Shown piece after piece: positions 1 to 64,000 of a stretch of 64,000 bases of DNA (the stretch's first letter is position 1; the number at the start of each line of letters is the position of its first letter). The DNA is from Olivibacter sp. SDN3 (GTDB taxonomy: Bacteria > Bacteroidota > Bacteroidia > Sphingobacteriales > Sphingobacteriaceae). The stretch lies in the NCBI RefSeq assembly GCF_014334135.1, contig NZ_CP060497.1, forward strand, positions 2,914,001-2,978,000. The letters run 5' to 3'. The notes beneath the pieces were generated by a model. It worked only from the letters and a program-made list of their open reading frames with translations, ran no database searches and was not told the DNA's origin. The position numbers and the translations under genes were made by a program.

Positions 1-386
1 ACTTCCGTTTCGGTGGATAAATCTTCAAATTTCGGTGGCAAACTGTGGATAGGACGACCGTTCGATTTATCGAGCTCTTTAATACCATCAATGGCATCTC
101 CAACTACGTTAAATACACGGCCCTTAATGTCATCGCCTATAGGCATTTTTATAGGAGCTCCAGTATCTTTTACAGGCATACCACGAACTAAACCGTCGGT
201 TGAATCCATAGCGATGGTACGTACGCGTTCTTCTCCTAAATGTTGTTGAACCTCTAAAACAATACGCTGCCCGTTTGCTTTTTCGATTTCCAATGCGTCG
301 AAAATTTTCGGTAACTTGGCGTCGCCTACAAAGCTGACGTCTACTACTGGCCCGATTATTTGCGCTATTTTTCCGGTGTTGGACAT
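1..386 (-). CDS. atpD: F1 ATP synthase beta subunit, N-terminal part (runs off the window)
   Basis: Catalytic beta subunit of the F1Fo ATP synthase, at the cytoplasmic face of the inner membrane. The complement of 386-1 reads [19 protein letters not shown], followed by about 110 further residues. These are the conserved N-terminal beta-barrel domain, including [20 protein letters not shown] and [17 protein letters not shown]. The window edge removes the P-loop and the rest of the protein. The start is the ATG on the minus strand at 386. Everything downstream to 5416 on either strand is also housekeeping, so this end anchors the locus in core genome. Identification is by recognition of the highly conserved N-terminus. 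Confidence 0.95.
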
Positions 387-750
387 ATAAGAAACTATGT
401 TTTTTTAAATAATGTACAGATTTATTGCCATTTAAGGGCTTTATTTCGGACTGCAAAAATACGCTTTATAGTGGAATATCAAATACTTAAATGAAAAGAT
501 TTTTTATATATATGATCAATTCACACCAAAACCGCCCGGACTAAAGACGAAAAGTTTATGTTGTTTGGGCCTTATTGCGATTATAGATATGTTTTGGCAC
601 GTTAATAGTTAATATTTTATTTTAACAATAAATTTGGATGGGAAGTGCATAGTTGCTCATTTAGGAAAAGCTAACAAAAATTAGGTGTTAATCGTAGTGG
701 GGTTTCTAGCAGAACTGTAATGGGATAAAGAGTGTTAATTTAATATACGT
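387..750. other. Divergent intergenic region between atpD and the RmlD-like gene
   Basis: No gene is visible in these 364 bases. A perfect Bacteroidota -7 type box, TAAATTTG, lies at 629-636 on the plus strand, about 115 bases before the ATG at 751. No matching -33 TTTG stands out. The box may be the promoter of the RmlD-like gene, but that gene would then have a long leader. Confidence 0.4.
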
Positions 751-1674
751 ATGAAGAAAGTTTTGATAACCGGTAGCAATGGTTTGCTTGGTCAGAAAAT
801 TACAGATGCTGCATTAGCGGATGCAAATATAGCATATATCGCGACCTCTAGAGGAGCTAACAGACACCCGGTGAAGAAGGGATATATTTACATAGACCTA
901 GATATCACAGATTTTGAGCAAACGGAAAACATTGTTAAAGAATGTTCACCTGATGTGATTATCAACACAGCAGCTATGGCTAACGTAGATGCATGCGAAC
1001 GTGACCCCGTAGCTAGCCAAAAGGTGAATGTGGAAGCAGTTGCTAATTTGATTGCACTCTCTGAGCGCTTTAATATCCATTTAATACACCTTTCAACAGA
1101 CTTTGTATTCGATGGAGATGAAGGACCGTATATGGAAGATGATGAGCCAAATCCAATTAATGTTTATGGCAAACATAAACTGGCTGCTGAAAAATTAATA
1201 AAAGACTCATCCTGTATATGGTCAATCGTTCGCACAATTTTAGTATATGGAGTAGTAAATGATCTAAGTAGAACCAATATCGTCCTTTGGTCAAAAAATG
1301 CTTTGGAAAATGGTCAAACGATTAAGGTAGTGAATGATCAATGGCGCATGCCAACACTGGCTGAAGACTTGGCCAAGGCTTGTTTAACGATGGCGATGAA
1401 AAAAGCAGAAGGCATATATCATATATCGGGTAAAGATCTATTTAGTATTTGCGAATTGGTAGATGCCGTGGTGGAGCATTGGCACTTGGAATCGTCTTAT
1501 ATTTGTAAAGAGAGATCTTCTGAACTCAAACAGAACGCTTTGCGCCCTAAAAGAACTGGTTTTATCTTAGATAAAGCTTATGATAAGCTAGATTATGTCC
1601 CCCATAGTTTTGGAGAAGGGTTAAAGCTTATCGAGGAACAGTTAAAGAAAATAGGCAAGCAGTCGTCCTTATAA
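751..1674 (+). CDS. RmlD-like NAD(P)-dependent sugar-nucleotide reductase
   Basis: Short-chain dehydrogenase of the RmlD substrate-binding family (dTDP-4-dehydrorhamnose reductase type), cytoplasmic, 307 residues, which is usual for the family. The N-terminal Rossmann motif GSNGLLGQK is at about residues 8-16. The catalytic pair fits YGKHK, with Tyr139 and Lys143, preceded by the STDFVFDG stretch at about 115-122. RmlD enzymes reduce the 4-keto sugar in dTDP-L-rhamnose synthesis. The other rml genes are not next to it, so the exact substrate is open and it could be another sugar-nucleotide or SDR-type reductase. It stands alone between atpD and floA. Confidence 0.75.
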   Translation: MKKVLITGSNGLLGQKITDAALADANIAYIATSRGANRHPVKKGYIYIDLDITDFEQTENIVKECSPDVIINTAAMANVDACERDPVASQKVNVEAVANLIALSERFNIHLIHLSTDFVFDGDEGPYMEDDEPNPINVYGKHKLAAEKLIKDSSCIWSIVRTILVYGVVNDLSRTNIVLWSKNALENGQTIKVVNDQWRMPTLAEDLAKACLTMAMKKAEGIYHISGKDLFSICELVDAVVEHWHLESSYICKERSSELKQNALRPKRTGFILDKAYDKLDYVPHSFGEGLKLIEEQLKKIGKQSSL

Positions 1675-2113
1675 CTTGAAGCTTTGTAAATAGATGGATA
1701 GATACACGTAAAGCCTAAATCCTTTGAGATTATGGTTGTAATATAATGATGGCATTTTGACCTCAAGATATCGATAAAACGCCAACCTGAGATTTATTTC
1801 AATTTCTTGGGAAAAAAATGGTATCTTTAGCCGTTAACCTTGTTGACTTATTATTAAAAGATTTACACAATGACTTTAGCGAGAAGACGCCTGATACCAA
1901 TATTTAAATGGAACAATGCTGAATTAAATATATCGCCATTTGGTGCCCAAAAGGATATGGAGATGATTGTTTCTTTCGGCCTTATGGGGTTGTTGATTCG
2001 AAAATGCGTTCTTCAGTGCGACGTATTCCGCACTCCAAGTTGCTAAAATAACGGTTGCAACCTACTAATCTACTTACTATTAATCATTTTTAATTATTTA
2101 ATCCCCTATAACC
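1675..2113. other. Intergenic region before floA
   Basis: These 439 bases hold no convincing gene. One ATG-started frame at 1870-2046 could encode 58 residues rich in Leu, Arg and Cys, but it has no recognisable family and no ribosome binding site. A near-consensus -7 box, TATCTTTA, is at 1822-1829. NfeD, the frequent partner of floA, is not encoded here. Confidence 0.35.
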
Positions 2114-3100
2114 ATGGATCCTTCTTTATCACCTATATTAATTATTGTTGGTGCGATAGTAGCGCTGTTTTTGTTACTATACATTCTGCCAGTCAATTTA
2201 TGGTTTACTGCTCAGCTTTCTGGCGTGAAAGTGAATCTTTTAAACCTCGTATTGATGCGTTTACGTCGAGTATCTCCTTCTTTGGTGACAAATGCGATGA
2301 TTATTTCAACAAAAGCCGGTTTGAATATTACTTCTAATGAAATTGAAACGCATTATTTAGCAGGAGGAAATGTGAATAGCGTAATAAAAGCATTGATTTC
2401 GGCAGATAAAGCTAATATTCCTTTGGATTTTAAATTGGCAACAGCCATTGATCTCGCTGGCAGAGATGTATTTGATGCCGTCCAGATATCTGTGAACCCT
2501 CGTGTGATTAATACGCCGCCAGTTGCGGCAGTGGCTAAAGATGGTATACAGTTAATTGCAAAGGCGCGTGTTACGGTACGGGCAAATATCAATCAATTGG
2601 TTGGAGGCGCGGGTGAGGAAACGATACTCGCGCGCGTGGGAGAAGGTATAGTAACCACCATAGGGTCCGCTGACAATCATAAGGAAGTGCTTGAAAATCC
2701 CGATAAAATCTCAAAAACAGTATTGGAAAAAGGATTGGATAGCGGTACTGCCTTTGAAATCCTTTCAATAGACATCGCAGACATTGATATTGGTGAGAAC
2801 ATCGGTGCTAAATTGCAGACCGATCAGGCAGAGGCTGATTTAAAAGTAGCCAACGCTAGAGCCGAAGAACGACGGGCAATGGCTGTAGCCACTGAACAGG
2901 AAATGAAGGCTAAAGCCCAGGAAGCGAGAGCAAAGGTCATTGAAGCAGAATCTCAAATACCTTTAGCCATGGCCGAAGCGTTTCGCAGTGGTAACTTGGG
3001 TATTATGGACTACTATAAAATGCAAAATATTCAGGCGGATACCGATATGCGTGAGTCTATTGCAAAACCTGGTACAGAAAACAAAGGGAAAAATAAATAA
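2114..3100 (+). CDS. floA: Flotillin-like protein FloA
   Basis: Bacterial flotillin-like membrane scaffold (UPF0365 family) that organises functional membrane microdomains. It has 328 residues, as usual for FloA. One hydrophobic membrane segment lies at about residues 6-28 ([20 protein letters not shown]). An SPFH-type domain follows at about 60-220, then an Ala/Glu/Lys-rich segment at about 235-285 ([20 protein letters not shown]) that should form a coiled coil. The start ATG at 2114 immediately precedes the membrane segment. The gene appears monocistronic. Confidence 0.9.
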
Positions 3101-3268
3101 CTATAGGGCTAGCGCACCTAGTTTTGATTTTAGTCTTTTTAGTAAGAAAGAGAGATGTTGTAATCCCACCATCAACCCGAGCACGGGAATTAATGTTTGG
3201 AAAGAAAAGTACAATTAATCACATGAATCTATTTTGTATTTGAGTTCGTGATTGATAAGCATTTTGTC

Positions 3269-3276
3269 TAAGTTTG
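3269..3276 (+). promoter_or_regulatory. -7 box very close to a start codon
   Basis: TAAGTTTG is a perfect TAnnTTTG box. Its last base is only 8 bases before the ATG at 3284, so transcription would begin at or next to the start codon and give a nearly leaderless mRNA. This is inferred from spacing only. Confidence 0.4.
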
Positions 3277-3283
3277 CCCACGT

Positions 3284-3985
3284 ATGACTATTGTTACTAA
3301 ACCTATAACAGATCAAGATGTGTTGTATGAAGACAATCATTTGATAGCGATAAATAAACGTGCGGGAGATATTGTTCAGGTTGATGAAACAGGAGACGAA
3401 TCTCTAGATGAAAAAGTAAAAGACTACCTAACTAAAAAGTACAATAAACCGAATGGTGCCTTCCTAGGAGTTGTGCACCGTCTAGACCGACCAGTAAGCG
3501 GTGTAATTTTATTCGCCAAAACCAGTAAGGCTCTAGATCGTATAAATAAAATGTTTCAAAGCAGAGATATACACAAGACCTATTGGGCAGTGGTACGTAA
3601 TAGACCCATTCAAGATGAAGGGGTACTGATTCATTGGCTTGTGAAAAACGCACGTAAAAACGTCACTAAAGCCTACCGCAATGAGGTGAAAGGAAGTTTG
3701 CGAGCAGAATTAAGTTATCGATTAATTGGTGAATTGAATGGTTATTACTTGTTGGAAGTATATCCGGTGACAGGTAGACCACATCAGATACGTGTCCAGC
3801 TATCTACTCTCGGATGTCCAATAGTTGGCGATAATAAATACGGCTATCCCAGGGGAAGTATGAAAAGAAGTATTTGCTTACATGCGAGGAAGTTAAGCTT
3901 CGAACACCCAGTGAAGAAAGATCCTGTTAATCTCTTTGCGCCCTTACCAAAGGATGGTTTTTGGGAAAGGTTTGAGGGTTTTTAA
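3284..3985 (+). CDS. RluA-family pseudouridine synthase
   Basis: Cytoplasmic RNA pseudouridine synthase of the RluA/RluC/RluD family, 233 residues. The catalytic motif HRLDRPVSG places the nucleophilic aspartate at residue 68. The later family motif GRPHQIRVQLSTLGCPIVGD is at about 166-185. There is no S4 domain at the N-terminus, which makes this the short form often seen as an extra copy in Bacteroidota. The RNA target cannot be deduced. Confidence 0.9.
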   Translation: MTIVTKPITDQDVLYEDNHLIAINKRAGDIVQVDETGDESLDEKVKDYLTKKYNKPNGAFLGVVHRLDRPVSGVILFAKTSKALDRINKMFQSRDIHKTYWAVVRNRPIQDEGVLIHWLVKNARKNVTKAYRNEVKGSLRAELSYRLIGELNGYYLLEVYPVTGRPHQIRVQLSTLGCPIVGDNKYGYPRGSMKRSICLHARKLSFEHPVKKDPVNLFAPLPKDGFWERFEGF

Positions 3986-4161
3986 TCGAATCGTGTATCA
4001 AATAATCACTAATATCTTGTTTTCAAAAAATTAGCTGCCGGTAGTAGAGGTGTTGGTTGCGCTCAATAAGTCTAATGGCTGTTTTAACTTAATTCATCAA
4101 ATTACATTAAAATGTTCTACGAAATTTGACAGTCTTACTTTTTAATTTTTATTTTGTCATT

Positions 4162-4626
4162 ATGGAAAGGATTTGGATCTATCAAGCAGACAGAGAGTTT
4201 ACAGAAATAGAGGAACAGATAGTGCTAGACAAACTGGAGGAATTTACTATGCAATGGAAGGCTCATGGGCAACCATTAGCTGCTTCCGCTGATATTAGAT
4301 ACCATCGTTTTATCGTTATTGCCGTCGATCAATCATACGCTTTGCCTTCTGGATGTTCCATTGACAAATCGGTTAGGTTATTAAAAGAGCTGGAAGACGA
4401 ATTGAATATCGACTTCTTCGACCGAATGCAGATAGCCTATCGTGATGGAGATCAAATTGTAGTAGCTCCGCGTGTCGCATTCGAAAAATTGATAGCAGAA
4501 GGGCTTATTAACGCAGATACCGTTGTTTTTAATAATTTGGTTGCCAATAAGGAGGAACTAAATACCCAATGGGAAGTACCATTTAAAAATAGTTGGCATG
4601 CTAAAATATTTCAACTGGCCAAATGA
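4162..4626 (+). CDS. Conserved small Bacteroidota protein (often mislabelled ABC transporter ATPase)
   Basis: A soluble 154-residue protein starting MERIWIYQADREF. I recognise it as a small conserved Bacteroidota family that databases often label ABC transporter ATPase, yet it has no Walker A, Walker B or signature motif. Features include an acidic helical N-terminus and an FNNLVANKEEL stretch near the C-terminus. I prefer the ATG at 4162 because the in-frame extension upstream (from 4126) is a hydrophobic run not expected in this family. It ends 10 bases from the convergent mtgA gene. Function unknown. Confidence 0.7.
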   Translation: MERIWIYQADREFTEIEEQIVLDKLEEFTMQWKAHGQPLAASADIRYHRFIVIAVDQSYALPSGCSIDKSVRLLKELEDELNIDFFDRMQIAYRDGDQIVVAPRVAFEKLIAEGLINADTVVFNNLVANKEELNTQWEVPFKNSWHAKIFQLAK

Positions 4627-4636
4627 TAACAGCTTG

Positions 4637-5416
4637 TCAGTTTGGAATATCGCTTTGCTCCATATAACGCAAAATTGTGTTGGCTTTTCTATTAATGAAC
4701 GTTGAGGGTTTCGTGGCCGACCATTTTTTGGGATTTGGTAAAATCGCTATGAGGAGAGCTGCTTGTCTTTTCGTTAACGCAGTCGCAGGTTTGCTAAAAT
4801 AACTTAACGTGGCAGCGTTCGCGCCGTATATACCATCGCCCATTTCTATTATATTTAGATATACCTCTAAAATTCTTTTTTTGCCCCAAAGCAGTTCTAT
4901 TAAAATAGTAAAATAAGATTCAAACCCTTTTCTTATCCAAGATCTCCCTGGCCAAAGAAATACATTTTTTGCCGTTTGTTGACTGATCGTACTGCCGCCC
5001 CGGATAAGGTCATCCGTCTGGTTTTTTTTATAGGCCTCCCGAATAGCTTTTATATCAAAGCCAGCATGAATCATAAAATTTGCATCTTCGCCTGTGATAG
5101 CAGCTCTTTTTAGGTTTTCTGAAAGATCTTCGTAATGTACCCATTGTTTTTCTAGCTTCCAGTCTTGCCCTTCCAACTTTCGTTCAATCCCTCTTTGAAG
5201 CATTAACCAGGTAATTGGAGGATTTATATATCGTAATATAAATACCCAACTGATAGTGATTATGATAAAATAAAAACAGATATGAGCAAATGTTTTCCCT
5301 AGCTTCTTTTGCCAAAAAAAAAGGATTAGCCTATCCCTGCCAGTATTTTTTTTGTGTGAAGTGTGGAATCTTTGATTTTTATTCCGTTGATTTTTAGGCG
5401 CTCGCTTTTTCGTCAT
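4637..5416 (-). CDS. mtgA: Monofunctional peptidoglycan glycosyltransferase (GT51)
   Basis: Inner-membrane enzyme that polymerises lipid II into glycan strands, 259 residues with no transpeptidase domain. A basic N-terminus (MTKKRAPKNQRNKNQ) is followed by one membrane helix at about residues 44-62. The GT51 domain shows the catalytic glutamate in ITGEDANFMIHAGFD (Glu110), then IRGGSTISQQTAKN, then KKRILEVYLNIIEMG. All match MtgA. It is the only gene besides atpD on the minus strand and converges with the gene at 4162. Confidence 0.93.
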   Translation of the reverse strand: MTKKRAPKNQRNKNQRFHTSHKKNTGRDRLILFFWQKKLGKTFAHICFYFIIITISWVFILRYINPPITWLMLQRGIERKLEGQDWKLEKQWVHYEDLSENLKRAAITGEDANFMIHAGFDIKAIREAYKKNQTDDLIRGGSTISQQTAKNVFLWPGRSWIRKGFESYFTILIELLWGKKRILEVYLNIIEMGDGIYGANAATLSYFSKPATALTKRQAALLIAILPNPKKWSATKPSTFINRKANTILRYMEQSDIPN

Positions 5417-5528
5417 AAATAAGCAAGTAGGCGTTTTTAGTGAATGCTTAATTAGTTTGCAAACCTAAGATAAAACTTTGTTTTTACGAAATGATAAGCG
5501 ATAATCTGATTGTACAAATTGATCATGG

Positions 5529-5591
5529 TAATTTTATAGAAAAAGAAGAAAAGAATGGTCAGTGATGGTCGTGATATTATTTTCATATTTG
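5529..5591 (+). promoter_or_regulatory. Candidate shared operator and promoter, site 1 (weakest copy)
   Basis: TAATTTTATA at 5529-5538 matches the locus motif TAATATCCTA at 7 of 10 positions. It lies exactly 55 bases before CATATTTG (5584-5591), a one-mismatch TAnnTTTG box. The ATG of the symporter follows 50 bases after the box. The motif is weak, but the identical spacing supports membership in the regulon. Confidence 0.45.
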
Positions 5592-5640
5592 TCAACATTT
5601 AGGGGTCAGAGGCTTAACCAATTTATTAAAACACGTATTA

Positions 5641-7191
5641 ATGAACCATCTTCCAGTTGTAGATTTAATGATAATAGGAATATACCTGATTGCCATGATA
5701 GTGGTAGGTTTTTGGTTTTCCCATAAAAATAAAACCGCTGACCAATTTACTAAGGCTGGCGGACTTATTCCCGGATGGGCTATAGGTCTGTCCATATATG
5801 CCACCTTTTTAAGTAGTAATACTTTTTTGGGTGTGCCAGGAAAGGCTTTTGGAAGTAATTGGAACTCCTTTGTGTTTAGCCTTTCCATGCCGTTAGCAGC
5901 TTGGGTTGCAGTAAAATATTTTGTTCCCTTTTACAGAAGTACTGGAAAAATATCTGCTTATACGCATTTAGAGCATCGTTTTGGACCATGGGCAAGAACC
6001 TATGCTGTTTTGTGTTTCCTGTTAACCCAATTAGCGCGTATGGGATCAATTTTTTTTGGAATAGCTTTGAGTTTGCAAGCATTGACGGGCTATACTATGG
6101 AAGTTATTATGTTGATTACCGGGGGCTGTATTATTTTGTATACGGTGATGGGGGGGATCGAAGCAGTAATCTGGACAGAGGTAGTACAGGGTGTAGTAAA
6201 AACCTTAGGGGCTTTGCTGATCATCTACCTGGTAGTGTCTAATATGCCAGGAGGCATATCGAAAATTATTGAAATTGGAAAAGCCGACCACAAATTCAGT
6301 TTAGGAAGCTTCGAACCGGCGTTTACGCAATCGACCTTTTGGGTAGTACTGCTCTACGGTTTTTTTATCAATTTAAATAATTTTGGTATGGATCAAAACT
6401 ATGTGCAACGATACCATACGGCGGTGTCTCCTAAAGACGCCGCAAGGTCGGTTTGGTTATGCGTATGGATCTATCTGCCAGCATCTTTTTTATTTTTTAT
6501 TATAGGAAGTTGTCTATATGCTTTTTATCAAATGAACCCCACTTTAATAGAATCAGTGAAAATACAGACCGCGGCAGAGCAATTGGGGGCAGCAGGAACG
6601 ACGGCGGAAATAAGCCAGTTAGCTGCTGCTCTAAAACCCGAAGATTACGGAGATAAGGTTATGCCTCATTTTATGGTTACTCAAATCCCAACCGGATTGA
6701 TTGGTCTTATTGTATCGGCCATTCTCGCGGCTGCTATGAGTACCATCAGTTCAGGTATGAACGCGTCTGCTACGGTTTTCTCGGTAGATATCTACCAGCG
6801 TTATATTCGGCAGTTTCAAAATGATAAACAAATGCTTCGTCTACTTCATGTTGCAACAACCGTATTCGGTATGCTCGGTATTATCGTAGGGATATTGATG
6901 ATCGGTGTAAAAAGTATTCTTGATGTTTGGTGGCAATTGTCGGGTATATTTGCAGGTGGTATGCTAGGCTTGTTCCTACTGGGTATGTTGAGCAAGAAGG
7001 CTAAAAATACAGATGGGATGATTGCTACCCTAGTGGGGATATCGGTTATCCTCTGGATGAGTTTTTCTTACCTGATACCAGATAGCTATAGCTACTTAAA
7101 AAGCACGCTGCATGCCAATATGATTATTGTCGTTGGCACCTTAAGTATTTACCTGGTGGGCGTTATAATTAGTTTTTTACGGAAAAAGTAA
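5641..7191 (+). CDS. Sodium:solute symporter (SSS family)
   Basis: Inner-membrane secondary transporter of the SSS family, 516 residues with about 13 hydrophobic segments. It probably couples sodium influx to uptake of a sugar or sugar acid. Family-like stretches include AGGLIPGWAIGLSIYATFLS near the N-terminus and an ILAAAMSTISSGMNASATVF segment at about residues 360-380, which resembles the sodium-binding TM8 region. It is followed 98 bases later by an NAL/DHDPS-family aldolase. A shared operator-like element upstream suggests co-regulation with the pectin enzymes. Substrate unknown; a uronic or 2-keto-3-deoxy acid released from pectin is an inference. Confidence 0.85.
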   Translation: MNHLPVVDLMIIGIYLIAMIVVGFWFSHKNKTADQFTKAGGLIPGWAIGLSIYATFLSSNTFLGVPGKAFGSNWNSFVFSLSMPLAAWVAVKYFVPFYRSTGKISAYTHLEHRFGPWARTYAVLCFLLTQLARMGSIFFGIALSLQALTGYTMEVIMLITGGCIILYTVMGGIEAVIWTEVVQGVVKTLGALLIIYLVVSNMPGGISKIIEIGKADHKFSLGSFEPAFTQSTFWVVLLYGFFINLNNFGMDQNYVQRYHTAVSPKDAARSVWLCVWIYLPASFLFFIIGSCLYAFYQMNPTLIESVKIQTAAEQLGAAGTTAEISQLAAALKPEDYGDKVMPHFMVTQIPTGLIGLIVSAILAAAMSTISSGMNASATVFSVDIYQRYIRQFQNDKQMLRLLHVATTVFGMLGIIVGILMIGVKSILDVWWQLSGIFAGGMLGLFLLGMLSKKAKNTDGMIATLVGISVILWMSFSYLIPDSYSYLKSTLHANMIIVVGTLSIYLVGVIISFLRKK

Positions 7192-7199
7192 CCTAAGGC

Positions 7200-7262
7200 T
7201 AATATCCTATAATTTGCGGCAAATATATTATAAGAAACATCACCTTGTAAAGAATAACTTTG
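7200..7262 (+). promoter_or_regulatory. Candidate shared operator and promoter, site 2
   Basis: TAATATCCTATAAT (7200-7213) is identical over 14 bases to the copy at 48441. It lies exactly 55 bases before a perfect -7 box, TAACTTTG (7255-7262). AACC follows 10 bases after the box, and the ATG is at 7289. It should drive the aldolase-to-GH95 operon. Confidence 0.75.
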
Positions 7263-7288
7263 TAATAGTTATAACCTACAGAAATCAC

Positions 7289-8245
7289 ATGCAAGAGAAA
7301 CCAAAAGGATTTGTACCTGTAATGCTTACGCCATTTACCGAAGTGGGTTTGGTGGATCTCCGGGCGTTGACTTCATTAACGGAGTTTTATATTAATGCAG
7401 GAGCCACTGGTTTGTTTGCCAACTGTCAATCCAGTGAAATGTTCGAGTTAACCGAATCAGAAAGTTTGAAGGTCATAGCGCATGTATTGAAAGTTGCAAA
7501 CGGTAAAGTGCCTGTCGTTGCTGCATGCTCCATTGCGGGTAATGTGGCGATGCAAGCAGATTTTGTAAAACGGGCACATGCTTTAGGCGTACAAGCGGTG
7601 ATCATTATTACCGGTTTGCTGGGAGGAGAAGAAGACTCGGATGAATATTTAAATAGTCGGATTTACCAACTCTTTGAGCTAACAGAAGATATACCCTTAG
7701 GATTTTACGAGTGCCCCGAACCTTATAAGCGTTTATTAAAAGCTCATCAATTGGGGAGGTTCGTGTCTACTGGAAGGGTAATTTACCATAAGGATACTTG
7801 TTTAGATATAGAACAAGTGCAAGCAAAAATTGCAGCAACCGCAAAGTATAGCCTTTTTGGTTTATATGATGCTTATATGGGACATGCAGTGGCATCGCTA
7901 AGATCTGGAGCAGCAGGGTTGTCGTGTATTCAAGGGAACTATTTCCCGGAACTAATTGTCTGGCTATGTCAACATTTTGACCAGCACCACTTTACTAGTG
8001 AAGTCAACCTGGTTCAGCAATTTCTTATAGAAAATATGGAAGTAATGCATGCAGCGTATCCAATAGTATCCAAATATTTTTTGCAGAAAAGAGGACTATC
8101 TATTTCGCTTTTTAGTAGAAGAGAAATCGAACCTTTTAATAACAAAGCAAAGTTGTCAATTGATAAACTTTACACTGATTATACTCGGTTAGCCAATTAC
8201 TTAGAATTACCAAAAGCAATTCAATCACACAAAAATATATCTTAA
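7289..8245 (+). CDS. Dihydrodipicolinate synthase / N-acetylneuraminate lyase family aldolase
   Basis: Cytoplasmic TIM-barrel aldolase, 318 residues from the ATG at 7289 (MQEKPKGFVPVMLTPFTE). The in-frame ATG at 7214 lies inside the promoter region and is rejected. The substrate-binding stretch QSSEMFELTESE, the tyrosine in GFYECPEPYKR and the presumed Schiff-base lysine in YHKDTC place it in the class I pyruvate-aldolase superfamily. Members cleave sialic acid, 2-keto-3-deoxygluconate and similar acids. Position after a symporter and before GH28/GH95 suggests catabolism of a 2-keto-3-deoxy acid derived from pectin. The exact substrate is unknown. Confidence 0.8.
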   Translation: MQEKPKGFVPVMLTPFTEVGLVDLRALTSLTEFYINAGATGLFANCQSSEMFELTESESLKVIAHVLKVANGKVPVVAACSIAGNVAMQADFVKRAHALGVQAVIIITGLLGGEEDSDEYLNSRIYQLFELTEDIPLGFYECPEPYKRLLKAHQLGRFVSTGRVIYHKDTCLDIEQVQAKIAATAKYSLFGLYDAYMGHAVASLRSGAAGLSCIQGNYFPELIVWLCQHFDQHHFTSEVNLVQQFLIENMEVMHAAYPIVSKYFLQKRGLSISLFSRREIEPFNNKAKLSIDKLYTDYTRLANYLELPKAIQSHKNIS

Positions 8246-8262
8246 TCGTGTCGTAAAAATAC

Positions 8263-9846
8263 ATGAGAAAATTAATAGTTAAAGGAATGCAACGGAGATT
8301 GGAAAAAAAAGTACTCTTGTCATTATGTTTTTTATTGAACATTTGGTTTGCGTGCAGCTCACAGGAAAAGCCTTTTATACTTCAAGGGGATGTATTGAAA
8401 GAGCAGGTTGCCTATTTCAACTCCATCGACGATGAGTCTGTTGTAAACTTCGTTCCTAATGCAAATGCATATGATTGGCTTATTGATAATGTACCTTTAT
8501 TTGAGTGCCCTGACTCAACTATACAACGCATTTACTACTATCGTTGGTGGAGTTTTAGAAAGCACTTGAAAGAAACACCTCATGGTTTTATTTTTACAGA
8601 GTTTATTGAACCGGTAAGTCACGCTGGTAAATATAATGCTATTAGCTGCGCTTTAGGGCATCATATTTACGAAGGACGCTGGCTTCATAATCCCGAGTAT
8701 ATTAACCAATATATTGATTTTTGGTTGTTAAATGAGTCTACTTTCGATTCTTCTAAGTTTCATGCATTTAGCAGTTGGTTAAGTGATGCGGTTCATAATC
8801 TTTATTTGGTGAACTATGATCGTGTATCTATCGCTAAGTGGTTACCCTTGTTGGATGAGGATTATGAACGTTGGGAAGAAGAGCGGCAGTTACCTGGAGG
8901 GATGTTTTGGCAGTACGATGTACGAGACGGTATGGAAGAATCTGTGAGTGGTGGTCGGAAGATCCAGAATAGACGTCCTACAATTAATAGCTATATGTAC
9001 GGAAATGCAAGAGCGTTGGGAAAAATAGCATCACTATTAGGAAATGAAACACTAAAACAAAAATATCAACTAAAGGCCAATCAATTAAAGCAATTGGTTT
9101 TGGATAGTTTGTGGGATGACACGAGTAAATTTTTTAGAACCCAACATCCAAATGGTAAGCTCGCCCCTAGGGAGGCTATCGGTTTCATTCCCTGGTACTT
9201 TAATCTACCTCCTGATGATGCCAACTATCAGAATGCTTGGTTGCAACTGCAGGATACGGCGGGTTTCAAAGCACCATGGGGTTTAACTACCGCTGAGCGT
9301 CGAGAGCCCACTTTCCGCACCCGTGGTTCCGGGCATGGATGTGAATGGGATGGTGCTATATGGCCTTTTGCTACTACACAAACATTAAAAGCACTCGCAA
9401 ATTTTCTAACAACCTATCAACAAAATAAAAAAATAAACCCAAAGGCATTCTATGACGAGATACTTCAATATGCGGTTTCCCATCAGAAAAATGGCCAACC
9501 TTATTTAGGAGAATATCAAGATGAAAGAACAGGATATTGGCTAAAAGGGGATAATCCCAGAAGTAGTTTCTATAACCATTCGGGATTCTGTGATTTGATA
9601 ATTAATGATTTGATCGGATTAAAACCGGTTGATGAAAATAGTATCCTACTAAAGCCTCTAGTCCCTCCAGATCAATGGGAATGGTTTTGCCTCGACAACG
9701 TGTTGTATAATGGTCGGATTTTAACTATTGTATGGGATAAAACGGGCAAAAGATATGGTAAGGGTGAGGGATTAACAATATTTTCCAACGGAAAGAAAGT
9801 GAGCGCTTCCAAAAAACTGGAAAATTTAAAAGCGAACTTAAATTAG
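8263..9846 (+). CDS. MGH1-like (alpha/alpha)6-barrel glycosidase, lipoprotein
   Basis: A secreted glycosidase-like protein of 527 residues (519 if the ATG at 8287 is used). A short hydrophobic segment ends at NIWFAC, with Cys31 as candidate lipidation site, which suggests membrane anchoring. The body is tryptophan- and aspartate-rich and resembles MGH1/GH63-type six-hairpin enzymes: PGGMFWQYDVRDGMEESVSG at about 210-229, then RPTINSYMYGNARAL, then a GHGCEWDGAIWPFATTQ stretch near 363-379. Family assignment below this level is not possible by eye. It starts 18 bases after the aldolase gene and is in one operon with GH28 and GH95, so a pectin side-chain substrate is likely. Confidence 0.65.
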   Translation: MRKLIVKGMQRRLEKKVLLSLCFLLNIWFACSSQEKPFILQGDVLKEQVAYFNSIDDESVVNFVPNANAYDWLIDNVPLFECPDSTIQRIYYYRWWSFRKHLKETPHGFIFTEFIEPVSHAGKYNAISCALGHHIYEGRWLHNPEYINQYIDFWLLNESTFDSSKFHAFSSWLSDAVHNLYLVNYDRVSIAKWLPLLDEDYERWEEERQLPGGMFWQYDVRDGMEESVSGGRKIQNRRPTINSYMYGNARALGKIASLLGNETLKQKYQLKANQLKQLVLDSLWDDTSKFFRTQHPNGKLAPREAIGFIPWYFNLPPDDANYQNAWLQLQDTAGFKAPWGLTTAERREPTFRTRGSGHGCEWDGAIWPFATTQTLKALANFLTTYQQNKKINPKAFYDEILQYAVSHQKNGQPYLGEYQDERTGYWLKGDNPRSSFYNHSGFCDLIINDLIGLKPVDENSILLKPLVPPDQWEWFCLDNVLYNGRILTIVWDKTGKRYGKGEGLTIFSNGKKVSASKKLENLKANLN

Positions 9847-9866
9847 TTTTATTGGTATATACAAAG

Positions 9867-11423
9867 ATGAAATTTTTAGCGGCATTTATCAGCTATATGT
9901 TATTCGGTATGTCTACATCTGGACAAACACAAGCTTACTATAACGTGCTGGATTATGGAGCCAAAAATGACAGTACTGCATTAGCTACAGAAGCTATCGT
10001 AAAGGCCATAGACCATGCCTCTCAAGCAGGTGGGGGGACAGTTTTTTTTCCAGCAGGAAAGTACCTAACAGGTCCTATTCATTTAAAAAGCAATATTACC
10101 CTGTTGATAGATGCCGGTGCAGAGATCAGTTTTAGCGACAATTTTGATCACTACCTACCGATGGTACCCAGCAGGTGGGAAGGTACTATGGTATATAATT
10201 TCTCTCCACTGATTTATGCTTATGAGGCGGAGAATATTACCATAAAGGGAGGTGGTGTACTCAATGGAAATGGCAAGAAGTGGTGGGCTTATTCTGAGGT
10301 ACAGGTAAAAAAGTCGCCCGAATCCCATTGGCAAAAAGAATTTCATCGACTAAATACAGAAATCCTCCATCCGGATCTTCCTGGTTGGGTGGAACTCGGT
10401 TTCTTAAGACCCCCATTTATACAAACGATGTATTGCAAAAATGTGCGTATTGAAGATGTTACGATTAAAAACTCACCATTTTGGACAGTTAACCCTGAGT
10501 TCAGTGACAACGTAACGGTAAATGGGATAACGATCAATAATCCACCTTCACCTAATACTGATGGTATTAATCCAGAGTCGTGCAGTAATGTACATATCTC
10601 GAATTGCCACATCAGTGTAGGCGACGATTGTATTACCATCAAATCTGGTAAAGATCGTTCAGGCAGAAAAGAGGCACGAGCAGCCGAAAACTATACGATA
10701 ACCAACTGTACAATGTTATCCGGCCATGGAGGTGTGGTGATTGGCAGTGAAATGTCGGGCGACGTCAGGAAGATTACAATAAGCAATTGTGTATTTGATG
10801 GTACGGATCGAGGTATTCGCATAAAAACAGCCCGAGGGCGAGGTGGTGTTGTAGAAGATATAATGGTCAGCAATATGGTGATGAAGAATATCAAACAACA
10901 GGCGATTGTGCTCGACATGCAATATGCTAAGACTAAGTCAGAACCAGTTTCTGAGCGGACACCCATTTTTCGAAATATACATTTAAGTGGTATTACAGCG
11001 CATGGAGAACAAGCAGGTTATTTGAATGGTTTGGAAGAAATGCCGATCGAAAGCATCACTTTTGACAATATCATCATGGAAACCAAAACTGGCTTTCTGA
11101 TCAAAAATGCCAAAAATATTAACTTTAGCAATGTGTTGATAAATGCGCAGAAAGGGGCTGCTATCCAAGCGTCAGAAGTGTCGGCTTTGCAAGTAAATGG
11201 TTTACGTAGCTCAAAGGAGTATAAAGATGCCGCAGCAATAATGTTGAACAATGTGGCAGATGCTTTTATCACTAATAGTTTCATCCAGTCGCCAATAGCT
11301 ACCTTTTTGCAGATAACCGGAAGAAATAGTACGGGGATAGTTCTGAGAAATAATGTTTTAAATAAGGTGAAAAAGCCTGTATCAAAGCATGGGGATGTGA
11401 AAGAAAAAATCATCGTCAATTAA
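9867..11423 (+). CDS. GH28 polygalacturonase / rhamnogalacturonase family enzyme
   Basis: Right-handed beta-helix hydrolase acting on alpha-linked galacturonic acid, 518 residues from the ATG at 9867 (MKFLAAFISYMLFGMSTSGQ is a signal peptide). All GH28 motifs are present: NTDG at 230-233, GDDC at 252-255 holding the catalytic aspartates, GHGG from 286 and RIKT from 318. An N-terminal VLDYGAKNDST segment is usual for exo-acting Bacteroidota members. The extension from a TTG at 9852 is unlikely. Its stop codon overlaps the GH95 start by one base. Endo or exo mode and exact linkage are not decided by sequence. Confidence 0.9.
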   Translation: MKFLAAFISYMLFGMSTSGQTQAYYNVLDYGAKNDSTALATEAIVKAIDHASQAGGGTVFFPAGKYLTGPIHLKSNITLLIDAGAEISFSDNFDHYLPMVPSRWEGTMVYNFSPLIYAYEAENITIKGGGVLNGNGKKWWAYSEVQVKKSPESHWQKEFHRLNTEILHPDLPGWVELGFLRPPFIQTMYCKNVRIEDVTIKNSPFWTVNPEFSDNVTVNGITINNPPSPNTDGINPESCSNVHISNCHISVGDDCITIKSGKDRSGRKEARAAENYTITNCTMLSGHGGVVIGSEMSGDVRKITISNCVFDGTDRGIRIKTARGRGGVVEDIMVSNMVMKNIKQQAIVLDMQYAKTKSEPVSERTPIFRNIHLSGITAHGEQAGYLNGLEEMPIESITFDNIIMETKTGFLIKNAKNINFSNVLINAQKGAAIQASEVSALQVNGLRSSKEYKDAAAIMLNNVADAFITNSFIQSPIATFLQITGRNSTGIVLRNNVLNKVKKPVSKHGDVKEKIIVN

Positions 11424-14254
11424 TGTCTATGTTATTGAAAAAATACCAAAAGCTCTATTTTTTAATCTTGATAATTTCATTTACGAGTACAGCTTTATGT
11501 GGGCAGGATCTTCGTTTGTGGTATACTGAACCAGCTGCCGAATGGACGGAAGCGCTTCCCATCGGGAACGGAAAATTAGGAGCAATGGTATTTGGAGGTA
11601 TTGAACAAGATAGAATTCAGTTCAATGAAGAATCATTGTGGACAGGAACGCCTAGAGATTATAACAAAAAGGGCGCTCATCAATACTTGCAGAAAATTAG
11701 GTCACTGCTTTTTGAAGGTAAACAAGCAGCAGCCGAGAAATTGGCTGGTGAGCATTTTATGGGAACAAAATCTATTGCTGATGAGCGAAAGCCATGGTTC
11801 GATGGTATACGGCGTATTGTTGATAAAAAGCGGAACCCCTCCTTAAAGGACTTTAACGATAAGGAGTGGAAGTTACTGACCTTGCCTTTAAAAGATGGAT
11901 GGGAAAAGGAGGGCTTAGAAGGACTGGATGGAGCAGTGTGGTTCAGGACAGATTTTGAATTACCAACGAGTTGGCGAGGACGGGACCTGGTGGTAGACTT
12001 AGGTAAGATACGCGATCAGGATTTTACCTACGTTAACGGCCAATTAATTGGGACTACCCAAGACATGAATCAGGGGAGGTTATATGTGATCCCAAAAGAA
12101 TTGGTTGAAAAGCAAAATCAACTGGCAATACAAGTGCTGAATTACGAGGATAAGGGTGGCCCAGTAGGGTATAAAGATCCCAAAAGGAGACTACGTATTT
12201 ATCCAAAAGATGGAGATGAAACGAACTATGTATCATTAAACAAAATGTGGAAATACTGGGTCCAGGATGATCATGCACCGAGGGTGGGGAAATATCAAGA
12301 AGCCTATCAACCTTTTGGAGACCTTTTACTAGATTTTAATCATTCTCTACCTGTAGAGGATTATAAAAGAACACTTGATTTAACAGACGCAATTTGCGAA
12401 ACAAGCTATAGCAGTGGGCGGGTTCAATATAAACGAACTTATTTTGTCAGTGCTATTGATCAAAGTTTGGCTGTTCATCTAACCGCCAGCGTTAAAGAAA
12501 GGATAAATTTTCGTGCCACATTAAGTACACCTCATAAGACCTATCAATTAAAAAAAGTGAATGATAGTACTATCAGCTTATCCCTGCAAGTGAAGCATGG
12601 TGCCCTAGAGGGAGTAAGTTTATTGAAGGTTCGCCACAACGGTGGCAGTATAATTGTAGATAATAACCAGATCAGTGTAGTTGGAGCGGATACAGCTACC
12701 ATATTCCTAACCGCAGCGACAAATTTTATAAACCATCAGGATATTTCTGCTAAACCTCATGATATTTCCCGAGATCGAATCAATCAGTTAGCTAATAAAA
12801 CATATGAACATATTCGCGAGGTACACGTACAAGACTATCAAGGTTACTTCAATCGATTTTCTTTGAACTTTGGTACAACAAAAGCATTCCACTTACCAAC
12901 TGATAAGCGGATAGAACAATTTGCTACAGTAAATGACCCCAACTTAGTAGCATTATTTGCCCAGTATGCACGTTATCTATTGATTACCAGTTCAAGAGAA
13001 GGCGGACAACCTCCAAATTTACAAGGAATCTGGAATGATTTACTTACACCCCCCTGGGGTAGTAAATATACTACAAATATCAATGCTGAGATGAATTATT
13101 GGCCTGCGGAGCTTATGAATCTGTCAGATCTGCATAAACCTTTGTTTGATTTGGTACAAGACCTGAGCGAAACGGGTAAGAAAACGGCAAAGGAATATTA
13201 TGATGCACCTGGTTGGGTGTTACATCACAATACCGATTTGTGGAGAGGAACCGCGCCCATCAATAACGCCAACCACGGTATTTGGGTAACAGGTGGGGCA
13301 TGGCTATGTCAACACTTGTGGGAGCATTATTGCTATACACAAGACAAACACTTTTTGCAGAATAAGGCCTATCCAATTATGAAAGATGCAGCAGTATTCT
13401 TCGATTATTTTTTGGTAGAAGATCCCAATACGGGCTTGCTCATTAGTACACCTTCGAATTCACCTGAGCATGGGGGCTTGGTGGCCGGACCAACCATGGA
13501 TCATCAGATTATCCGTCAGCTATTTAAAAACGTTATAGAAGCATCAAAAATTTTAGACGTAGATACAGCCTTTGCTAGCAAAATTGCCAGCAAAAGTAAA
13601 AAGATAGCACCGAATACAATTGGTAAGCACGGACAGCTGCAGGAATGGTTAAGTGATATCGACGATCCTAACAACACCCATCGACATGTGTCGCACCTTT
13701 GGGCAGTATATCCAGGAAGTGAAATCAATTGGAAACAAACGCCCGAATTAATGGAAGCGGCGAAACAATCATTACTCTTTCGTGGTGACGAAGGAACAGG
13801 GTGGAGCTTAGCTTGGAAAATCAACCTCTGGACGCGTTTTTTGGATGCTGAACATGCTGATCGGTTGCTCAACATGCTGATTAGTCCGGCGGTACGCGGT
13901 GGTGGCGTTTATCCGAATCTCTTTGATGCGCATCCTCCGTTTCAGATAGACGGTAATTTTGGTGGAGCATCTGGTATAGGAGAAATGCTGTTACAAAGTC
14001 ATTTGGAAGGTATAGACTTATTGCCGGCCTTGCCCTCCAGTCTGCACGATGGCGAAGTAAAAGGAATCTGTGCAAGAGGAGGATTTGAATTGAGTTTTTC
14101 TTGGAAATCAGGCAGTCTAGAAGAGCTTGAAGTGGTCTCCAAAGCAGGAGGCTTGTGCCGTATCCGTTATAAGGGTAAGGAGTTTAGTTTTCAGACTGTA
14201 AAAGATGGGAAGTACAAATTGGATGGTCAATTGAAGCTTTTAACAGCTTCTTAA
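11423..14254 (+). CDS. GH95 alpha-L-fucosidase/galactosidase with an inserted jelly-roll domain
   Basis: Secreted GH95 enzyme of 943 residues, longer than the usual 750-800. Signal peptide about 1-27. The GH95 N-terminal domain starts WYTEPAAEWTEALPIGNG. The general-acid motif TPSNSPEHGG gives Glu682, TTNINAEMNYWPAE holds the asparagine pair, and QIDGNFGGASG gives Asp843. Between EHFMG (about 114) and YQPFGDLLLDF (about 295) lie about 175 extra residues. These resemble a GH2-type sugar-binding jelly roll (VWFRTDFELP, FTYVNGQLIGTT, RLYVIPKEL, NQLAIQVLNY), a domain also known as an insert in SGNH-type acetylesterases. The family removes L-fucose or L-galactose; both occur in rhamnogalacturonan II. 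Last gene of its operon. Confidence 0.9.
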   Translation: MSMLLKKYQKLYFLILIISFTSTALCGQDLRLWYTEPAAEWTEALPIGNGKLGAMVFGGIEQDRIQFNEESLWTGTPRDYNKKGAHQYLQKIRSLLFEGKQAAAEKLAGEHFMGTKSIADERKPWFDGIRRIVDKKRNPSLKDFNDKEWKLLTLPLKDGWEKEGLEGLDGAVWFRTDFELPTSWRGRDLVVDLGKIRDQDFTYVNGQLIGTTQDMNQGRLYVIPKELVEKQNQLAIQVLNYEDKGGPVGYKDPKRRLRIYPKDGDETNYVSLNKMWKYWVQDDHAPRVGKYQEAYQPFGDLLLDFNHSLPVEDYKRTLDLTDAICETSYSSGRVQYKRTYFVSAIDQSLAVHLTASVKERINFRATLSTPHKTYQLKKVNDSTISLSLQVKHGALEGVSLLKVRHNGGSIIVDNNQISVVGADTATIFLTAATNFINHQDISAKPHDISRDRINQLANKTYEHIREVHVQDYQGYFNRFSLNFGTTKAFHLPTDKRIEQFATVNDPNLVALFAQYARYLLITSSREGGQPPNLQGIWNDLLTPPWGSKYTTNINAEMNYWPAELMNLSDLHKPLFDLVQDLSETGKKTAKEYYDAPGWVLHHNTDLWRGTAPINNANHGIWVTGGAWLCQHLWEHYCYTQDKHFLQNKAYPIMKDAAVFFDYFLVEDPNTGLLISTPSNSPEHGGLVAGPTMDHQIIRQLFKNVIEASKILDVDTAFASKIASKSKKIAPNTIGKHGQLQEWLSDIDDPNNTHRHVSHLWAVYPGSEINWKQTPELMEAAKQSLLFRGDEGTGWSLAWKINLWTRFLDAEHADRLLNMLISPAVRGGGVYPNLFDAHPPFQIDGNFGGASGIGEMLLQSHLEGIDLLPALPSSLHDGEVKGICARGGFELSFSWKSGSLEELEVVSKAGGLCRIRYKGKEFSFQTVKDGKYKLDGQLKLLTAS

Positions 14255-14304
14255 GCAAGAAGAAATTAAAATAAATATTGTTGGTTACAATAGTTGGTGG
14301 AGAC

Positions 14305-14350
14305 CATCGGAGGTTTGGAGTTTTCTGAACCTACCGATGTGTCTTTTTAT
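14305..14350 (+). terminator. Rho-independent terminator after GH95
   Basis: CATCGGAGGTT (14305-14315) pairs with AACCTACCGATG (14328-14339), with one bulged A and a 12-base loop. A T-rich tail (GTCTTTTTATT) follows from 14341. It closes the 7289-14254 operon and isolates the next susC promoter. Confidence 0.75.
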
Positions 14351-14667
14351 TGGCTTGCGGTTTTTTTAATGATAAAATAGCGGTAGTGAATGTATATCAC
14401 AATGAAGTACCATCGTCTGCCTGTTTTTATATATACCCGCCTTATGCACGCAAGAAGGGGCAAATAAAAGTTTTTATTAGCTCAAGATTGACAGCGTGTT
14501 ACTCACGAAGACACTATCCAAAGCCGTTTAGAAAAGGTACGTGAATTTATTTTTAAGTGAATACTGCCACCCCATGATCAATGACGGGAAATAAGAGCTA
14601 ACCTTGCTTCTGAATAATGCTAAAGGCTTAATTTACTTGAGTTTAGATGTTTAATGATTATTCTTGA

Positions 14668-14730
14668 TAAGATACTATAATAAAAAGCTAAAAACCTGCA
14701 TATTTGAAGTCGCCGTTTTTTTGAATTTTG
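14668..14730 (+). promoter_or_regulatory. Candidate shared operator and promoter, site 3 (susC 1)
   Basis: TAAGATACTATAA at 14668-14680 matches TAATATCCTATAA at 11 of 13 positions. It lies exactly 55 bases before GAATTTTG (14723-14730), a one-mismatch TAnnTTTG box. AACC follows 10 bases after the box; susC starts at 14804. Confidence 0.65.
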
Positions 14731-14803
14731 TAGTAGAACTAACCATAGCACGTGTGTACACATGGCTAATTAACTTATTTTTCTAACCCTTTGACATAAC
14801 CTA

Positions 14804-17800
14804 ATGCGTAAAAACGAAGTATTAATTTATCTATACCGACTTACGAGGCGAATACCATTATTCGTATTTATTATCATACTCGTAATACTATGCTCAGACA
14901 TAAGGGCATTTGCTTTCGTAAATTTGCCAAATGGGCCGTACACAGTAGTAATAAATCAGGCATCTATAAAAGGTTCCGTTAGGGATCGAAATGGAGATCC
15001 CATTGCCGGTGCTACGATAAAAATCAAAAATGAGCAGAATTCGGTAACTACCGACGATCAAGGAAAATTTCAACTTCAGGTGCCTTCTACTGGTAGTGTA
15101 TTAATGGTAAGCTACGTTGGTTTTGCAACTCAGGAAGTTGCGATAAACGGAAGGGATGAAGTAGCTATCATATTGGAAGAAAATGCTTCTGAACTCGATG
15201 AAGTCGTCGTTATCGGCTATGGTACAACGAAAAAGAGAGATTTGACAGGATCAGTGGCCTCTATCAAATCGGAAGAGATCGTTTTAACACCTACGCATAA
15301 TCCATTGGAAGCAATGCAGGGTAGGGTTCCCGGTCTTGACATCACCCGTTCCAGTGGACAGGCTGGTGCTGGTGTAGATATTGTTCTCAGAGGGAACAGA
15401 TCAATTACCGCCAGTAACGAACCGTTATATATTATCGATGGTTTTCAAGGCGGCAGTATCGACGACCTCAATCCCAATGATATCGAGTCGATTGATGTTT
15501 TAAAGGATGCGTCTGCCACGGCGATTTATGGTTCTCAAGGAGCAAATGGTGTCATTATAGTCACGACCAAAAAAGGTATGGCTGGAAAGGCGAAAGTCTC
15601 CCTCAACAGTTACTATGGGATCAATGGACTGACACCTTATCCCGACGTCCGTTTATTTGATGACTATGTGCAGTTAAGACGGGAAGCATGGCGATATAAT
15701 GGGCAATGGACCTCTCCAGCCGATGACCCGAATATTTTCGCAAATGAAGGTGAATGGGAAGCCATTCAGAACGGAAATTGGATTAATTGGCCTGATCTGC
15801 TGCTGCAAAATGGTAGTATGCAAAATCATACGATCTCTGTTCGCGGCGGTTCCGAGAAAACCAAAGTTTTCTTTTCAGGAGGCTTTTTCCAGGAAGATGG
15901 GATTTTGCGCAACGATAACATGAAAAGGTTTAACGGGCGTTTTAACGTTGAACATGATTTAAATCGTTGGGCAAAAGTGGGAATGCTTGGACAGTTAACT
16001 TACTCAAATATTAATAGAAGAACAAGTAATTTACTGGCGAACGCCGTAACGGCGAGTCCTTTCGGACGAGCATTCGATGACAACGGTGATATCGTCGTGT
16101 ACCCAAATCCAGCCAATCCGTCGTTTCCCAGTGTATTGACTGATGAACGAGGCTCACATATCGCGACAGACAATACGCTTAGATCAAATATTATTCTCAA
16201 TACCTTTTTGGAACTGAAACCCGTTGAAGGCTTGACCATTCGGTCTAATTTTGGTACGAATTTTACCAACGACAGAAGGGGGCAATTCGATCACGAAACC
16301 TCTTGGCGACAAAGAAATACCAATTTTACGGAGGCATCGATGTCTAAAGGTTCTAACAAGTTTTTTAATTTTGATAATATCGTTAGTTATGCAAAAACAT
16401 TTGGAGAACACGATGTAACCGTTACCGGAATCACCAATTATATTCAAAACGAATATGAATTTCTATCTGCAACCGGGCGTAATCAGCCGCTGTCTTCTCA
16501 ATTATTCTATAATTTATCCGCAACTGATCAAGATAGCCGGTTGATTACGTCAAATTACACAAAGTATAACATGATGTCTTATGCAGGAAGAATCAATTAT
16601 ACATTTAAAAATAAATACATTTTTACAATAACCAACAGGTTTGATGGCGCCTCCAGATTGGCTCCAGGGAATAAGTGGAATATGTTTCCCTCGGTAGCAG
16701 GAGCTTGGGTAGTTAGTGACGAAAGGTTCATGGATAAGATTTCGTTGATCAATTTCATGAAATTAAGGGCATCCTATGGTGTAGCTGGAAATTCTGCCGT
16801 TGATCCCTACGGGACACAGAATTTGGTATACGCCAACAATAGGTTGGCATTTGGAGAAGTGCCAGCGGCGACCTATCTGTTCGAACCGCGTATTGGCAAT
16901 CAATTGCTTGGCTGGGAAAATTCCGCAACAACTAACTTTGGTTTGGATCTTGAACTTCTCAATCAACGCCTGACTGCCACTATTGATTATTATAATACGG
17001 TAACCACAGACCTCATTCTTGAGCGTACGTTACCTCAATTGACTGGTGTAGCGAGTGTATACCAAAATATAGGAAGCACGAACAATAAAGGCTTGGAAAT
17101 AAAACTAAATTCCCAGAATATACAAGCTAGTAATTTTTCTTGGAATACCGCGCTGACTTATACTAGGAATAGAGAACGGATTACAGGTCTGATCGATGAC
17201 GTTGACATTATAGATGGTTTAGATAATTCGTTGCTGTTAGGACGCCCTGTCAATTCGTTTTATGGATTTAAAAAATTAGGAATTTGGCAATCAGATGAAG
17301 CTGAAGAAGCCGCAAGTTATACCTATGGCGGCGCTAATTTTACACCTGGCGACGTGAAGATCTTAGATGTTGATGGAAACAGTATAATAGATAATAACGA
17401 TCGGATGTATTTGGGGAGTAACGTTCCTAAAGGCATCATCGGTCTCCAAAATAATTTTAGGTATAAAGCGTTCGATCTGGGTCTCTTTATCATAGGGAGG
17501 TGGGGCCAAACGATCGATGCTGAGATTTTGGCAAGATATATGGCAGATGGAGAACGAAACGGACCTGCCGCATTTAATTATTGGACACCCGAAAATCCTA
17601 CAAATGATTTCCCGCGGCCGCGGCGGAACAACCTTTCCGCATATCCTATCGAGAATGGAGTGCTAACAATTGTCGACGGATCTTTCCTTAAGATTAAAAA
17701 TATCTCTTTAGGGTACAATATGCCTTCCAGAATTGCGCAAAAGATTTTTGCGGATAAGATCAGAATTTACGCAACAGGTTCTAACCTTTTCGTTTTTTCC

Positions 17801-17899
17801 AAAAGTCACTTGCTGAGAGATTATGATCCGGAAAGGGGCGGGGCAGAGGCTGATCCCTTGAACAGGCAAATCGTCTTTGGTGTAAATATCGATTTTTAG
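14804..17899 (+). CDS. SusC/RagA-type TonB-dependent transporter 1
   Basis: Outer-membrane glycan importer of 1031 residues. The hydrophobic N-terminal signal is at about 14-40. Next comes a carboxypeptidase-regulatory-like domain (KGSVRDRNGDPIAGATIKIK), then the TonB-box region DEVVVIGYGTTKKRDLTGSV at about 135-155. The plug domain (LYIIDGFQGGSIDDLNPNDI, then SATAIYGSQGANGVIIVTTK) and a long beta-barrel follow. There is no N-terminal STN signalling domain, so it is not an anti-sigma transducer; regulation is more likely through the operator upstream. It partners with the SusD-like protein encoded 156 bases downstream. Confidence 0.95.
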   Translation: MRKNEVLIYLYRLTRRIPLFVFIIILVILCSDIRAFAFVNLPNGPYTVVINQASIKGSVRDRNGDPIAGATIKIKNEQNSVTTDDQGKFQLQVPSTGSVLMVSYVGFATQEVAINGRDEVAIILEENASELDEVVVIGYGTTKKRDLTGSVASIKSEEIVLTPTHNPLEAMQGRVPGLDITRSSGQAGAGVDIVLRGNRSITASNEPLYIIDGFQGGSIDDLNPNDIESIDVLKDASATAIYGSQGANGVIIVTTKKGMAGKAKVSLNSYYGINGLTPYPDVRLFDDYVQLRREAWRYNGQWTSPADDPNIFANEGEWEAIQNGNWINWPDLLLQNGSMQNHTISVRGGSEKTKVFFSGGFFQEDGILRNDNMKRFNGRFNVEHDLNRWAKVGMLGQLTYSNINRRTSNLLANAVTASPFGRAFDDNGDIVVYPNPANPSFPSVLTDERGSHIATDNTLRSNIILNTFLELKPVEGLTIRSNFGTNFTNDRRGQFDHETSWRQRNTNFTEASMSKGSNKFFNFDNIVSYAKTFGEHDVTVTGITNYIQNEYEFLSATGRNQPLSSQLFYNLSATDQDSRLITSNYTKYNMMSYAGRINYTFKNKYIFTITNRFDGASRLAPGNKWNMFPSVAGAWVVSDERFMDKISLINFMKLRASYGVAGNSAVDPYGTQNLVYANNRLAFGEVPAATYLFEPRIGNQLLGWENSATTNFGLDLELLNQRLTATIDYYNTVTTDLILERTLPQLTGVASVYQNIGSTNNKGLEIKLNSQNIQASNFSWNTALTYTRNRERITGLIDDVDIIDGLDNSLLLGRPVNSFYGFKKLGIWQSDEAEEAASYTYGGANFTPGDVKILDVDGNSIIDNNDRMYLGSNVPKGIIGLQNNFRYKAFDLGLFIIGRWGQTIDAEILARYMADGERNGPAAFNYWTPENPTNDFPRPRRNNLSAYPIENGVLTIVDGSFLKIKNISLGYNMPSRIAQKIFADKIRIYATGSNLFVFSKSHLLRDYDPERGGAEADPLNRQIVFGVNIDF

Positions 17900-17926
17900 T
17901 CGATTGAAAAGTATTAAATAATGAAA

Positions 17927-18024
17927 CCATCATGATTTTCAAAATCACAAAGTGGAAATGATTAAACCGAGCTGGCGAGCTTTTGAACACCAAATAGATA
18001 AGTACTTGTGAAAAATCATGATGG
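17927..18024 (+). repeat. Inverted repeat with an alternative hairpin in the susC-susD gap
   Basis: CCATCATGATTTT at 17927-17939 is perfectly complementary to AAAATCATGATGG at 18012-18024 (13 bp, loop of 72 bases). The left arm can instead fold locally as TGATTTT-C-AAAATCA (17933-17947). The two pairings exclude each other. They lie between the susC stop and the susD start at 18056. Such alternatives can set the susC to susD expression ratio, but this is inference. Confidence 0.5.
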
Positions 18025-18055
18025 CGTCGTCGCCTTTGAAAATAAATTTATACAG

Positions 18056-19771
18056 ATGAAAAAAGTACAATATTTTTACCTATCGGCAATTTCTTTGTGT
18101 TTCTTAACTTCCTCTTGTAATTTGGATGAAGTTAATCCTTCAGGGTCTACGGCAGATGCAATTTGGACAAGCCCTGAAGGTTTTATTACAGCGGTAAACG
18201 GTGCTTATGTGTTCCAAAGATCGTCACTCTACCAGAAAGAAGATGGAATATTTGCATTTGAAACCGGAACGGATTTGTGGTTACCCGATGCAAATTCAGA
18301 TAGAAGTGCCCAAATAACTAAATATGCTAGCCTTACCCCGGGTAATACTGGTCAACTTCGCACAATCTGGCGCGAAGCGTATAAAGGAATAAACCAATGT
18401 AATGCAGGTATCAACCGCATTGAAGAAGCGGGCTTTACCAACGAGTCGGAAAAAAATGCGCGATTGGGCGAATTACGATTTTTGCGGGCGTTTTATAATT
18501 GGCATATCGTCGAGACATGGGGGGGAGTAGACCTTCGAACAGAGGAGGTGGATGGGCCCGAGTTGACTGCAATAAGAAGTCCTGTAAATGAATTTTATGA
18601 CTTGATTTTTGAGGATTTGCTTTTTGCTGCCGAACATTTACCGAATAGTCATGGGGCCGAATACAGTCGAGCAACAAAAAAATCAGCACTCGGTTTGTTG
18701 GCCAGAGCTTACCTGTCTAGGGCCTACTATCCTGATGGTGGTCAGGAATTTTTTCAACGGGCGCAAGAAGTAGCAACAGCGGTTATCGAACGCCAAAACG
18801 AATTTCAGGTTTCCCTATGGAGCAGTCCCCATGAAATTTTCGATCCCGCAAATAACCGGCAGAATAAGGAGGCATTGTATGTTATCAGTAACTCAACGAA
18901 TAATGCACTGAATTTGGATGATAATGCCAATCGCACACATTCGTTTTTTCATATGAATTACAGTGCTAAGATTGGTTTGGAAATGAGTATGGAATATGGC
19001 CATGATGGCACGCGTAGGGTTATGCCGACGAGGGCGCTATTAGATATGTTCGACAACAATTACGATGCTCGATACAATGCCTTCTTTAGAGAAATTTGGA
19101 TTTGTAATCAAGCTTACACATGGACGCGGGAAGACGCAGTAGCCAACGGAAAGGATCCCAGTATCATTGGTTATACCATGCGGCCAGGAATAGATACTGC
19201 GCTCTATGTAACCAAAGACGATGTGCCAAATAAACACATGCTACCTTATACCGTGGTGGATCGAGATAGTGTGTATAATGTCGGCAACGGACGTGTCAAC
19301 CCCGGTGCAGGAGTCAATTATCCGGTGCTTCAAAAATTTATGGACCCTACTAGGTCGAGCGTCAATTCGCAGGCAGGAGTATTGGACTTAATAGTAATCC
19401 GTCTCGCTGAAATGTATATGATTGCGGCAGAGGCTGCATTTCAGTTGGGCGACCTAGCCGTTGCAGTAGATAATATAAATGTGATCCGTACGCGAGCCGC
19501 CAACAGTGAGACCAATAGTTTGGCGGAAATGCAAGTCAGTGCTGCAGATATAACCTTAGACTTTATTCTGGACGAAAGAGCACGGGAGTTTTGTGGTGAA
19601 TATCAACGATGGTTTGATTTAAAGAGAACTAGAACGCTTGGCGATAGAATTACGAGATTGAATCCTGATATCCTCAATTTTCAAGAACATCATTATTTGC
19701 GGCCAGTACCTCAGCAAGATATAGATGTATTATTAAATGGGGATGAGTTCGGTCAAAACCCAGGCTATTGA
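18056..19771 (+). CDS. SusD/RagB-type glycan-binding lipoprotein 1
   Basis: Surface lipoprotein of 571 residues that caps the SusC transporter and binds glycan. I start it at the ATG at 18056 (MKKVQYFYLSAISLCFLTSSC), which gives a proper lipoprotein signal with Cys21. The in-frame extension to 18008 lies in the hairpin region. SusD-type features are the N-terminal EAYKGINQCNAGINRIEEAG segment, a LRFLRAFYNWHIVETWGGV helix with the usual tryptophan, and the C-terminal FILDERAREFCGEYQRWFDL and LRPVPQQDID motifs. Confidence 0.93.
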   Translation: MKKVQYFYLSAISLCFLTSSCNLDEVNPSGSTADAIWTSPEGFITAVNGAYVFQRSSLYQKEDGIFAFETGTDLWLPDANSDRSAQITKYASLTPGNTGQLRTIWREAYKGINQCNAGINRIEEAGFTNESEKNARLGELRFLRAFYNWHIVETWGGVDLRTEEVDGPELTAIRSPVNEFYDLIFEDLLFAAEHLPNSHGAEYSRATKKSALGLLARAYLSRAYYPDGGQEFFQRAQEVATAVIERQNEFQVSLWSSPHEIFDPANNRQNKEALYVISNSTNNALNLDDNANRTHSFFHMNYSAKIGLEMSMEYGHDGTRRVMPTRALLDMFDNNYDARYNAFFREIWICNQAYTWTREDAVANGKDPSIIGYTMRPGIDTALYVTKDDVPNKHMLPYTVVDRDSVYNVGNGRVNPGAGVNYPVLQKFMDPTRSSVNSQAGVLDLIVIRLAEMYMIAAEAAFQLGDLAVAVDNINVIRTRAANSETNSLAEMQVSAADITLDFILDERAREFCGEYQRWFDLKRTRTLGDRITRLNPDILNFQEHHYLRPVPQQDIDVLLNGDEFGQNPGY

Positions 19772-19948
19772 ACGATATGGCTGATTTTTGTTGATCATCG
19801 TTATTTAGGGTCTTGGGTGATAGATCTTCACGGGGAGTAAAAGGTAATATATCATTTTTATTAAAAGAGAAAATGAACGAGGCAAGATATTTCAATCTTC
19901 CGGAAAGAACACGGCCATTGATAAGCGAAAATTTAACATGTAAATTAT

Positions 19949-21076
19949 ATGAACCGTGAAAAGCAGCAGACGCTATTGAAAGTTTTTGCAATCCTGATTT
20001 TTGCGTTTTTCTGTAACGGAAAATCGTCAGCTCAGCATACGGCCCTCAGTGGAATTCCGAAAGGTGAGCGTGGAGAAACGAATGCTAAAACCTTAAAAAT
20101 AGTCGATGAGCACATAGGTCCTGTTGTCGGAACAGATCATCCCGACGTTTTGGAAAGTAACAATAAGTCGGGTTTTGAAACCGGGCAGATTGTAAAAGTA
20201 AATGATGTTTACCATATGTTCGTCAATGAGATGTTTGAACGTCCGCACCGAGATCTCCGAATATCTTATTGGACTAGTACGGATGCCGCTAATTGGGAAC
20301 GACATTCAACAGTAGTGAAAAGCGTTCCTGGAAGAACCCATACAAATCCTCGTGCCGAAGTTTGGGTTACAGGCGTAGTGTTTAATGAAGAAGAAAATGC
20401 CTGGAATATTTTTTACGTAGCTTATAGAGCTGGCGACTCAACGAGAGGCGAAATCACAGGTAACGATTACGAAGGTAACATTTGGAGAGCCAGATCGATA
20501 GTGCTTGGTAGAGAGGGCGTTGCTGGACCATATGCTGACATGAACATTGTCATGAAACCCGATGAAAATACTCAGCATTGGGAAGGCGAGCAGGCGGTTG
20601 CATGCTTTAACCCCTATAAAGTGGGTAATATGTGGTATTCTCCTTATGACGGACACAATCATGTTCCCAGAGGAGAGTGGCCTACAGGTCTTGCTTTTGC
20701 ATCAAAACTGAGCGGGCCATGGAAAAGGATGCCGGAAGGGTTTAATCCACTTTCGTTGGCGGAAGTATTCACAGAAAATGAAATAGTGACACAAATGAAA
20801 GATGGGCGCTACTTGATGATATACGATTCATTTGGCGATCATGAAATTGGTTACAGTCTCTCTTTAGATGGCCTTCATTGGAGTAAAGAAACAAGAGTTA
20901 AAGTACAATCACAGAAGAACCGATGGGCAATGCCGGGAGACCATCACACTAGGACACCGCTATGTGCTATTGAAGAAGATGACGGGACATTTACCGTTGT
21001 ATATACAGCTATGATGAAACTTGAAGACAAAAATTTTTATGCAATTGGAAAGTGTTCGTTGGCTTGGCAGGAATAA
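19949..21076 (+). CDS. Secreted five-bladed beta-propeller protein, GH43/GH32-like
   Basis: Secreted protein of 375 residues with a signal peptide at about 1-29 (ending GKSSAQ). The body shows repeated propeller-type strands: NDVYHMFVNEM, LRISYWTSTDAANWERH, AWNIFYVAYRAG, NMWYSPYDGHNHV, RYLMIYDSFGDHEIGYSLSL, TFTVVYTAMM. This is the pattern of five-bladed GH43/GH32/GH117-type enzymes. Acidic residues suited to catalysis exist (DHPDVLE, ENEIV), but I cannot assign them. It follows susD by 177 bases and probably belongs to that operon. Activity unknown; an exo-glycosidase on a pectin side chain is the most likely role. Confidence 0.6.
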   Translation: MNREKQQTLLKVFAILIFAFFCNGKSSAQHTALSGIPKGERGETNAKTLKIVDEHIGPVVGTDHPDVLESNNKSGFETGQIVKVNDVYHMFVNEMFERPHRDLRISYWTSTDAANWERHSTVVKSVPGRTHTNPRAEVWVTGVVFNEEENAWNIFYVAYRAGDSTRGEITGNDYEGNIWRARSIVLGREGVAGPYADMNIVMKPDENTQHWEGEQAVACFNPYKVGNMWYSPYDGHNHVPRGEWPTGLAFASKLSGPWKRMPEGFNPLSLAEVFTENEIVTQMKDGRYLMIYDSFGDHEIGYSLSLDGLHWSKETRVKVQSQKNRWAMPGDHHTRTPLCAIEEDDGTFTVVYTAMMKLEDKNFYAIGKCSLAWQE

Positions 21077-21176
21077 GCATGATGAAAAATTGTGAAGAGC
21101 ATTAGCACATTGATCGCATTTGAAATTTAGGGAGAAAATTAAGAGATCGGATTATGAATATAATGAAGGTGTTTTA

Positions 21177-21196
21177 TCCTATATAGCTATATAGGA
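21177..21196. repeat. Perfect 20-bp palindrome
   Basis: TCCTATATAGCTATATAGGA reads the same on both strands. The core TATCCTATATA is also found in the operator copy at 28258. No T-tract follows, so it does not look like a terminator. It could be a binding site for a dimeric regulator such as the GntR-type protein at 55201. Confidence 0.6.
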
Positions 21197-21432
21197 GATG
21201 GAACTAATTTATCAGATTCCTTATACTTGTGAGTTGTAATTAATTACTGATCTCTCATTCTTTGTTAGATTTCCATCTCTATACGATCCTGAAATCAAAT
21301 GAAAAAGTCACACTACTCGAAGAAGTATACTGAGCCGGAAAAGATGAGCTTAACATGAACTTGATGTCCGTAAAATTAAGATAGGAGACTCAACAGTCTT
21401 TACCGGTAACGTCTAAATTGATAACTATATGC

Positions 21433-21495
21433 TAATATCCTACAGTAATAAGATAATAATTGCTAAAAATTTAGCTTGCTGATCTTCCATATTTG
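21433..21495 (+). promoter_or_regulatory. Candidate shared operator and promoter, site 4 (second susCD operon)
   Basis: TAATATCCTA (21433-21442) is identical to the core of sites 2, 5 and 6. It lies exactly 55 bases before CATATTTG (21488-21495). AACC follows 8 bases after the box. The DUF3826-like gene starts at 21603. Confidence 0.7.
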
Positions 21496-21602
21496 TGTTA
21501 ACTAACCACTAATCGAAATAGCCAATATTAGATTATAGACCGATACATATTTTTCGTTTTTATATAGTGGTTTAGACACGTTTATCCATATAAAGTGTTG
21601 CT

Positions 21603-22298
21603 ATGACATTATTTAAATTGCTTGAAATGAATATGTTTGGAAAATTTTTATTGATAATATCGGTACTGCTTGTAACCGTGTTCTTTTTTCGGGAAATGAA
21701 CTTGGCGTCGGCAGCTACTCTGGGAAACGATGACGATGAATATACAAGGGCCATTACAGCGCGTTCAGAAAAAATCGTTAACAAACTTAGCTTGGATGAA
21801 CCTAAACATTCAAAAGTATTAAAAATTATCATAAAACAATATCGGGATTTGAATGATATTGATGCCGATTACTCCGATAAAAGAGCAGCGATTGGGCAAA
21901 ACGCCGATAACAATCAGCGAGAATATTTAATGGACCAACTTGATGTCGTTTCTGAAAAGAAAAGGGAAAAAATACACCATAGGTATTTGAGAAAGCTAAA
22001 TCGCCACTTAACAGAAAGTCAGGTAGAAAAGGTGAAAGATGAAATGACTTATAACGTACTTCCCATTACATACAAAAATTACCTGGATATGTTACCGAAA
22101 CTAACAGCAGAGCAACAACGGCAAATACTCGATTATTTAACTGAAGCCCGGGAAAAAGCTATGGACGCCGGTTCTGCTAAAGAAAAGCACGCCTGGTTTG
22201 GTAAGTATAAAGGTAAAATCAACAATTATCTATCTGCTGAAGGTGTCGAAACTAAAAAAGCGCGAGAGGAATGGGAAAAGAAGTTGAAGGAAAGGTAA
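21603..22298 (+). CDS. Secreted DUF3826-like protein
   Basis: Exported protein of 231 residues (223 or 221 if the ATGs at 21627 or 21633 are used; the latter give a tighter signal peptide ending LASA). After the signal it is almost entirely charged and helical: DDDEYTRAITARSEKIVNKL at about 40-60, a coiled-coil-like DQLDVVSEKKREKIHHRYLR, and LTAEQQRQILDYLTEAREKA near 180. It resembles DUF3826, a Bacteroidota family found in pectin-related loci and suspected of sugar binding. As first gene of the operon before susC 2 it may act at the transporter. Function is not established. Confidence 0.6.
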   Translation: MTLFKLLEMNMFGKFLLIISVLLVTVFFFREMNLASAATLGNDDDEYTRAITARSEKIVNKLSLDEPKHSKVLKIIIKQYRDLNDIDADYSDKRAAIGQNADNNQREYLMDQLDVVSEKKREKIHHRYLRKLNRHLTESQVEKVKDEMTYNVLPITYKNYLDMLPKLTAEQQRQILDYLTEAREKAMDAGSAKEKHAWFGKYKGKINNYLSAEGVETKKAREEWEKKLKER

Positions 22299-22397
22299 GC
22301 GAGAGAAAAGGACATATCGAAGATAAATGGCAGTAACCGTTAATATAGAAAAATCCACTTTTACCTGACGTTATTATACATTTTTTAACTAACCTTT

Positions 22398-25300
22398 ATG
22401 AACATTTCATTATTAAAAATCAACATTTTTGCCAGAGACAGGCTCTATATCCTATTATTGGCAATATGCTTTATGTTACTGGCACCTGACGTACGGGCAA
22501 TATCAGGCATTTCGTCTAAAAAACGGGTAAATATACAGGGAACAATAAAGAATGAAAAAGGTGAGCCACTACCTGGTGTAAGTGTAACCATCAAAGGCAC
22601 GCAAACTGCCACGACAACGGACGAGAAAGGCGTTTTTCGAATCAATTTGCCGACGGGAAACGAAACATTGGTTTTTACTTATGTGGGCTATGTGAAACGT
22701 GAAATAGCTGTCGGAGGGGAACGCAATCTTGATATCGTACTACAGGAAGATAATAGCAGTTTGGACGAAGTAGTTGTTGTCGGTTATGGCACCCAGCGTA
22801 AAAGTCACCTCACCGCGGCCGTTGAGACTATAAATATGAAAGATATAGAGGATCTTCCTGTCAGTAATGTTGCTGCCGGATTAGCGGGACGCGTTTTGGG
22901 GCTGAATGTTAGTGGTGGTACCTCACGCCCAGGAGTGCCCGCAACGTTGCAGCTGAGAAACCCTTCAACACTTGCTAAAGACGGAGGGACAACACAGCCT
23001 TTATATGTGATAGACGGTATTATTCAAGTGGATGCTCAAGGTCAACCGGATAATAGCTTATTTAATAGCTTAACGCAAGCCGAAATTGAAAGTATAAGTT
23101 TCCTGAAAGATGCCGCTGCAGCTATATATGGTTCCCGGGCGGCTAACGGTGTTGTGCTTATTACCACGAAGCGGGGAGAAACGGGAGCTCCCCGTGTAAA
23201 TTACAGTGGGACATACGGTATTAACGACGAAATGTACCGTCCGAAGATGTTGAGCGCTTATGATTTTGGACAGTACGTAAATATTATGAACGGCCCCTAT
23301 GGTGCTAATTTAAATCCCGGAGAAAATAATTTTTTCAGCGAAGACGAGCTGGAACATTTTAAAACAATTAATCACGATTGGCTGGAACCGGCATGGTCTT
23401 CTTCTTATACTACACAGCACTCCGTTAATGCTTCTGGAGGAAGTGAGCGCGCAACCTACTTTGTTAACATAACCTATTTTGAACAGGATGGAAACTTAGC
23501 TACATTATCCTATGACCGTTGGAATTTCAGGGCGGGAACGGATGTACAGGTATCCGATAATTTTAAAGTGGGCCTACAGGTTTCGGGAAATTATGCGGAT
23601 AATACGAAGACGTGGAATAAGGTGACCAACGAAGTCGATAATCATGATTACCAGACATTGATAAATACACCACGGTATATTCCTATGTATGTAGATGGTT
23701 ACCCGGTTAGAGTGCCCGGTGGCAGCAATGATCTCTCCCGGTACCATTTTTACGAAATTGAGCGTCTTAATAACCTGTCAAAGGGTGTTACCAAAGGAAT
23801 GACTGTAAATCTTAACGCTGAATACAAGATACCATTCGTTGAGGGACTATCAGCCCGCGTGAATTACGGAAGAAACATGAGCAGTGGGATGACACGGAGA
23901 ATTGGAACGCGTTACACCTTGTATACTTTTGATCGATTGGGACAGAATAGGCATATTTATGATGGGGCTACAGTAAATGGCGAGATAAATGTCAATAACG
24001 ACAATGCAATATCCTACATTAATGAAAATGCGCAATCCTACCAGTTGAATTTTACGGCAAATTACGCACGTAAATTTGGCGAACATGACATCAGCGGCTT
24101 GTTCAGCGTAGAAAAGGCAGAATCTGAATCTCAAAGACAAAGTGTATCGCGTGAAAACCCGCTTTTAACCACCACAGGATCGTTCCGAGAGGCCTTCGGT
24201 GAGTTTGATGGGGATACACGAGATTATGAAGCCGGATCACTTTCGTATATAGGAAGATTGAATTACAGTTATGCAGACAAATATTTGGCAGAAGTTTTGA
24301 TTCGGAGTGACGCGTCTACCAAGTTTGCACCAGAGAATTATTGGGGGCTATTTTATTCGCTCTCTGCAGGTTGGGTGATTTCCGAAGAAGATTTTTTTAA
24401 CGCAAGTGGAATCAATTTCTTAAAATTTCGTTACTCATTTGGTAAAATGGGAAGAGATGATACCCAGCCCTGGCGATGGCGTCAACGTTACACCTATGAT
24501 GTAGGAAATGGAGCCGTATTTGGGGGTAACGAGAACTCATCGGTGGGAATGAAGATGGAAGCTTCACCCAATAGGGACGCCACTTGGAGCGACGAATATA
24601 AAAACAACATCGGTGTTGATATGCGGTTTCTAGATAATCGTTTATCGGCAAATATTGATGGTTTCTATAACAGAGGATTGAATCTTTTGGATAATCGTAC
24701 AGGCAATGTTCCAATCTCAGTGGGTGGATCCGTAGCAGCTGAAAATTTTGGAGAGGTTGATATGTTTGGAATTGAATTGGGAGCCGGTTGGAACGATCAT
24801 ATCGGTCAAGATTTTACTTATGGTGTAGATTTACGATTTAGTTGGTCTGATAATAAAGTAAGGGTCGGGAATTTTAACGAACAGGACTTAGCCTTTCCGT
24901 GGATCGCACAACCTGGACATTCCAATGATAATGGGGTGTGGGGCTACGATTATCTTGGCATGTTCCATACACAAGAGGAGGTTGACGCATATGTGAGCCA
25001 GTATAATATCACGCAGGTCTTTGGGGTTAATGCTGAAAATTTACGCCCGGGAATGCTTTATTACCGCGATGTAAGAGGACCTCTTCAGCCTGATGGAACA
25101 TTTGCCGCGCCGGATGGCATAATCGACGACTTCGACCAGGTGAAATTAGCTAACCGGCAATCCAACCTTTATAATTTGGGCATGACTTTGAGGGCATCAT
25201 ATAAATCACTCAGTGTGTCCTGTGTCATTAGTGGATCTTTTGGCGGATGGGCCGAATTCGATGGCAACTCCCGTTCTAAAATTAATAATGACATCAGTAC

Positions 25301-25643
25301 GATATATGAGAGCCGTCCAGTTTTCTGGAATGATATTTATGACCCAATTTTAAATCCTACGGGATATTACCCAAACCCACATTGGAACCAAATCAGCCTA
25401 AATCCGACGTCTGAATTCTGGCGGGTAAGCTCCTTCAGATTACAAATGCAGAATTTTAATATCAATTATAATCTACCAGCGAAGATCACCGAGGCGATAA
25501 AAGTTAGTAACGCCAGAGTTTACTTTACCTGCATAAATCCGATGTATTTTTATAATCCATTTAATTTTAAGGCTCCTAGTACAGCGTATGATGCATATCC
25601 TGATTTGCGTACCTACTCTTTTGGACTTAACCTTACATTTTAG
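22398..25643 (+). CDS. SusC/RagA-type TonB-dependent transporter 2
   Basis: Outer-membrane glycan importer of 1081 residues. Signal peptide at about 1-36. The carboxypeptidase-regulatory-like domain reads NIQGTIKNEKGEPLPGVSVT. The TonB-box region is LDEVVVVGYGTQRKSHLTAA at about 125-145. The plug (PLYVIDGIIQVDAQ, AAAIYGSRAANGVVLITTK) and the barrel follow; no STN domain is present. It is clearly different in sequence from the transporter at 14804, so the two pairs probably import different fragments. AACTAACC sits just before its ATG, as in other leaders of this locus. Confidence 0.95.
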   Translation: MNISLLKINIFARDRLYILLLAICFMLLAPDVRAISGISSKKRVNIQGTIKNEKGEPLPGVSVTIKGTQTATTTDEKGVFRINLPTGNETLVFTYVGYVKREIAVGGERNLDIVLQEDNSSLDEVVVVGYGTQRKSHLTAAVETINMKDIEDLPVSNVAAGLAGRVLGLNVSGGTSRPGVPATLQLRNPSTLAKDGGTTQPLYVIDGIIQVDAQGQPDNSLFNSLTQAEIESISFLKDAAAAIYGSRAANGVVLITTKRGETGAPRVNYSGTYGINDEMYRPKMLSAYDFGQYVNIMNGPYGANLNPGENNFFSEDELEHFKTINHDWLEPAWSSSYTTQHSVNASGGSERATYFVNITYFEQDGNLATLSYDRWNFRAGTDVQVSDNFKVGLQVSGNYADNTKTWNKVTNEVDNHDYQTLINTPRYIPMYVDGYPVRVPGGSNDLSRYHFYEIERLNNLSKGVTKGMTVNLNAEYKIPFVEGLSARVNYGRNMSSGMTRRIGTRYTLYTFDRLGQNRHIYDGATVNGEINVNNDNAISYINENAQSYQLNFTANYARKFGEHDISGLFSVEKAESESQRQSVSRENPLLTTTGSFREAFGEFDGDTRDYEAGSLSYIGRLNYSYADKYLAEVLIRSDASTKFAPENYWGLFYSLSAGWVISEEDFFNASGINFLKFRYSFGKMGRDDTQPWRWRQRYTYDVGNGAVFGGNENSSVGMKMEASPNRDATWSDEYKNNIGVDMRFLDNRLSANIDGFYNRGLNLLDNRTGNVPISVGGSVAAENFGEVDMFGIELGAGWNDHIGQDFTYGVDLRFSWSDNKVRVGNFNEQDLAFPWIAQPGHSNDNGVWGYDYLGMFHTQEEVDAYVSQYNITQVFGVNAENLRPGMLYYRDVRGPLQPDGTFAAPDGIIDDFDQVKLANRQSNLYNLGMTLRASYKSLSVSCVISGSFGGWAEFDGNSRSKINNDISTIYESRPVFWNDIYDPILNPTGYYPNPHWNQISLNPTSEFWRVSSFRLQMQNFNINYNLPAKITEAIKVSNARVYFTCINPMYFYNPFNFKAPSTAYDAYPDLRTYSFGLNLTF

Positions 25644-25663
25644 ACCTACTTGACTTATTCATT

Positions 25664-27682
25664 ATGAAAAAGCATTTCAACATAAAATTATTGGCCCTTT
25701 GTGTAGTAGCTGTTGCAGCGTCTTGCAAGGATGAGTTTTTGCAGGAAAAGAGAGATTTTACAGGCGTAAATGAACAGGTTTATGAAGATCCAAACTTAGC
25801 TCAAGCCTATGTAGACTACATTTACGGCATGTTCTTGCCTAAGGACGGAAACGGTCAATCGTTATATTGGGAATTGGCCGTAGACGGTAATAAATTCAGT
25901 CAAAATACTGAAGAATTAGCTGGGCAGAATGAATTTAATCAGCCTTGGGCACAGATTTCTTTCGTCCAAAATCACGCTTTGCAGTATTTCGGCACTAGAA
26001 TGGCAGGAGGTATCAATAATAATACTTGGACCCGTCTTAAACAAATTAACCTCTTTTTGGACGAAATCGATGAACATGGTTTAACGCCCGACGTGACCGC
26101 ACCACTTAAAGGGCAGCTTTATTTTTGGCGAGCTTGGCAATATTTTGATCTTGTCCGTCTATATGGAGGAGTGCCTATAGTATTAACACCACAAAATCCG
26201 ATCGTTGAGAATACCGAAGAAAATTCCGTACCACGAAGCCCTACTTCCGTCTGTATCGATCAGATCTGTGCCGATTTAGATACAGCAATGAGCATGTTGC
26301 CTGGCCGTTGGGATGGCACAGGTTGGGGCCGGATAACCAGTGGTGCAGCTGCGGCGCTAAAGGGAAAAGTGTTACTAACCTGGGCTAGTCCGCAATTTAA
26401 CCGGAATGACGACGCAGCGCGGTGGGAACGAGCCTACGTAGCAAATAGTGAGGCCAAAGATCTATTGGAGGCCAATGGTTTTGGACTATATAAAAAGGGT
26501 AATCTCGCGAACGGAGAAGCTTGGGGTAATATGTGGTTTGAAGAGATTGACAATCCGGAAGCGGTCATGGTATATGGTTTTAACAATATAACTGCTGACA
26601 ATATCAAAAAGAATAATTTTTGGGAGCGTAACATTCGCCCTAGAGAACTGAATGGGGAGGGGTCGGTATCACCTACCAAACAAATGGTTGAAGCTTTTCC
26701 AATGAGAGATGGGAAAATGCCAGGCCAATCCAGTTATCCTTATGATGTTCAAAAGTTCTATAAAAATCGCGATCCACGCTTTTATAAAACCTTTGTTTAT
26801 AATGGAGCTACATGGCCATATAGGGAGAACCCAAATTACATACAATGGTCTTACAGATGGTATAATGGTGCCGATTTCGATGAAACACCTGACGCTAATA
26901 CAGAAACACTCGGGCCGAATGCTAGCGGGATATATTTGTGTAAGGCCTCTGATCCGAACGCGTCGAATACACAAGCGAGTGGCCGTTTTGAAGAGAGTGG
27001 CACGGATGTGATGAAAATCCGTTTTGCTGAAGTCATATTGAATTTAGCAGAAAGCGCTATCGGTACCGGCAGGTTAGCGGAAGGAATAGACGGTATCAGG
27101 GCTATCCGAGAACGTGCCGGTGTGGAAAATCTTGATGGGAACTATGGCATGACAGCTACTGGGCGAGACGAATTATTTGCGGCTATCTTAAATGAACGGC
27201 GAGTAGAGTTTGCGTATGAAGGACATCGTTATTGGGATCTAAGGCGTTGGATGCTGTTTGATGGCAATAGTCCTACGTCCGCCCGTTTGGGGTTACAAGA
27301 TCAGGCATTAAATGGTACTCGGAGGACAGGGTACTTTTTTGTAGTGAAGAACGACGATGGTACACGGTATAGGGGTAACGATGACCCAATGCGGTCTGGG
27401 CAGGATGGCAGCATCGTGATTGATCGTGAGCCCACAGACTTCCCCCCAGGTATTGAAAATCAGGAAGAATATTTAGACTATCTATACGATAATTATTTTG
27501 AAATAGTTGAAAAAGATGATTTAGATCCGATAAACACTACGCCGGCGTGGACTTACCAATGGTTTGATGAATACTATTTCTTTGGGCTTCATCAAAATAT
27601 TTTAAATACATCTCCATATCTGGAACAAACACAGGGATGGAATGGCCTTAACGGTATGGGTACTTTTGATCCCTTGCAATAA
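25664..27682 (+). CDS. SusD/RagB-type glycan-binding lipoprotein 2
   Basis: Surface lipoprotein of 672 residues, at the long end of the family. The lipoprotein signal ends VAVAASC, with Cys21. Typical segments are the early WTRLKQINLFLDEIDEHG, the LKGQLYFWRAWQYFDLVRLY helix at about 147-166 followed by GGVPIV, and the C-terminal LNERRVEFAYEGHRYWDLRR. It begins 20 bases after susC 2, so the two are translated from one message. The larger size suggests extra loops for binding a larger or branched ligand. Confidence 0.93.
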   Translation: MKKHFNIKLLALCVVAVAASCKDEFLQEKRDFTGVNEQVYEDPNLAQAYVDYIYGMFLPKDGNGQSLYWELAVDGNKFSQNTEELAGQNEFNQPWAQISFVQNHALQYFGTRMAGGINNNTWTRLKQINLFLDEIDEHGLTPDVTAPLKGQLYFWRAWQYFDLVRLYGGVPIVLTPQNPIVENTEENSVPRSPTSVCIDQICADLDTAMSMLPGRWDGTGWGRITSGAAAALKGKVLLTWASPQFNRNDDAARWERAYVANSEAKDLLEANGFGLYKKGNLANGEAWGNMWFEEIDNPEAVMVYGFNNITADNIKKNNFWERNIRPRELNGEGSVSPTKQMVEAFPMRDGKMPGQSSYPYDVQKFYKNRDPRFYKTFVYNGATWPYRENPNYIQWSYRWYNGADFDETPDANTETLGPNASGIYLCKASDPNASNTQASGRFEESGTDVMKIRFAEVILNLAESAIGTGRLAEGIDGIRAIRERAGVENLDGNYGMTATGRDELFAAILNERRVEFAYEGHRYWDLRRWMLFDGNSPTSARLGLQDQALNGTRRTGYFFVVKNDDGTRYRGNDDPMRSGQDGSIVIDREPTDFPPGIENQEEYLDYLYDNYFEIVEKDDLDPINTTPAWTYQWFDEYYFFGLHQNILNTSPYLEQTQGWNGLNGMGTFDPLQ

Positions 27683-27724
27683 ATAACAATCAATAAAGAT
27701 TTTAACCTTTTATTCAATTAAATT

Positions 27725-28120
27725 ATGAAAACACAAAGAATAATGAACGCGTTAGTGGTACTCAGTTTTGTTGTATTAAGTAGTTTCAGGCACAGTTACG
27801 TGCAGGACGTGGAGATTGATATTATTTTGCCGCACTCCGGTAATTTTAATGAATGGATAATTACCTTTACAGACGGCACCAATACCTATACATTCGAAAC
27901 AGATGACGACACGTTTGATTCCGGTATTTTGGGTACGATCCCTCTAGGTATTTATACGGTGAATTTTAATAGCCCATACTTTAGCTATGAGAATTTTGAT
28001 ATCCTTGTTTATGATGGCGGAGAAATCGTGAGTCGTGGTACAACGTATTCTACCGATCTTACCTTATATAACGTGGTTATCGGCGATGAACCAAATATCC
28101 AAATAGACGCTGGATATTGA
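27725..28120 (+). CDS. Small secreted protein of unknown function
   Basis: A 131-residue protein with a signal peptide at about 1-24 (MNALVVLSFVVLSSF core). The mature part is beta-strand rich and acidic: EIDIILPHSGNFNEWIITFT, NTYTFETDDDTFDSG, LTLYNVVIGDEPNIQID. It looks like one compact immunoglobulin-like or jelly-roll unit. I do not recognise the family. It follows susD 2 by 42 bases, the position where surface glycan-binding accessory proteins are often encoded. Confidence 0.6.
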   Translation: MKTQRIMNALVVLSFVVLSSFRHSYVQDVEIDIILPHSGNFNEWIITFTDGTNTYTFETDDDTFDSGILGTIPLGIYTVNFNSPYFSYENFDILVYDGGEIVSRGTTYSTDLTLYNVVIGDEPNIQIDAGY

Positions 28121-28257
28121 TAAGCATTTTAATAGATTCACATCAATAACGAGAGCACTTTTCAATTACAGCAGTTTGGATTCTAAAGCCTTTAAATCTT
28201 TTAGACCTTTAGTTAAAACATCATTTAAGTAGTTAAAAATAATAAACTTACGTATGA

Positions 28258-28320
28258 TAATATCCTATATAATAGCGTTAAAATCATATAAAATTTAAAC
28301 AAAAATATGGGCTATATTTG
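28258..28320 (+). promoter_or_regulatory. Candidate shared operator and promoter, site 5 (PL1 operon)
   Basis: TAATATCCTATA (28258-28269) lies exactly 55 bases before TATATTTG (28313-28320), a perfect -7 box. AACC follows 12 bases after the box. The PL1 gene starts at 28402. Confidence 0.75.
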
Positions 28321-28401
28321 AGCTATATTATTAACCAAGGCTCAAAACTATACGATATTGTAGTTTTTTGTTATGAAGCCTTAAGATGCTAACTGATTTT
28401 T

Positions 28402-30039
28402 ATGAAGCGATTGTTTTTGATAGTTCCCCTTTGGGTCGGAATAGTAACATCCACTTATGCCCAATATCCAAAAATTACGGAAGATGTGAAGCAGACCAGT
28501 GATTCACTTCTGAATAAGGCGAAAGAATCATCCGATCATGCCTGGGAGAAAGCTTGGCCAATTGTACAGCAAGAAGCTCAAAATGGAAGACCATATGTGC
28601 CATGGGCGAGCAGACCGGATGATTTACCGCAGGCTGATCTGTTAGCTTTCCCTGGGGCAGAAGGAGGCGGTGCCTATACCCCTGGAGGTCGTGGAGGAAA
28701 GGTGTTGGTCGTAACAAGCTTGGAAGATAGCGGACCAGGTACCTTGCGTTGGGCATGTGAACAGGGTGGGGCTCGAACAATTGTTTTTAATGTTGCAGGA
28801 ATCATACGCTTGAAAAGTCCTTTAATTATTCGCGCCCCCTATATCACAATTGCTGGCCAGTCGGCACCTGGAGACGGTGTTTGTGTGGCAGGAGAGACCG
28901 TTTGGATAGATACGCATGATGTCATCATTCGGTATATGCGTTTTCGACGGGGAGAAACCTGGGTAGGGCGCAGAGATGATGCTATTGGAGGAAATCCAAT
29001 AGGGAATATTATTATTGACCACGTATCTGCAAGTTGGGGTTTGGATGAAAATATGTCTATTTATAGACATATGTATGATGATGGAACCGATAGCCCCGAC
29101 AAAAAATATGGAACCGTAAATATTACCATACAAAATTCAATCTTTTCCGAAGCGCTTGATACCTGGAACCACTCTTTTGGCAGCACATTGGGAGGGGAGA
29201 ATTGCTCATTTATCCGAAATCTTTGGGCAAATAACGCCGGACGAAATCCGTCTGTAGGATGGAATGGCGTATTTAATTTTGCGAACAATATCATTTTTAA
29301 CTGGGTACACAGAAATGTTGATGGAGGAGATTATCAAGCTAAATTCAACATTATTAATAATTACTACAAACCGGGTCCTGCAACACCGATGGATTCTAGA
29401 CTAGCTTTTCGTATCTTGAAGCCAGAGGCTGGTAGAAGTAAGCTTGCAGAGAAAACCTATGGAAGGGCTTACGTGGAGGGGAATATTGTAGAAGGCAACG
29501 AAAAGGTAACAACTGATAATTGGGATGGTGGCGTGCAGATAGAATCACTGCCAAATGCAGCAGAATATACGGAATATATCCGCGCAAGACAACCCTTTGC
29601 AAAACCTGAATTTAGTGTATTAGATGCAGGGGAGGCCTATGAGTATGTGCTGAATAACGTAGGTGCCCAATTGCCTAAACAAGATGCTGTAGATGCTCGG
29701 ATTGTTCGTACAGTACGCACAGGTAAACCGGAGTATCCCGAAAATGTACAACTTCCAACGGAAGAGTTTGAACATCGGCGGTTACCGAAAGACTCTTATA
29801 AAAGTGGTATTATAACTACGGTCGATCAAGTGGGCGGTTACCCAGACTATAAAGGTGTACCTTATAACGACTCGGATGGAGATGGTATACCAGACGAATG
29901 GGAAAAAAACAGTGGTTTAAATGCAAACGATCCAGCTGATGCATCAAAATATGCAGATAATGGATATACAAATATTGAAAATTATTTAAATAGTTTAGTG
30001 AAGGAGGAAACCGTTGCTCCAGTAATAGCAAAGAAATAA
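28402..30039 (+). CDS. PL1 pectate lyase with C-terminal calcium-binding repeats, copy 1
   Basis: Secreted polysaccharide lyase of family 1, 545 residues, that cleaves polygalacturonate by beta-elimination. Signal peptide 1-20. The Bacteroidota PL1 core begins AFPGAEGGGAYTPGGRGGKV at about residue 85. It continues with ITIAGQSAPGDGVCVAGE, IIRYMRFRRGE and IDHVSASWGLDENMSIYR. The C-terminus carries DSDGDGIPDEWE, a thrombospondin-type-3/dockerin-like calcium repeat. It heads the long enzyme operon and is paralogous to the gene at 58186. Confidence 0.9.
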   Translation: MKRLFLIVPLWVGIVTSTYAQYPKITEDVKQTSDSLLNKAKESSDHAWEKAWPIVQQEAQNGRPYVPWASRPDDLPQADLLAFPGAEGGGAYTPGGRGGKVLVVTSLEDSGPGTLRWACEQGGARTIVFNVAGIIRLKSPLIIRAPYITIAGQSAPGDGVCVAGETVWIDTHDVIIRYMRFRRGETWVGRRDDAIGGNPIGNIIIDHVSASWGLDENMSIYRHMYDDGTDSPDKKYGTVNITIQNSIFSEALDTWNHSFGSTLGGENCSFIRNLWANNAGRNPSVGWNGVFNFANNIIFNWVHRNVDGGDYQAKFNIINNYYKPGPATPMDSRLAFRILKPEAGRSKLAEKTYGRAYVEGNIVEGNEKVTTDNWDGGVQIESLPNAAEYTEYIRARQPFAKPEFSVLDAGEAYEYVLNNVGAQLPKQDAVDARIVRTVRTGKPEYPENVQLPTEEFEHRRLPKDSYKSGIITTVDQVGGYPDYKGVPYNDSDGDGIPDEWEKNSGLNANDPADASKYADNGYTNIENYLNSLVKEETVAPVIAKK

Positions 30040-30067
30040 CGTCCAGTAATGCGTTAGATTGGTTAGT

Positions 30068-33000
30068 ATGGTTTATAGTGGTTTTAGTAGTTGGTGTGTG
30101 TTATCCCTTGCCTTTGCCTGGTGCTTAGGTGAGGGTAACATGCTTTATGCCCAGGAAAAACAATCTCCGTTGGTTTATGAAAACGATACTCTTCGTTATA
30201 CTCCCGATAGCTTAGGTAACCGAATTCCTGATTTTTCCTACAGCGGTTATCGAGCCGGTGAAGAGGCTATCCCTGATGTTGATGCGCGCGCAGTGATTAA
30301 GCAAACCAGTGGCGATGCTACGGAAATAATCCAATCGGCAATTGATTATTTGAGCGCCTTACCAATGGATGGTAACGGCTATCGAGGAACTGTACTGCTT
30401 GAATCGGGAACTTTTGAGGTAAATGGTACTTTGCGCATTCGTAATTCAGGAATTGTGATTCGGGGTAGCGGCACAGGTGAAGATGGCACCTTGTTAATAG
30501 GTGCAGGAAAAGATCGACAGACATTGGTACAGATACTAGGTGGCGAAGAGCGTATAAAAGGTTACACGACACAGGTTTCAAGTCCATATGTACCGGTTAA
30601 CGCACAATATGTGGAAGTGAATAATACGCAAGGTTTTCAAGTAGGGGATGCCATTACCATTCATCGATCATCCAACCAACAATGGATTGAAAAATTGGGA
30701 ACGGGGCACTTTGGTGGAGGCATTACCGCATTAGGTTGGAAGCCCGGCCAAAGGGATATTTACTGGGATCGAACAATAACCAATATTGAAGACAATAGGG
30801 TTTACTTGGATGCCCCGATTACAACAGCTTTGGACAAAAGCTATGGAGAAACAACGGTAACCTCGTACAGCAAGGTGGGGCGTATTCATGATATAGGGGT
30901 TGAAAACCTTACACTGCAATCCAGTTATGATATAGACAACCCCAAAGATGAGGACCATCGGTGGATGGCCATTACTTTGGAAAATGTGCAAGATGCTTGG
31001 GTTCGCCAGGTAAATTTTAAACATTTTGCCGGTTCCGCGGTATATGTAACAGAAAGCGCCAGACGTATTACCGTAGAAGATTGTAAATCATTAGATCCCA
31101 TTTCCGAAATTGGGGGACAAAGACGGCACACATTCTTTACCAATGGGCAGCAAATACTATTTCAGCGTTTATATGCAGAGCACGGGTATCATGACTTCGC
31201 CGTAGGGTTTATGGCTGCTGGACCAAATGTTTTTGTACAATGTCATGCTTACCAGCCCTTCAGCTATAGTGGAGCGATTGATAGCTGGTCGTCGGGCAAC
31301 CTGTTCGACGGCGTGGAGATAGATGGGCAAGCCCTACGTTTTGCTAATTTAGAACAAGATGGAAGTGGTGCGGGATGGGCCGCAGCAAATAGCGTTTTTT
31401 GGCAGTGCGCTGCTGCACGTGTTGAATGTTATCAACCGCCAACAGCAGAGAACTGGGCTTTCGGTACTTGGGCACATTTTGTGGGAGACGGCTATTGGGA
31501 GCATTCTAATGAGCATATTAAACCGCAAAGCTTGTATTATGCACAGTTAAGGCAGCGTTTGGGCAATGCTGCCACTGAAAAAAGGACAAACTTGATGCCT
31601 GTTGAAACAGAAGCCTCTAGTAGTCCGTCTGTGGAAGTCGCCAAAAAATTAACACAATTAGCCGGTGAGCGGCAGCTTACCTTAAGCGAATTTATTGACC
31701 AAGCGAGTCAGCGAACACCTATTTCCCTGGAAGCGAATGATGTAAAGGTGATTGCTGCAATTGTTCCGAAATCCAACACATTGGATACGTCGGCTGTTCA
31801 TTTGGAAAATGGCTGGCTTGTTGGAAAAAGGGGCGTATTGATAGGGAAAAGACAAGATGTGCAATGGTGGAACGGTAGTTCACGTAGATATGGGCTGGAG
31901 AAGGCGCGTCCTCATGTCACGCGATTTGTACCAGGACAAACTGGCCATGGTTTAACGGATGATTTGCCAGCCGTGATAGACACTTTAAAGAGGCATCACG
32001 TGGTTGCTTTCGAGCATAATTACGGACTTTGGTATGATAGGAGAAGGGATGATCACGAGCGTATACGTCGTATGGATGGCGATGTGTGGCCTCCTTTTTA
32101 CGAGTTGCCCTATGCGCGGAGCGGGAAAGGACAAGCTTGGGATGGTTTAAGTCAGTATGATTTAACAAAATATAACCAATGGTATTGGTCAAGACTAAAA
32201 AGCTTTGCTGATCTAGCGGAAGCGCAGGACATCCTTTTCGTACATCAAAATTACTTTCAACACAATATCCTTGAAGCCGGAGCGCATTATGCTGACTTCC
32301 CCTGGCGGACGGCCAATAATATAAACCACACCGGGTTTCCCGAACCACCACCCTATGCCGGTGATAAACGGATTTTTATGGACGCACAGTTTTATGATGT
32401 TTCTAATAAAGATCGCGTACCGATACATCGGGCTTATATAAGAAAGTGTTTAGATAATTTCAAGGAAAATAAGGGAGTACTTCAGCTAACCGGTGCCGAA
32501 TACACGGGCCCCTTGCACTTTGTTCAGTTTTGGCTGGATGTAATTGATGAGTGGGAAAGCGAAAATAAACAACGAGCACTGATCGGATTAAGCACCACAA
32601 AAGATGTACAGGATGAGGTGTTGAATGATACGAAACGGAACCATATTATAGATGTAATAGATATTCGTTACTGGTATGAACAGGCGGATGGGACTACCTA
32701 TGAACCAAAGGGAGGGCAACATTTAGCACCGCGGCAACAAGCGCGATTATTTAAGCCGAAAAAGACTTCGTTCGAAAAAGTATACCAAGCCGTTTCGACT
32801 TACCGTGAACGTTATCCAGATAAAGCGGTTATTTATTCGGCGAATGGCGCTGAAAGTAATGGCTGGGCTATATTTATGGGGGGTGGGTCATTGGCGAGCA
32901 TTCCACCTGCGTTGCCCCGTGCCTTTTTGACTGCAGCTGCACAGATGAAACCACAAACAAGTGAAAAAGATGGGTTTTATGTTCTTCGTGGTGAAGAGGG

Positions 33001-33196
33001 TGAGCAAATTGTATATACAAGAGGGATGCACGAAATTGAATTTGACCTATCTCAGGCAAAGGGAAGATATGATGTTAGCTATATTGACCCCGTCACGGGG
33101 GAAATTATTGATGGGCAACAAGTAGAAGCCGGCAAGAAGCACACCGTAAAATTGAAAGACACTAATCAAAGCATCGTATGGTTACACCATACCTAA
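30068..33196 (+). CDS. Beta-helix plus barrel fusion protein (DUF4955/DUF6298-like)
   Basis: A 1042-residue secreted protein from the ATG at 30068; a TTG 9 bases earlier is less likely. The signal peptide ends at about MLYAQ. The N-terminal half is a right-handed parallel beta-helix of the pectate-lyase-3 kind: TVLLESGTFEVNGTLRIRNS, RITVEDCKS, and a strand series to about residue 480. From about 560 a second domain follows: NGWLVGKRGVLIGKRQDVQW, RPHVTRFVPGQTGHG, VVAFEHNYGLWYDRRRDDHE, then VIDIRYWYEQADGTTYEPKG. It looks like a TIM-barrel glycosidase with a C-terminal beta domain. I recall these halves as DUF4955 and DUF6298. No activity is known to me. Confidence 0.65.
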   Translation: MVYSGFSSWCVLSLAFAWCLGEGNMLYAQEKQSPLVYENDTLRYTPDSLGNRIPDFSYSGYRAGEEAIPDVDARAVIKQTSGDATEIIQSAIDYLSALPMDGNGYRGTVLLESGTFEVNGTLRIRNSGIVIRGSGTGEDGTLLIGAGKDRQTLVQILGGEERIKGYTTQVSSPYVPVNAQYVEVNNTQGFQVGDAITIHRSSNQQWIEKLGTGHFGGGITALGWKPGQRDIYWDRTITNIEDNRVYLDAPITTALDKSYGETTVTSYSKVGRIHDIGVENLTLQSSYDIDNPKDEDHRWMAITLENVQDAWVRQVNFKHFAGSAVYVTESARRITVEDCKSLDPISEIGGQRRHTFFTNGQQILFQRLYAEHGYHDFAVGFMAAGPNVFVQCHAYQPFSYSGAIDSWSSGNLFDGVEIDGQALRFANLEQDGSGAGWAAANSVFWQCAAARVECYQPPTAENWAFGTWAHFVGDGYWEHSNEHIKPQSLYYAQLRQRLGNAATEKRTNLMPVETEASSSPSVEVAKKLTQLAGERQLTLSEFIDQASQRTPISLEANDVKVIAAIVPKSNTLDTSAVHLENGWLVGKRGVLIGKRQDVQWWNGSSRRYGLEKARPHVTRFVPGQTGHGLTDDLPAVIDTLKRHHVVAFEHNYGLWYDRRRDDHERIRRMDGDVWPPFYELPYARSGKGQAWDGLSQYDLTKYNQWYWSRLKSFADLAEAQDILFVHQNYFQHNILEAGAHYADFPWRTANNINHTGFPEPPPYAGDKRIFMDAQFYDVSNKDRVPIHRAYIRKCLDNFKENKGVLQLTGAEYTGPLHFVQFWLDVIDEWESENKQRALIGLSTTKDVQDEVLNDTKRNHIIDVIDIRYWYEQADGTTYEPKGGQHLAPRQQARLFKPKKTSFEKVYQAVSTYRERYPDKAVIYSANGAESNGWAIFMGGGSLASIPPALPRAFLTAAAQMKPQTSEKDGFYVLRGEEGEQIVYTRGMHEIEFDLSQAKGRYDVSYIDPVTGEIIDGQQVEAGKKHTVKLKDTNQSIVWLHHT

Positions 33197-33211
33197 TATT
33201 TAATGTAAATT

Positions 33212-34615
33212 ATGATAAAAGTTAATACCTGTGCTATCCTATTTGCCTTTCTATGCATGTTCGCTTGTAGCGATAAACAGCAAAAGGATGTACCCTTTCA
33301 ACGGTTGAAGGTTTCGGATAATGAACGTTTTATAATGACTGAAGATGGTAAACCCTTCTTTTGGTTAGGTGATACAGGCTGGTTACTATTCAGTAAGTTG
33401 ACGAAAAAAGAAATTGATCAATACTTTGAGGATCGACAAAAGAAAGGTTATAATGTGATTCAGGTAATGCTTTTGCACACGTTAACGGCCAAAAATGCTT
33501 ACGGTAGCTCTGCCCTAGAAGAAGGAGATATTTCCAAACCCTTGCTGGGAGATACAACACAACAGGATAGCACGCAATGCACTTATTGGCAATTGGTGGA
33601 TTATGCTGTTAAAAAAGCAGCCGAAAAAGATATTTATCTAGCCTTAGTGCCCATTTGGGGCACTAACGTAAAAGAAGGTGGGGTTACCACCGAGCAGGCT
33701 AAGGCCTACGCTAGTTTCCTTGCCAATCGCTACACATCTGCTCCAAATATTATCTGGTTAAATGGAGGTGATCTAAAAGGAAGTGACTCCATTCAAGTTT
33801 GGAAAACGATAGGAAATACCTTAAACCAACTTGATTCCAATCACCTTATCACCTTTCATCCAAGAGGGCGTACTACGTCTTCCGAATGGTTTCATAAAGA
33901 ACCTTGGTTAGATTTCAATATGTTCCAGTCGGGACATAGACGCTATGATCAAGATACTTCCGCGAATGAAACCAATCATTATGGTGAAGATAATTGGCGC
34001 TTCGTGCAAGGTGATTATCAATTGAAACCTACGAAACCGACCATTGATGGTGAACCGTCTTATGAAGGAATTCCGCAAGGATTACACGACCCGAAGGAAC
34101 CTCGGTGGACGGATAAAGATGTACGCCGATATGCGTACTGGTCGGTGTTTTCCGGTGCTTTCGGCTTTACTTATGGTGATAATTCTGTGATGCAGTTCCT
34201 GAACGAAAGCGATAACGATTCAACGGCGGCCTATGGAGCTACGGAATTATGGCAACAAGCGATAGATCACCCGGGTGCTCGACAAATGCAATACCTAAAA
34301 GAGTTGATGCTCTCGAAGTCTTTTTTTGATCGTATACCAGATCAGTCGCTCCTTGTAGATAATGGCAAAGGGTATGATTATAAAGCGGCTACTCGGGGTA
34401 AGGATTACGCGTTAATCTATACCTACAATGGGGGAACTATTAAAGTTAATATAAATAAATTATCGGCTAATAAATTGAAGGTTTCTTGGTTCGATCCCCG
34501 TAATGGCGAATATACACCGATGGGTGAAGTATCCAACGAAGGCATTCAAGCTTTTGAAGCACCTGGAGGCGAGCAGGAAGGGAATGATTGGGTTTTGGTG
34601 CTTGAAACGATTTAG
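33212..34615 (+). CDS. GH140 apiosidase-like lipoprotein (DUF4038)
   Basis: Lipid-anchored (Cys19 in FLCMFAC) TIM-barrel hydrolase of 467 residues. The GH140/DUF4038 family signature is clear: FIMTEDGKPFFWLGDTGWLL at about 40-59, IIWLNGGDLKG with Asp187, and TIDGEPSYEGIPQG with Glu281 near the second catalytic position. The founding GH140 enzyme releases rhamnogalacturonan II side chains by cutting the apiose-galacturonic acid link. A C-terminal beta domain follows (SWFDPRNGEYTPMGEV). It starts 15 bases after the fusion gene. This gene is the strongest pointer to rhamnogalacturonan II as substrate. Confidence 0.85.
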   Translation: MIKVNTCAILFAFLCMFACSDKQQKDVPFQRLKVSDNERFIMTEDGKPFFWLGDTGWLLFSKLTKKEIDQYFEDRQKKGYNVIQVMLLHTLTAKNAYGSSALEEGDISKPLLGDTTQQDSTQCTYWQLVDYAVKKAAEKDIYLALVPIWGTNVKEGGVTTEQAKAYASFLANRYTSAPNIIWLNGGDLKGSDSIQVWKTIGNTLNQLDSNHLITFHPRGRTTSSEWFHKEPWLDFNMFQSGHRRYDQDTSANETNHYGEDNWRFVQGDYQLKPTKPTIDGEPSYEGIPQGLHDPKEPRWTDKDVRRYAYWSVFSGAFGFTYGDNSVMQFLNESDNDSTAAYGATELWQQAIDHPGARQMQYLKELMLSKSFFDRIPDQSLLVDNGKGYDYKAATRGKDYALIYTYNGGTIKVNINKLSANKLKVSWFDPRNGEYTPMGEVSNEGIQAFEAPGGEQEGNDWVLVLETI

Positions 34616-34685
34616 TTCTAATGATGGATTAGAAACACTGAATTATAAATGTTTTAAAGAAAAGAGTTTTCAATTTGTATTTGAA

Positions 34686-35654
34686 ATGATTAGGAATTAT
34701 AAAAAGCTTGCTCCACTCATCACACATCATTTATCATTAAAACACGTGATATCGGTAATGCTTGCAGGGATTTTATCTTCCTGCTCTAAAGATATATACC
34801 TATTTACATCTTTCCACGAGCCTGCGGATGAGGGATTACGGTTATTATATAGTAAAGATGCTTATCATTGGAATGATTTAAATTATGTATTTCTAAAGCC
34901 AACAGTCGGTACAGAGAAAGTGATGCGCGATCCATCTATCGTTCGTGGTCCAGATGGCTTGTTCCGTTTAGTATGGACTTGTAGCTGGAAGGGGGATAAA
35001 GGTTTTGGTTATGCAGAATCGAAAGATCTGATAAACTGGTCTGGGCAACGTTTTATCCCGGTGATGGAGCATGAACCAACAACCGTTAATGTTTGGGCAC
35101 CAGAACTATTTTATGATGATGAAACAAAAGAATATATCATCATCTGGGCGTCAACCATTCCCCATCGATTTGAGAAGGGAGAAGAGGAAGAAGAGAATAA
35201 CCACCGAATGTATTATACGACAACCAAAGACTTTAAATCGTTCAGTAAAGCGACTTTATTTCTCGATCCAGGTTTTAGTGTAATTGATGCCGTTATTGTC
35301 AAAAGAAAGCCAAAAGATTATGTGCTTGTGCTAAAAGATAATACTCGTCCGAATCGTAACCTAAAAGTAGCTTTCGCGGAGAAAGCCGAGGGTTCATATC
35401 ATGGTATTTCTGAATCATTTTCCGAAATGAAAACAGAAGGACCGACGGTCGTGAAAGCAGGAAAGAAATATTTAATTTACTTTGATTCGTATGGCGACGA
35501 AAAATATAAAGTTATAGCTACAGAAGATTTTAAACAGTTTAAGGCGATTGATGATGAAGTTAGTATTCCGAAAGGGCATAAGCATGGCACCATTTTCAAA
35601 GCGAGTAAAAAGGTTCTGGAAAGATTGAAGAAGGAAACAGAACAAACGCGGTAA
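34686..35654 (+). CDS. GH43-like five-bladed propeller, lipoprotein
   Basis: Lipoprotein of 322 residues from the ATG at 34686, with Cys33 in AGILSSC. An in-frame open extension back to 34503 overlaps GH140 and is rejected. The propeller pattern is that of GH43: VMRDPSIVRGPDGLFRLVWT (Asp82), VWAPELFYDDETKEYIIIWA, VIDAVIVKRKPKDYVLVLKD, and TEGPTVVKAGKKYLIYFDSY with the candidate acid Glu. Such enzymes remove arabinose, galactose or xylose. Subfamily and substrate are not clear. Confidence 0.75.
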   Translation: MIRNYKKLAPLITHHLSLKHVISVMLAGILSSCSKDIYLFTSFHEPADEGLRLLYSKDAYHWNDLNYVFLKPTVGTEKVMRDPSIVRGPDGLFRLVWTCSWKGDKGFGYAESKDLINWSGQRFIPVMEHEPTTVNVWAPELFYDDETKEYIIIWASTIPHRFEKGEEEEENNHRMYYTTTKDFKSFSKATLFLDPGFSVIDAVIVKRKPKDYVLVLKDNTRPNRNLKVAFAEKAEGSYHGISESFSEMKTEGPTVVKAGKKYLIYFDSYGDEKYKVIATEDFKQFKAIDDEVSIPKGHKHGTIFKASKKVLERLKKETEQTR

Positions 35655-35809
35655 TATATGGATGGATAGTTAGGAAAATATAAATGGTCGGAGGAAGAAC
35701 CGTTAAAGCTGCAAATTTTATTAGCAAAACTCAGTTTTCAGGGGCGCTCATGAGATCGCTCCAATAGTTGTTGGTTACTTTCATTATTGGATAAAAGAAG
35801 AACAAACAA

Positions 35810-37663
35810 ATGTCACTCAAACTAAAAACAACGATAGTACTTTTCAGTATAACCTGCATGTTGCAGCAAGTTACGGTAGCACAAGATACTGTAAAATATA
35901 CGGGTACCACTTTATCCAGTGTGGATTATCATCACGGACAACTACGTCCCGTAGTAGGGGTACATAATATACAGGTGTTTCGGGCTAATCGAGAGCAGGC
36001 TAAATTAGCGGGTGGACACAATTGGACCTATAATCACCAGCCGATGTTAGCCTACTGGAAGGATACTTTCTTTTTGGAGTACCTGAGTAATCCAATTGGC
36101 GAGCATATTCCTCCAGGCCAGACCTTGTTACAAACATCTAAAGATGGCTACGAATGGTCTGATCCAGTAATTGTGTTTCCACCGTATAAAGTACCTGATG
36201 GTTGGAAAAAAACCGGACAGGATAAAGTAGCTAAGAACTTGGACGCCGTAATGCATCAACGGATGGGGTTTTATATCTCCAAAAGCAATCGCTTATTAAT
36301 ACTGGGTTATTATGGCATAGCGATGGATGCTAAAGATGATCCAAATGATGGAAATGGCATTGGACGCGTCGTGCGTGAAGTAAAGGGTAATGGAGAATTT
36401 GGTCCGATTTATTTCATTCGGTACAACGCCTCGTGGGATAAAAAGCAGTCGACTTATCCATTTTATACCGACAGCAACGAGAAAGGTTTTGTAGATGCGT
36501 GCGAAGAGGTGCTGGCCCAGCCCCTGATGATGCAACAATGGGTGGAAGAGGCAGACAGAGACGATCCTTTAATCCCACTTAAGCGAAGTATCAAGGCGTT
36601 CAGTTATTATCATCTGCCTGATGGTAGGGTGGTCGGCTTATGGAAGCATGCACTTACTTCCATCAGTAATGACGGTGGTAAATCATGGGCCTATGATGCG
36701 CTTCGGGCCCCGGGCTTTGTAAATAGCAATGCTAAAATATGGGGACAAAAAACTGTCGATGGTCGTTATGCTACCGTATATAATCCATCCGAATTCCGGT
36801 GGCCGCTAGCGATATCGACAAGTGATGATGGCTTGGAATATAAAGATCTTTTATTGGTAAATGGAGAAATAACGTCTATGCGTTATGGAGGAAATTATAA
36901 ATCGTATGGGCCACAATATGTGCGCGGTATACTGGAGGGAAATGGAAAGCCACCTGGGAACAATATGTGGGTAACCTACAGTATGAATAAGGAAGATATG
37001 TGGGTAGCCAAAATACCGGTTCCTATCGTAGCTGCCGTCGATGGCAGTGTGCAAGAGGTTTTTTCGAAAATGCCCATAGGAAAGGAGTTGAATAACTGGA
37101 ATCTCTATAGCCCATTATGGGCAACTACCAAAATAGAAGCCGCTCCTAATGGTGAAAAAGCACTGACCTTACGTGACAAAGATCCATACGATTATGCCAA
37201 AGCTGAGCGAGTGGTTCCTGAAAGTAAAAACCTCCAAGTGGAGTTTTCGGTAATACCGGCACAGGTGGATCACGGTATACTTCAAGTGGAATTTTTAGAT
37301 GATAAAGGCTCGGCAGCAGCGAGAATCATAATAGATGCCGACAGTTTGATTAAAACCAAGGCGGGTTACAGAAATGCAGGTTTAACGCAGTATGAAACTA
37401 ATGAATGCTATGATTTTAAGCTTGTGCTTGATGTGAACACCCGTTCCTACACAATCGCTGTAAACGGTCAGCAGAAAGGTGCTAAATTATTTTTTGCTCC
37501 AATTGCAAAGATCAATAGAGTTACCTTCAGAACAGGAGAGGTGCGGCGCTTTCCGGATGCTGATACACCAACCGATCAGGATTATGATTTGGAAGGAAGC
37601 GGGATACCTGCCAAAGAAGCAGTTTATTATATCACACAATTTAAAGCTAAAAAGTTATTCTAA
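35810..37663 (+). CDS. Secreted BNR-type propeller with a C-terminal jelly-roll-like domain
   Basis: Secreted protein of 617 residues, signal peptide about 1-24. The N-terminal 400 residues form a propeller with Asp-box-like turns (TSKDGYEWSDPVIV, SISNDGGKSWAYDA, STSDDGLEYKDLLL). The C-terminal 190 residues (ITFELDKGSA-type strands such as LQVEFSVIPAQVDHGILQVE and YDFKLVLDVNTRSYTIAVNG) look like a LamG/concanavalin-like domain. I do not recognise a named CAZy family; glycosidase or lyase are both possible. A 155-base gap separates it from the previous gene, without a visible promoter. Confidence 0.55.
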   Translation: MSLKLKTTIVLFSITCMLQQVTVAQDTVKYTGTTLSSVDYHHGQLRPVVGVHNIQVFRANREQAKLAGGHNWTYNHQPMLAYWKDTFFLEYLSNPIGEHIPPGQTLLQTSKDGYEWSDPVIVFPPYKVPDGWKKTGQDKVAKNLDAVMHQRMGFYISKSNRLLILGYYGIAMDAKDDPNDGNGIGRVVREVKGNGEFGPIYFIRYNASWDKKQSTYPFYTDSNEKGFVDACEEVLAQPLMMQQWVEEADRDDPLIPLKRSIKAFSYYHLPDGRVVGLWKHALTSISNDGGKSWAYDALRAPGFVNSNAKIWGQKTVDGRYATVYNPSEFRWPLAISTSDDGLEYKDLLLVNGEITSMRYGGNYKSYGPQYVRGILEGNGKPPGNNMWVTYSMNKEDMWVAKIPVPIVAAVDGSVQEVFSKMPIGKELNNWNLYSPLWATTKIEAAPNGEKALTLRDKDPYDYAKAERVVPESKNLQVEFSVIPAQVDHGILQVEFLDDKGSAAARIIIDADSLIKTKAGYRNAGLTQYETNECYDFKLVLDVNTRSYTIAVNGQQKGAKLFFAPIAKINRVTFRTGEVRRFPDADTPTDQDYDLEGSGIPAKEAVYYITQFKAKKLF

Positions 37664-37690
37664 AATAGAACTCCTATAAATGCTTACCAG

Positions 37691-40507
37691 GTGAAATCAA
37701 TAAGTAATACAATAACGAAGGAAATAATAGTACCTACCCTAAACGTGCTTGTTTGTTTAGCATTGCTTTTTTTTGCAAACTTAGCTTCCGCACAAGAAAC
37801 AACACGTCTATATTTATCCGGCACAGGAAACGATAACCAGGTAGATTGGCAATTCTATTGCACAGAGGGGCGTAATTCCGGCAAATGGACCACGATCCCG
37901 GTTCCCTCCAATTGGGAGTTAGCGGGTTTTGGAACCTATAATTATGGCTTTGATAAAAGCGAGAAGTTGGGCAAAGAAAAGGGGCAATATAAACATACTT
38001 TTCAGGTGCCATCATCTTGGGAAGGAAAACATATAAATATCGTTTTTGAAGGCGTGATGACCGATGCTGAAGTAAGGGTGAATGGTCAATTGGCAGGTCC
38101 GGTACATCAGGGGGCTTTCTACGCTTTTAGATATAATATTTCGAAACTGTTACATTTTGGTAAGGAGAATATACTAGAAGTTAATGTGTCTAAACATTCA
38201 GAAAATGAGTCGGTTAACGATGCCGAGCGAAAAGCTGACTTTTGGATTTTTGGCGGTATTTTTCGGCCTGTTTGGCTAGAAGTATTGCCTAAAACGCATA
38301 TAGAGAGGGTCTCGTTAGATGCCAGGGCAAATGGTGATTTTCGCGCAAACTTACAGCTGAACACCTCGGCCGATGAGGTGAAAGGCCAGATCTATTCATT
38401 GGAGGGCAAACCTATTGGAACGCCATTTTTACAAAAAATCACCTCGGAACAAAATGAGATCTTTTTGCATACGCAAATTAGTCAACCTGCTCTGTGGTCG
38501 TCAGAATTTCCTAATTTATATGAAGTAGTGTTTGAATTATATACAGGGAATGAATTGGTTCATCGGGAAAAAAAGCGTTTCGGGTTTAGAACAGTGGAGG
38601 TGCGTGAAAGAGATGGTATTTATGTCAATGGTGTGAAAATGAAATTTAAAGGAGTAAACCGCCACGCTTTTTGGCCGTCTTCGGGACGTACTACGAGTAA
38701 ACAAATCAGCATTGCCGACGTGAAACTTATGAAAGAGATGAATATGAATGCTGTTCGTATGTCTCATTATCCACCGGATGGTCATTTCTTGGATATATGC
38801 GACTCTTTAGGGCTTTTCGTGATGGATGAACTCGCAGGATGGCATGGACATTATGATACACCTATTGGTACTAAATTGTTGAAGGAAATGATGGCTCATG
38901 ATGAAAATCATCCATCCATCGTGATTTGGGCAAATGGCAATGAAGGGGGGCATAATCTTGATTTGGATAGTATTTTTTTAGCAGAAGACATACAAGAGCG
39001 GCCAGTGGTTCATCCATGGCAACTCTTTGGAGGGATTGAGACACAACATTACCGTGAATACAACTACGGCATCGGAAACTACAACAATGGTCGGGAAATT
39101 GTTATGCCTACCGAATTTCTTCATGGCATGTATGACGGTGGTCATGGGGCTGGTTTGGAAGATTATTGGACGCATATGTGGCATGATCCACGGTCTGCGG
39201 GGGGATTCTTATGGGATTTTGCTGATCAGGGTGTGGTGCGTACGGATAGAAAGGACTCGATCGATACTGACGGCAATCATGGAGCGGATGGTATCGTAGG
39301 ACCCTATAGGGAAAAGGAGGCTAGTTTTTTTGCTATTAAAGAAATATGGAGCCCTGTGTTCATCGAGAAAAGGGCAATAACACCGAGTTTCGATGGTACC
39401 TTTGAGATGGAAAACAGATACGCTTTTACCAATCTGAATCAGTGCGCCTTTACTTGGAAGATAAAAAGGTGGAACGAACAGGCGGAGCCGATCGACTCTT
39501 TAATGGGGGAAGCGCCTGCACCAGACATTAAACCCTTACAAAAGGGTAATTTAAAGCTTAAACTTCCAACTAATTGGCAAAATTTTGACGTGTTATATGT
39601 GACGGCGACCGATCCTCATAAAAATGAACTATTTACTTGGAGTTACCCTATTAGTCAGCCAAAAGACCTTATTAGGCAATTAGTGGATACAATAGGTAAT
39701 AATGCCGTGGAAGTAGAAGAACGCGATTCGTTATATATTGTTCAGGCTGGCGAAATCATTCTCCATATTAATAACCGCACTGGCGTTTTACATAAAGTAA
39801 GTAATAAGGAGGGAGATATTCCTTTTAATAGTGGTCCGGTATTACAACAGGGAGAAAACAATTTTAGGGGTTTTACTCATCGTAAAGAAGGAGATCAGTT
39901 GATGATTACTTCCACATTTGACGAAAAATTGAGCTATAACACACTTGAGTGGACGGTCTACCCCTCGGGCTGGGTGAAGCTGTTTGTTCGTTATTTTCCC
40001 GGAGATTACTTTACAGATTTTGTTGGACTTAATTTTTTGCTGCCTGAAGACCAAATACTGGGGGTAAAATATATGGGAATCGGACCCTACCGGGTTTGGA
40101 AAAACAGAATGAGGGGACAGGCCTTTGGCGTTTGGAGTAAAGCCTATAATGATAGTGAAACGGGAGAAGCTCCTTGGCTTTATCCTGAATTTAAGGGATA
40201 TCACGCGCAGATGTATTGGAGCGAGCTGGAATTAAAAAATCAATCCTTCAGAGTGGTAACACCTGATGAAGACACATTCTTACGCTTGTATACACCGGCA
40301 TATAAGGAAGATCCATGGAAAAACTATGATTTAATATTCCCTTCCGGAGATATTTCGTTTATGCAGGGCATAACAGGAATTGGTACCAAAACACAGAAAA
40401 GGGAAAACACCGGGCCGATGGGGAAAAAGAATATTTTTTATGATTACGAAAAGGATCCCAGTAGGGCAAAAGAACTAACCTTGTATTTTGATTTTAGTTC
40501 TAAATAA
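37691..40507 (+). CDS. GH2 beta-glycosidase 1 (beta-galactosidase-like), GTG start
   Basis: Secreted GH2 enzyme of 938 residues. No ATG fits in frame, so the GTG at 37691 is the likely start; a signal segment ends at about NLASAQ. Domain order is jelly roll (IPVPSNWELAGFGTYNYGFD), immunoglobulin-like domain, TIM barrel, then a large beta-galactosidase small-chain-like C-terminus. The general acid is Glu418 in WANGNEGGH and the nucleophile is probably Glu475 in MPTEFLHG. Beta-galactosidase, beta-glucuronidase and related activities all occur in GH2. It starts 27 bases after the propeller gene. Confidence 0.88.
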   Translation: MKSISNTITKEIIVPTLNVLVCLALLFFANLASAQETTRLYLSGTGNDNQVDWQFYCTEGRNSGKWTTIPVPSNWELAGFGTYNYGFDKSEKLGKEKGQYKHTFQVPSSWEGKHINIVFEGVMTDAEVRVNGQLAGPVHQGAFYAFRYNISKLLHFGKENILEVNVSKHSENESVNDAERKADFWIFGGIFRPVWLEVLPKTHIERVSLDARANGDFRANLQLNTSADEVKGQIYSLEGKPIGTPFLQKITSEQNEIFLHTQISQPALWSSEFPNLYEVVFELYTGNELVHREKKRFGFRTVEVRERDGIYVNGVKMKFKGVNRHAFWPSSGRTTSKQISIADVKLMKEMNMNAVRMSHYPPDGHFLDICDSLGLFVMDELAGWHGHYDTPIGTKLLKEMMAHDENHPSIVIWANGNEGGHNLDLDSIFLAEDIQERPVVHPWQLFGGIETQHYREYNYGIGNYNNGREIVMPTEFLHGMYDGGHGAGLEDYWTHMWHDPRSAGGFLWDFADQGVVRTDRKDSIDTDGNHGADGIVGPYREKEASFFAIKEIWSPVFIEKRAITPSFDGTFEMENRYAFTNLNQCAFTWKIKRWNEQAEPIDSLMGEAPAPDIKPLQKGNLKLKLPTNWQNFDVLYVTATDPHKNELFTWSYPISQPKDLIRQLVDTIGNNAVEVEERDSLYIVQAGEIILHINNRTGVLHKVSNKEGDIPFNSGPVLQQGENNFRGFTHRKEGDQLMITSTFDEKLSYNTLEWTVYPSGWVKLFVRYFPGDYFTDFVGLNFLLPEDQILGVKYMGIGPYRVWKNRMRGQAFGVWSKAYNDSETGEAPWLYPEFKGYHAQMYWSELELKNQSFRVVTPDEDTFLRLYTPAYKEDPWKNYDLIFPSGDISFMQGITGIGTKTQKRENTGPMGKKNIFYDYEKDPSRAKELTLYFDFSSK

Positions 40508-40513
40508 GCGCAT

Positions 40514-43261
40514 ATGTATAAAGCACTTACACATATATTCTTCATTGTATGGCTTTCATTACCGGCAACCTTGGTGTTTGCGGGTCAGGTTGGTATCACG
40601 CATCTACGCTGCGAGTTGCTTAACAACCCCCAGGGGATCGATGTACAGCAACCAAGGCTAAGTTGGGAACTGGTTGGTAATCAGAGAGGACTTAAGCAGG
40701 TCGCTTATCAGATTCAGGTGGCGTCGTCCCCCGAACGTTTGAAGCAAAATCAAATCGATTATTGGGATTCAGGGAGAATAACAACCGACAGTAGCGTACA
40801 TATATCTTATGGAGGAAAAATACTTCGTAGTCGCGATCGCTGCTATTGGCGGGTCAAGGTATGGAGTAGTGATGGCCAAACAGCATGGAGTGATGTGGCG
40901 TATTGGAGTGTCGGTTTGTTAAACTATAATGACTGGAAAGGTCGATGGATTGGTCTTGACCGTGCTTTTGAATGGGATCGGGAAGATCAATTCTCGCGGC
41001 TGTCGGCCAGATATTTCCGAAAAGAGTTTGAAGCAAAAAAAAACATTAAACAGGCAACGGCCTATATCATTGGGCTAGGACTTTATGAATTTTATGTGAA
41101 TGGGATGAAGATTGGTCAGCAGGTGCTGGCCCCGGCTCCAACGGATTATACGAGGGACGTGAAGTATAATACTTTTGATGTAACGAATGCCTTGCTATCG
41201 GGAAAGAACGCGTTGGGTGTAATTTTAGGTAATGGAAGGTATTATGCCATGAGACAGGCTTATAAACCATATAAAATCAAAACTTTTGGTTATCCTAAAT
41301 TGCGATTTAATTTAGAGGTGGAGTATACAGACGGAACGAGTGATTATATCAGCAGCGATGATTCCTGGATGCTTACTGCAGATGGCCCTATTCGCACCAA
41401 CAATGAGTATGATGGCGAAGAATATGACGCCCAGAAAGAATTGATGGGATGGAACGAGGTGGGATATAATGATGAAGCTTGGTTAAAAGCTGAGTTTGTG
41501 CAGGCACCGGGAGGGATGCCGCGTGCCCAGATGAGTGAGTTTATGCAAGTGATGGATACCTTGAAACCTCAGCATATCCATCAGCAAAGTCCGGGGGTAT
41601 ATGTCTTGGATATGGGGCAGAATATGACTGGATGGATAAAAATCCATGTGAAAGGGCAGGCCGGAACACAGGTGAAAATGCGTTTTGCCGAATCGCTCCA
41701 ACCCGATGGAAGTCTCTTTGTTGCGAATCTAAGGGATGCTAAAGTGACGGATAGCTATACTTTAAAGGGAAATGGCCACGAAAACTGGGAACCTCGGTTT
41801 GTATACCATGGATTTCGTTATGTAGAAATAACAGGCTATCCAGGTCAACCTTCCTTAGCTGATTTTGAAGGCATGGTTGTATATGATGCGCTTGAAACTA
41901 CAGGAAAGTTCAAAAGTAGTGACGCTACACTTAACCGGCTTTATCAAAACGCCTTTTGGGGTATTGCCGGGAACTATAAGGGGATGCCGTTAGATTGTCC
42001 GCAGCGAAATGAACGGCAACCTTGGCTGGGCGATCGTACTACAGGCGCATATGGTGAAAGTTTTATGTTTGACAATGCTAAACTATATGCGAAGTGGTTG
42101 GATGATATTCAGGCAGCACAGATGAGTGATGGCAGTATTCCAGATGTTGCCCCGGCTTATTGGCATTACTATAGCGATAATGTAACCTGGCCGGGTACTT
42201 ACCTTACGGTGGCCGACATGTTGTACAGGCAGTATGCAGATAAACGAGTGATCGAAAAGCACTACCCTTCCATGAAAAAATGGATGTTTTATATGCGTGA
42301 TAATTATACGGAAGAGGGACTGATTACAAAAGATAAGTATGGTGATTGGTGTGTGCCGCCTGAATCAGCAGAACTGATTCACTCCCGCGATCCAACAAGA
42401 CAAACCGATGGAGTATTATTGGCATCGTCGACATACTTGCATCTGCTGCAGCTTATGCAAAAGTTTGCTCAACTGTTAGGGGCTGAAAAGGATGAAGCAA
42501 CTTTCCGGGCGATGGCTGAAAAAATGAAAATAGCTTTCAATCAAAAATTCTTCGATACTCAAATAAAACAATATAGTAACAATACCGTAACAGCTAACTT
42601 ATTGCCCTTGGTCTATGATATCGTACCTGCAGAGGATAAGAAGGCTGTTTTTCAGCAGCTTGTACAAAAAATGGATGATAATCAAAGGCATATCAGTACC
42701 GGCGTGATCGGTACGCAGTGGATCATGCGTGGCTTGAGCAATTTCGGGAGACCTGATCTTGCGTTTCAACTGGCTACAAATACGACCTATCCAAGCTGGG
42801 GGTATATGGCTGCAAATGGAGCAACTACTATTTGGGAATTATGGAATGGCAATACAGCTAATCCAAATATGAATTCACAAAACCATGTAATGTTATTGGG
42901 TGACTTGCTGATATGGTATTTTGAGCACGTTGGTGGAATAAGGGCCTTGCAGCCGGGGTTTAAAACCATCGAAATGCAGCCTAATTTTGAGATACCCATG
43001 CTTTGGGCGGAAGCTTCTTATAAGTCGTTACACGGAAAGATAAGCAGTAGTTGGAAGAAAGATGGGCAGGGGATTATTTGGAAGGTTACCATCCCTCCGA
43101 ATACAAAAGCCCACCTATATTTTCCAACGAATAAGGAGGAACATGTCATGGAAAATAAAAAACCGGCAGCAAATGCAGAAGGGGTAAAGTATATAAAAAC
43201 GACCGATGGAAAGATCATCTTTGAAGTCGTAGCAGGAACCTACTCATTTACCATGGAATGA
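40514..43261 (+). CDS. GH78 alpha-L-rhamnosidase 1
   Basis: Secreted enzyme of 915 residues, signal peptide about 1-23. The Bacteroidota GH78 N-terminus reads LRCELLNNPQGIDVQQPRLS. The central (alpha/alpha)6 barrel holds DCPQRNERQPWLGD (Asp494, Glu500), the general-acid region. The likely base is in the TTIWELWNGN stretch near 780. Removes terminal alpha-L-rhamnose, which occurs in rhamnogalacturonans. It begins 6 bases after the GH2 stop. Confidence 0.92.
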   Translation: MYKALTHIFFIVWLSLPATLVFAGQVGITHLRCELLNNPQGIDVQQPRLSWELVGNQRGLKQVAYQIQVASSPERLKQNQIDYWDSGRITTDSSVHISYGGKILRSRDRCYWRVKVWSSDGQTAWSDVAYWSVGLLNYNDWKGRWIGLDRAFEWDREDQFSRLSARYFRKEFEAKKNIKQATAYIIGLGLYEFYVNGMKIGQQVLAPAPTDYTRDVKYNTFDVTNALLSGKNALGVILGNGRYYAMRQAYKPYKIKTFGYPKLRFNLEVEYTDGTSDYISSDDSWMLTADGPIRTNNEYDGEEYDAQKELMGWNEVGYNDEAWLKAEFVQAPGGMPRAQMSEFMQVMDTLKPQHIHQQSPGVYVLDMGQNMTGWIKIHVKGQAGTQVKMRFAESLQPDGSLFVANLRDAKVTDSYTLKGNGHENWEPRFVYHGFRYVEITGYPGQPSLADFEGMVVYDALETTGKFKSSDATLNRLYQNAFWGIAGNYKGMPLDCPQRNERQPWLGDRTTGAYGESFMFDNAKLYAKWLDDIQAAQMSDGSIPDVAPAYWHYYSDNVTWPGTYLTVADMLYRQYADKRVIEKHYPSMKKWMFYMRDNYTEEGLITKDKYGDWCVPPESAELIHSRDPTRQTDGVLLASSTYLHLLQLMQKFAQLLGAEKDEATFRAMAEKMKIAFNQKFFDTQIKQYSNNTVTANLLPLVYDIVPAEDKKAVFQQLVQKMDDNQRHISTGVIGTQWIMRGLSNFGRPDLAFQLATNTTYPSWGYMAANGATTIWELWNGNTANPNMNSQNHVMLLGDLLIWYFEHVGGIRALQPGFKTIEMQPNFEIPMLWAEASYKSLHGKISSSWKKDGQGIIWKVTIPPNTKAHLYFPTNKEEHVMENKKPAANAEGVKYIKTTDGKIIFEVVAGTYSFTME

Positions 43262-43274
43262 ATAATAATAAGAT

Positions 43275-44417
43275 ATGAGACTCGGCAAAATTTACTTTTT
43301 GGTTATAGCGCTATCTGGTCTGTTCACACACACCTTGCATGCGCAAAACCAGATTTGGCGTGAAGGAATAATAGTAGACGAATTTTTGTACGAGCAGGCT
43401 ACATTTCCATCGTGCCATTCGGCAACCATTGTTGAAACACCTACAGGTTTAGTGGCAGCCTTTTTTGGGGGAACGAAAGAACGGCATCCTGACGTGGAGA
43501 TCTATGTATGTAGACAGGTGAACGGAAAATGGACGGCACCCGTTTCAGCTGCCCATGGAATACAACCGAATGGCGATCGTTTGCCTACCTGGAACCCTGT
43601 TCTCTACCAAATACCTGACGGTGACCTATTGCTATTCTATAAAATAGGTCCGAAACCTGCTGAGTGGTGGGGAATGCTTAGGCGTTCGAGCGACGGGGGG
43701 CGTACATGGTCGGAAGCAGCAAGTTTACCACGTGGATATATCGGGCCGGTAAAGAATAAGCCTGTTTTATTGGATAACGGTACACTATTAAGTCCGAGTA
43801 GTACGGAAGGCAATGGTTGGAAGCTTCATTTCGAAGCTACAACCGATTTTGGTAAAAATTGGTATAAGATAGGACCGCTGAAAACCAAAGATAGTATAGA
43901 TGCTATTCAACCCAGTATCCTTAACCATGGAAAAGGTAAGTTGCAATTGTTGGCCCGTAGTAGAAATAGAGCTTTGGTGCAAGCTTGGTCAGCAGATAAC
44001 GGCGAAACATGGTCGGCCATTGAGCCAACAGATCTGCCAAACAATAATTCGGGTACGGATGCCGTGACATTAAAAGACGGGCGTCAGGTACTGGTCTATA
44101 ACCATGTTTTACCTCCGGGAGACTTGGCGAAAGGGCCACGAACACCTCTTAATGTATCGGTTTCAAGGGATGGGAAAAACTGGTACGCAGCCGTAATTTT
44201 GGAAGACTCGCCCATAAGTCAGTATTCCTATCCAGCAGTGATTCAAACACAAGATGGGCTGCTGCATTTCATTTACACGTGGCGAAGGGAGAAAATAAAA
44301 CATGTGGTAGTGGATCCGACCAAGCTGAAACTTCGAAAAATAAAAAGGGGTAAATGGCCTACTTTGAAAGGCTATACCGCACCAACGGCAACCAACTATA
44401 AAAAGGAGGAAGATTAA
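43275..44417 (+). CDS. Sialidase-like six-bladed propeller, secreted
   Basis: Secreted protein of 380 residues, signal peptide ending THTLHAQ. Four Asp boxes mark a sialidase-type propeller: SSDGGRTWSEA, TTDFGKNWYKI, SADNGETWSAI and SRDGKNWYAAV. It is much shorter than the 617-residue propeller. True sialic acid is not a pectin sugar, but the fold also handles related 2-keto-3-deoxy sugars (Kdo, Dha), and both occur in rhamnogalacturonan II. Substrate assignment is therefore only a hypothesis. It begins 13 bases after GH78 1. Confidence 0.7.
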   Translation: MRLGKIYFLVIALSGLFTHTLHAQNQIWREGIIVDEFLYEQATFPSCHSATIVETPTGLVAAFFGGTKERHPDVEIYVCRQVNGKWTAPVSAAHGIQPNGDRLPTWNPVLYQIPDGDLLLFYKIGPKPAEWWGMLRRSSDGGRTWSEAASLPRGYIGPVKNKPVLLDNGTLLSPSSTEGNGWKLHFEATTDFGKNWYKIGPLKTKDSIDAIQPSILNHGKGKLQLLARSRNRALVQAWSADNGETWSAIEPTDLPNNNSGTDAVTLKDGRQVLVYNHVLPPGDLAKGPRTPLNVSVSRDGKNWYAAVILEDSPISQYSYPAVIQTQDGLLHFIYTWRREKIKHVVVDPTKLKLRKIKRGKWPTLKGYTAPTATNYKKEED

Positions 44418-44427
44418 TCAAGGAACG

Positions 44428-45813
44428 ATGAATGTAATACGAATATTAATAGCACTATCGGCAATTGTAGGAAATATATCATTACTGTTTGCGCAGCGTA
44501 GTGATAATCAGTACAAAATGCCTTTACTAACGGTTCTGAAGCAGATCGAGAACAAGTATGACGTTCAAATCAAATACGATGAGAAGCAAGTTCAAGATCG
44601 TTGGTTGAACTATGCGCTTTGGCGTTTCAGGCCGAGTATAGAAGAAACCCTCCAACAGGTGTTGTCGCCCTTAGATTTAAGGGCGTTTCAAGAAGAAGAA
44701 GGCATTTATCGGTTGAGGGAATACGAATATTACCGTTGGCCGGTAAAAGAAGGTTGGGAAAAATTAGATCAAATAGCAGCACAATATGACGATAAGGTGA
44801 GTTGGGAATTAAGAAAAGACTCTTTGCGAACCGAGCTTTGGAAAGCTTTAGCACTATATCCGTTACCTTCTGCACCTGCTTCTAGACCTATCGTGACACC
44901 GATTAGAAAAATGAATGGCTATACCGTACAAAATGTAGCGATCGAACTATTGCCGGGAGTATATGTAAATGGTTCACTCTATAGACCGGAAAAGTTCAAG
45001 GGGAAAATTCCAATTGTATTGAGTCCTGATGGGCATTGGCAAGGGCATCGTTTTAGAAAAGATGCCCAGGTGCGCTGTGCGATGACCGCTCGTATGGGCG
45101 CCATAGCCTTTAGTTATGATTTATTTGGTTGGGGGGAGTCTGGCTTGCAGTTTAAGTACGAAGATCATCGGAAAAGTCTTGCGCAAACTATTCAGGTTTT
45201 AGGTGCAGTGCGTATTTTAGATTACTTGCTCGCGTTAAAAGAAGCAGACACTACCCGTGTGGGGATTTGCGGTGGATCTGGCGGTGGTAGTCATAGTGTA
45301 CTGATGACAGCCCTAGATTCACGTATTAAGTTGAGTATCCCCGTGGTATCACTTTCTTCCTATTTTTATGGAGGCTGTCCTTGTGAAAGCGGCATGCCAA
45401 TTCATCTATGTGCCGGCGGTACTAATAATGTCGAACTGGCAGCAATGGCTGCGCCTAATCCACAGTTAGTAATCTCAGATGGCAGTGACTGGACCGCCCA
45501 TATGCCGGAGCATGATTTTCCATATTTGCAGCAGATCTATAGCTATTACGGGAAACAGGGTTCGATAGAAAACGTGCATTTACCGCAAGAAGGACATGAT
45601 TTTGGTTTTTCCAAACGTAAACCTGTGTATGATTTCTTGTGTAAACATTTTAGTTTAGATGAGCAATTGGTAAAAGACGCACAAGGTAATTACGATGAAA
45701 GCAAATGTGTGATAGAAGAAGAATCAGCACTTTATGTTTTTGGTGAAAATGGTGAGCAGTTACCTGAAAATGTCTTAAGAGGATATAACAATTTGGAAAA
45801 ATTGTTTCAATAG
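44428..45813 (+). CDS. STN-domain plus alpha/beta-hydrolase (esterase) fusion
   Basis: Secreted protein of 461 residues, signal peptide about 1-23. Residues about 31-97 (LLTVLKQIENKYDVQIKYDE, then SIEETLQQVLSPLDLRAF) look like an STN (secretin and TonB N-terminal) domain, normally found on TonB transducers. The rest is an alpha/beta hydrolase. The nucleophile is Ser284 in CGGSGGGSHS, the acid is Asp351 or Asp354 in SDGSDWT, and the base is His390 in QEGHDFG. Acetyl or methyl esterases of pectin (CE families) have this fold. The gene begins 10 bases after the sialidase-like gene. Confidence 0.7.
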   Translation: MNVIRILIALSAIVGNISLLFAQRSDNQYKMPLLTVLKQIENKYDVQIKYDEKQVQDRWLNYALWRFRPSIEETLQQVLSPLDLRAFQEEEGIYRLREYEYYRWPVKEGWEKLDQIAAQYDDKVSWELRKDSLRTELWKALALYPLPSAPASRPIVTPIRKMNGYTVQNVAIELLPGVYVNGSLYRPEKFKGKIPIVLSPDGHWQGHRFRKDAQVRCAMTARMGAIAFSYDLFGWGESGLQFKYEDHRKSLAQTIQVLGAVRILDYLLALKEADTTRVGICGGSGGGSHSVLMTALDSRIKLSIPVVSLSSYFYGGCPCESGMPIHLCAGGTNNVELAAMAAPNPQLVISDGSDWTAHMPEHDFPYLQQIYSYYGKQGSIENVHLPQEGHDFGFSKRKPVYDFLCKHFSLDEQLVKDAQGNYDESKCVIEEESALYVFGENGEQLPENVLRGYNNLEKLFQ

Positions 45814-45832
45814 GAGTTTTAAATATCAAGGA

Positions 45833-46714
45833 ATGAACAGAAGAAAATTTATTTCAAAGACCGCTTATTTGGGAGTAGGGACTGCGATAACACCTATTCT
45901 TGCATGGGGGCGTAAGACTCCAAAGTATAAAATTGCATTAATAGATTTAATGCTCTTGAAGCGTCAAAAAGTAAGTGCCTTGGATCTTACTGAAGAACTT
46001 GGTGCAGATGGGGTTGAAGTCGATATGGGGGGCTTGGGCAATCGGGAAACCTTTGATAGTAAACTGGCACACGGATCTGTACGTAAGGCGTATCTTGAAA
46101 AAGCAAAAACGTTGAATATAGAACTCTGCTCGTTAGCAATGACAGGTTTTTATGCGCAGTCATTGGCTACCCGGCCAACTTATAAAAGAATGGTGCAGGA
46201 TTGTATTGATACCATGGTAGCCATGAAAATAAAAATCGCCTTTTTACCATTAGGCGTACAAGGTGATTTGATACAATACCCTGAACTAAGACCGCAATTG
46301 GTGAAGCGTTTGAAGGTTATTGGTGAAATGGCTAAGAAAGCTGAAGTGACAATCGGTCTTGAGACGGCATTGGATGCTACGGAAGAAAAGGAGTTTCTAA
46401 AGGAGGTTGGTTCAGCGCATATCAAAAGTTATTTCAATTTCTCCAATGCCCTCAAAAATGGTCGCGATTTATGTCAAGAGCTGCGTATCCTGGGTAAGGA
46501 ACATATTTGTCAGATACATTGTACAGACGATGATGGTGTTTTGTTGAAATATAATACACGACTAGATATGCAAAAAGTAAAAGAAACTCTCGATGCGTTG
46601 GGATGGAGTGGATGGCTCGTGATCGAGCGCTCGCGCGATGCCAAAAATCCGGGTGACGTGAAGGGGAACTTTGGGAATAATACGCGTTATATGAAAAAGA
46701 TCTTCCAAGCATGA
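45833..46714 (+). CDS. Exported sugar isomerase/epimerase-like TIM barrel
   Basis: Protein of 293 residues of the xylose-isomerase-like TIM-barrel family. The N-terminus MNRRKFISKTAYLGVGTA carries a twin-arginine-like signal, which suggests folded export to the periplasm. Possible metal ligands are the glutamates in GADGVEVDMGG, TIGLETALDA and LVIERSRD and the histidine in CQIHCTDDDG. Families of this type act as isomerases, epimerases or keto-sugar lyases. The exact reaction is not known. Its stop overlaps the next start as ATGA. Confidence 0.7.
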   Translation: MNRRKFISKTAYLGVGTAITPILAWGRKTPKYKIALIDLMLLKRQKVSALDLTEELGADGVEVDMGGLGNRETFDSKLAHGSVRKAYLEKAKTLNIELCSLAMTGFYAQSLATRPTYKRMVQDCIDTMVAMKIKIAFLPLGVQGDLIQYPELRPQLVKRLKVIGEMAKKAEVTIGLETALDATEEKEFLKEVGSAHIKSYFNFSNALKNGRDLCQELRILGKEHICQIHCTDDDGVLLKYNTRLDMQKVKETLDALGWSGWLVIERSRDAKNPGDVKGNFGNNTRYMKKIFQA

Positions 46715-48285
46715 TAGACCTATCCACGTTATTTGTTCGGTGTTTTTTTTGTATGCTCATGATGATTAATGCCTGTCAAAGTAAGCGGGTAGAAGAGATG
46801 GAATGGTTGGCGGATATACCCACGGCAAATGATGTCGGAGCAAGTGCGTTACCAGATACCATCGCACCGATATCCGCACCTTTTTCCACTGTTACATTTC
46901 ACAAACCAGATTTTCCTGACCGTTCTGTGCGGATTACAGATAAAGGGGCGACGGAAGAGCAGGTAGTCACTGGTATTATCCAGTCACTTATTAATGAGGT
47001 CGCTGAACAGGGCGGCGGTCGGGTGGTTATTCCCAAAGGAAAATGGAAAACGGGACGGATTAATTTGAAAAGTAATGTGAACCTACATGTTGAGTCGGGA
47101 GCTGAACTTCACTTCAGTGGCGAAATAGCGGATTATCTACCGGCTGTATTTACGCGTAACGAAGGAGTTGAACTCATGTCACTGGGTGCCTGTATCTACG
47201 CTAACGGCCAAAAAAATATAGCGATTACGGGTGAAGGAAAATTGCTCGGTCCGGCAGAAGGTTCGTTACGTAGGCAGATCATGACACATGACGTCATTGA
47301 AAATGTAGTTCCTTTGGATAAACCCGTTGGGCAGCGGGTTTATGAAGGGGCAGACGAAGGCTTTATTTTTCCTCCCATGCTCATCTCACCGATCAACTGC
47401 GAAGCGGTATATATAGAAGGGGTAAGTTTAGCGCGAACGGCCTTTTGGAATATCGTGCCGATTTATTGCGACAACGTAATTATTCGCGGGGTAACGATCC
47501 ATTCCGTTGGAATTCCGAGAGGAGATGGTATCGACGTGGAATCGTCCAAAAATGTGTTAATAGAATATTGTACATTAATTACCGGCGACGATTGTCTGGC
47601 TATGAAAGCAGGTCGGGGGACGGATGGTTTGCGGGTGAACAGACCTACAGAAAATGTGGTGGTGCGTTATTGCCTAGCAGAGAAAGGACATGGCGGCATA
47701 ACCATAGGTAGTGAAACTGCCGGAGTGATAAAAAATCTGTATGTGCATGATTGTGTGTTTAACAACGAAGGAAATGGGATCCGTTTTAAAACAAGAAGAC
47801 CCCGTGGAGGTGGCGGAGAGAAATTATACTACGAGCGTATTCGCATGCGCTTGGAGCAGACCGCTTTACGCTGGGATATGTTGGGTAGTGCAGTTCATGT
47901 GGGAGCGGCTGCAGACCGCACCATACCGATTGAAGCAGGCGATCTAACACCTTATTTTAGAGATATTTATATAAAAGATATCGTGGTTGAACAAGCGTCG
48001 CAATTTGTACGTGTCGACGGTATACCGGAAGCTCCGTTAAGCCATGTGGAAATACAAAGAGCCCGTGTAAATAGTGATCAGTTATTTCGGGTTGCTGATG
48101 CGGAGAATGTTTGTGTTGAAAATGCCTGGCTGAAAAGTCCAGATACTGCTATACATCTCTTAAATGCCCAAGATATTCGCATTCGAAAAGTGAAATTTGA
48201 AATTCCAACTAATCAGATTGCCATTGATGCACCAAAGCAAGATCAAGCAATTTCTTTGAAGGATATTAGCTACGTCCCATATTAG
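46711..48285 (+). CDS. GH28 family enzyme 2, lipoprotein
   Basis: Lipid-anchored (Cys22 in LMMINAC) beta-helix hydrolase of 524 residues. GH28 motifs are RGDG in place of the usual NTDG (aspartate kept), GDDC, GHGG and RFKT in place of RIKT. The changed residues around a conserved aspartate suggest different substrate specificity from the GH28 at 9867, for example an exo-acting or side-chain galacturonidase. It overlaps the previous gene by four bases and is the last gene of the long operon. Confidence 0.87.
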   Translation: MIDLSTLFVRCFFCMLMMINACQSKRVEEMEWLADIPTANDVGASALPDTIAPISAPFSTVTFHKPDFPDRSVRITDKGATEEQVVTGIIQSLINEVAEQGGGRVVIPKGKWKTGRINLKSNVNLHVESGAELHFSGEIADYLPAVFTRNEGVELMSLGACIYANGQKNIAITGEGKLLGPAEGSLRRQIMTHDVIENVVPLDKPVGQRVYEGADEGFIFPPMLISPINCEAVYIEGVSLARTAFWNIVPIYCDNVIIRGVTIHSVGIPRGDGIDVESSKNVLIEYCTLITGDDCLAMKAGRGTDGLRVNRPTENVVVRYCLAEKGHGGITIGSETAGVIKNLYVHDCVFNNEGNGIRFKTRRPRGGGGEKLYYERIRMRLEQTALRWDMLGSAVHVGAAADRTIPIEAGDLTPYFRDIYIKDIVVEQASQFVRVDGIPEAPLSHVEIQRARVNSDQLFRVADAENVCVENAWLKSPDTAIHLLNAQDIRIRKVKFEIPTNQIAIDAPKQDQAISLKDISYVPY

Positions 48286-48586
48286 CTCAGACGCATTTAC
48301 CGGCAGTAAACGGTTTGTTGAATTTTTTTATAGCTCTTTTATGCCTGATGACTTAGGCGAAAAGGCACAGCCTGGGTAAAACCTAACTATGAAAAGGCTA
48401 AAGCAAGTATAAAGAAATCAAGCAAAGATACCTTCAAAGATAATATCCTATAATATCAGGTTAAATTGCTATAAAGAACCACCTGCTATCTCACTTATAT
48501 TTGTAATTGATACTAACCTATATAAGGTACAACCGGCACTAAAACTATTTGAAACGTCTGTTGATTAACCTTTATAAACTGGATAT
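48286..48586. other. Intergenic region before GH78 2
   Basis: These 301 bases hold the shared operator/promoter at 48441-48503. A short weak hairpin near 48314-48330 (ACCG/CGGT) is followed by a T run at about 48324. It could be a poor terminator, but I do not call one. Confidence 0.5.
48441..48503 (+). promoter_or_regulatory. Candidate shared operator and promoter, site 6 (best copy)
   Basis: TAATATCCTATAATATC at 48441-48457 is a direct repeat of TAATATC with a 10-base period. It lies exactly 55 bases before TATATTTG (48496-48503), a perfect -7 box. AACC follows 11 bases after the box. GH78 2 starts at 48587. Confidence 0.78.
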
Positions 48587-51370
48587 ATGAGTCGGATGAT
48601 CACGGTGCTTATTATAGTATGTTGTTGTAAAATCGCATTTTCAGATACCTTAGCGGTTACTAACTTACGTGTGGATTACAAACGATATCCCAAAGGCTTG
48701 GTTACCTACCCTAAATTCAGCTGGGAACTACAATCAGGAGAAAGGAATACGCATCAGCGTGCTTACCGTATTTTGGTTGCTGATCATATAGATTCCTTGG
48801 CGATCGATAAGGGCAATATCTGGGATTCTGGAAAAGTTGCATCGAATGCATCTAATCAGGTGCTCTATGAAGGGAGGACGCTACTGCCTACAAAAAGCTA
48901 TCATTGGAAGGTGAAAGTTTGGGACAATCATGAAAAAGTTTCGGCATGGTCGGAATCGACTCATTGGCAAATGGGACTTTTCAATAAAACGGATTGGAAA
49001 AGTGCACAATGGATAACCTACAACGAATTGGCCAGCGATCGTATAGACCCCTTACCAAAAAGTGATAAAAAAGATTCGATTCAAGATAACAATATATTAC
49101 CGCTATTCCGTCGGTCTTTTCAGGTGCAAAAGCGAATTGCACGGGCAACGCTGTTCATAAGTGGTTTAGGGCATTTTGAGTTACATCTCAACGGACAAAA
49201 AATAGGTGATCATTTTTTGGACGCCGGGTGGACAAAATATGATAGCGAAGTTTTATACGAGACCTTTGACGTCAGTAAATATTTACGGCTCGGAGAAAAT
49301 GCGATCGGTGTGTTATTGGGTAATGGCTTTTATTATATACCACCTGTGAAAGGAAGATACAGAAAGCAAAAGGTCGCTTTTGGCTATCCTAAGATGATTG
49401 CGCGCTTACATATTGTCTATACCGATGGAAGCAGCGATGATATGGTAAGTGACGAACAATGGAAAACAGATAAAAGCCCCATTACCTTTTCGAGCATCTA
49501 TGGCGGTGAAGATTACGATGCCCGTTTGGAACAACCCGGGTGGGATAGCACAGGTTTTGACGATAAACATTGGCAACAGGCTATTGTTACGAATGGCGTA
49601 GAAAACTTGAAGCCGCAAACGGCTGAACCAGTAAAAGTTTTTGAACAATTTGATCCAAAAAAAACGATGCGGTCGCCAAAAGGTGATTGGATAGTTGATC
49701 TCGGGCAAAATGCATCGGGAGTTGTATCACTCACGGTTAAGGGTAACGCTGGAGATACCGTGCGTATATATCCCGGCGAACTGCTGCAAGATGGAGCGGT
49801 TACCCAAAAAGCTACTGGAGGCCCATTCTATTTTGAATACGTACTTAAAGGAGGGGAAGAAGAAAATTGGCAACCTCGCTTTAGTTATTATGGATTCCGA
49901 TACCTTGAACTAAGGGGGGCAGTACCTAAAGGAGTCGAAAACCCATCGAAGCAAGCCGAAATCATCGCCTTACGAGGACTTCATATTCGAAATGCGGCAG
50001 AGGAAGCTGGAATTTTCCATTCATCTAATGACTTATTCAATCGTACACATCGTCTTATCGATTGGGCGATAAAAAGCAATATGGTAAGCGTGTTTACTGA
50101 CTGTCCACATAGGGAGAAGCTGGGTTGGTTAGAGCAAACGCACCTTATGGGAGCATCTGCCCGCTATCGTTACGATATTGCTACCCTGCTGCGGAAGACG
50201 GTAAATGATATGATGTTATCTCAGCTGCCGAATGGGTTGGTACCTGAGATAGCTCCTGAATTTGTGGAATTTACCTGGGGTGGAGAGATGTTTCGTGATT
50301 CACCCGAATGGGGAAGCGCCAGTATTATCTTACCCTGGTACCTATATAAGTGGTATGGAAATAAGGAAGTGTTGGAAACGGCTTATCCCATGATGAAGAA
50401 ATATATGGGTTACTTAGCCGGTAAATCCGAAAACCATTTGTTGAAGCAAGGGTTAGGCGATTGGTACGACCTTGGCCCAGAGCCTCCGGGTGTTTCCCAG
50501 TTAACCCCTATGGGAGTTACGGGTTCAGCTATTTATTATTACAATCTGCAAATCTTAATAGAAATAGCTGAAATGCTAGACCATGAGACAGACCGAGCAC
50601 GTTTTATATCATTAGCAAAGAAGGTCAAGGAAGCGTTTAATAAAGCTTTCTTTAATCCGTCAAATAAACAATATGCTACCGGAAGCCAAACAGCAAACGC
50701 GATGGCAGTATATATGGGATTGGTAGAACCTGAGCATAAAGAAGCTGTGGTGCACAATCTTATTCAGGATATACGTCAACGGGGTAACAGTTTAACGGCG
50801 GGTGATATAGGTTATCGTTATGTATTACGTGTACTGGAGGAGGAAGGACGCTCAGATGTCATCTACGATATGAATAGCAGAAGTGATGTGCCTGGTTATG
50901 GTTATCAACTAGCAAAAGGAGCAACTGCTTTAACGGAGTCCTGGCAGGCCTCAGAGCGTGTATCTAATAATCATTTCATGCTCGGACACTTAATGGAGTG
51001 GTTGTATAGTGGTTTGGCGGGTATCAAGCAACAGGAAGAAGGAATCGCCTTCAACAAAATTAAAATTCAACCGGAAGTGGTGGGAGATATAAGTGCTGTG
51101 AAAGCTGTTTATCACTCGATATATGGCGATATACGTTCATCGTGGGAGAAAAAGGGTGACCAGTTTGAACTAAAAGTACGTATCCCAACTAATACCGAAG
51201 CAAAAATCTATTTGCCGATAGCAGACAACTATATCATTTATGAAGGGAATCGGCATTTAGAACAGGTAGGCATTCCAATAATTGGTGACGAAAAAAGGAG
51301 AAAGATCTTAGCGGTAGGATCAGGAGATTATCATTTCGTGGTGAAAGAGGGAGCGAGCAACCCAGAGTAA
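48587..51370 (+). CDS. GH78 alpha-L-rhamnosidase 2
   Basis: Secreted enzyme of 927 residues, signal peptide about 1-19. The domain order is that of GH78: LRVDYKRYPKGLVTYPKFSW at the N-terminus, a jelly-roll region (FELHLNGQKIGDHFLDAGWT), then the catalytic barrel with FTDCPHREKLGWLEQ near 505. The candidate base is in GATALTESWQ near 785. Motif spacing differs from GH78 1, so the two probably cut different rhamnose linkages. First gene of its operon. Confidence 0.9.
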   Translation: MSRMITVLIIVCCCKIAFSDTLAVTNLRVDYKRYPKGLVTYPKFSWELQSGERNTHQRAYRILVADHIDSLAIDKGNIWDSGKVASNASNQVLYEGRTLLPTKSYHWKVKVWDNHEKVSAWSESTHWQMGLFNKTDWKSAQWITYNELASDRIDPLPKSDKKDSIQDNNILPLFRRSFQVQKRIARATLFISGLGHFELHLNGQKIGDHFLDAGWTKYDSEVLYETFDVSKYLRLGENAIGVLLGNGFYYIPPVKGRYRKQKVAFGYPKMIARLHIVYTDGSSDDMVSDEQWKTDKSPITFSSIYGGEDYDARLEQPGWDSTGFDDKHWQQAIVTNGVENLKPQTAEPVKVFEQFDPKKTMRSPKGDWIVDLGQNASGVVSLTVKGNAGDTVRIYPGELLQDGAVTQKATGGPFYFEYVLKGGEEENWQPRFSYYGFRYLELRGAVPKGVENPSKQAEIIALRGLHIRNAAEEAGIFHSSNDLFNRTHRLIDWAIKSNMVSVFTDCPHREKLGWLEQTHLMGASARYRYDIATLLRKTVNDMMLSQLPNGLVPEIAPEFVEFTWGGEMFRDSPEWGSASIILPWYLYKWYGNKEVLETAYPMMKKYMGYLAGKSENHLLKQGLGDWYDLGPEPPGVSQLTPMGVTGSAIYYYNLQILIEIAEMLDHETDRARFISLAKKVKEAFNKAFFNPSNKQYATGSQTANAMAVYMGLVEPEHKEAVVHNLIQDIRQRGNSLTAGDIGYRYVLRVLEEEGRSDVIYDMNSRSDVPGYGYQLAKGATALTESWQASERVSNNHFMLGHLMEWLYSGLAGIKQQEEGIAFNKIKIQPEVVGDISAVKAVYHSIYGDIRSSWEKKGDQFELKVRIPTNTEAKIYLPIADNYIIYEGNRHLEQVGIPIIGDEKRRKILAVGSGDYHFVVKEGASNPE

Positions 51371-51432
51371 ATAAATTTTACCGAGTGAACTAAAAATAAA
51401 AAGAACAATAGCATCGGGGGAATATCATTCAT

Positions 51433-52608
51433 ATGAAGAAAAAAACGGCTTTAAAATTTGGGAGCATACACACGCGTCGGAGGCGTAAACAGTTCATATA
51501 TCTAAGTATCAGTGTTTTTTTACATGTGCTGACCGCCTGTGCACAGCAAAAAGACCGCCTCACAAATCATGAAATGCAAGCCATTTATAACGAGGTGAAA
51601 ACGCCTCATAAATATGGCTTGGTGATGGTTCCTCCGGATAATTCAAAAAAAATGGATTGTCCCACCGTATTTCGTAAGGATAGCTTATGGTATATGACCT
51701 ATCTCGTTTTTGATGGAAGAGGTTATGAAACATGGTTAGCTTCGAGCAGAAACCTGTTAGCATGGCAAGATCTAGGTAAACTGCTTTCTTTTTCAGACGA
51801 AGGTCTTTGGGACGATCACCAAAAAGCTGGTTATAATGCCTTACAGGATATTACTTGGGAAGGTGATTACGAACTTCATCCTTACGATGGAAAATATTGG
51901 ATGTCTTACTTCGGTGGAGATGGTCGTGGATACGAAGCGGGCAACCTTTCCATTGGTATGGCTTATACAGATAAAGACCCTTCCCAAGCTCATGAATGGG
52001 AGCGGATAGGGGAGCCTGTCTTAACTTCACAGGATCCAAATGTTCGTTGGTGGGAAAACCGAAAACTTTTTAAAAGTACGGTCATGCGAGACGGAAAAGG
52101 TCTCACCGGACACAATTTTGTCATGTATTATAATGCCAATGGAGATTCTGCACAGCATAACATCAAAACACGTTGGTTTGAGCGGATCGGAATGGCGGTT
52201 TCGGACGATATGGTCCATTGGAAACGTTATTTGGACGAACCTGTCGTACATCATCCTGTTGGTATTACCGGCGATGCCATTATTCAGCAGATCGGTGATA
52301 CCTATGTCATGTTTTACTTTGGCGCATTTTGGCAAGATCGCGAAGGGGCATTTAACCGGTTTGCCGCATCAAAGGATTTGGTCAAATGGACAGATTGGGA
52401 GGGAGAAAGCCTTATTGAACCGTCAGAATCTTACGATGAGCAGTATGCGCATAAGTCGTTTGTACTGAAACATGAGGGTGTGGTGTATCACTTTTATTGT
52501 GCAGTAAATAAACATGATCAAAGAGGAATAGCCGTAGCTACCTCAAAAGATTTAGGCAATAGCAAAAAAACATTTATAGCACCAGATCCAGTAACAGAAG
52601 AGAAATAA
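51433..52608 (+). CDS. GH43/GH32-like five-bladed propeller, lipoprotein
   Basis: Lipoprotein of 391 residues with an unusually basic n-region (HTRRRRKQ) and Cys36 in VLTAC. Propeller strands are evident: DCPTVFRKDSLWYMTYLVFD, YELHPYDGKYWMSYFGGDGR, and TGDAIIQQIGDTYVMFYFGA. Acidic residues Asp in MDCPTV and Glu in YELHPY lie where GH43-type catalytic residues could be. It is not close enough to a named subfamily for me to assign activity. The TAA stop shares its last base with the ATG of the next gene. Confidence 0.6.
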   Translation: MKKKTALKFGSIHTRRRRKQFIYLSISVFLHVLTACAQQKDRLTNHEMQAIYNEVKTPHKYGLVMVPPDNSKKMDCPTVFRKDSLWYMTYLVFDGRGYETWLASSRNLLAWQDLGKLLSFSDEGLWDDHQKAGYNALQDITWEGDYELHPYDGKYWMSYFGGDGRGYEAGNLSIGMAYTDKDPSQAHEWERIGEPVLTSQDPNVRWWENRKLFKSTVMRDGKGLTGHNFVMYYNANGDSAQHNIKTRWFERIGMAVSDDMVHWKRYLDEPVVHHPVGITGDAIIQQIGDTYVMFYFGAFWQDREGAFNRFAASKDLVKWTDWEGESLIEPSESYDEQYAHKSFVLKHEGVVYHFYCAVNKHDQRGIAVATSKDLGNSKKTFIAPDPVTEEK

Positions 52609-55052
52609 TGAGTAAACGGTATAAACAGCGGCTTCATCTGATGATGTTAGGACTAATGATCCTCATATTAATCTTCCCATCCTTGCTTTATGGTCAGGAG
52701 CAACCGATGGGGCGCATTAACTTCAATAATGATTGGAGATTCTTTCAGGGAGATAGGCCTGACGCGAAGACTTCTGCTTTCGATGATAAGGAATGGCGAC
52801 TTTTAAATCTGCCGCATGATTGGAGTATTGAAGGTGACTTTAGTGATACACATCCGGCTACCAATCAAGGGGGTGCATTGCCCGGAGGGATAGCTTGGTA
52901 TCGTAAAAGCTTTGCGATGCCTATAACTGAACAAGGGAAAGAAGTGTATATTGATTTTGATGGCATCTATCGAAATAGCGAAGTTTGGATTAATGGACAT
53001 TACCTAGGTAAAAGGCCCAGCGGTTATACTTCTTTTAGGCATGATCTCACTCCCTATATTAAATTTGGGGACGCACAAAATGTAATCGCTGTACGAGTGG
53101 ATAATAGCAAACAGCCTAATTCACGTTGGTACACAGGCTCTGGAATTTATAGGAACGTCTGGTTACTTTCCAAAAATAAAATAGCGATAGATCACTGGGG
53201 AGCCTTTGTGACAACGCCAGAGGTAAGTGATGAGCAAGCAAAGGTACAGCAAATTACCACGTATCGTAACTTAACGGGGGAAACAAGAGAGGTAACCTTG
53301 CAAATTACTCTATATGATCAACAAGGTAAAGAGGTAGTGTCTAGAAAGTCTCAGCAGATATTGACAGATAGTTTAACGGAAACTGTCAGTGAACTGGAAA
53401 TTCGTAACCCTCAATTGTGGTCGGTAAGCAACCCTTACTTGTATCAAATAAAAACACAGCTCCTAGATGGAAATGAGGTGTTAGATGAGCACATCGTTCC
53501 ACTGGGCATTCGTCATTTCTCATTTGATGCTAAAAAAGGATTTTACCTGAATGGCAGTGCTGTGAAAATTCTGGGAGTTTGTATGCATCATGACTTGGGC
53601 GCTTTGGGAGCAACGGTTAATAAAAGGGCAATGAATCGGCAACTTGAAATACTCAGGGAGATGGGTGCAAATGCCATCCGGATTTCTCATAATCCTCCGG
53701 CTCCTGAGTTCTTGGATTTGTGTGATGAAATGGGTTTTCTGGTGATGGATGAGGCCTTTGATATGTGGCGGAAGAAAAAGAATAAGTTTGATTATGCCCT
53801 TGATTTTGATGAATGGCATCGACAAGATTTAGAAGATTTAATAAGGCGTGATCGTAATCACCCTTCAATAATCATGTGGAGCATTGGCAACGAGATCCGC
53901 GAACAGTTTGATAGTACGGGTATCGCTTTAACGAAAGCGCTGGTAGATATTGTAAAGACGGTCGACAAGTCCCGACCGGTTACAGCCGCCTTAACGGAAA
54001 CCGATCCGGAAAAGAATTTTATTGCACAGGCTGGAGCGTTGGATATTTTAGGTTTTAATTACAAGTACGAACAATACGATAGTTTACCCATAAACTTTCC
54101 GAACCAAATTTTAATAGCCTCGGAAACGACATCTGCCTTGGCATCTAGAGGGCACTATGATCTAGGGCAGGATAGTTTGCGTTTTTGGCCACCAAACCCA
54201 AAAGAAAAATTCGTCAAGAACGGTAACCCTGATCATACGGTTTCTGCATACGATCATGTAGCTGCATACTGGGGAACCAGCCATGAACAGGCTTGGCGGG
54301 CAGTAAAAGAGCGCGATTTTTTAGCTGGGTTATTCGTTTGGACGGGATTTGATTACTTGGGCGAACCCGTGCCATATGATTATCCCGCTCGCAGCTCTTA
54401 CTACGGTATCGTCGATTTGGCTGGTTTTCCGAAAGACGTTTACTATTTGTATCAAAGTGAATGGACAAGTAAACCGGTGTTACATGTTTTTCCTCATTGG
54501 AATTGGAAAGTAGGAGAAATTGTCGACGTGTGGGCTTATTACAACATGGCAGATGAGGTTGAATTGTTTTTGAATGGTCAATCGCTAGGCACGCAAAAGA
54601 AGGAAGGAAATGCTATGCATGTTTCCTGGAAGGTGCCCTTCGAGCCGGGTATCATAAAGGCAGTTTCGAGGCGACAGGGAAATGACGTGTTAACCAAGGA
54701 GGTAGCGACTGCCACTAAACCAAAAAAACTTCGACTGGAAGTGGATAGAACAACATTACAGGCCACACAGGAAGACTTGGCCTTTATAAGCGTTTTTATA
54801 GAGGATGCAAACGGAAACCTTGTTCCTAAAGCAGCGAATGAGTTGAGTTTTGACGTAAAGGGTGTAGGTTTTCTGGCAGGGCTTGATAACGGTTTTCAGG
54901 CGAGTTTAACAACATTAAAGGGAGATAAAAAGGAAGCCTACAATGGCAGATGCCTGGCGATTATTCAAACAAAAGGTGAAAAAGGAGAAATTAAGGTAAC
55001 TGTGCGTGCAGAAGGGATCATGTCAGAGGAAGTTGTTGTCCAGGTAAAATAA
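52608..55052 (+). CDS. GH2 beta-glycosidase 2
   Basis: Secreted GH2 enzyme of 814 residues. Signal peptide about 1-30. Domains: sugar-binding jelly roll (LPHDWSIEGDFSDTHPATNQ), immunoglobulin-like, TIM barrel, then DUF4982-like and Big-type beta domains. The general acid is Glu429 in SIGNEIREQ and the nucleophile is Glu506 in IASETTSALA. It is closer in plan to Bacteroidota beta-galactosidase/glucuronidase enzymes than the 938-residue copy at 37691. Confidence 0.9.
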   Translation: MSKRYKQRLHLMMLGLMILILIFPSLLYGQEQPMGRINFNNDWRFFQGDRPDAKTSAFDDKEWRLLNLPHDWSIEGDFSDTHPATNQGGALPGGIAWYRKSFAMPITEQGKEVYIDFDGIYRNSEVWINGHYLGKRPSGYTSFRHDLTPYIKFGDAQNVIAVRVDNSKQPNSRWYTGSGIYRNVWLLSKNKIAIDHWGAFVTTPEVSDEQAKVQQITTYRNLTGETREVTLQITLYDQQGKEVVSRKSQQILTDSLTETVSELEIRNPQLWSVSNPYLYQIKTQLLDGNEVLDEHIVPLGIRHFSFDAKKGFYLNGSAVKILGVCMHHDLGALGATVNKRAMNRQLEILREMGANAIRISHNPPAPEFLDLCDEMGFLVMDEAFDMWRKKKNKFDYALDFDEWHRQDLEDLIRRDRNHPSIIMWSIGNEIREQFDSTGIALTKALVDIVKTVDKSRPVTAALTETDPEKNFIAQAGALDILGFNYKYEQYDSLPINFPNQILIASETTSALASRGHYDLGQDSLRFWPPNPKEKFVKNGNPDHTVSAYDHVAAYWGTSHEQAWRAVKERDFLAGLFVWTGFDYLGEPVPYDYPARSSYYGIVDLAGFPKDVYYLYQSEWTSKPVLHVFPHWNWKVGEIVDVWAYYNMADEVELFLNGQSLGTQKKEGNAMHVSWKVPFEPGIIKAVSRRQGNDVLTKEVATATKPKKLRLEVDRTTLQATQEDLAFISVFIEDANGNLVPKAANELSFDVKGVGFLAGLDNGFQASLTTLKGDKKEAYNGRCLAIIQTKGEKGEIKVTVRAEGIMSEEVVVQVK

Positions 55053-55200
55053 TACGAATCTTGAGCGATGGATCATAGCTGGCCAAGGAGGGAAATATTA
55101 AGAGAAGATAGTTTCGATAACGAGAGAAGTAAGAATTATGATTAAGAAATATTCATAATAATAAAACGAGAATTGAGATCAAATAAAATAAAAAGAGAGT

Positions 55201-56232
55201 ATGATGAGCAATAGTACTTTTTTTGATTATGTACGTGTTGATAGCTATTCATCAACACCTAAATATCTACAGTTAGCTCACGCCATATTGGGAGCTGTGA
55301 GAGAAGGAAAATTTCAGAAAAACAACCTATTGCCCTCTTTAAATGAGCTCACTAGTCATTTGGAGATTTCTAGAGAAACTGCAGACAGAGGGTACAAATA
55401 CCTTAGATACCTAGGTATATTGAAAGCTGTACCTGGTAAAGGGCACTTCATCTCAACCACGGAGTTGAAAGCTCCGTTACGTATCTGTTTATTAGTGAAT
55501 AAAATTAGTGAGGGTAAAAGTTTATTTTACGATACACTGGTAACGGCTTTGGGAAAAGATATTCCGATTGATTTTTATGTCTATAACAACGACTTCTATT
55601 TGTTTAAACAGTTGCTGCATAAAAGACAGGATTATACACATTACATTATTTTACCACATTTCTTAGATAACGCCGAAGCTGCAGAAGCATTAATCGATAA
55701 GCTACCGAAAGATAAGCTGCTCGTGTTGGATAAAAAACTGCCGGGTATTAAAGGGCATTATACCTGTATTTATGAGGATTTTGAAAATGATATCTACCGA
55801 GCGCTCGATCAGGCAAAGCACTGCTTGAGCAAGTACCATACCTTAAAATTAGTTTTTTCATCAAAAAGTTATTTACCCTCTGCGATCAAGAAAGGTTTTC
55901 ATAAGTTTTGTCAGCAATATGCTTTCGAGCGGGAGATCTTGCATGAAGTTAACACCGCAGTCCTAACAAAAGGTGAAGCGTATATCTGTGTAAACGATGA
56001 TGATTTGGTAAACCTATTGGATAAAATGGCTCTTGGCAATTTAAAGATAGGTGAAGATATTGGTATCATATCTTATAATGATACACCGTTAAAAAAATAT
56101 ATCGCAGGAGGCATCACTACCATCAGCACAGATCATCAGCAGATGGGATTACTGGCAGCGAAGGCTATCAAAGAAAATCCAATACAGCAAATAGCTTTGG
56201 ATTTCTGTCTGCAATTGCGCAACTCGTTATAA
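55201..56232 (+). CDS. GntR-type regulator with a sugar-binding sensor domain
   Basis: Cytoplasmic transcription factor of 343 residues. A winged-helix GntR domain is at about 18-85 (YLQLAHAILGAVREGKFQKN, PSLNELTSHLEISRETADRG). A LacI/periplasmic-binding-protein-like sensor follows from about 97 (LRICLLVNKISEGKSLFYDT), with a typical DIGIISYNDTPLKKYIAGGI ending. Bacteroidota proteins of this layout (FucR type) sense monosaccharides. It is the only recognisable regulator in the window and lies inside the locus, so it is a candidate repressor or activator of part of it. ATG at 55201 or 55204. Confidence 0.85.
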   Translation: MMSNSTFFDYVRVDSYSSTPKYLQLAHAILGAVREGKFQKNNLLPSLNELTSHLEISRETADRGYKYLRYLGILKAVPGKGHFISTTELKAPLRICLLVNKISEGKSLFYDTLVTALGKDIPIDFYVYNNDFYLFKQLLHKRQDYTHYIILPHFLDNAEAAEALIDKLPKDKLLVLDKKLPGIKGHYTCIYEDFENDIYRALDQAKHCLSKYHTLKLVFSSKSYLPSAIKKGFHKFCQQYAFEREILHEVNTAVLTKGEAYICVNDDDLVNLLDKMALGNLKIGEDIGIISYNDTPLKKYIAGGITTISTDHQQMGLLAAKAIKENPIQQIALDFCLQLRNSL

Positions 56233-56248
56233 ATCAAACTAGCTAAGA

Positions 56249-58114
56249 ATGAGATCTTTTATTATAGCTGTTCTCTTAATGTCCATGGGCACCATTCATT
56301 TGAAAGGAGCTGAACTTTGGGTATCTCCCCAAGGTGCCGACACTTATCCGGGAACAAAAAGCCAACCCGTGGCAACGCTCGATGCCGCCTTAAGGAAAGT
56401 GAGGGAGTGGCGAAGACTAAATGATGAAAGGGTGGCAAAAGGGGTGAATATCTATATGCAGGGAGGAAGATATAGGCTTAAGCAACCGATATTTATTCGC
56501 CCGGAAGATTCGGGAACGGCGACAAGCCCAACGATCATTTCTGCGGCTCCGGATGAACAGCCTATCATAAGCGGAGGGATACCGCTAAAGAAAAATTGGC
56601 AAAAAGTAACGGATGATAATGCACGTTTGGCTGCTGTTGCTCGGGGGAAGGTGTGGGTAATCGATGCTCCCAAGATGGGAGATGAAGTAGTAGATTTTAG
56701 GCAATTATGGGTAAATGATATCAAAGCTGTAAGAGCTAAAAGTACTTTAGGAGACAGTATGGACAGGATTTTGTCCTGGAACCATAAAGACGAAACCTGT
56801 TGGATTCCGAAAAGTACTAACTTCCAATGGCAGTCAGGAATGGAGTTTTTTATACACCAGTGGTGGGCAGTAGCTACCTTACGTATAAAAGAAGCGAATG
56901 TAGTAGCCGATAGCGTGCAGTTGTCTTTTTTACAGCCGGAAAGCAAGCTACAGTCCGAACACCCCTGGCCTGCTCCATGGCTTTCAAAAGAAACGGGTAA
57001 CTCTGCTTTTTATCTGACCAATTCCATACATTTTTTAGATGAACCGGGAGAGTGGTATCTGGATAAACAGCGCGCAAAGTTATACTATTGGCCAAGGGAT
57101 GGGGAAAATTTATCTACTGCCGAAGTTCTGGTACCTTATTTAGAAACGCTGCTTCGCGTGGCAGGGACCATCGATCAACCGGTGCAACATATACATTTTA
57201 AAGGAATCACTTGGCAGCATAGTACTTGGCTTCGTCCGTCAAAACGCGGACATGTTGCTTTGCAGGCGGGGATGTACTTTCTGGATGCTTACAAACTCGA
57301 AGTACCGGGTACTTCCGACAAAAAAGGACTGGAAAACCAAGCATGGATAGGACGACCCGATGCTGCAGCTACCCTGTCTTACACACAGCATACTTCTTTT
57401 GAAGACTGTAAATTCGAGCACTTGGCTTCCACTGGTTTGGACTACCACCGGGGTGTGCAACATAATAGTATTAAAGGTAATCTATTTAGAGATATCGGTG
57501 GCTCGGCAATTTTACTCGGAGTATTTTCAGACGAAGCTTTCGAAACGCATCTTCCCTATAATCCTACCGATGTAAGGGAGCTGACTTCCGATAATAGGAT
57601 AGAAAACAATTTAATAACTAATGTTACCAATGAGGATTGGGGCTGTGTGGGAATCGGTGCTGGATATGTGCGTAATACAATTATCCAGCATAATGAAATT
57701 AGTGAAGTTTCCTATACTGGTATTAGTCTTGGGTGGGGATGGACACCCACGGTAAGCGCAATGGCTAATAACAAAGTTTCGGCTAATAAAATTCACCATT
57801 ATGCCAAGCATATGAATGATGTGGCAGGTATTTATACCCTATCAGCACAACCCGGATCTGTCATTGAAGAAAATTATATCGATAGCATCTATACCGCGCC
57901 CTATGCACATCTACCTGAACATTGGTTTTACCTATATACAGACGAAGGATCAGCGTATTTTACCGTAAAAAACAACTGGTGTCCACAAGAGAAGTTTTTA
58001 CAGAATGCCAACGGCCCGGGGAACACCTGGAAGCATAACGGACCAATGGTGTCGGAGAGCGTTAAACAACAGGCAGGTTTACAAGAAGCCTATAAGTATC
58101 TGTTAAGTAGGTGA
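56249..58114 (+). CDS. GH141-like beta-helix enzyme
   Basis: Secreted protein of 621 residues, signal peptide about 1-23. It opens LWVSPQGADTYPGTKSQPVA, typical of right-handed beta-helix sugar enzymes. The layout with an insert of about residues 100-280 (RQLWVNDIKAVRAKST, WYLDKQRAKLYYWP) and a later helix (FEDCKFEHLASTGLDYHRGV, GGSAILLGVFSDEAF) resembles GH141. GH141 is an alpha-L-fucosidase acting in rhamnogalacturonan II breakdown. It starts 16 bases after the regulator stop. Confidence 0.7.
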   Translation: MRSFIIAVLLMSMGTIHLKGAELWVSPQGADTYPGTKSQPVATLDAALRKVREWRRLNDERVAKGVNIYMQGGRYRLKQPIFIRPEDSGTATSPTIISAAPDEQPIISGGIPLKKNWQKVTDDNARLAAVARGKVWVIDAPKMGDEVVDFRQLWVNDIKAVRAKSTLGDSMDRILSWNHKDETCWIPKSTNFQWQSGMEFFIHQWWAVATLRIKEANVVADSVQLSFLQPESKLQSEHPWPAPWLSKETGNSAFYLTNSIHFLDEPGEWYLDKQRAKLYYWPRDGENLSTAEVLVPYLETLLRVAGTIDQPVQHIHFKGITWQHSTWLRPSKRGHVALQAGMYFLDAYKLEVPGTSDKKGLENQAWIGRPDAAATLSYTQHTSFEDCKFEHLASTGLDYHRGVQHNSIKGNLFRDIGGSAILLGVFSDEAFETHLPYNPTDVRELTSDNRIENNLITNVTNEDWGCVGIGAGYVRNTIIQHNEISEVSYTGISLGWGWTPTVSAMANNKVSANKIHHYAKHMNDVAGIYTLSAQPGSVIEENYIDSIYTAPYAHLPEHWFYLYTDEGSAYFTVKNNWCPQEKFLQNANGPGNTWKHNGPMVSESVKQQAGLQEAYKYLLSR

Positions 58115-58185
58115 TAATAAAGAATTATAAGGTTAGTGATTAATAAATAGGATCGTATTTTTTAGATATTTTAAAGAAAAAGGTA

Positions 58186-59886
58186 ATGATTATTTCATCG
58201 TACAAAACACATAAATATTTTTGTAGACTACTCCCTTTTTTGGTAGCGCTATTGCTGGTAAACACTGTTGCTGCGCAGTATCCCCAAATCCCAGATACGC
58301 TTCAAGCGAAAACAGATGCTTTATTGCAGCGAGAAGACGAACGCCTTCAAAAACAATGGGAAGAATCCAATGCTGCGATCGTTCGTCAGGAGGCACAAAA
58401 CGGGCGCCCTTATATTCCTTGGGCTTCGTATCCGCTCGATTTGATAAAAGCAGATATTCCAGCCTTTCCTGGAGCTGAAGGCGGTGGTGCATTTACGCCA
58501 GGTGGTAGAGGAGGAAGGATCTTTGTGGTTAATAGTTTGGATGACAAAGGCCCAGGTACGTTTAGAGAAGCATGTGAAGCTGCGGGAGCCAGAATGATCG
58601 TTTTTAATGTCGCAGGCATTATTCATTTGGAAACACCAATTGAAATAAGAGCTCCTTATGTGACTATTGTTGGCCAAACCGCTCCTGGAGATGGCGTTTG
58701 TATCGCCGGACAATCGGTTTCTATAGAAACGCACGATGTAATTATCCGACATATGCGTTTCCGTAGAGGGAATACTGATGTAACCCTCCGTGATGACGCC
58801 CTTGGCGGTGATGCTATGGGAAATGTGATCATTGACCACTGTTCAGCCAGTTGGGGTTTAGATGAAAATATGTCAATTTATAGAAATATGTATACCGACG
58901 GTCAGGGAGAACGACTGAAGTTGCCTACGGTAAACATAACCATTCAAAACAGCATTTTTTCAGAAGCCTTAGATACCTATAACCATGCTTTCGGCAGTAC
59001 CTTGGGCGGGTTAAACAGTACCTTTATGCGAAACCTTTGGGCACATAATATCAGTAGAAATTCATCGGTGGGCATGTATGGTGATTTTTCTTTCGTAAAT
59101 AATGTGATCTTCAACTGGTGGAACCGCACGGTCGATGGGGGCGACCATCGCTCGCTATTTAACATCATCAATAATTACTATAAGCCGGGTCCAATCACCC
59201 CAACCGATCATCCCACCGGGTATAGAATTTTAAAGCCTGAGGCAGATCGTTCTCAACATGATTCACTTGTTTTTGGTCGCGCCTACGTGCAAGGTAATAT
59301 CGTAGAAGGTCATGAAAAAGTAAGTGCCGATAATTGGGATGGCGGTGTGCAGATTGGGAATGGGGGCGATGCCGGTATATATCGTGATTTAATAAAGGTC
59401 GATCGTCCATTTCCGATGTCTAGATTGGCTATTATGGAAGCCGATGACGCATTTACATTTGTTTTGGAAAATGCTGGTGCAACGTTGCCAAAAAGGGATG
59501 CAGTAGATAGTCGGATTGTTCAGGAGGTCGCAACGGGTAAATTGGATCGTCTACCAAATCGGGAAATAGAAGATTCCCCTTTTGTAAAAAGAAGGCTTCC
59601 AAAAGATTCCTATAAGCAGGGGATTATCGTAGACGTTAGTCAGGTGGGAGGATATCCAACCTATGGCGGTACGCCCTATAAAGATTCGGATAACGATGGA
59701 ATGCCAGACGAATGGGAAATGCAATATGGTCTAGATCCCTTTGATCCATCAGATGCCAATGGCGACGTTAACGGTGACGGCTATACCAATATCGAAAAAT
59801 TTATTCACGGCATAAACCCTAACGAAAAAGTGGATTGGACAGATCCCGCCAATAACCATGATACCTTAAATGCAAATGCTTTATGA
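58186..59886 (+). CDS. PL1 pectate lyase with C-terminal calcium-binding repeats, copy 2
   Basis: Secreted PL1 lyase of 566 residues, signal peptide about 1-30. The core is colinear with the copy at 28402: AFPGAEGGGAFTPGGRGGRI, IVGQTAPGDGVCIAGQSV, IDHCSASWGLDENMSIYR, NSIFSEALDTYNHAFGSTLG. The C-terminus carries DSDNDGMPDEWE and GDVNGDGYTN, calcium-binding loops. An AAAGG sequence lies shortly upstream of the ATG. The stop TGA overlaps an ATG at 59883 (ATGA), which I argue is the original start of the next gene. Confidence 0.9.
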   Translation: MIISSYKTHKYFCRLLPFLVALLLVNTVAAQYPQIPDTLQAKTDALLQREDERLQKQWEESNAAIVRQEAQNGRPYIPWASYPLDLIKADIPAFPGAEGGGAFTPGGRGGRIFVVNSLDDKGPGTFREACEAAGARMIVFNVAGIIHLETPIEIRAPYVTIVGQTAPGDGVCIAGQSVSIETHDVIIRHMRFRRGNTDVTLRDDALGGDAMGNVIIDHCSASWGLDENMSIYRNMYTDGQGERLKLPTVNITIQNSIFSEALDTYNHAFGSTLGGLNSTFMRNLWAHNISRNSSVGMYGDFSFVNNVIFNWWNRTVDGGDHRSLFNIINNYYKPGPITPTDHPTGYRILKPEADRSQHDSLVFGRAYVQGNIVEGHEKVSADNWDGGVQIGNGGDAGIYRDLIKVDRPFPMSRLAIMEADDAFTFVLENAGATLPKRDAVDSRIVQEVATGKLDRLPNREIEDSPFVKRRLPKDSYKQGIIVDVSQVGGYPTYGGTPYKDSDNDGMPDEWEMQYGLDPFDPSDANGDVNGDGYTNIEKFIHGINPNEKVDWTDPANNHDTLNANAL

Positions 59887-62800
59887 TAACAACATGCAAC
59901 AGGAAGTTTGTTTTTAACAAAATCGGGTTTGTGCCTGTCGCTCCACGTCTGGATCCGGGTGCGCTCCGCTGCCGTCCCCAAGGCCGTGTCTGCAACAGGC
60001 ACAAACCCTGTTGGTACTTCGACGGGTTTTTGGATGCGTATAAGCAAGCTTGTGGCATGAGCATAGCGAGCGTTACTTTGCGTGGCATATCCAAAATGCT
60101 TAAAAGCGAAATCTCTATAACATGCATCCGCAAAAAATGCCATTGGTTTTCTGCCTGTTTAACCCTGCTGTTGATTCAGCTGGTGCAGTTATCTTTTGCT
60201 GTGCAGGGAGATAACCAAAAACATGCGCTAACGATACTTATTTCTGAAAAAGCTTCACCACGTATACAATATGGTGTGGAAAAGCTTACTGAAGCTTTTC
60301 GAGCTTCGGGATATCAAATCAGGCTTACTACAGATGACGTGACTCTTGCGCAAGCATCCCAATTATTAATTATCGGTAAAATCGCAGATCCGATAGGTAG
60401 TGGGATATTCGATACAATTAACTTGTCGGCAAAAGAAGCCTTTCAGATTCATTGGGATACCGCACAGGGAAAAAGCTTTATAGCAGGTGCTGACGATAAT
60501 GGTGTGCTATATGGTTGTCTGGAATTGGCAGAGCGCCTTGATAAGGAAGGGCAACTGCCAATGCAGTTGCAAAAAAAAGATCATCCGGAAATGCTGTTGC
60601 GCGGTACAGCGATTGGTATTCAAAAAACACACTACCTACCGGGACGAACGGTATATGAATACCCCTATACACCGGAAGAGTTTCCTTGGTTATATGATAA
60701 AGAACAGTGGATAAGATACTTGGATATGTTGGTGGAGAACCGCTATAATTCCCTGTATTTGTGGAATGGGCATCCGTTCGCCTCACTGGTACGCTTAGCC
60801 GATTATCCCTATGCGGTGGAGGTCGATGAGGAAACGTTTAAAAAAAATGAAGAAATCTTTCAGTTCATCACGAAGGAGGCCGATAAACGGGGCATCTGGG
60901 TGATACAGATGTTTTATAATATTATTGTATCAAAGCCTTTTGCAGAAAAACATGATTTAAAAACGCAGGATCGCAACAGGCCTATTCTCCCCCTAATAGC
61001 CGATTATACGCGCAAGTCCATCGCTGCCTTCGTTGAGAAATATCCAAATGTAGGATTGTTGGTAACACTTGGCGAGGCGATGGAAGGAGTCGGACAGGAC
61101 GATATCGACTGGTTTACCAAGACCATTATCCCGGGGGTGCAGGAAGGACTGAAGCGCATTGGCGAAGAAACAGAACCCCCCATTGTTTTGCGCGCACATG
61201 ATACTGATGCTCCCGCCGTTATGAAGGCATCGCTGCCCTTATATAAAAATTTATATACCATGGCAAAATACAATGGCGAGGCGTTGACAACCTACACGCC
61301 TCGCGGGAAGTGGGCGGAACTTCACCAAACTTTGAGTAAAGCGGCGCCTGTACATATACAGAATGTGCATATTTTAGCAAATCTCGAACCTTTTCGCTAT
61401 GCATCACCTGATTTTATTCAAAAAAGCGTACAGGCCATGCATAACATTCATTATGCAAACGGTTTGCACGTCTATCCGCAGGCCTCTTACTGGGACTGGC
61501 CCTATGCAGCAGATCGCCTAAAAGACACAACGGCGCGACTGTTACAAATTGATCGCGATTGGATGTGGTATAAAGCTTGGGCGAGATATGCATGGAATGC
61601 GGGTAACGATAGGAATATGGAAGAAGCTTACTGGAGTGATATCTTGGCAGGGGTATTCGGAACGGATAACACTGCTGGGAGAGCATTGTTGGAAAGTTAT
61701 GAAGAACTGGGCGAAATAGCACCAAAGCTATTAAGGCGTTATGGCATTACCGACGGTAACCGACAAACACTAAGCCTAGGGATGTTTATGCCACAGTTAA
61801 TTAATCCGTTTCGCTTTAGTCTATTTACCTTACTTTATGAGTCTGAAGCACCTGAAGGAGAAATGCTAATTGACTATGCAAAGAAGGAATGGAACGGTGA
61901 ACCACATATTGGAGAAACCCCAGTCCAGGTTGCAGATGAAGTGGTGGCTCACGGTAAAAATGCTGTACTTGCCATAGAAAAAGTTGCTTCACAGGTTACA
62001 CAAGAAAAAGAAGAATTCAATAGGATAAAAAATGATGTGTATTGCTACGATGCTTTGGCAAACTTTTACGCCGAAAAAGTGCGGGCGGCCTTGCTGGTTT
62101 TGCGCTATAAATATTCGAGTGAAGTAGGGGATTTAGACAAAGCACTACCGCACTTGGAAAATAGTATATGGTATTTTAAAAAGCTGACAACACTCACGGA
62201 CGACAGCTATTTGTATGCAAATAGCATGCAGACCACGCAAAGAAAAATTCCAATTCGAGGAATAGATGGTAATTACAAAAAATGGGATGAGCTGCTGCCA
62301 TTATATGAGCAAGAGCTATCACACTTCAAGAGGCAGATCGATTCACTCAAACATCATCCGGAAGGAACAGGTACCGTTGAGCCGTTAGAGCCCGTTGCCG
62401 TAAAGCTGATAGCAGGTAGCAAAGGCTTTTACGCCTTGAGTAAAGACGCAAAGCCATTTGGAAGTGAACATAAATTGGTAGAAGTAGCAACTAGCTTGGC
62501 AAAGCTGAAAGGTATCCGGATGGACGCTGACCGACAGCGAAATTTAGGAAGCCAAATTACTTTTGATGTTGATCAACCTGCTCAATTACTTGTGGGTTTC
62601 TTTAAGGAAAAGGATGCTGCTTTTGGAAGTGAAAAGGAAAGTGAAAACTTTGCCCCGGCCCCGGAGCTGGAACGCGATGCTAGCGCAAATGATTATGGAC
62701 AATCGGATGTGCTTATTGCAAATGCATTGCTTTTGGAGGGATATCCGCCGGTATATATACATGCTTATCGTTTCCCTCCCGGAAAGCATACGCTAACAAT

Positions 62801-62915
62801 TCCTAAAGGAGAATGCCTGCTTTTAGGTTTTACAGACGCGAAAGAATTTAAAAGTTATGATGCGGAAGTTGGGATCGCAGTCGATGAACGGAATATTGAT
62901 TGGTTGTTTGAATAG
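59883..62915 (+). CDS. Large GH20/GH67-like secreted glycosidase; signal peptide split by an insertion
   Basis: Secreted enzyme-like protein of 1010 residues from 59883. An N-terminal GH20b/GH67-type alpha-beta domain (ASPRIQYGVEKLTEAFRASG, AGADDNGVLYGCLELAERLD) is followed by a barrel (LRGTAIGIQKTHYLPG, ENRYNSLYLWNGHPFASLVR, NVGLLVTLGEAMEGVGQDDI) and an all-helical then beta C-terminus. It is distantly like GH20/67/115 and possibly a uronidase. Residues 5-80 are encoded by an inserted repeat (59899-60126). After removal, the N-terminus reads MITTCIRKKCHWFSACL, a normal signal. An ATG inside the insert at 60096 can also start a signal-bearing protein. Confidence 0.65.
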   Translation: MITTCNRKFVFNKIGFVPVAPRLDPGALRCRPQGRVCNRHKPCWYFDGFLDAYKQACGMSIASVTLRGISKMLKSEISITCIRKKCHWFSACLTLLLIQLVQLSFAVQGDNQKHALTILISEKASPRIQYGVEKLTEAFRASGYQIRLTTDDVTLAQASQLLIIGKIADPIGSGIFDTINLSAKEAFQIHWDTAQGKSFIAGADDNGVLYGCLELAERLDKEGQLPMQLQKKDHPEMLLRGTAIGIQKTHYLPGRTVYEYPYTPEEFPWLYDKEQWIRYLDMLVENRYNSLYLWNGHPFASLVRLADYPYAVEVDEETFKKNEEIFQFITKEADKRGIWVIQMFYNIIVSKPFAEKHDLKTQDRNRPILPLIADYTRKSIAAFVEKYPNVGLLVTLGEAMEGVGQDDIDWFTKTIIPGVQEGLKRIGEETEPPIVLRAHDTDAPAVMKASLPLYKNLYTMAKYNGEALTTYTPRGKWAELHQTLSKAAPVHIQNVHILANLEPFRYASPDFIQKSVQAMHNIHYANGLHVYPQASYWDWPYAADRLKDTTARLLQIDRDWMWYKAWARYAWNAGNDRNMEEAYWSDILAGVFGTDNTAGRALLESYEELGEIAPKLLRRYGITDGNRQTLSLGMFMPQLINPFRFSLFTLLYESEAPEGEMLIDYAKKEWNGEPHIGETPVQVADEVVAHGKNAVLAIEKVASQVTQEKEEFNRIKNDVYCYDALANFYAEKVRAALLVLRYKYSSEVGDLDKALPHLENSIWYFKKLTTLTDDSYLYANSMQTTQRKIPIRGIDGNYKKWDELLPLYEQELSHFKRQIDSLKHHPEGTGTVEPLEPVAVKLIAGSKGFYALSKDAKPFGSEHKLVEVATSLAKLKGIRMDADRQRNLGSQITFDVDQPAQLLVGFFKEKDAAFGSEKESENFAPAPELERDASANDYGQSDVLIANALLLEGYPPVYIHAYRFPPGKHTLTIPKGECLLLGFTDAKEFKSYDAEVGIAVDERNIDWLFE
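59891..60118. mobile_element. 228-bp repeat-like insertion in the signal peptide of the 59883 gene
   Basis: The insertion is flanked by identical 8-bp direct repeats AACATGCA at 59891-59898 and 60119-60126, as expected from a target-site duplication. The offset is 228 bases (76 codons), so the frame is kept and has no stop. The sequence looks GC-richer than its surroundings. It contains a 14-bp perfect inverted repeat (59925-59938 with 59995-60008) and a second stem, TTTTGGAT/ATCCAAAA (60028-60035 with 60089-60096). No transposase or clear terminal inverted repeats are seen, so it is MITE- or REP-like. The class is unknown. Confidence 0.7.
59925..60008. repeat. 14-bp inverted repeat inside the insertion
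   Basis: GGGTTTGTGCCTGT at 59925-59938 is perfectly complementary to ACAGGCACAAACCC at 59995-60008, with a 56-base, apparently GC-rich loop. This is a strong structured element unlike any other sequence in the window. Confidence 0.8.
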
Positions 62916-62922
62916 GAAATTT

Positions 62923-63618
62923 ATGATTAACCTACTGAGAGTTTACATTTTTTTTATGATGTCAATGGTTTTTTCGTGTAATGCTGGAGCGAATTACCAT
63001 AACGCTCACTCCCCGTACTTGGTACAGGTTGTTGCTACAGTGGCTGCTGACGAAATGATCCATCGCTTTTATGAGCTCGCCAAAGAAAGTGGAATTGAAA
63101 AACCTTTACTTTATCAATGGGAAAATCACCATATACTGTACGGCACAAAAGCCGAATCGGAGCGATTCTATAAAAATTGTTTAGAGGCCTATCCGTTGTA
63201 TGATGTGCAGTTGTTAGAAGCGCCGTTTTACACTTTTGATCGAAAACGCTGCCAGGATAAAGAATCTATTGCAGTCAAAGAATATGATCATGTGCTTTTA
63301 TCTGCCAATCTGGTGAAAGATAGTACCCTCCAGCAAGAATACCTAGATTATCATACACAACAATTCGAGCAATGGCCAGAAGTTTCACAAGGGTTTTGTA
63401 AGGCAATGTTTCAGCAGGTGCTTTTATATAGAGCTGGTAGACAATTATTCTTGGTCATCAGTATTCCTAAGGGAGCCGACTTTGAAAGCTTGGATAAGAA
63501 AACGGTGGAAAATAATTCCAGAGGGGAGGAATGGAATAAGCTCATGGCAAAATATCAAGAAGGGCTTCCGGGAACGAGCGAAGGTGAAGTTTGGGTGTTT
63601 TTTAATTTAAATAAATAA
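62923..63618 (+). CDS. Rhamnose-mutarotase-like lipoprotein with duplicated fold
   Basis: Protein of 231 residues from the ATG at 62923, 7 bases after the previous stop; an upstream in-frame ATG at 62857 lies inside the previous gene. The signal ends SMVFSC, with Cys19 for lipidation. The C-terminal half from about 115 resembles L-rhamnose mutarotase (RhaM): LDYHTQQFEQWPEVSQGFCK, QVLLYRAGRQLFLVISIP and a closing SEGEVWVFFN. The N-terminal half (LVQVVATVAADEMIHRFYEL, WENHHILYGTKAESERFYKN) looks like a second diverged ferredoxin-like unit. RhaM interconverts L-rhamnose anomers and is normally cytoplasmic. Confidence 0.65.
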   Translation: MINLLRVYIFFMMSMVFSCNAGANYHNAHSPYLVQVVATVAADEMIHRFYELAKESGIEKPLLYQWENHHILYGTKAESERFYKNCLEAYPLYDVQLLEAPFYTFDRKRCQDKESIAVKEYDHVLLSANLVKDSTLQQEYLDYHTQQFEQWPEVSQGFCKAMFQQVLLYRAGRQLFLVISIPKGADFESLDKKTVENNSRGEEWNKLMAKYQEGLPGTSEGEVWVFFNLNK

Positions 63619-63699
63619 TACGATCAGAATAAACCTAATATCAGGTGTGATTTTATGTCATGCATCTCGTATTCGGTCATCTAAAAAGCAAAAACGGAA

Positions 63700-64000
63700 A
63701 TGTTAAAATTAGGAATACTGGGATTAGGAGAAGGTAGAAGTACAATATCTGCTGCGTTGAATAGTTCAAAGATTGAATTGATAAAAATATGTGATCGTAA
63801 TGAAGCTGTTTGTAAGCAACGTGCGGAAGAGTTTGATTTTCATCTCTATGTAACTAATTATCAGGACTTGCTTGATGATCCTGAAATTGATGCCATTGCT
63901 ATCTATACACCAGATAAGCTGCATGCCGAACATGTGAAATCAGCACTGAAGCATGGTAAGCATGTGATCTGTACCAAGCCTTTTATAGATAATCTCGCAC
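63700..64000 (+). CDS. Gfo/Idh/MocA-family oxidoreductase, N-terminal part
   Basis: The first 100 codons of an NAD(P)-dependent sugar or inositol dehydrogenase-like protein; the rest is outside the window. It starts MLKLGILGLGEGRSTISAAL, with a Rossmann GLGEG motif. DDPEIDAIAIYTPDKLHAEH and HGKHVICTKPF follow, the latter being the family's EKP-type motif. No signal peptide is present, so it is probably cytoplasmic. It lies 81 bases after the mutarotase-like gene. Confidence 0.85.
   Translation, partial: MLKLGILGLGEGRSTISAALNSSKIELIKICDRNEAVCKQRAEEFDFHLYVTNYQDLLDDPEIDAIAIYTPDKLHAEHVKSALKHGKHVICTKPFIDNLA

Follow-up and report, generated by a model that had tools for sequence, protein, structure and literature searches.

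Six promoters in the window, i.e., the whole stretch of 64,000 nucleotides analyzed here, share one sequence upstream of the -7 box. It is in all likelihood the operator of a single AraC-family transcription factor, which would activate the promoters of a rhamnogalacturonan II (RG-II) locus in a ligand-dependent manner. Judging from its co-occurrence with the operator, the regulator very probably is a cupin-AraC protein encoded in the same genome about 1 Mb from the window (G000:C1:3980706-3981578). The operator regulon is new and large, and AraC-type control itself is known. A search of the openly licensed PMC literature turned up no paper on either the regulator or the operator from these bacteria.

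Operators and genes of the RG-II locus

The preliminary description had placed the shared motif at 5529, 7200, 14668, 21433, 28258, and 48441, and the -7 boxes at 5584, 7255, 14723, 21488, 28313, and 48496; all six pairs were found there, with box start exactly 55 bp from motif start in each. All operators and boxes are on the plus strand. Operator 1 (5527..5564; box CATATTTG, 5584..5591) is situated ahead of the SSF symporter gene (5641-7191). Operator 2 (7198..7235; box TAACTTTG, 7255..7262) precedes the operon of a DHDPS-family aldolase, whose start codon, as read from the sequence, is probably the ATG at 7289; the TTG at 7214 falls within this operator. Operator 3 (14666..14703; box GAATTTTG, 14723..14730) is located upstream of the first susC gene (14804-17899), and operator 4 (21431..21468; box CATATTTG, 21488..21495) upstream of the DUF3826 gene (21603-22298) and the second susCD pair. 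Operators 5 (28256..28293; box TATATTTG, 28313..28320) and 6 (48439..48476; box TATATTTG, 48496..48503) precede two long gene series, and the right flank adds two further operator/box pairs (L032:2377 and L032:10395). The boxes had been called TAnnTTTG-like: three of the six fit TAnnTTTG exactly, the others being CATATTTG (twice) and GAATTTTG.

The copies differ in strength. Operator 6 is the strongest (E 1.5e-5), while operator 1 is the weakest, a degenerate copy that scores 15.7 (32.7-44.9 for the other five), or 9.7 when left out of the training set (25.3-38.5 for the others), and has an own-genome E of 0.03 in the operator-only model. Several relatives have better operator copies at the orthologous symporter promoter.

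By its enzyme matches, the locus is an RG-II utilization locus. Operator 5 is followed by a series of genes (28402-48285), in which the first gene, at 28402, is followed by DUF6298, apiosidase-like, BT_1020-like, GH2, GH78, BNR_2, esterase-like, and GH28 genes; the first gene had been called PL1 and has no Pfam lyase match. The series behind operator 6 opens with a GH78 gene at 48587, followed by GH130-like, GH2, GntR, BT_1002-like, BPa0997-like, and rhaM genes. Glycoside hydrolase families GH95, GH28, GH78, GH106, and GH127 are represented in the locus. Structure matches include 5mqr (deposited as a beta-L-arabinobiosidase; Pfam BT_1020-like), 6hzf (BPa0997), 5mqp (BT_1002), and 5msy and 8t9w (a glycoside hydrolase and an apiosidase), all of which we take to be enzymes with a role in RG-II degradation.

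In leave-one-out tests over both strands of the whole window, each omitted site ranked directly behind its five training sites. A matrix derived from 49 sites in relatives identified seven operators in the window at a score of at least 12. Six of these have the box at 55 bp, and the seventh, at 6512 on the minus strand, has none. One hundred dinucleotide shuffles of the window yielded on average 0.08 operators and no operator/box pair, a comparison that is not fully independent, because the 49 matrix sites themselves came from a model of the own sites. Among 16 gaps of at least 60 bp between the chosen gene models, scored on the plus strand with a matrix that includes the six sites, operator and box occur together in these six, whereas the remaining ten score -11.6 or less. 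Weak partial copies of the motif occur elsewhere in the window. The single element TAATATCCTA, with at most one mismatch, has 568 matches in the genome vs. 700 for a reversed control pattern, and is therefore useless as a search pattern without the second half-site.

The preliminary description had allowed that the pair might prove just as common before unrelated genes. A scan of the 6.1-Mb own genome with model R1, which was built from eight sites and describes the operator only, without the -7 box, did not bear this out: of nine sites at E < 0.05 (the next has E 0.48), eight are in one locus, i.e., the six and two more, and the ninth is beside an OiaX-like (apiose) gene. R1 scored 150 of 3081 first-look candidates, so that weak sites may be missed. 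The site at the OiaX-like gene is oriented away from it and lacks a box at 55 bp; in relatives, this gene has a forward operator with a box in two cases and none nearby in three. For the relatives, the set comprised all 55 non-own R1 matches with E up to 0.136, weaker ones being excluded, and 53 of these were examined. The box is found at 55 bp in 45, at 54 bp in three, at 56 bp in one, and is absent in four, the background rate being 17/5406 per other offset. In more distant genomes, an operator is missing immediately ahead of several matched genes, perhaps because these are internal to operons.

Repeat structure and promoter geometry

The site had been described as a tandem direct repeat with a 10-base period; the tandem arrangement was retained, while the period was revised to 21 bp. 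Summed over the six sites, the match to TAATATCCTATAA amounts to 51 at shift 21, as against 42 at shift 5 and 38 at shift 10, with a mean of 25.6 over shifts 3-59, and an invariant G at -1 recurs at +20. A set of 57 sites gave a shift similarity of 0.308 at 21 and of 0.127 at 10, and we reject the 10-bp repeat as the main period. G is found at column 1 in 56 and at column 22 in all 57 of these sites.

The proximal half of the operator occupies the place where the -33 box would be. The suggestion that these promoters have no good -33 box holds, as a TTG starting 20-27 bp ahead of the -7 box, sought as the mark of a -33 TTTG element, was found in just 1 of the 57 sites; such an absence fits dependence on an activator. 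The box consensus over the same sites, preselected for.A..TT in the box, is TA..TTTG with a weakly conserved first T. The promoter coordinate used for this placement (-12 to -5) is from PMC9723704. The computed distance from the operator to the (uncurated) start codon varies from 14 to 253 bp, while the distance to the box is constant.

A similar geometry is known from E. coli AraC bound to araI1-araI2: this protein has a cupin sensor and a double helix-turn-helix, and its head-to-tail half-sites are 21 bp apart, with the proximal half at -35. The likeness thus extends to the cupin and double helix-turn-helix, the repeat period, and the position of the proximal half-site in the -35/-33 zone, while the present system differs in having a Bacteroidetes promoter with a TAnnTTTG -7 box and many target promoters. 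E. coli AraC acts as a repressor when its ligand is absent, and it may be asked whether the present protein likewise binds but represses, or requires a second regulator. Either is compatible with the sequence. We nevertheless consider this reading unlikely, since a proximal half that covers the -33 zone, the missing -33 boxes, and the fixed distance to the -7 box fit activation.

The candidate regulator

The preliminary description had proposed an AraC-type or hybrid two-component regulator located outside the window. The AraC type and the location agree with our results; the hybrid two-component type fits them less well. The AraC gene is present in the fetched operator regions of six relatives. 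Among 31 genomes, the best match to the AraC protein is 64-100% identical in exactly the ten genomes that have an R1 match at E < 0.02, and at most 41% identical in the other 21. Among 151 genomes of the family, 51 have both the operator and the AraC gene, 7 the AraC gene only, 5 the operator only, and 88 neither (Fisher p 1.3e-26, uncorrected for shared ancestry). At E 0.05, 4.7 chance matches would be expected in 93 genomes, a number matched by the five operator-only genomes (E 0.017-0.043); 7 of the 58 AraC-positive genomes have no R1 match at this threshold.

The operator also accompanies the regulator gene itself. In a first set of ten AraC loci, each had an operator in divergent orientation and its box at 55 bp; four of these sites were already in the matrix. 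A divergent operator precedes the AraC gene by no more than 700 bp in 76 of 80 named loci, 72 of which also have the box at 55 bp; thus, four loci have no scoring divergent operator and four more have one without a box. Homologs of operator-bearing window genes are found near the AraC gene, namely, the symporter in 55, the aldolase in 54, and DUF3826 in 54 of the 80 loci. The copy next to the AraC gene in the own genome deviates in having a GCAAATATTGTACA core, a variant shared by three congeners; it is absent from the R1 matches even at E 10 and scores only 18.6 with a wider matrix.

The AraC protein of the own genome aligns to its orthologs over the full length. Two orthologs of about 290 aa contain the C-terminal double helix-turn-helix (PF12833, HTH_18; E 6.6e-19 and 1.2e-19) and the N-terminal cupin (PF07883 and PF02311, one PF07883 match being below the cut-off), and Pfam detected no sensor propeller, kinase, or receiver domain in them. 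The residues of the cupin signature HxHx3Ex6G are invariant in 32 orthologs, and the DNA-recognition helices are nearly invariant. A structure model of one ortholog has the expected helices at low confidence (mean pLDDT 66.8). Nine further AraC paralogs in the own genome are at most 40% identical to the protein of genome G015.

An alternative regulator would be a hybrid two-component system (HTCS) encoded elsewhere in the genome, the type commonly found at Bacteroides polysaccharide loci, whose AraC-type output domain would bind the operator. Such genes are present in the own genome at 3371k, 3462k, and 5314k, in addition to two HTCS-like regions (L065, L066). Among the fetched operator regions of nine relatives, full or nearly full HTCS matches were found in G002 and G007, with another on a separate contig of G010 and a partial kinase-type match in the G015 region. 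According to PMC3878776, the operators predicted for Bacteroides HTCSs likewise consist of direct repeats with an average of 21 bp, as for HTCS_Rgu-1 and HTCS_Rgu-2, which have an AraC-type DNA-binding domain and control pectin loci; the B. thetaiotaomicron RG-II locus contains the HTCS BT0981, whose motif was not predictable in 2013. These regulons thus share with the present system the DNA-binding domain, the repeat length, and control of pectin loci, but HTCSs have periplasmic sensor, kinase, and receiver domains, whereas Pfam detects the cupin and helix-turn-helix only in two orthologs of the present regulator. No HTCS match was found in the window or its flanks (L031-L033), and an HTCS-like frame (more than 400 aa aligned) occurs in 3 of the 80 named loci vs. 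76 with an AraC-divergent operator. We regard control by an HTCS as improbable.

Binding by the GntR-type (55201-56232) or IclR-type (right flank, L032:4658-5479) regulators encoded in the locus is still less plausible, and we consider it highly improbable. In three genomes (G001, G003, G004), the operator contig has GntR matches of 72-74%, and the G015 operator contig has one of 57%. However, five genomes (G002, G007, G010, G011, G017) have the operator and no GntR match above 51%, and four (G005, G006, G016, G018) have GntR matches of 47-52% and no operator match at E < 0.25. The GntR marker occurs in one and the IclR marker in none of the 80 named loci. HTCS, GntR, and IclR all fit worse than AraC. 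GntR sites usually are palindromes, unlike the direct repeat found here. Finally, it is very improbable that the motif is an A-T-rich upstream promoter element or a similarity due to chance: it is A-T-rich and has weak partial copies in the window, but its two G columns are nearly invariant, shuffles produced no operator/box pair, and operator matches in regulator-less genomes are no commoner than chance.

Proposed mode of action and possible effector

For the AraC protein, we infer the following mode of action. The protein of about 290 aa, with its N-terminal cupin sensor and C-terminal double helix-turn-helix, most likely binds as a dimer, with one DNA-binding domain on each half-site in head-to-tail arrangement and the half-sites spaced by 21 bp, or two helical turns. 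By substituting for the missing -33 element, the proximal half would allow the dimer to contact RNA polymerase at the -7 box, which would explain the rigid 55-bp spacing. The cupin domain would bind an RG-II breakdown product, upon which the protein would turn on about ten promoters: eight in the RG-II locus, that of the operon divergent from the AraC gene, and possibly that of an apiose-catabolism operon. Since Pfam detects only the cupin and helix-turn-helix in two orthologs, the sensed compound should be cytoplasmic.

The RG-II locus thereby gains a concrete operator, a promoter geometry, and a candidate regulator. In Olivibacter, this suggests that one soluble AraC protein may do the job of the membrane HTCSs of Bacteroides, and the same role is suggested for related pectin loci of Pedobacter, Mucilaginibacter, Hymenobacter, Spirosoma, and Flavobacterium. 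Among the closest known systems is the Bacteroides RhaR (BT3768), an AraC-family protein that positively regulates a plant-sugar pathway (PMC3870299, PMC3878776). Its regulon is a single rhamnose operon vs. eight RG-II-locus promoters here, and the own genome has no match to PF06134 (RhaA). Further genes for the RG-II sugars apiose, KDO, and DHA could be traced by means of the operator, which might also be of use as a promoter part in Bacteroidetes.

A more tentative suggestion, which we regard as possible rather than probable, is that the AraC protein is a cytoplasmic sensor of a signature sugar acid of RG-II, namely, KDO, DHA, or their aldolase products. If so, degradation of RG-II, the most complex of the plant polysaccharides, would be triggered by sugars almost exclusive to it. 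Genes beside the regulator include a symporter, a NanA/DapA-type aldolase, and a fucose-isomerase-like gene, a set that looks like a route from KDO via D-arabinose to D-ribulose. In the own genome, the regulator is also accompanied by an Fe-alcohol dehydrogenase, an aldolase, PdxA, and a threonate-kinase-like gene, which look like a pathway from DHA to pyruvate and a four-carbon acid.

Operator and box in the window

All six operator/box pairs proposed in the preliminary description (operators starting at 5529, 7200, 14668, 21433, 28258, and 48441) were confirmed, with an offset of exactly 55 bp in 6/6. Three of the -7 boxes are exact TAnnTTTG and the other three nAnnTTTG. Counted column by column, the six sites all have G at both -1 and +20, and the motif recurs in degenerate form at a shift of 21. 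With a position matrix built from any five sites, the sixth ranked straight below the training sites across the whole window. The six operators with a box at 55 have no counterpart in 100 dinucleotide shuffles of the window. Among 16 intergenic gaps (plus strand, gene starts chosen by us, scoring matrix built with these six sites included), operator and box occur in the six gaps concerned, and the remaining ten score at most -11.6. Extra pairs were found outside the window, at L032:2377 and L032:10395 in its right flank. A matrix of 49 sites from relatives, themselves picked up by a model of the own sites, recovered all six window sites: over 139 kb scanned, five are within the top seven matches, the other two being L032 sites, and site 5529 ranks tenth. 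For the aldolase, mechanical ORF calling puts the start at TTG 7214, which falls within the operator; ATG 7289 is probably the actual start codon.

The operator, about 38 bp long, is made up of a pair of G..AA.AT..TAYA-like half-sites, each of about 17 bp, that lie 21 bp apart. The direct repeat described previously is present, but its main period is 21 bp, the 10-bp period being a minor feature of the best copy. If the box is set at -12 to -5, as in PMC9723704, one half-site covers about -69 to -53 and the other about -48 to -32. The claimed lack of a good -33 box holds, as TTG starts 20–27 bp before the box in just 1 of 57 sites. According to PMC7366714, the -33 TTTG element is described for B. 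fragilis and was not found in Flavobacterium johnsoniae, so its absence here may in part be a lineage trait. The kind of operator is known: direct repeats with the same 21-bp period are described for regulators of the AraC family that control rhamnose metabolism in Bacteroides (PMC3870299) and for motifs of hybrid two-component regulators (HTCS) (PMC3878776). Searches of openly licensed PMC papers did not turn up this regulon, operator, and regulator for a rhamnogalacturonan II (RG-II) locus.

Conservation of the sites in genomes

A model built from eight own operators with the -7 box left out (R1) yielded nine matches at E<0.05 in the 6.12-Mb genome (150 of 3081 first-look candidates scored), namely, the eight training operators and G000:C1:2346883. 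The latter precedes, by about 110 bp, a gene for which OiaX, 3-oxo-isoapionate-4-phosphate decarboxylase, is the best match in NCBIfam (509.6 bits vs. a cut-off of 700). The next gene encodes an OiaK-like kinase (428.7 bits vs. 700); these apiose genes and the site lie in L183:6161-8885 (G000:C1:2344161-2346885). Apiose is an RG-II sugar. The site is oriented away from the OiaX-like gene, and a box at 55 is lacking. Two relatives (L189, L190) carry it in the same orientation as the gene, together with a box at 55, and no scoring site was found within about 1.5 kb on either side of the OiaX-like genes of three others.

The stronger R1 matches of positive relatives cluster mostly on one or few contigs. 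Sequence was available for 53 of all 55 non-own matches at E<=0.136; the offset is 55 in 45 of them, 54 in three, and 56 in one, and four have no box. In three congeners, promoters of matched genes were compared. Operator and box at 55 precede 8/8 matched genes in G001 (the SusC1 match being only 32% identical) and all four matchable genes of eight in G003; in G004 the operator precedes 8/8 genes, with a box at 55 in six (e.g., TAACTTGG). More distant genomes are mixed, and some matched genes lack an operator directly upstream. The operator-to-start-codon distance is variable; the operator-to-box distance is constant.

A candidate AraC-type regulator

The regulator had been suggested to be of AraC or HTCS type. 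When the own HTCS proteins were compared with the operator regions of nine relatives, G002, G007, and a separate contig of G010 gave full or nearly full matches, and G015 a partial one. A short AraC protein occurs in the regions of six relatives (G002, G007, G010, G011, G015, G017). In the own genome it is a cupin-AraC protein of about 290 aa (G000:C1:3980706-3981578), about 1 Mb from the window. The best match to the relatives' short AraC protein is 64–100% identical in exactly 10 of 31 genomes, those with R1 matches at E<0.02, and at most 41% in the other 21. Among 151 family genomes, 51 have regulator and operator, 88 neither, seven the regulator only, and five the operator only (p 1.3e-26, ignoring shared ancestry); five operator-only matches are the number that chance gives at E 0.05.

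Regulator loci from named genomes, of which the best 80 of at least 583 were analysed, come from Pedobacter, Mucilaginibacter, Hymenobacter, Spirosoma, Sphingobacterium, Flavobacterium, and others. Of these best 80, 76 have an operator facing away from the regulator gene within 700 bp upstream of it, and 72 of those operators come with a box at 55. Among 210 random 700-bp segments drawn from these loci, 12 reach such a score, 11 of them with a box; these are presumably neighbouring regulated promoters. Homologues of window genes adjoin the regulator in many of the 80: symporter (55), aldolase (54), DUF3826 (54), SusC2 (55, some SusC about 30% identical), and GH95 (46). RG-II-specific enzymes are rarer within 20 kb (e.g., apiosidase 8/80, BT_1020-like 2/80), and thus many of these loci may target pectin in general. 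Orthologues hardly differ in their recognition helices.

The own regulator gene is divergent from an operon (L179:10842-18887; G000:C1:3981842-3989887) that has a box at 55 and a variant operator of its own, a site which R1 alone did not list. The operon comprises Fe-alcohol dehydrogenase, DHDPS-family aldolase, PdxA, threonate-kinase-like protein, symporter, MFS, and DeoR, which would fit a pathway that takes a 3-deoxy-ulosonic diacid (DHA) through a four-carbon acid. The same neighbourhood occurs in three congeners and two Mucilaginibacter; in the tree, read without support values, they nest inside the larger clade.

Co-occurrence and divergent operators favour an AraC-type binder over an HTCS protein. 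The HTCS in the stretch of a third relative and the failure of R1 to list the operator beside the own AraC gene speak slightly for the HTCS alternative and very slightly against the best explanation. From sequence, that explanation remains ligand-dependent activation by an AraC dimer, which would bind the operator head-to-tail and take the place of the -33 contact. An HxHx3Ex6G pattern, a cupin signature, is retained in the cupin domain and suggests a metal-bound acidic sugar as effector. Given the neighbouring aldolases (NanA/DapA-like, scores below curated cut-offs) and an isomerase-like gene beside the regulator (Pfam match below its cut-off, no NCBIfam match), our guess would be KDO, DHA, or their products.

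Functional content of the locus

Window genes encode SusCD pairs and GH95, GH28, GH78, and GH2 enzymes. Solved-structure matches carry the labels Pfam BT_1020-like, apiosidase, BPa0997, and BT_1002, which stand for enzymes that act on RG-II, and these matches mark the locus as an RG-II locus. It extends past the window with another rhamnosidase-like gene, a third SusCD pair, a LacZ-type GH2, GH106, and GH127. After the LacZ-like gene lies a cassette (L032:13844-18367 and L033:23-1156) of an extracellular binding-protein-like gene, two family III CoA-transferases, a Gfo/Idh oxidoreductase, and an MFS transporter. Three Flavobacterium (L222, L225, L227) have its homologues next to the AraC gene, and the cassette possibly serves catabolism of an unusual RG-II sugar. 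The L-rhamnose isomerase family PF06134 has no match in the own genome, despite several rhamnosidases and a rhaM domain in the locus; a TIM-barrel gene (45833-46714) might stand in. Finally, a GntR-type regulator with a Peripla_BP_3 domain (55201-56232) is located within the GH78 gene series; the operator contigs of three congeners hold 72–74% matches to it, so its range of targets may be narrower.
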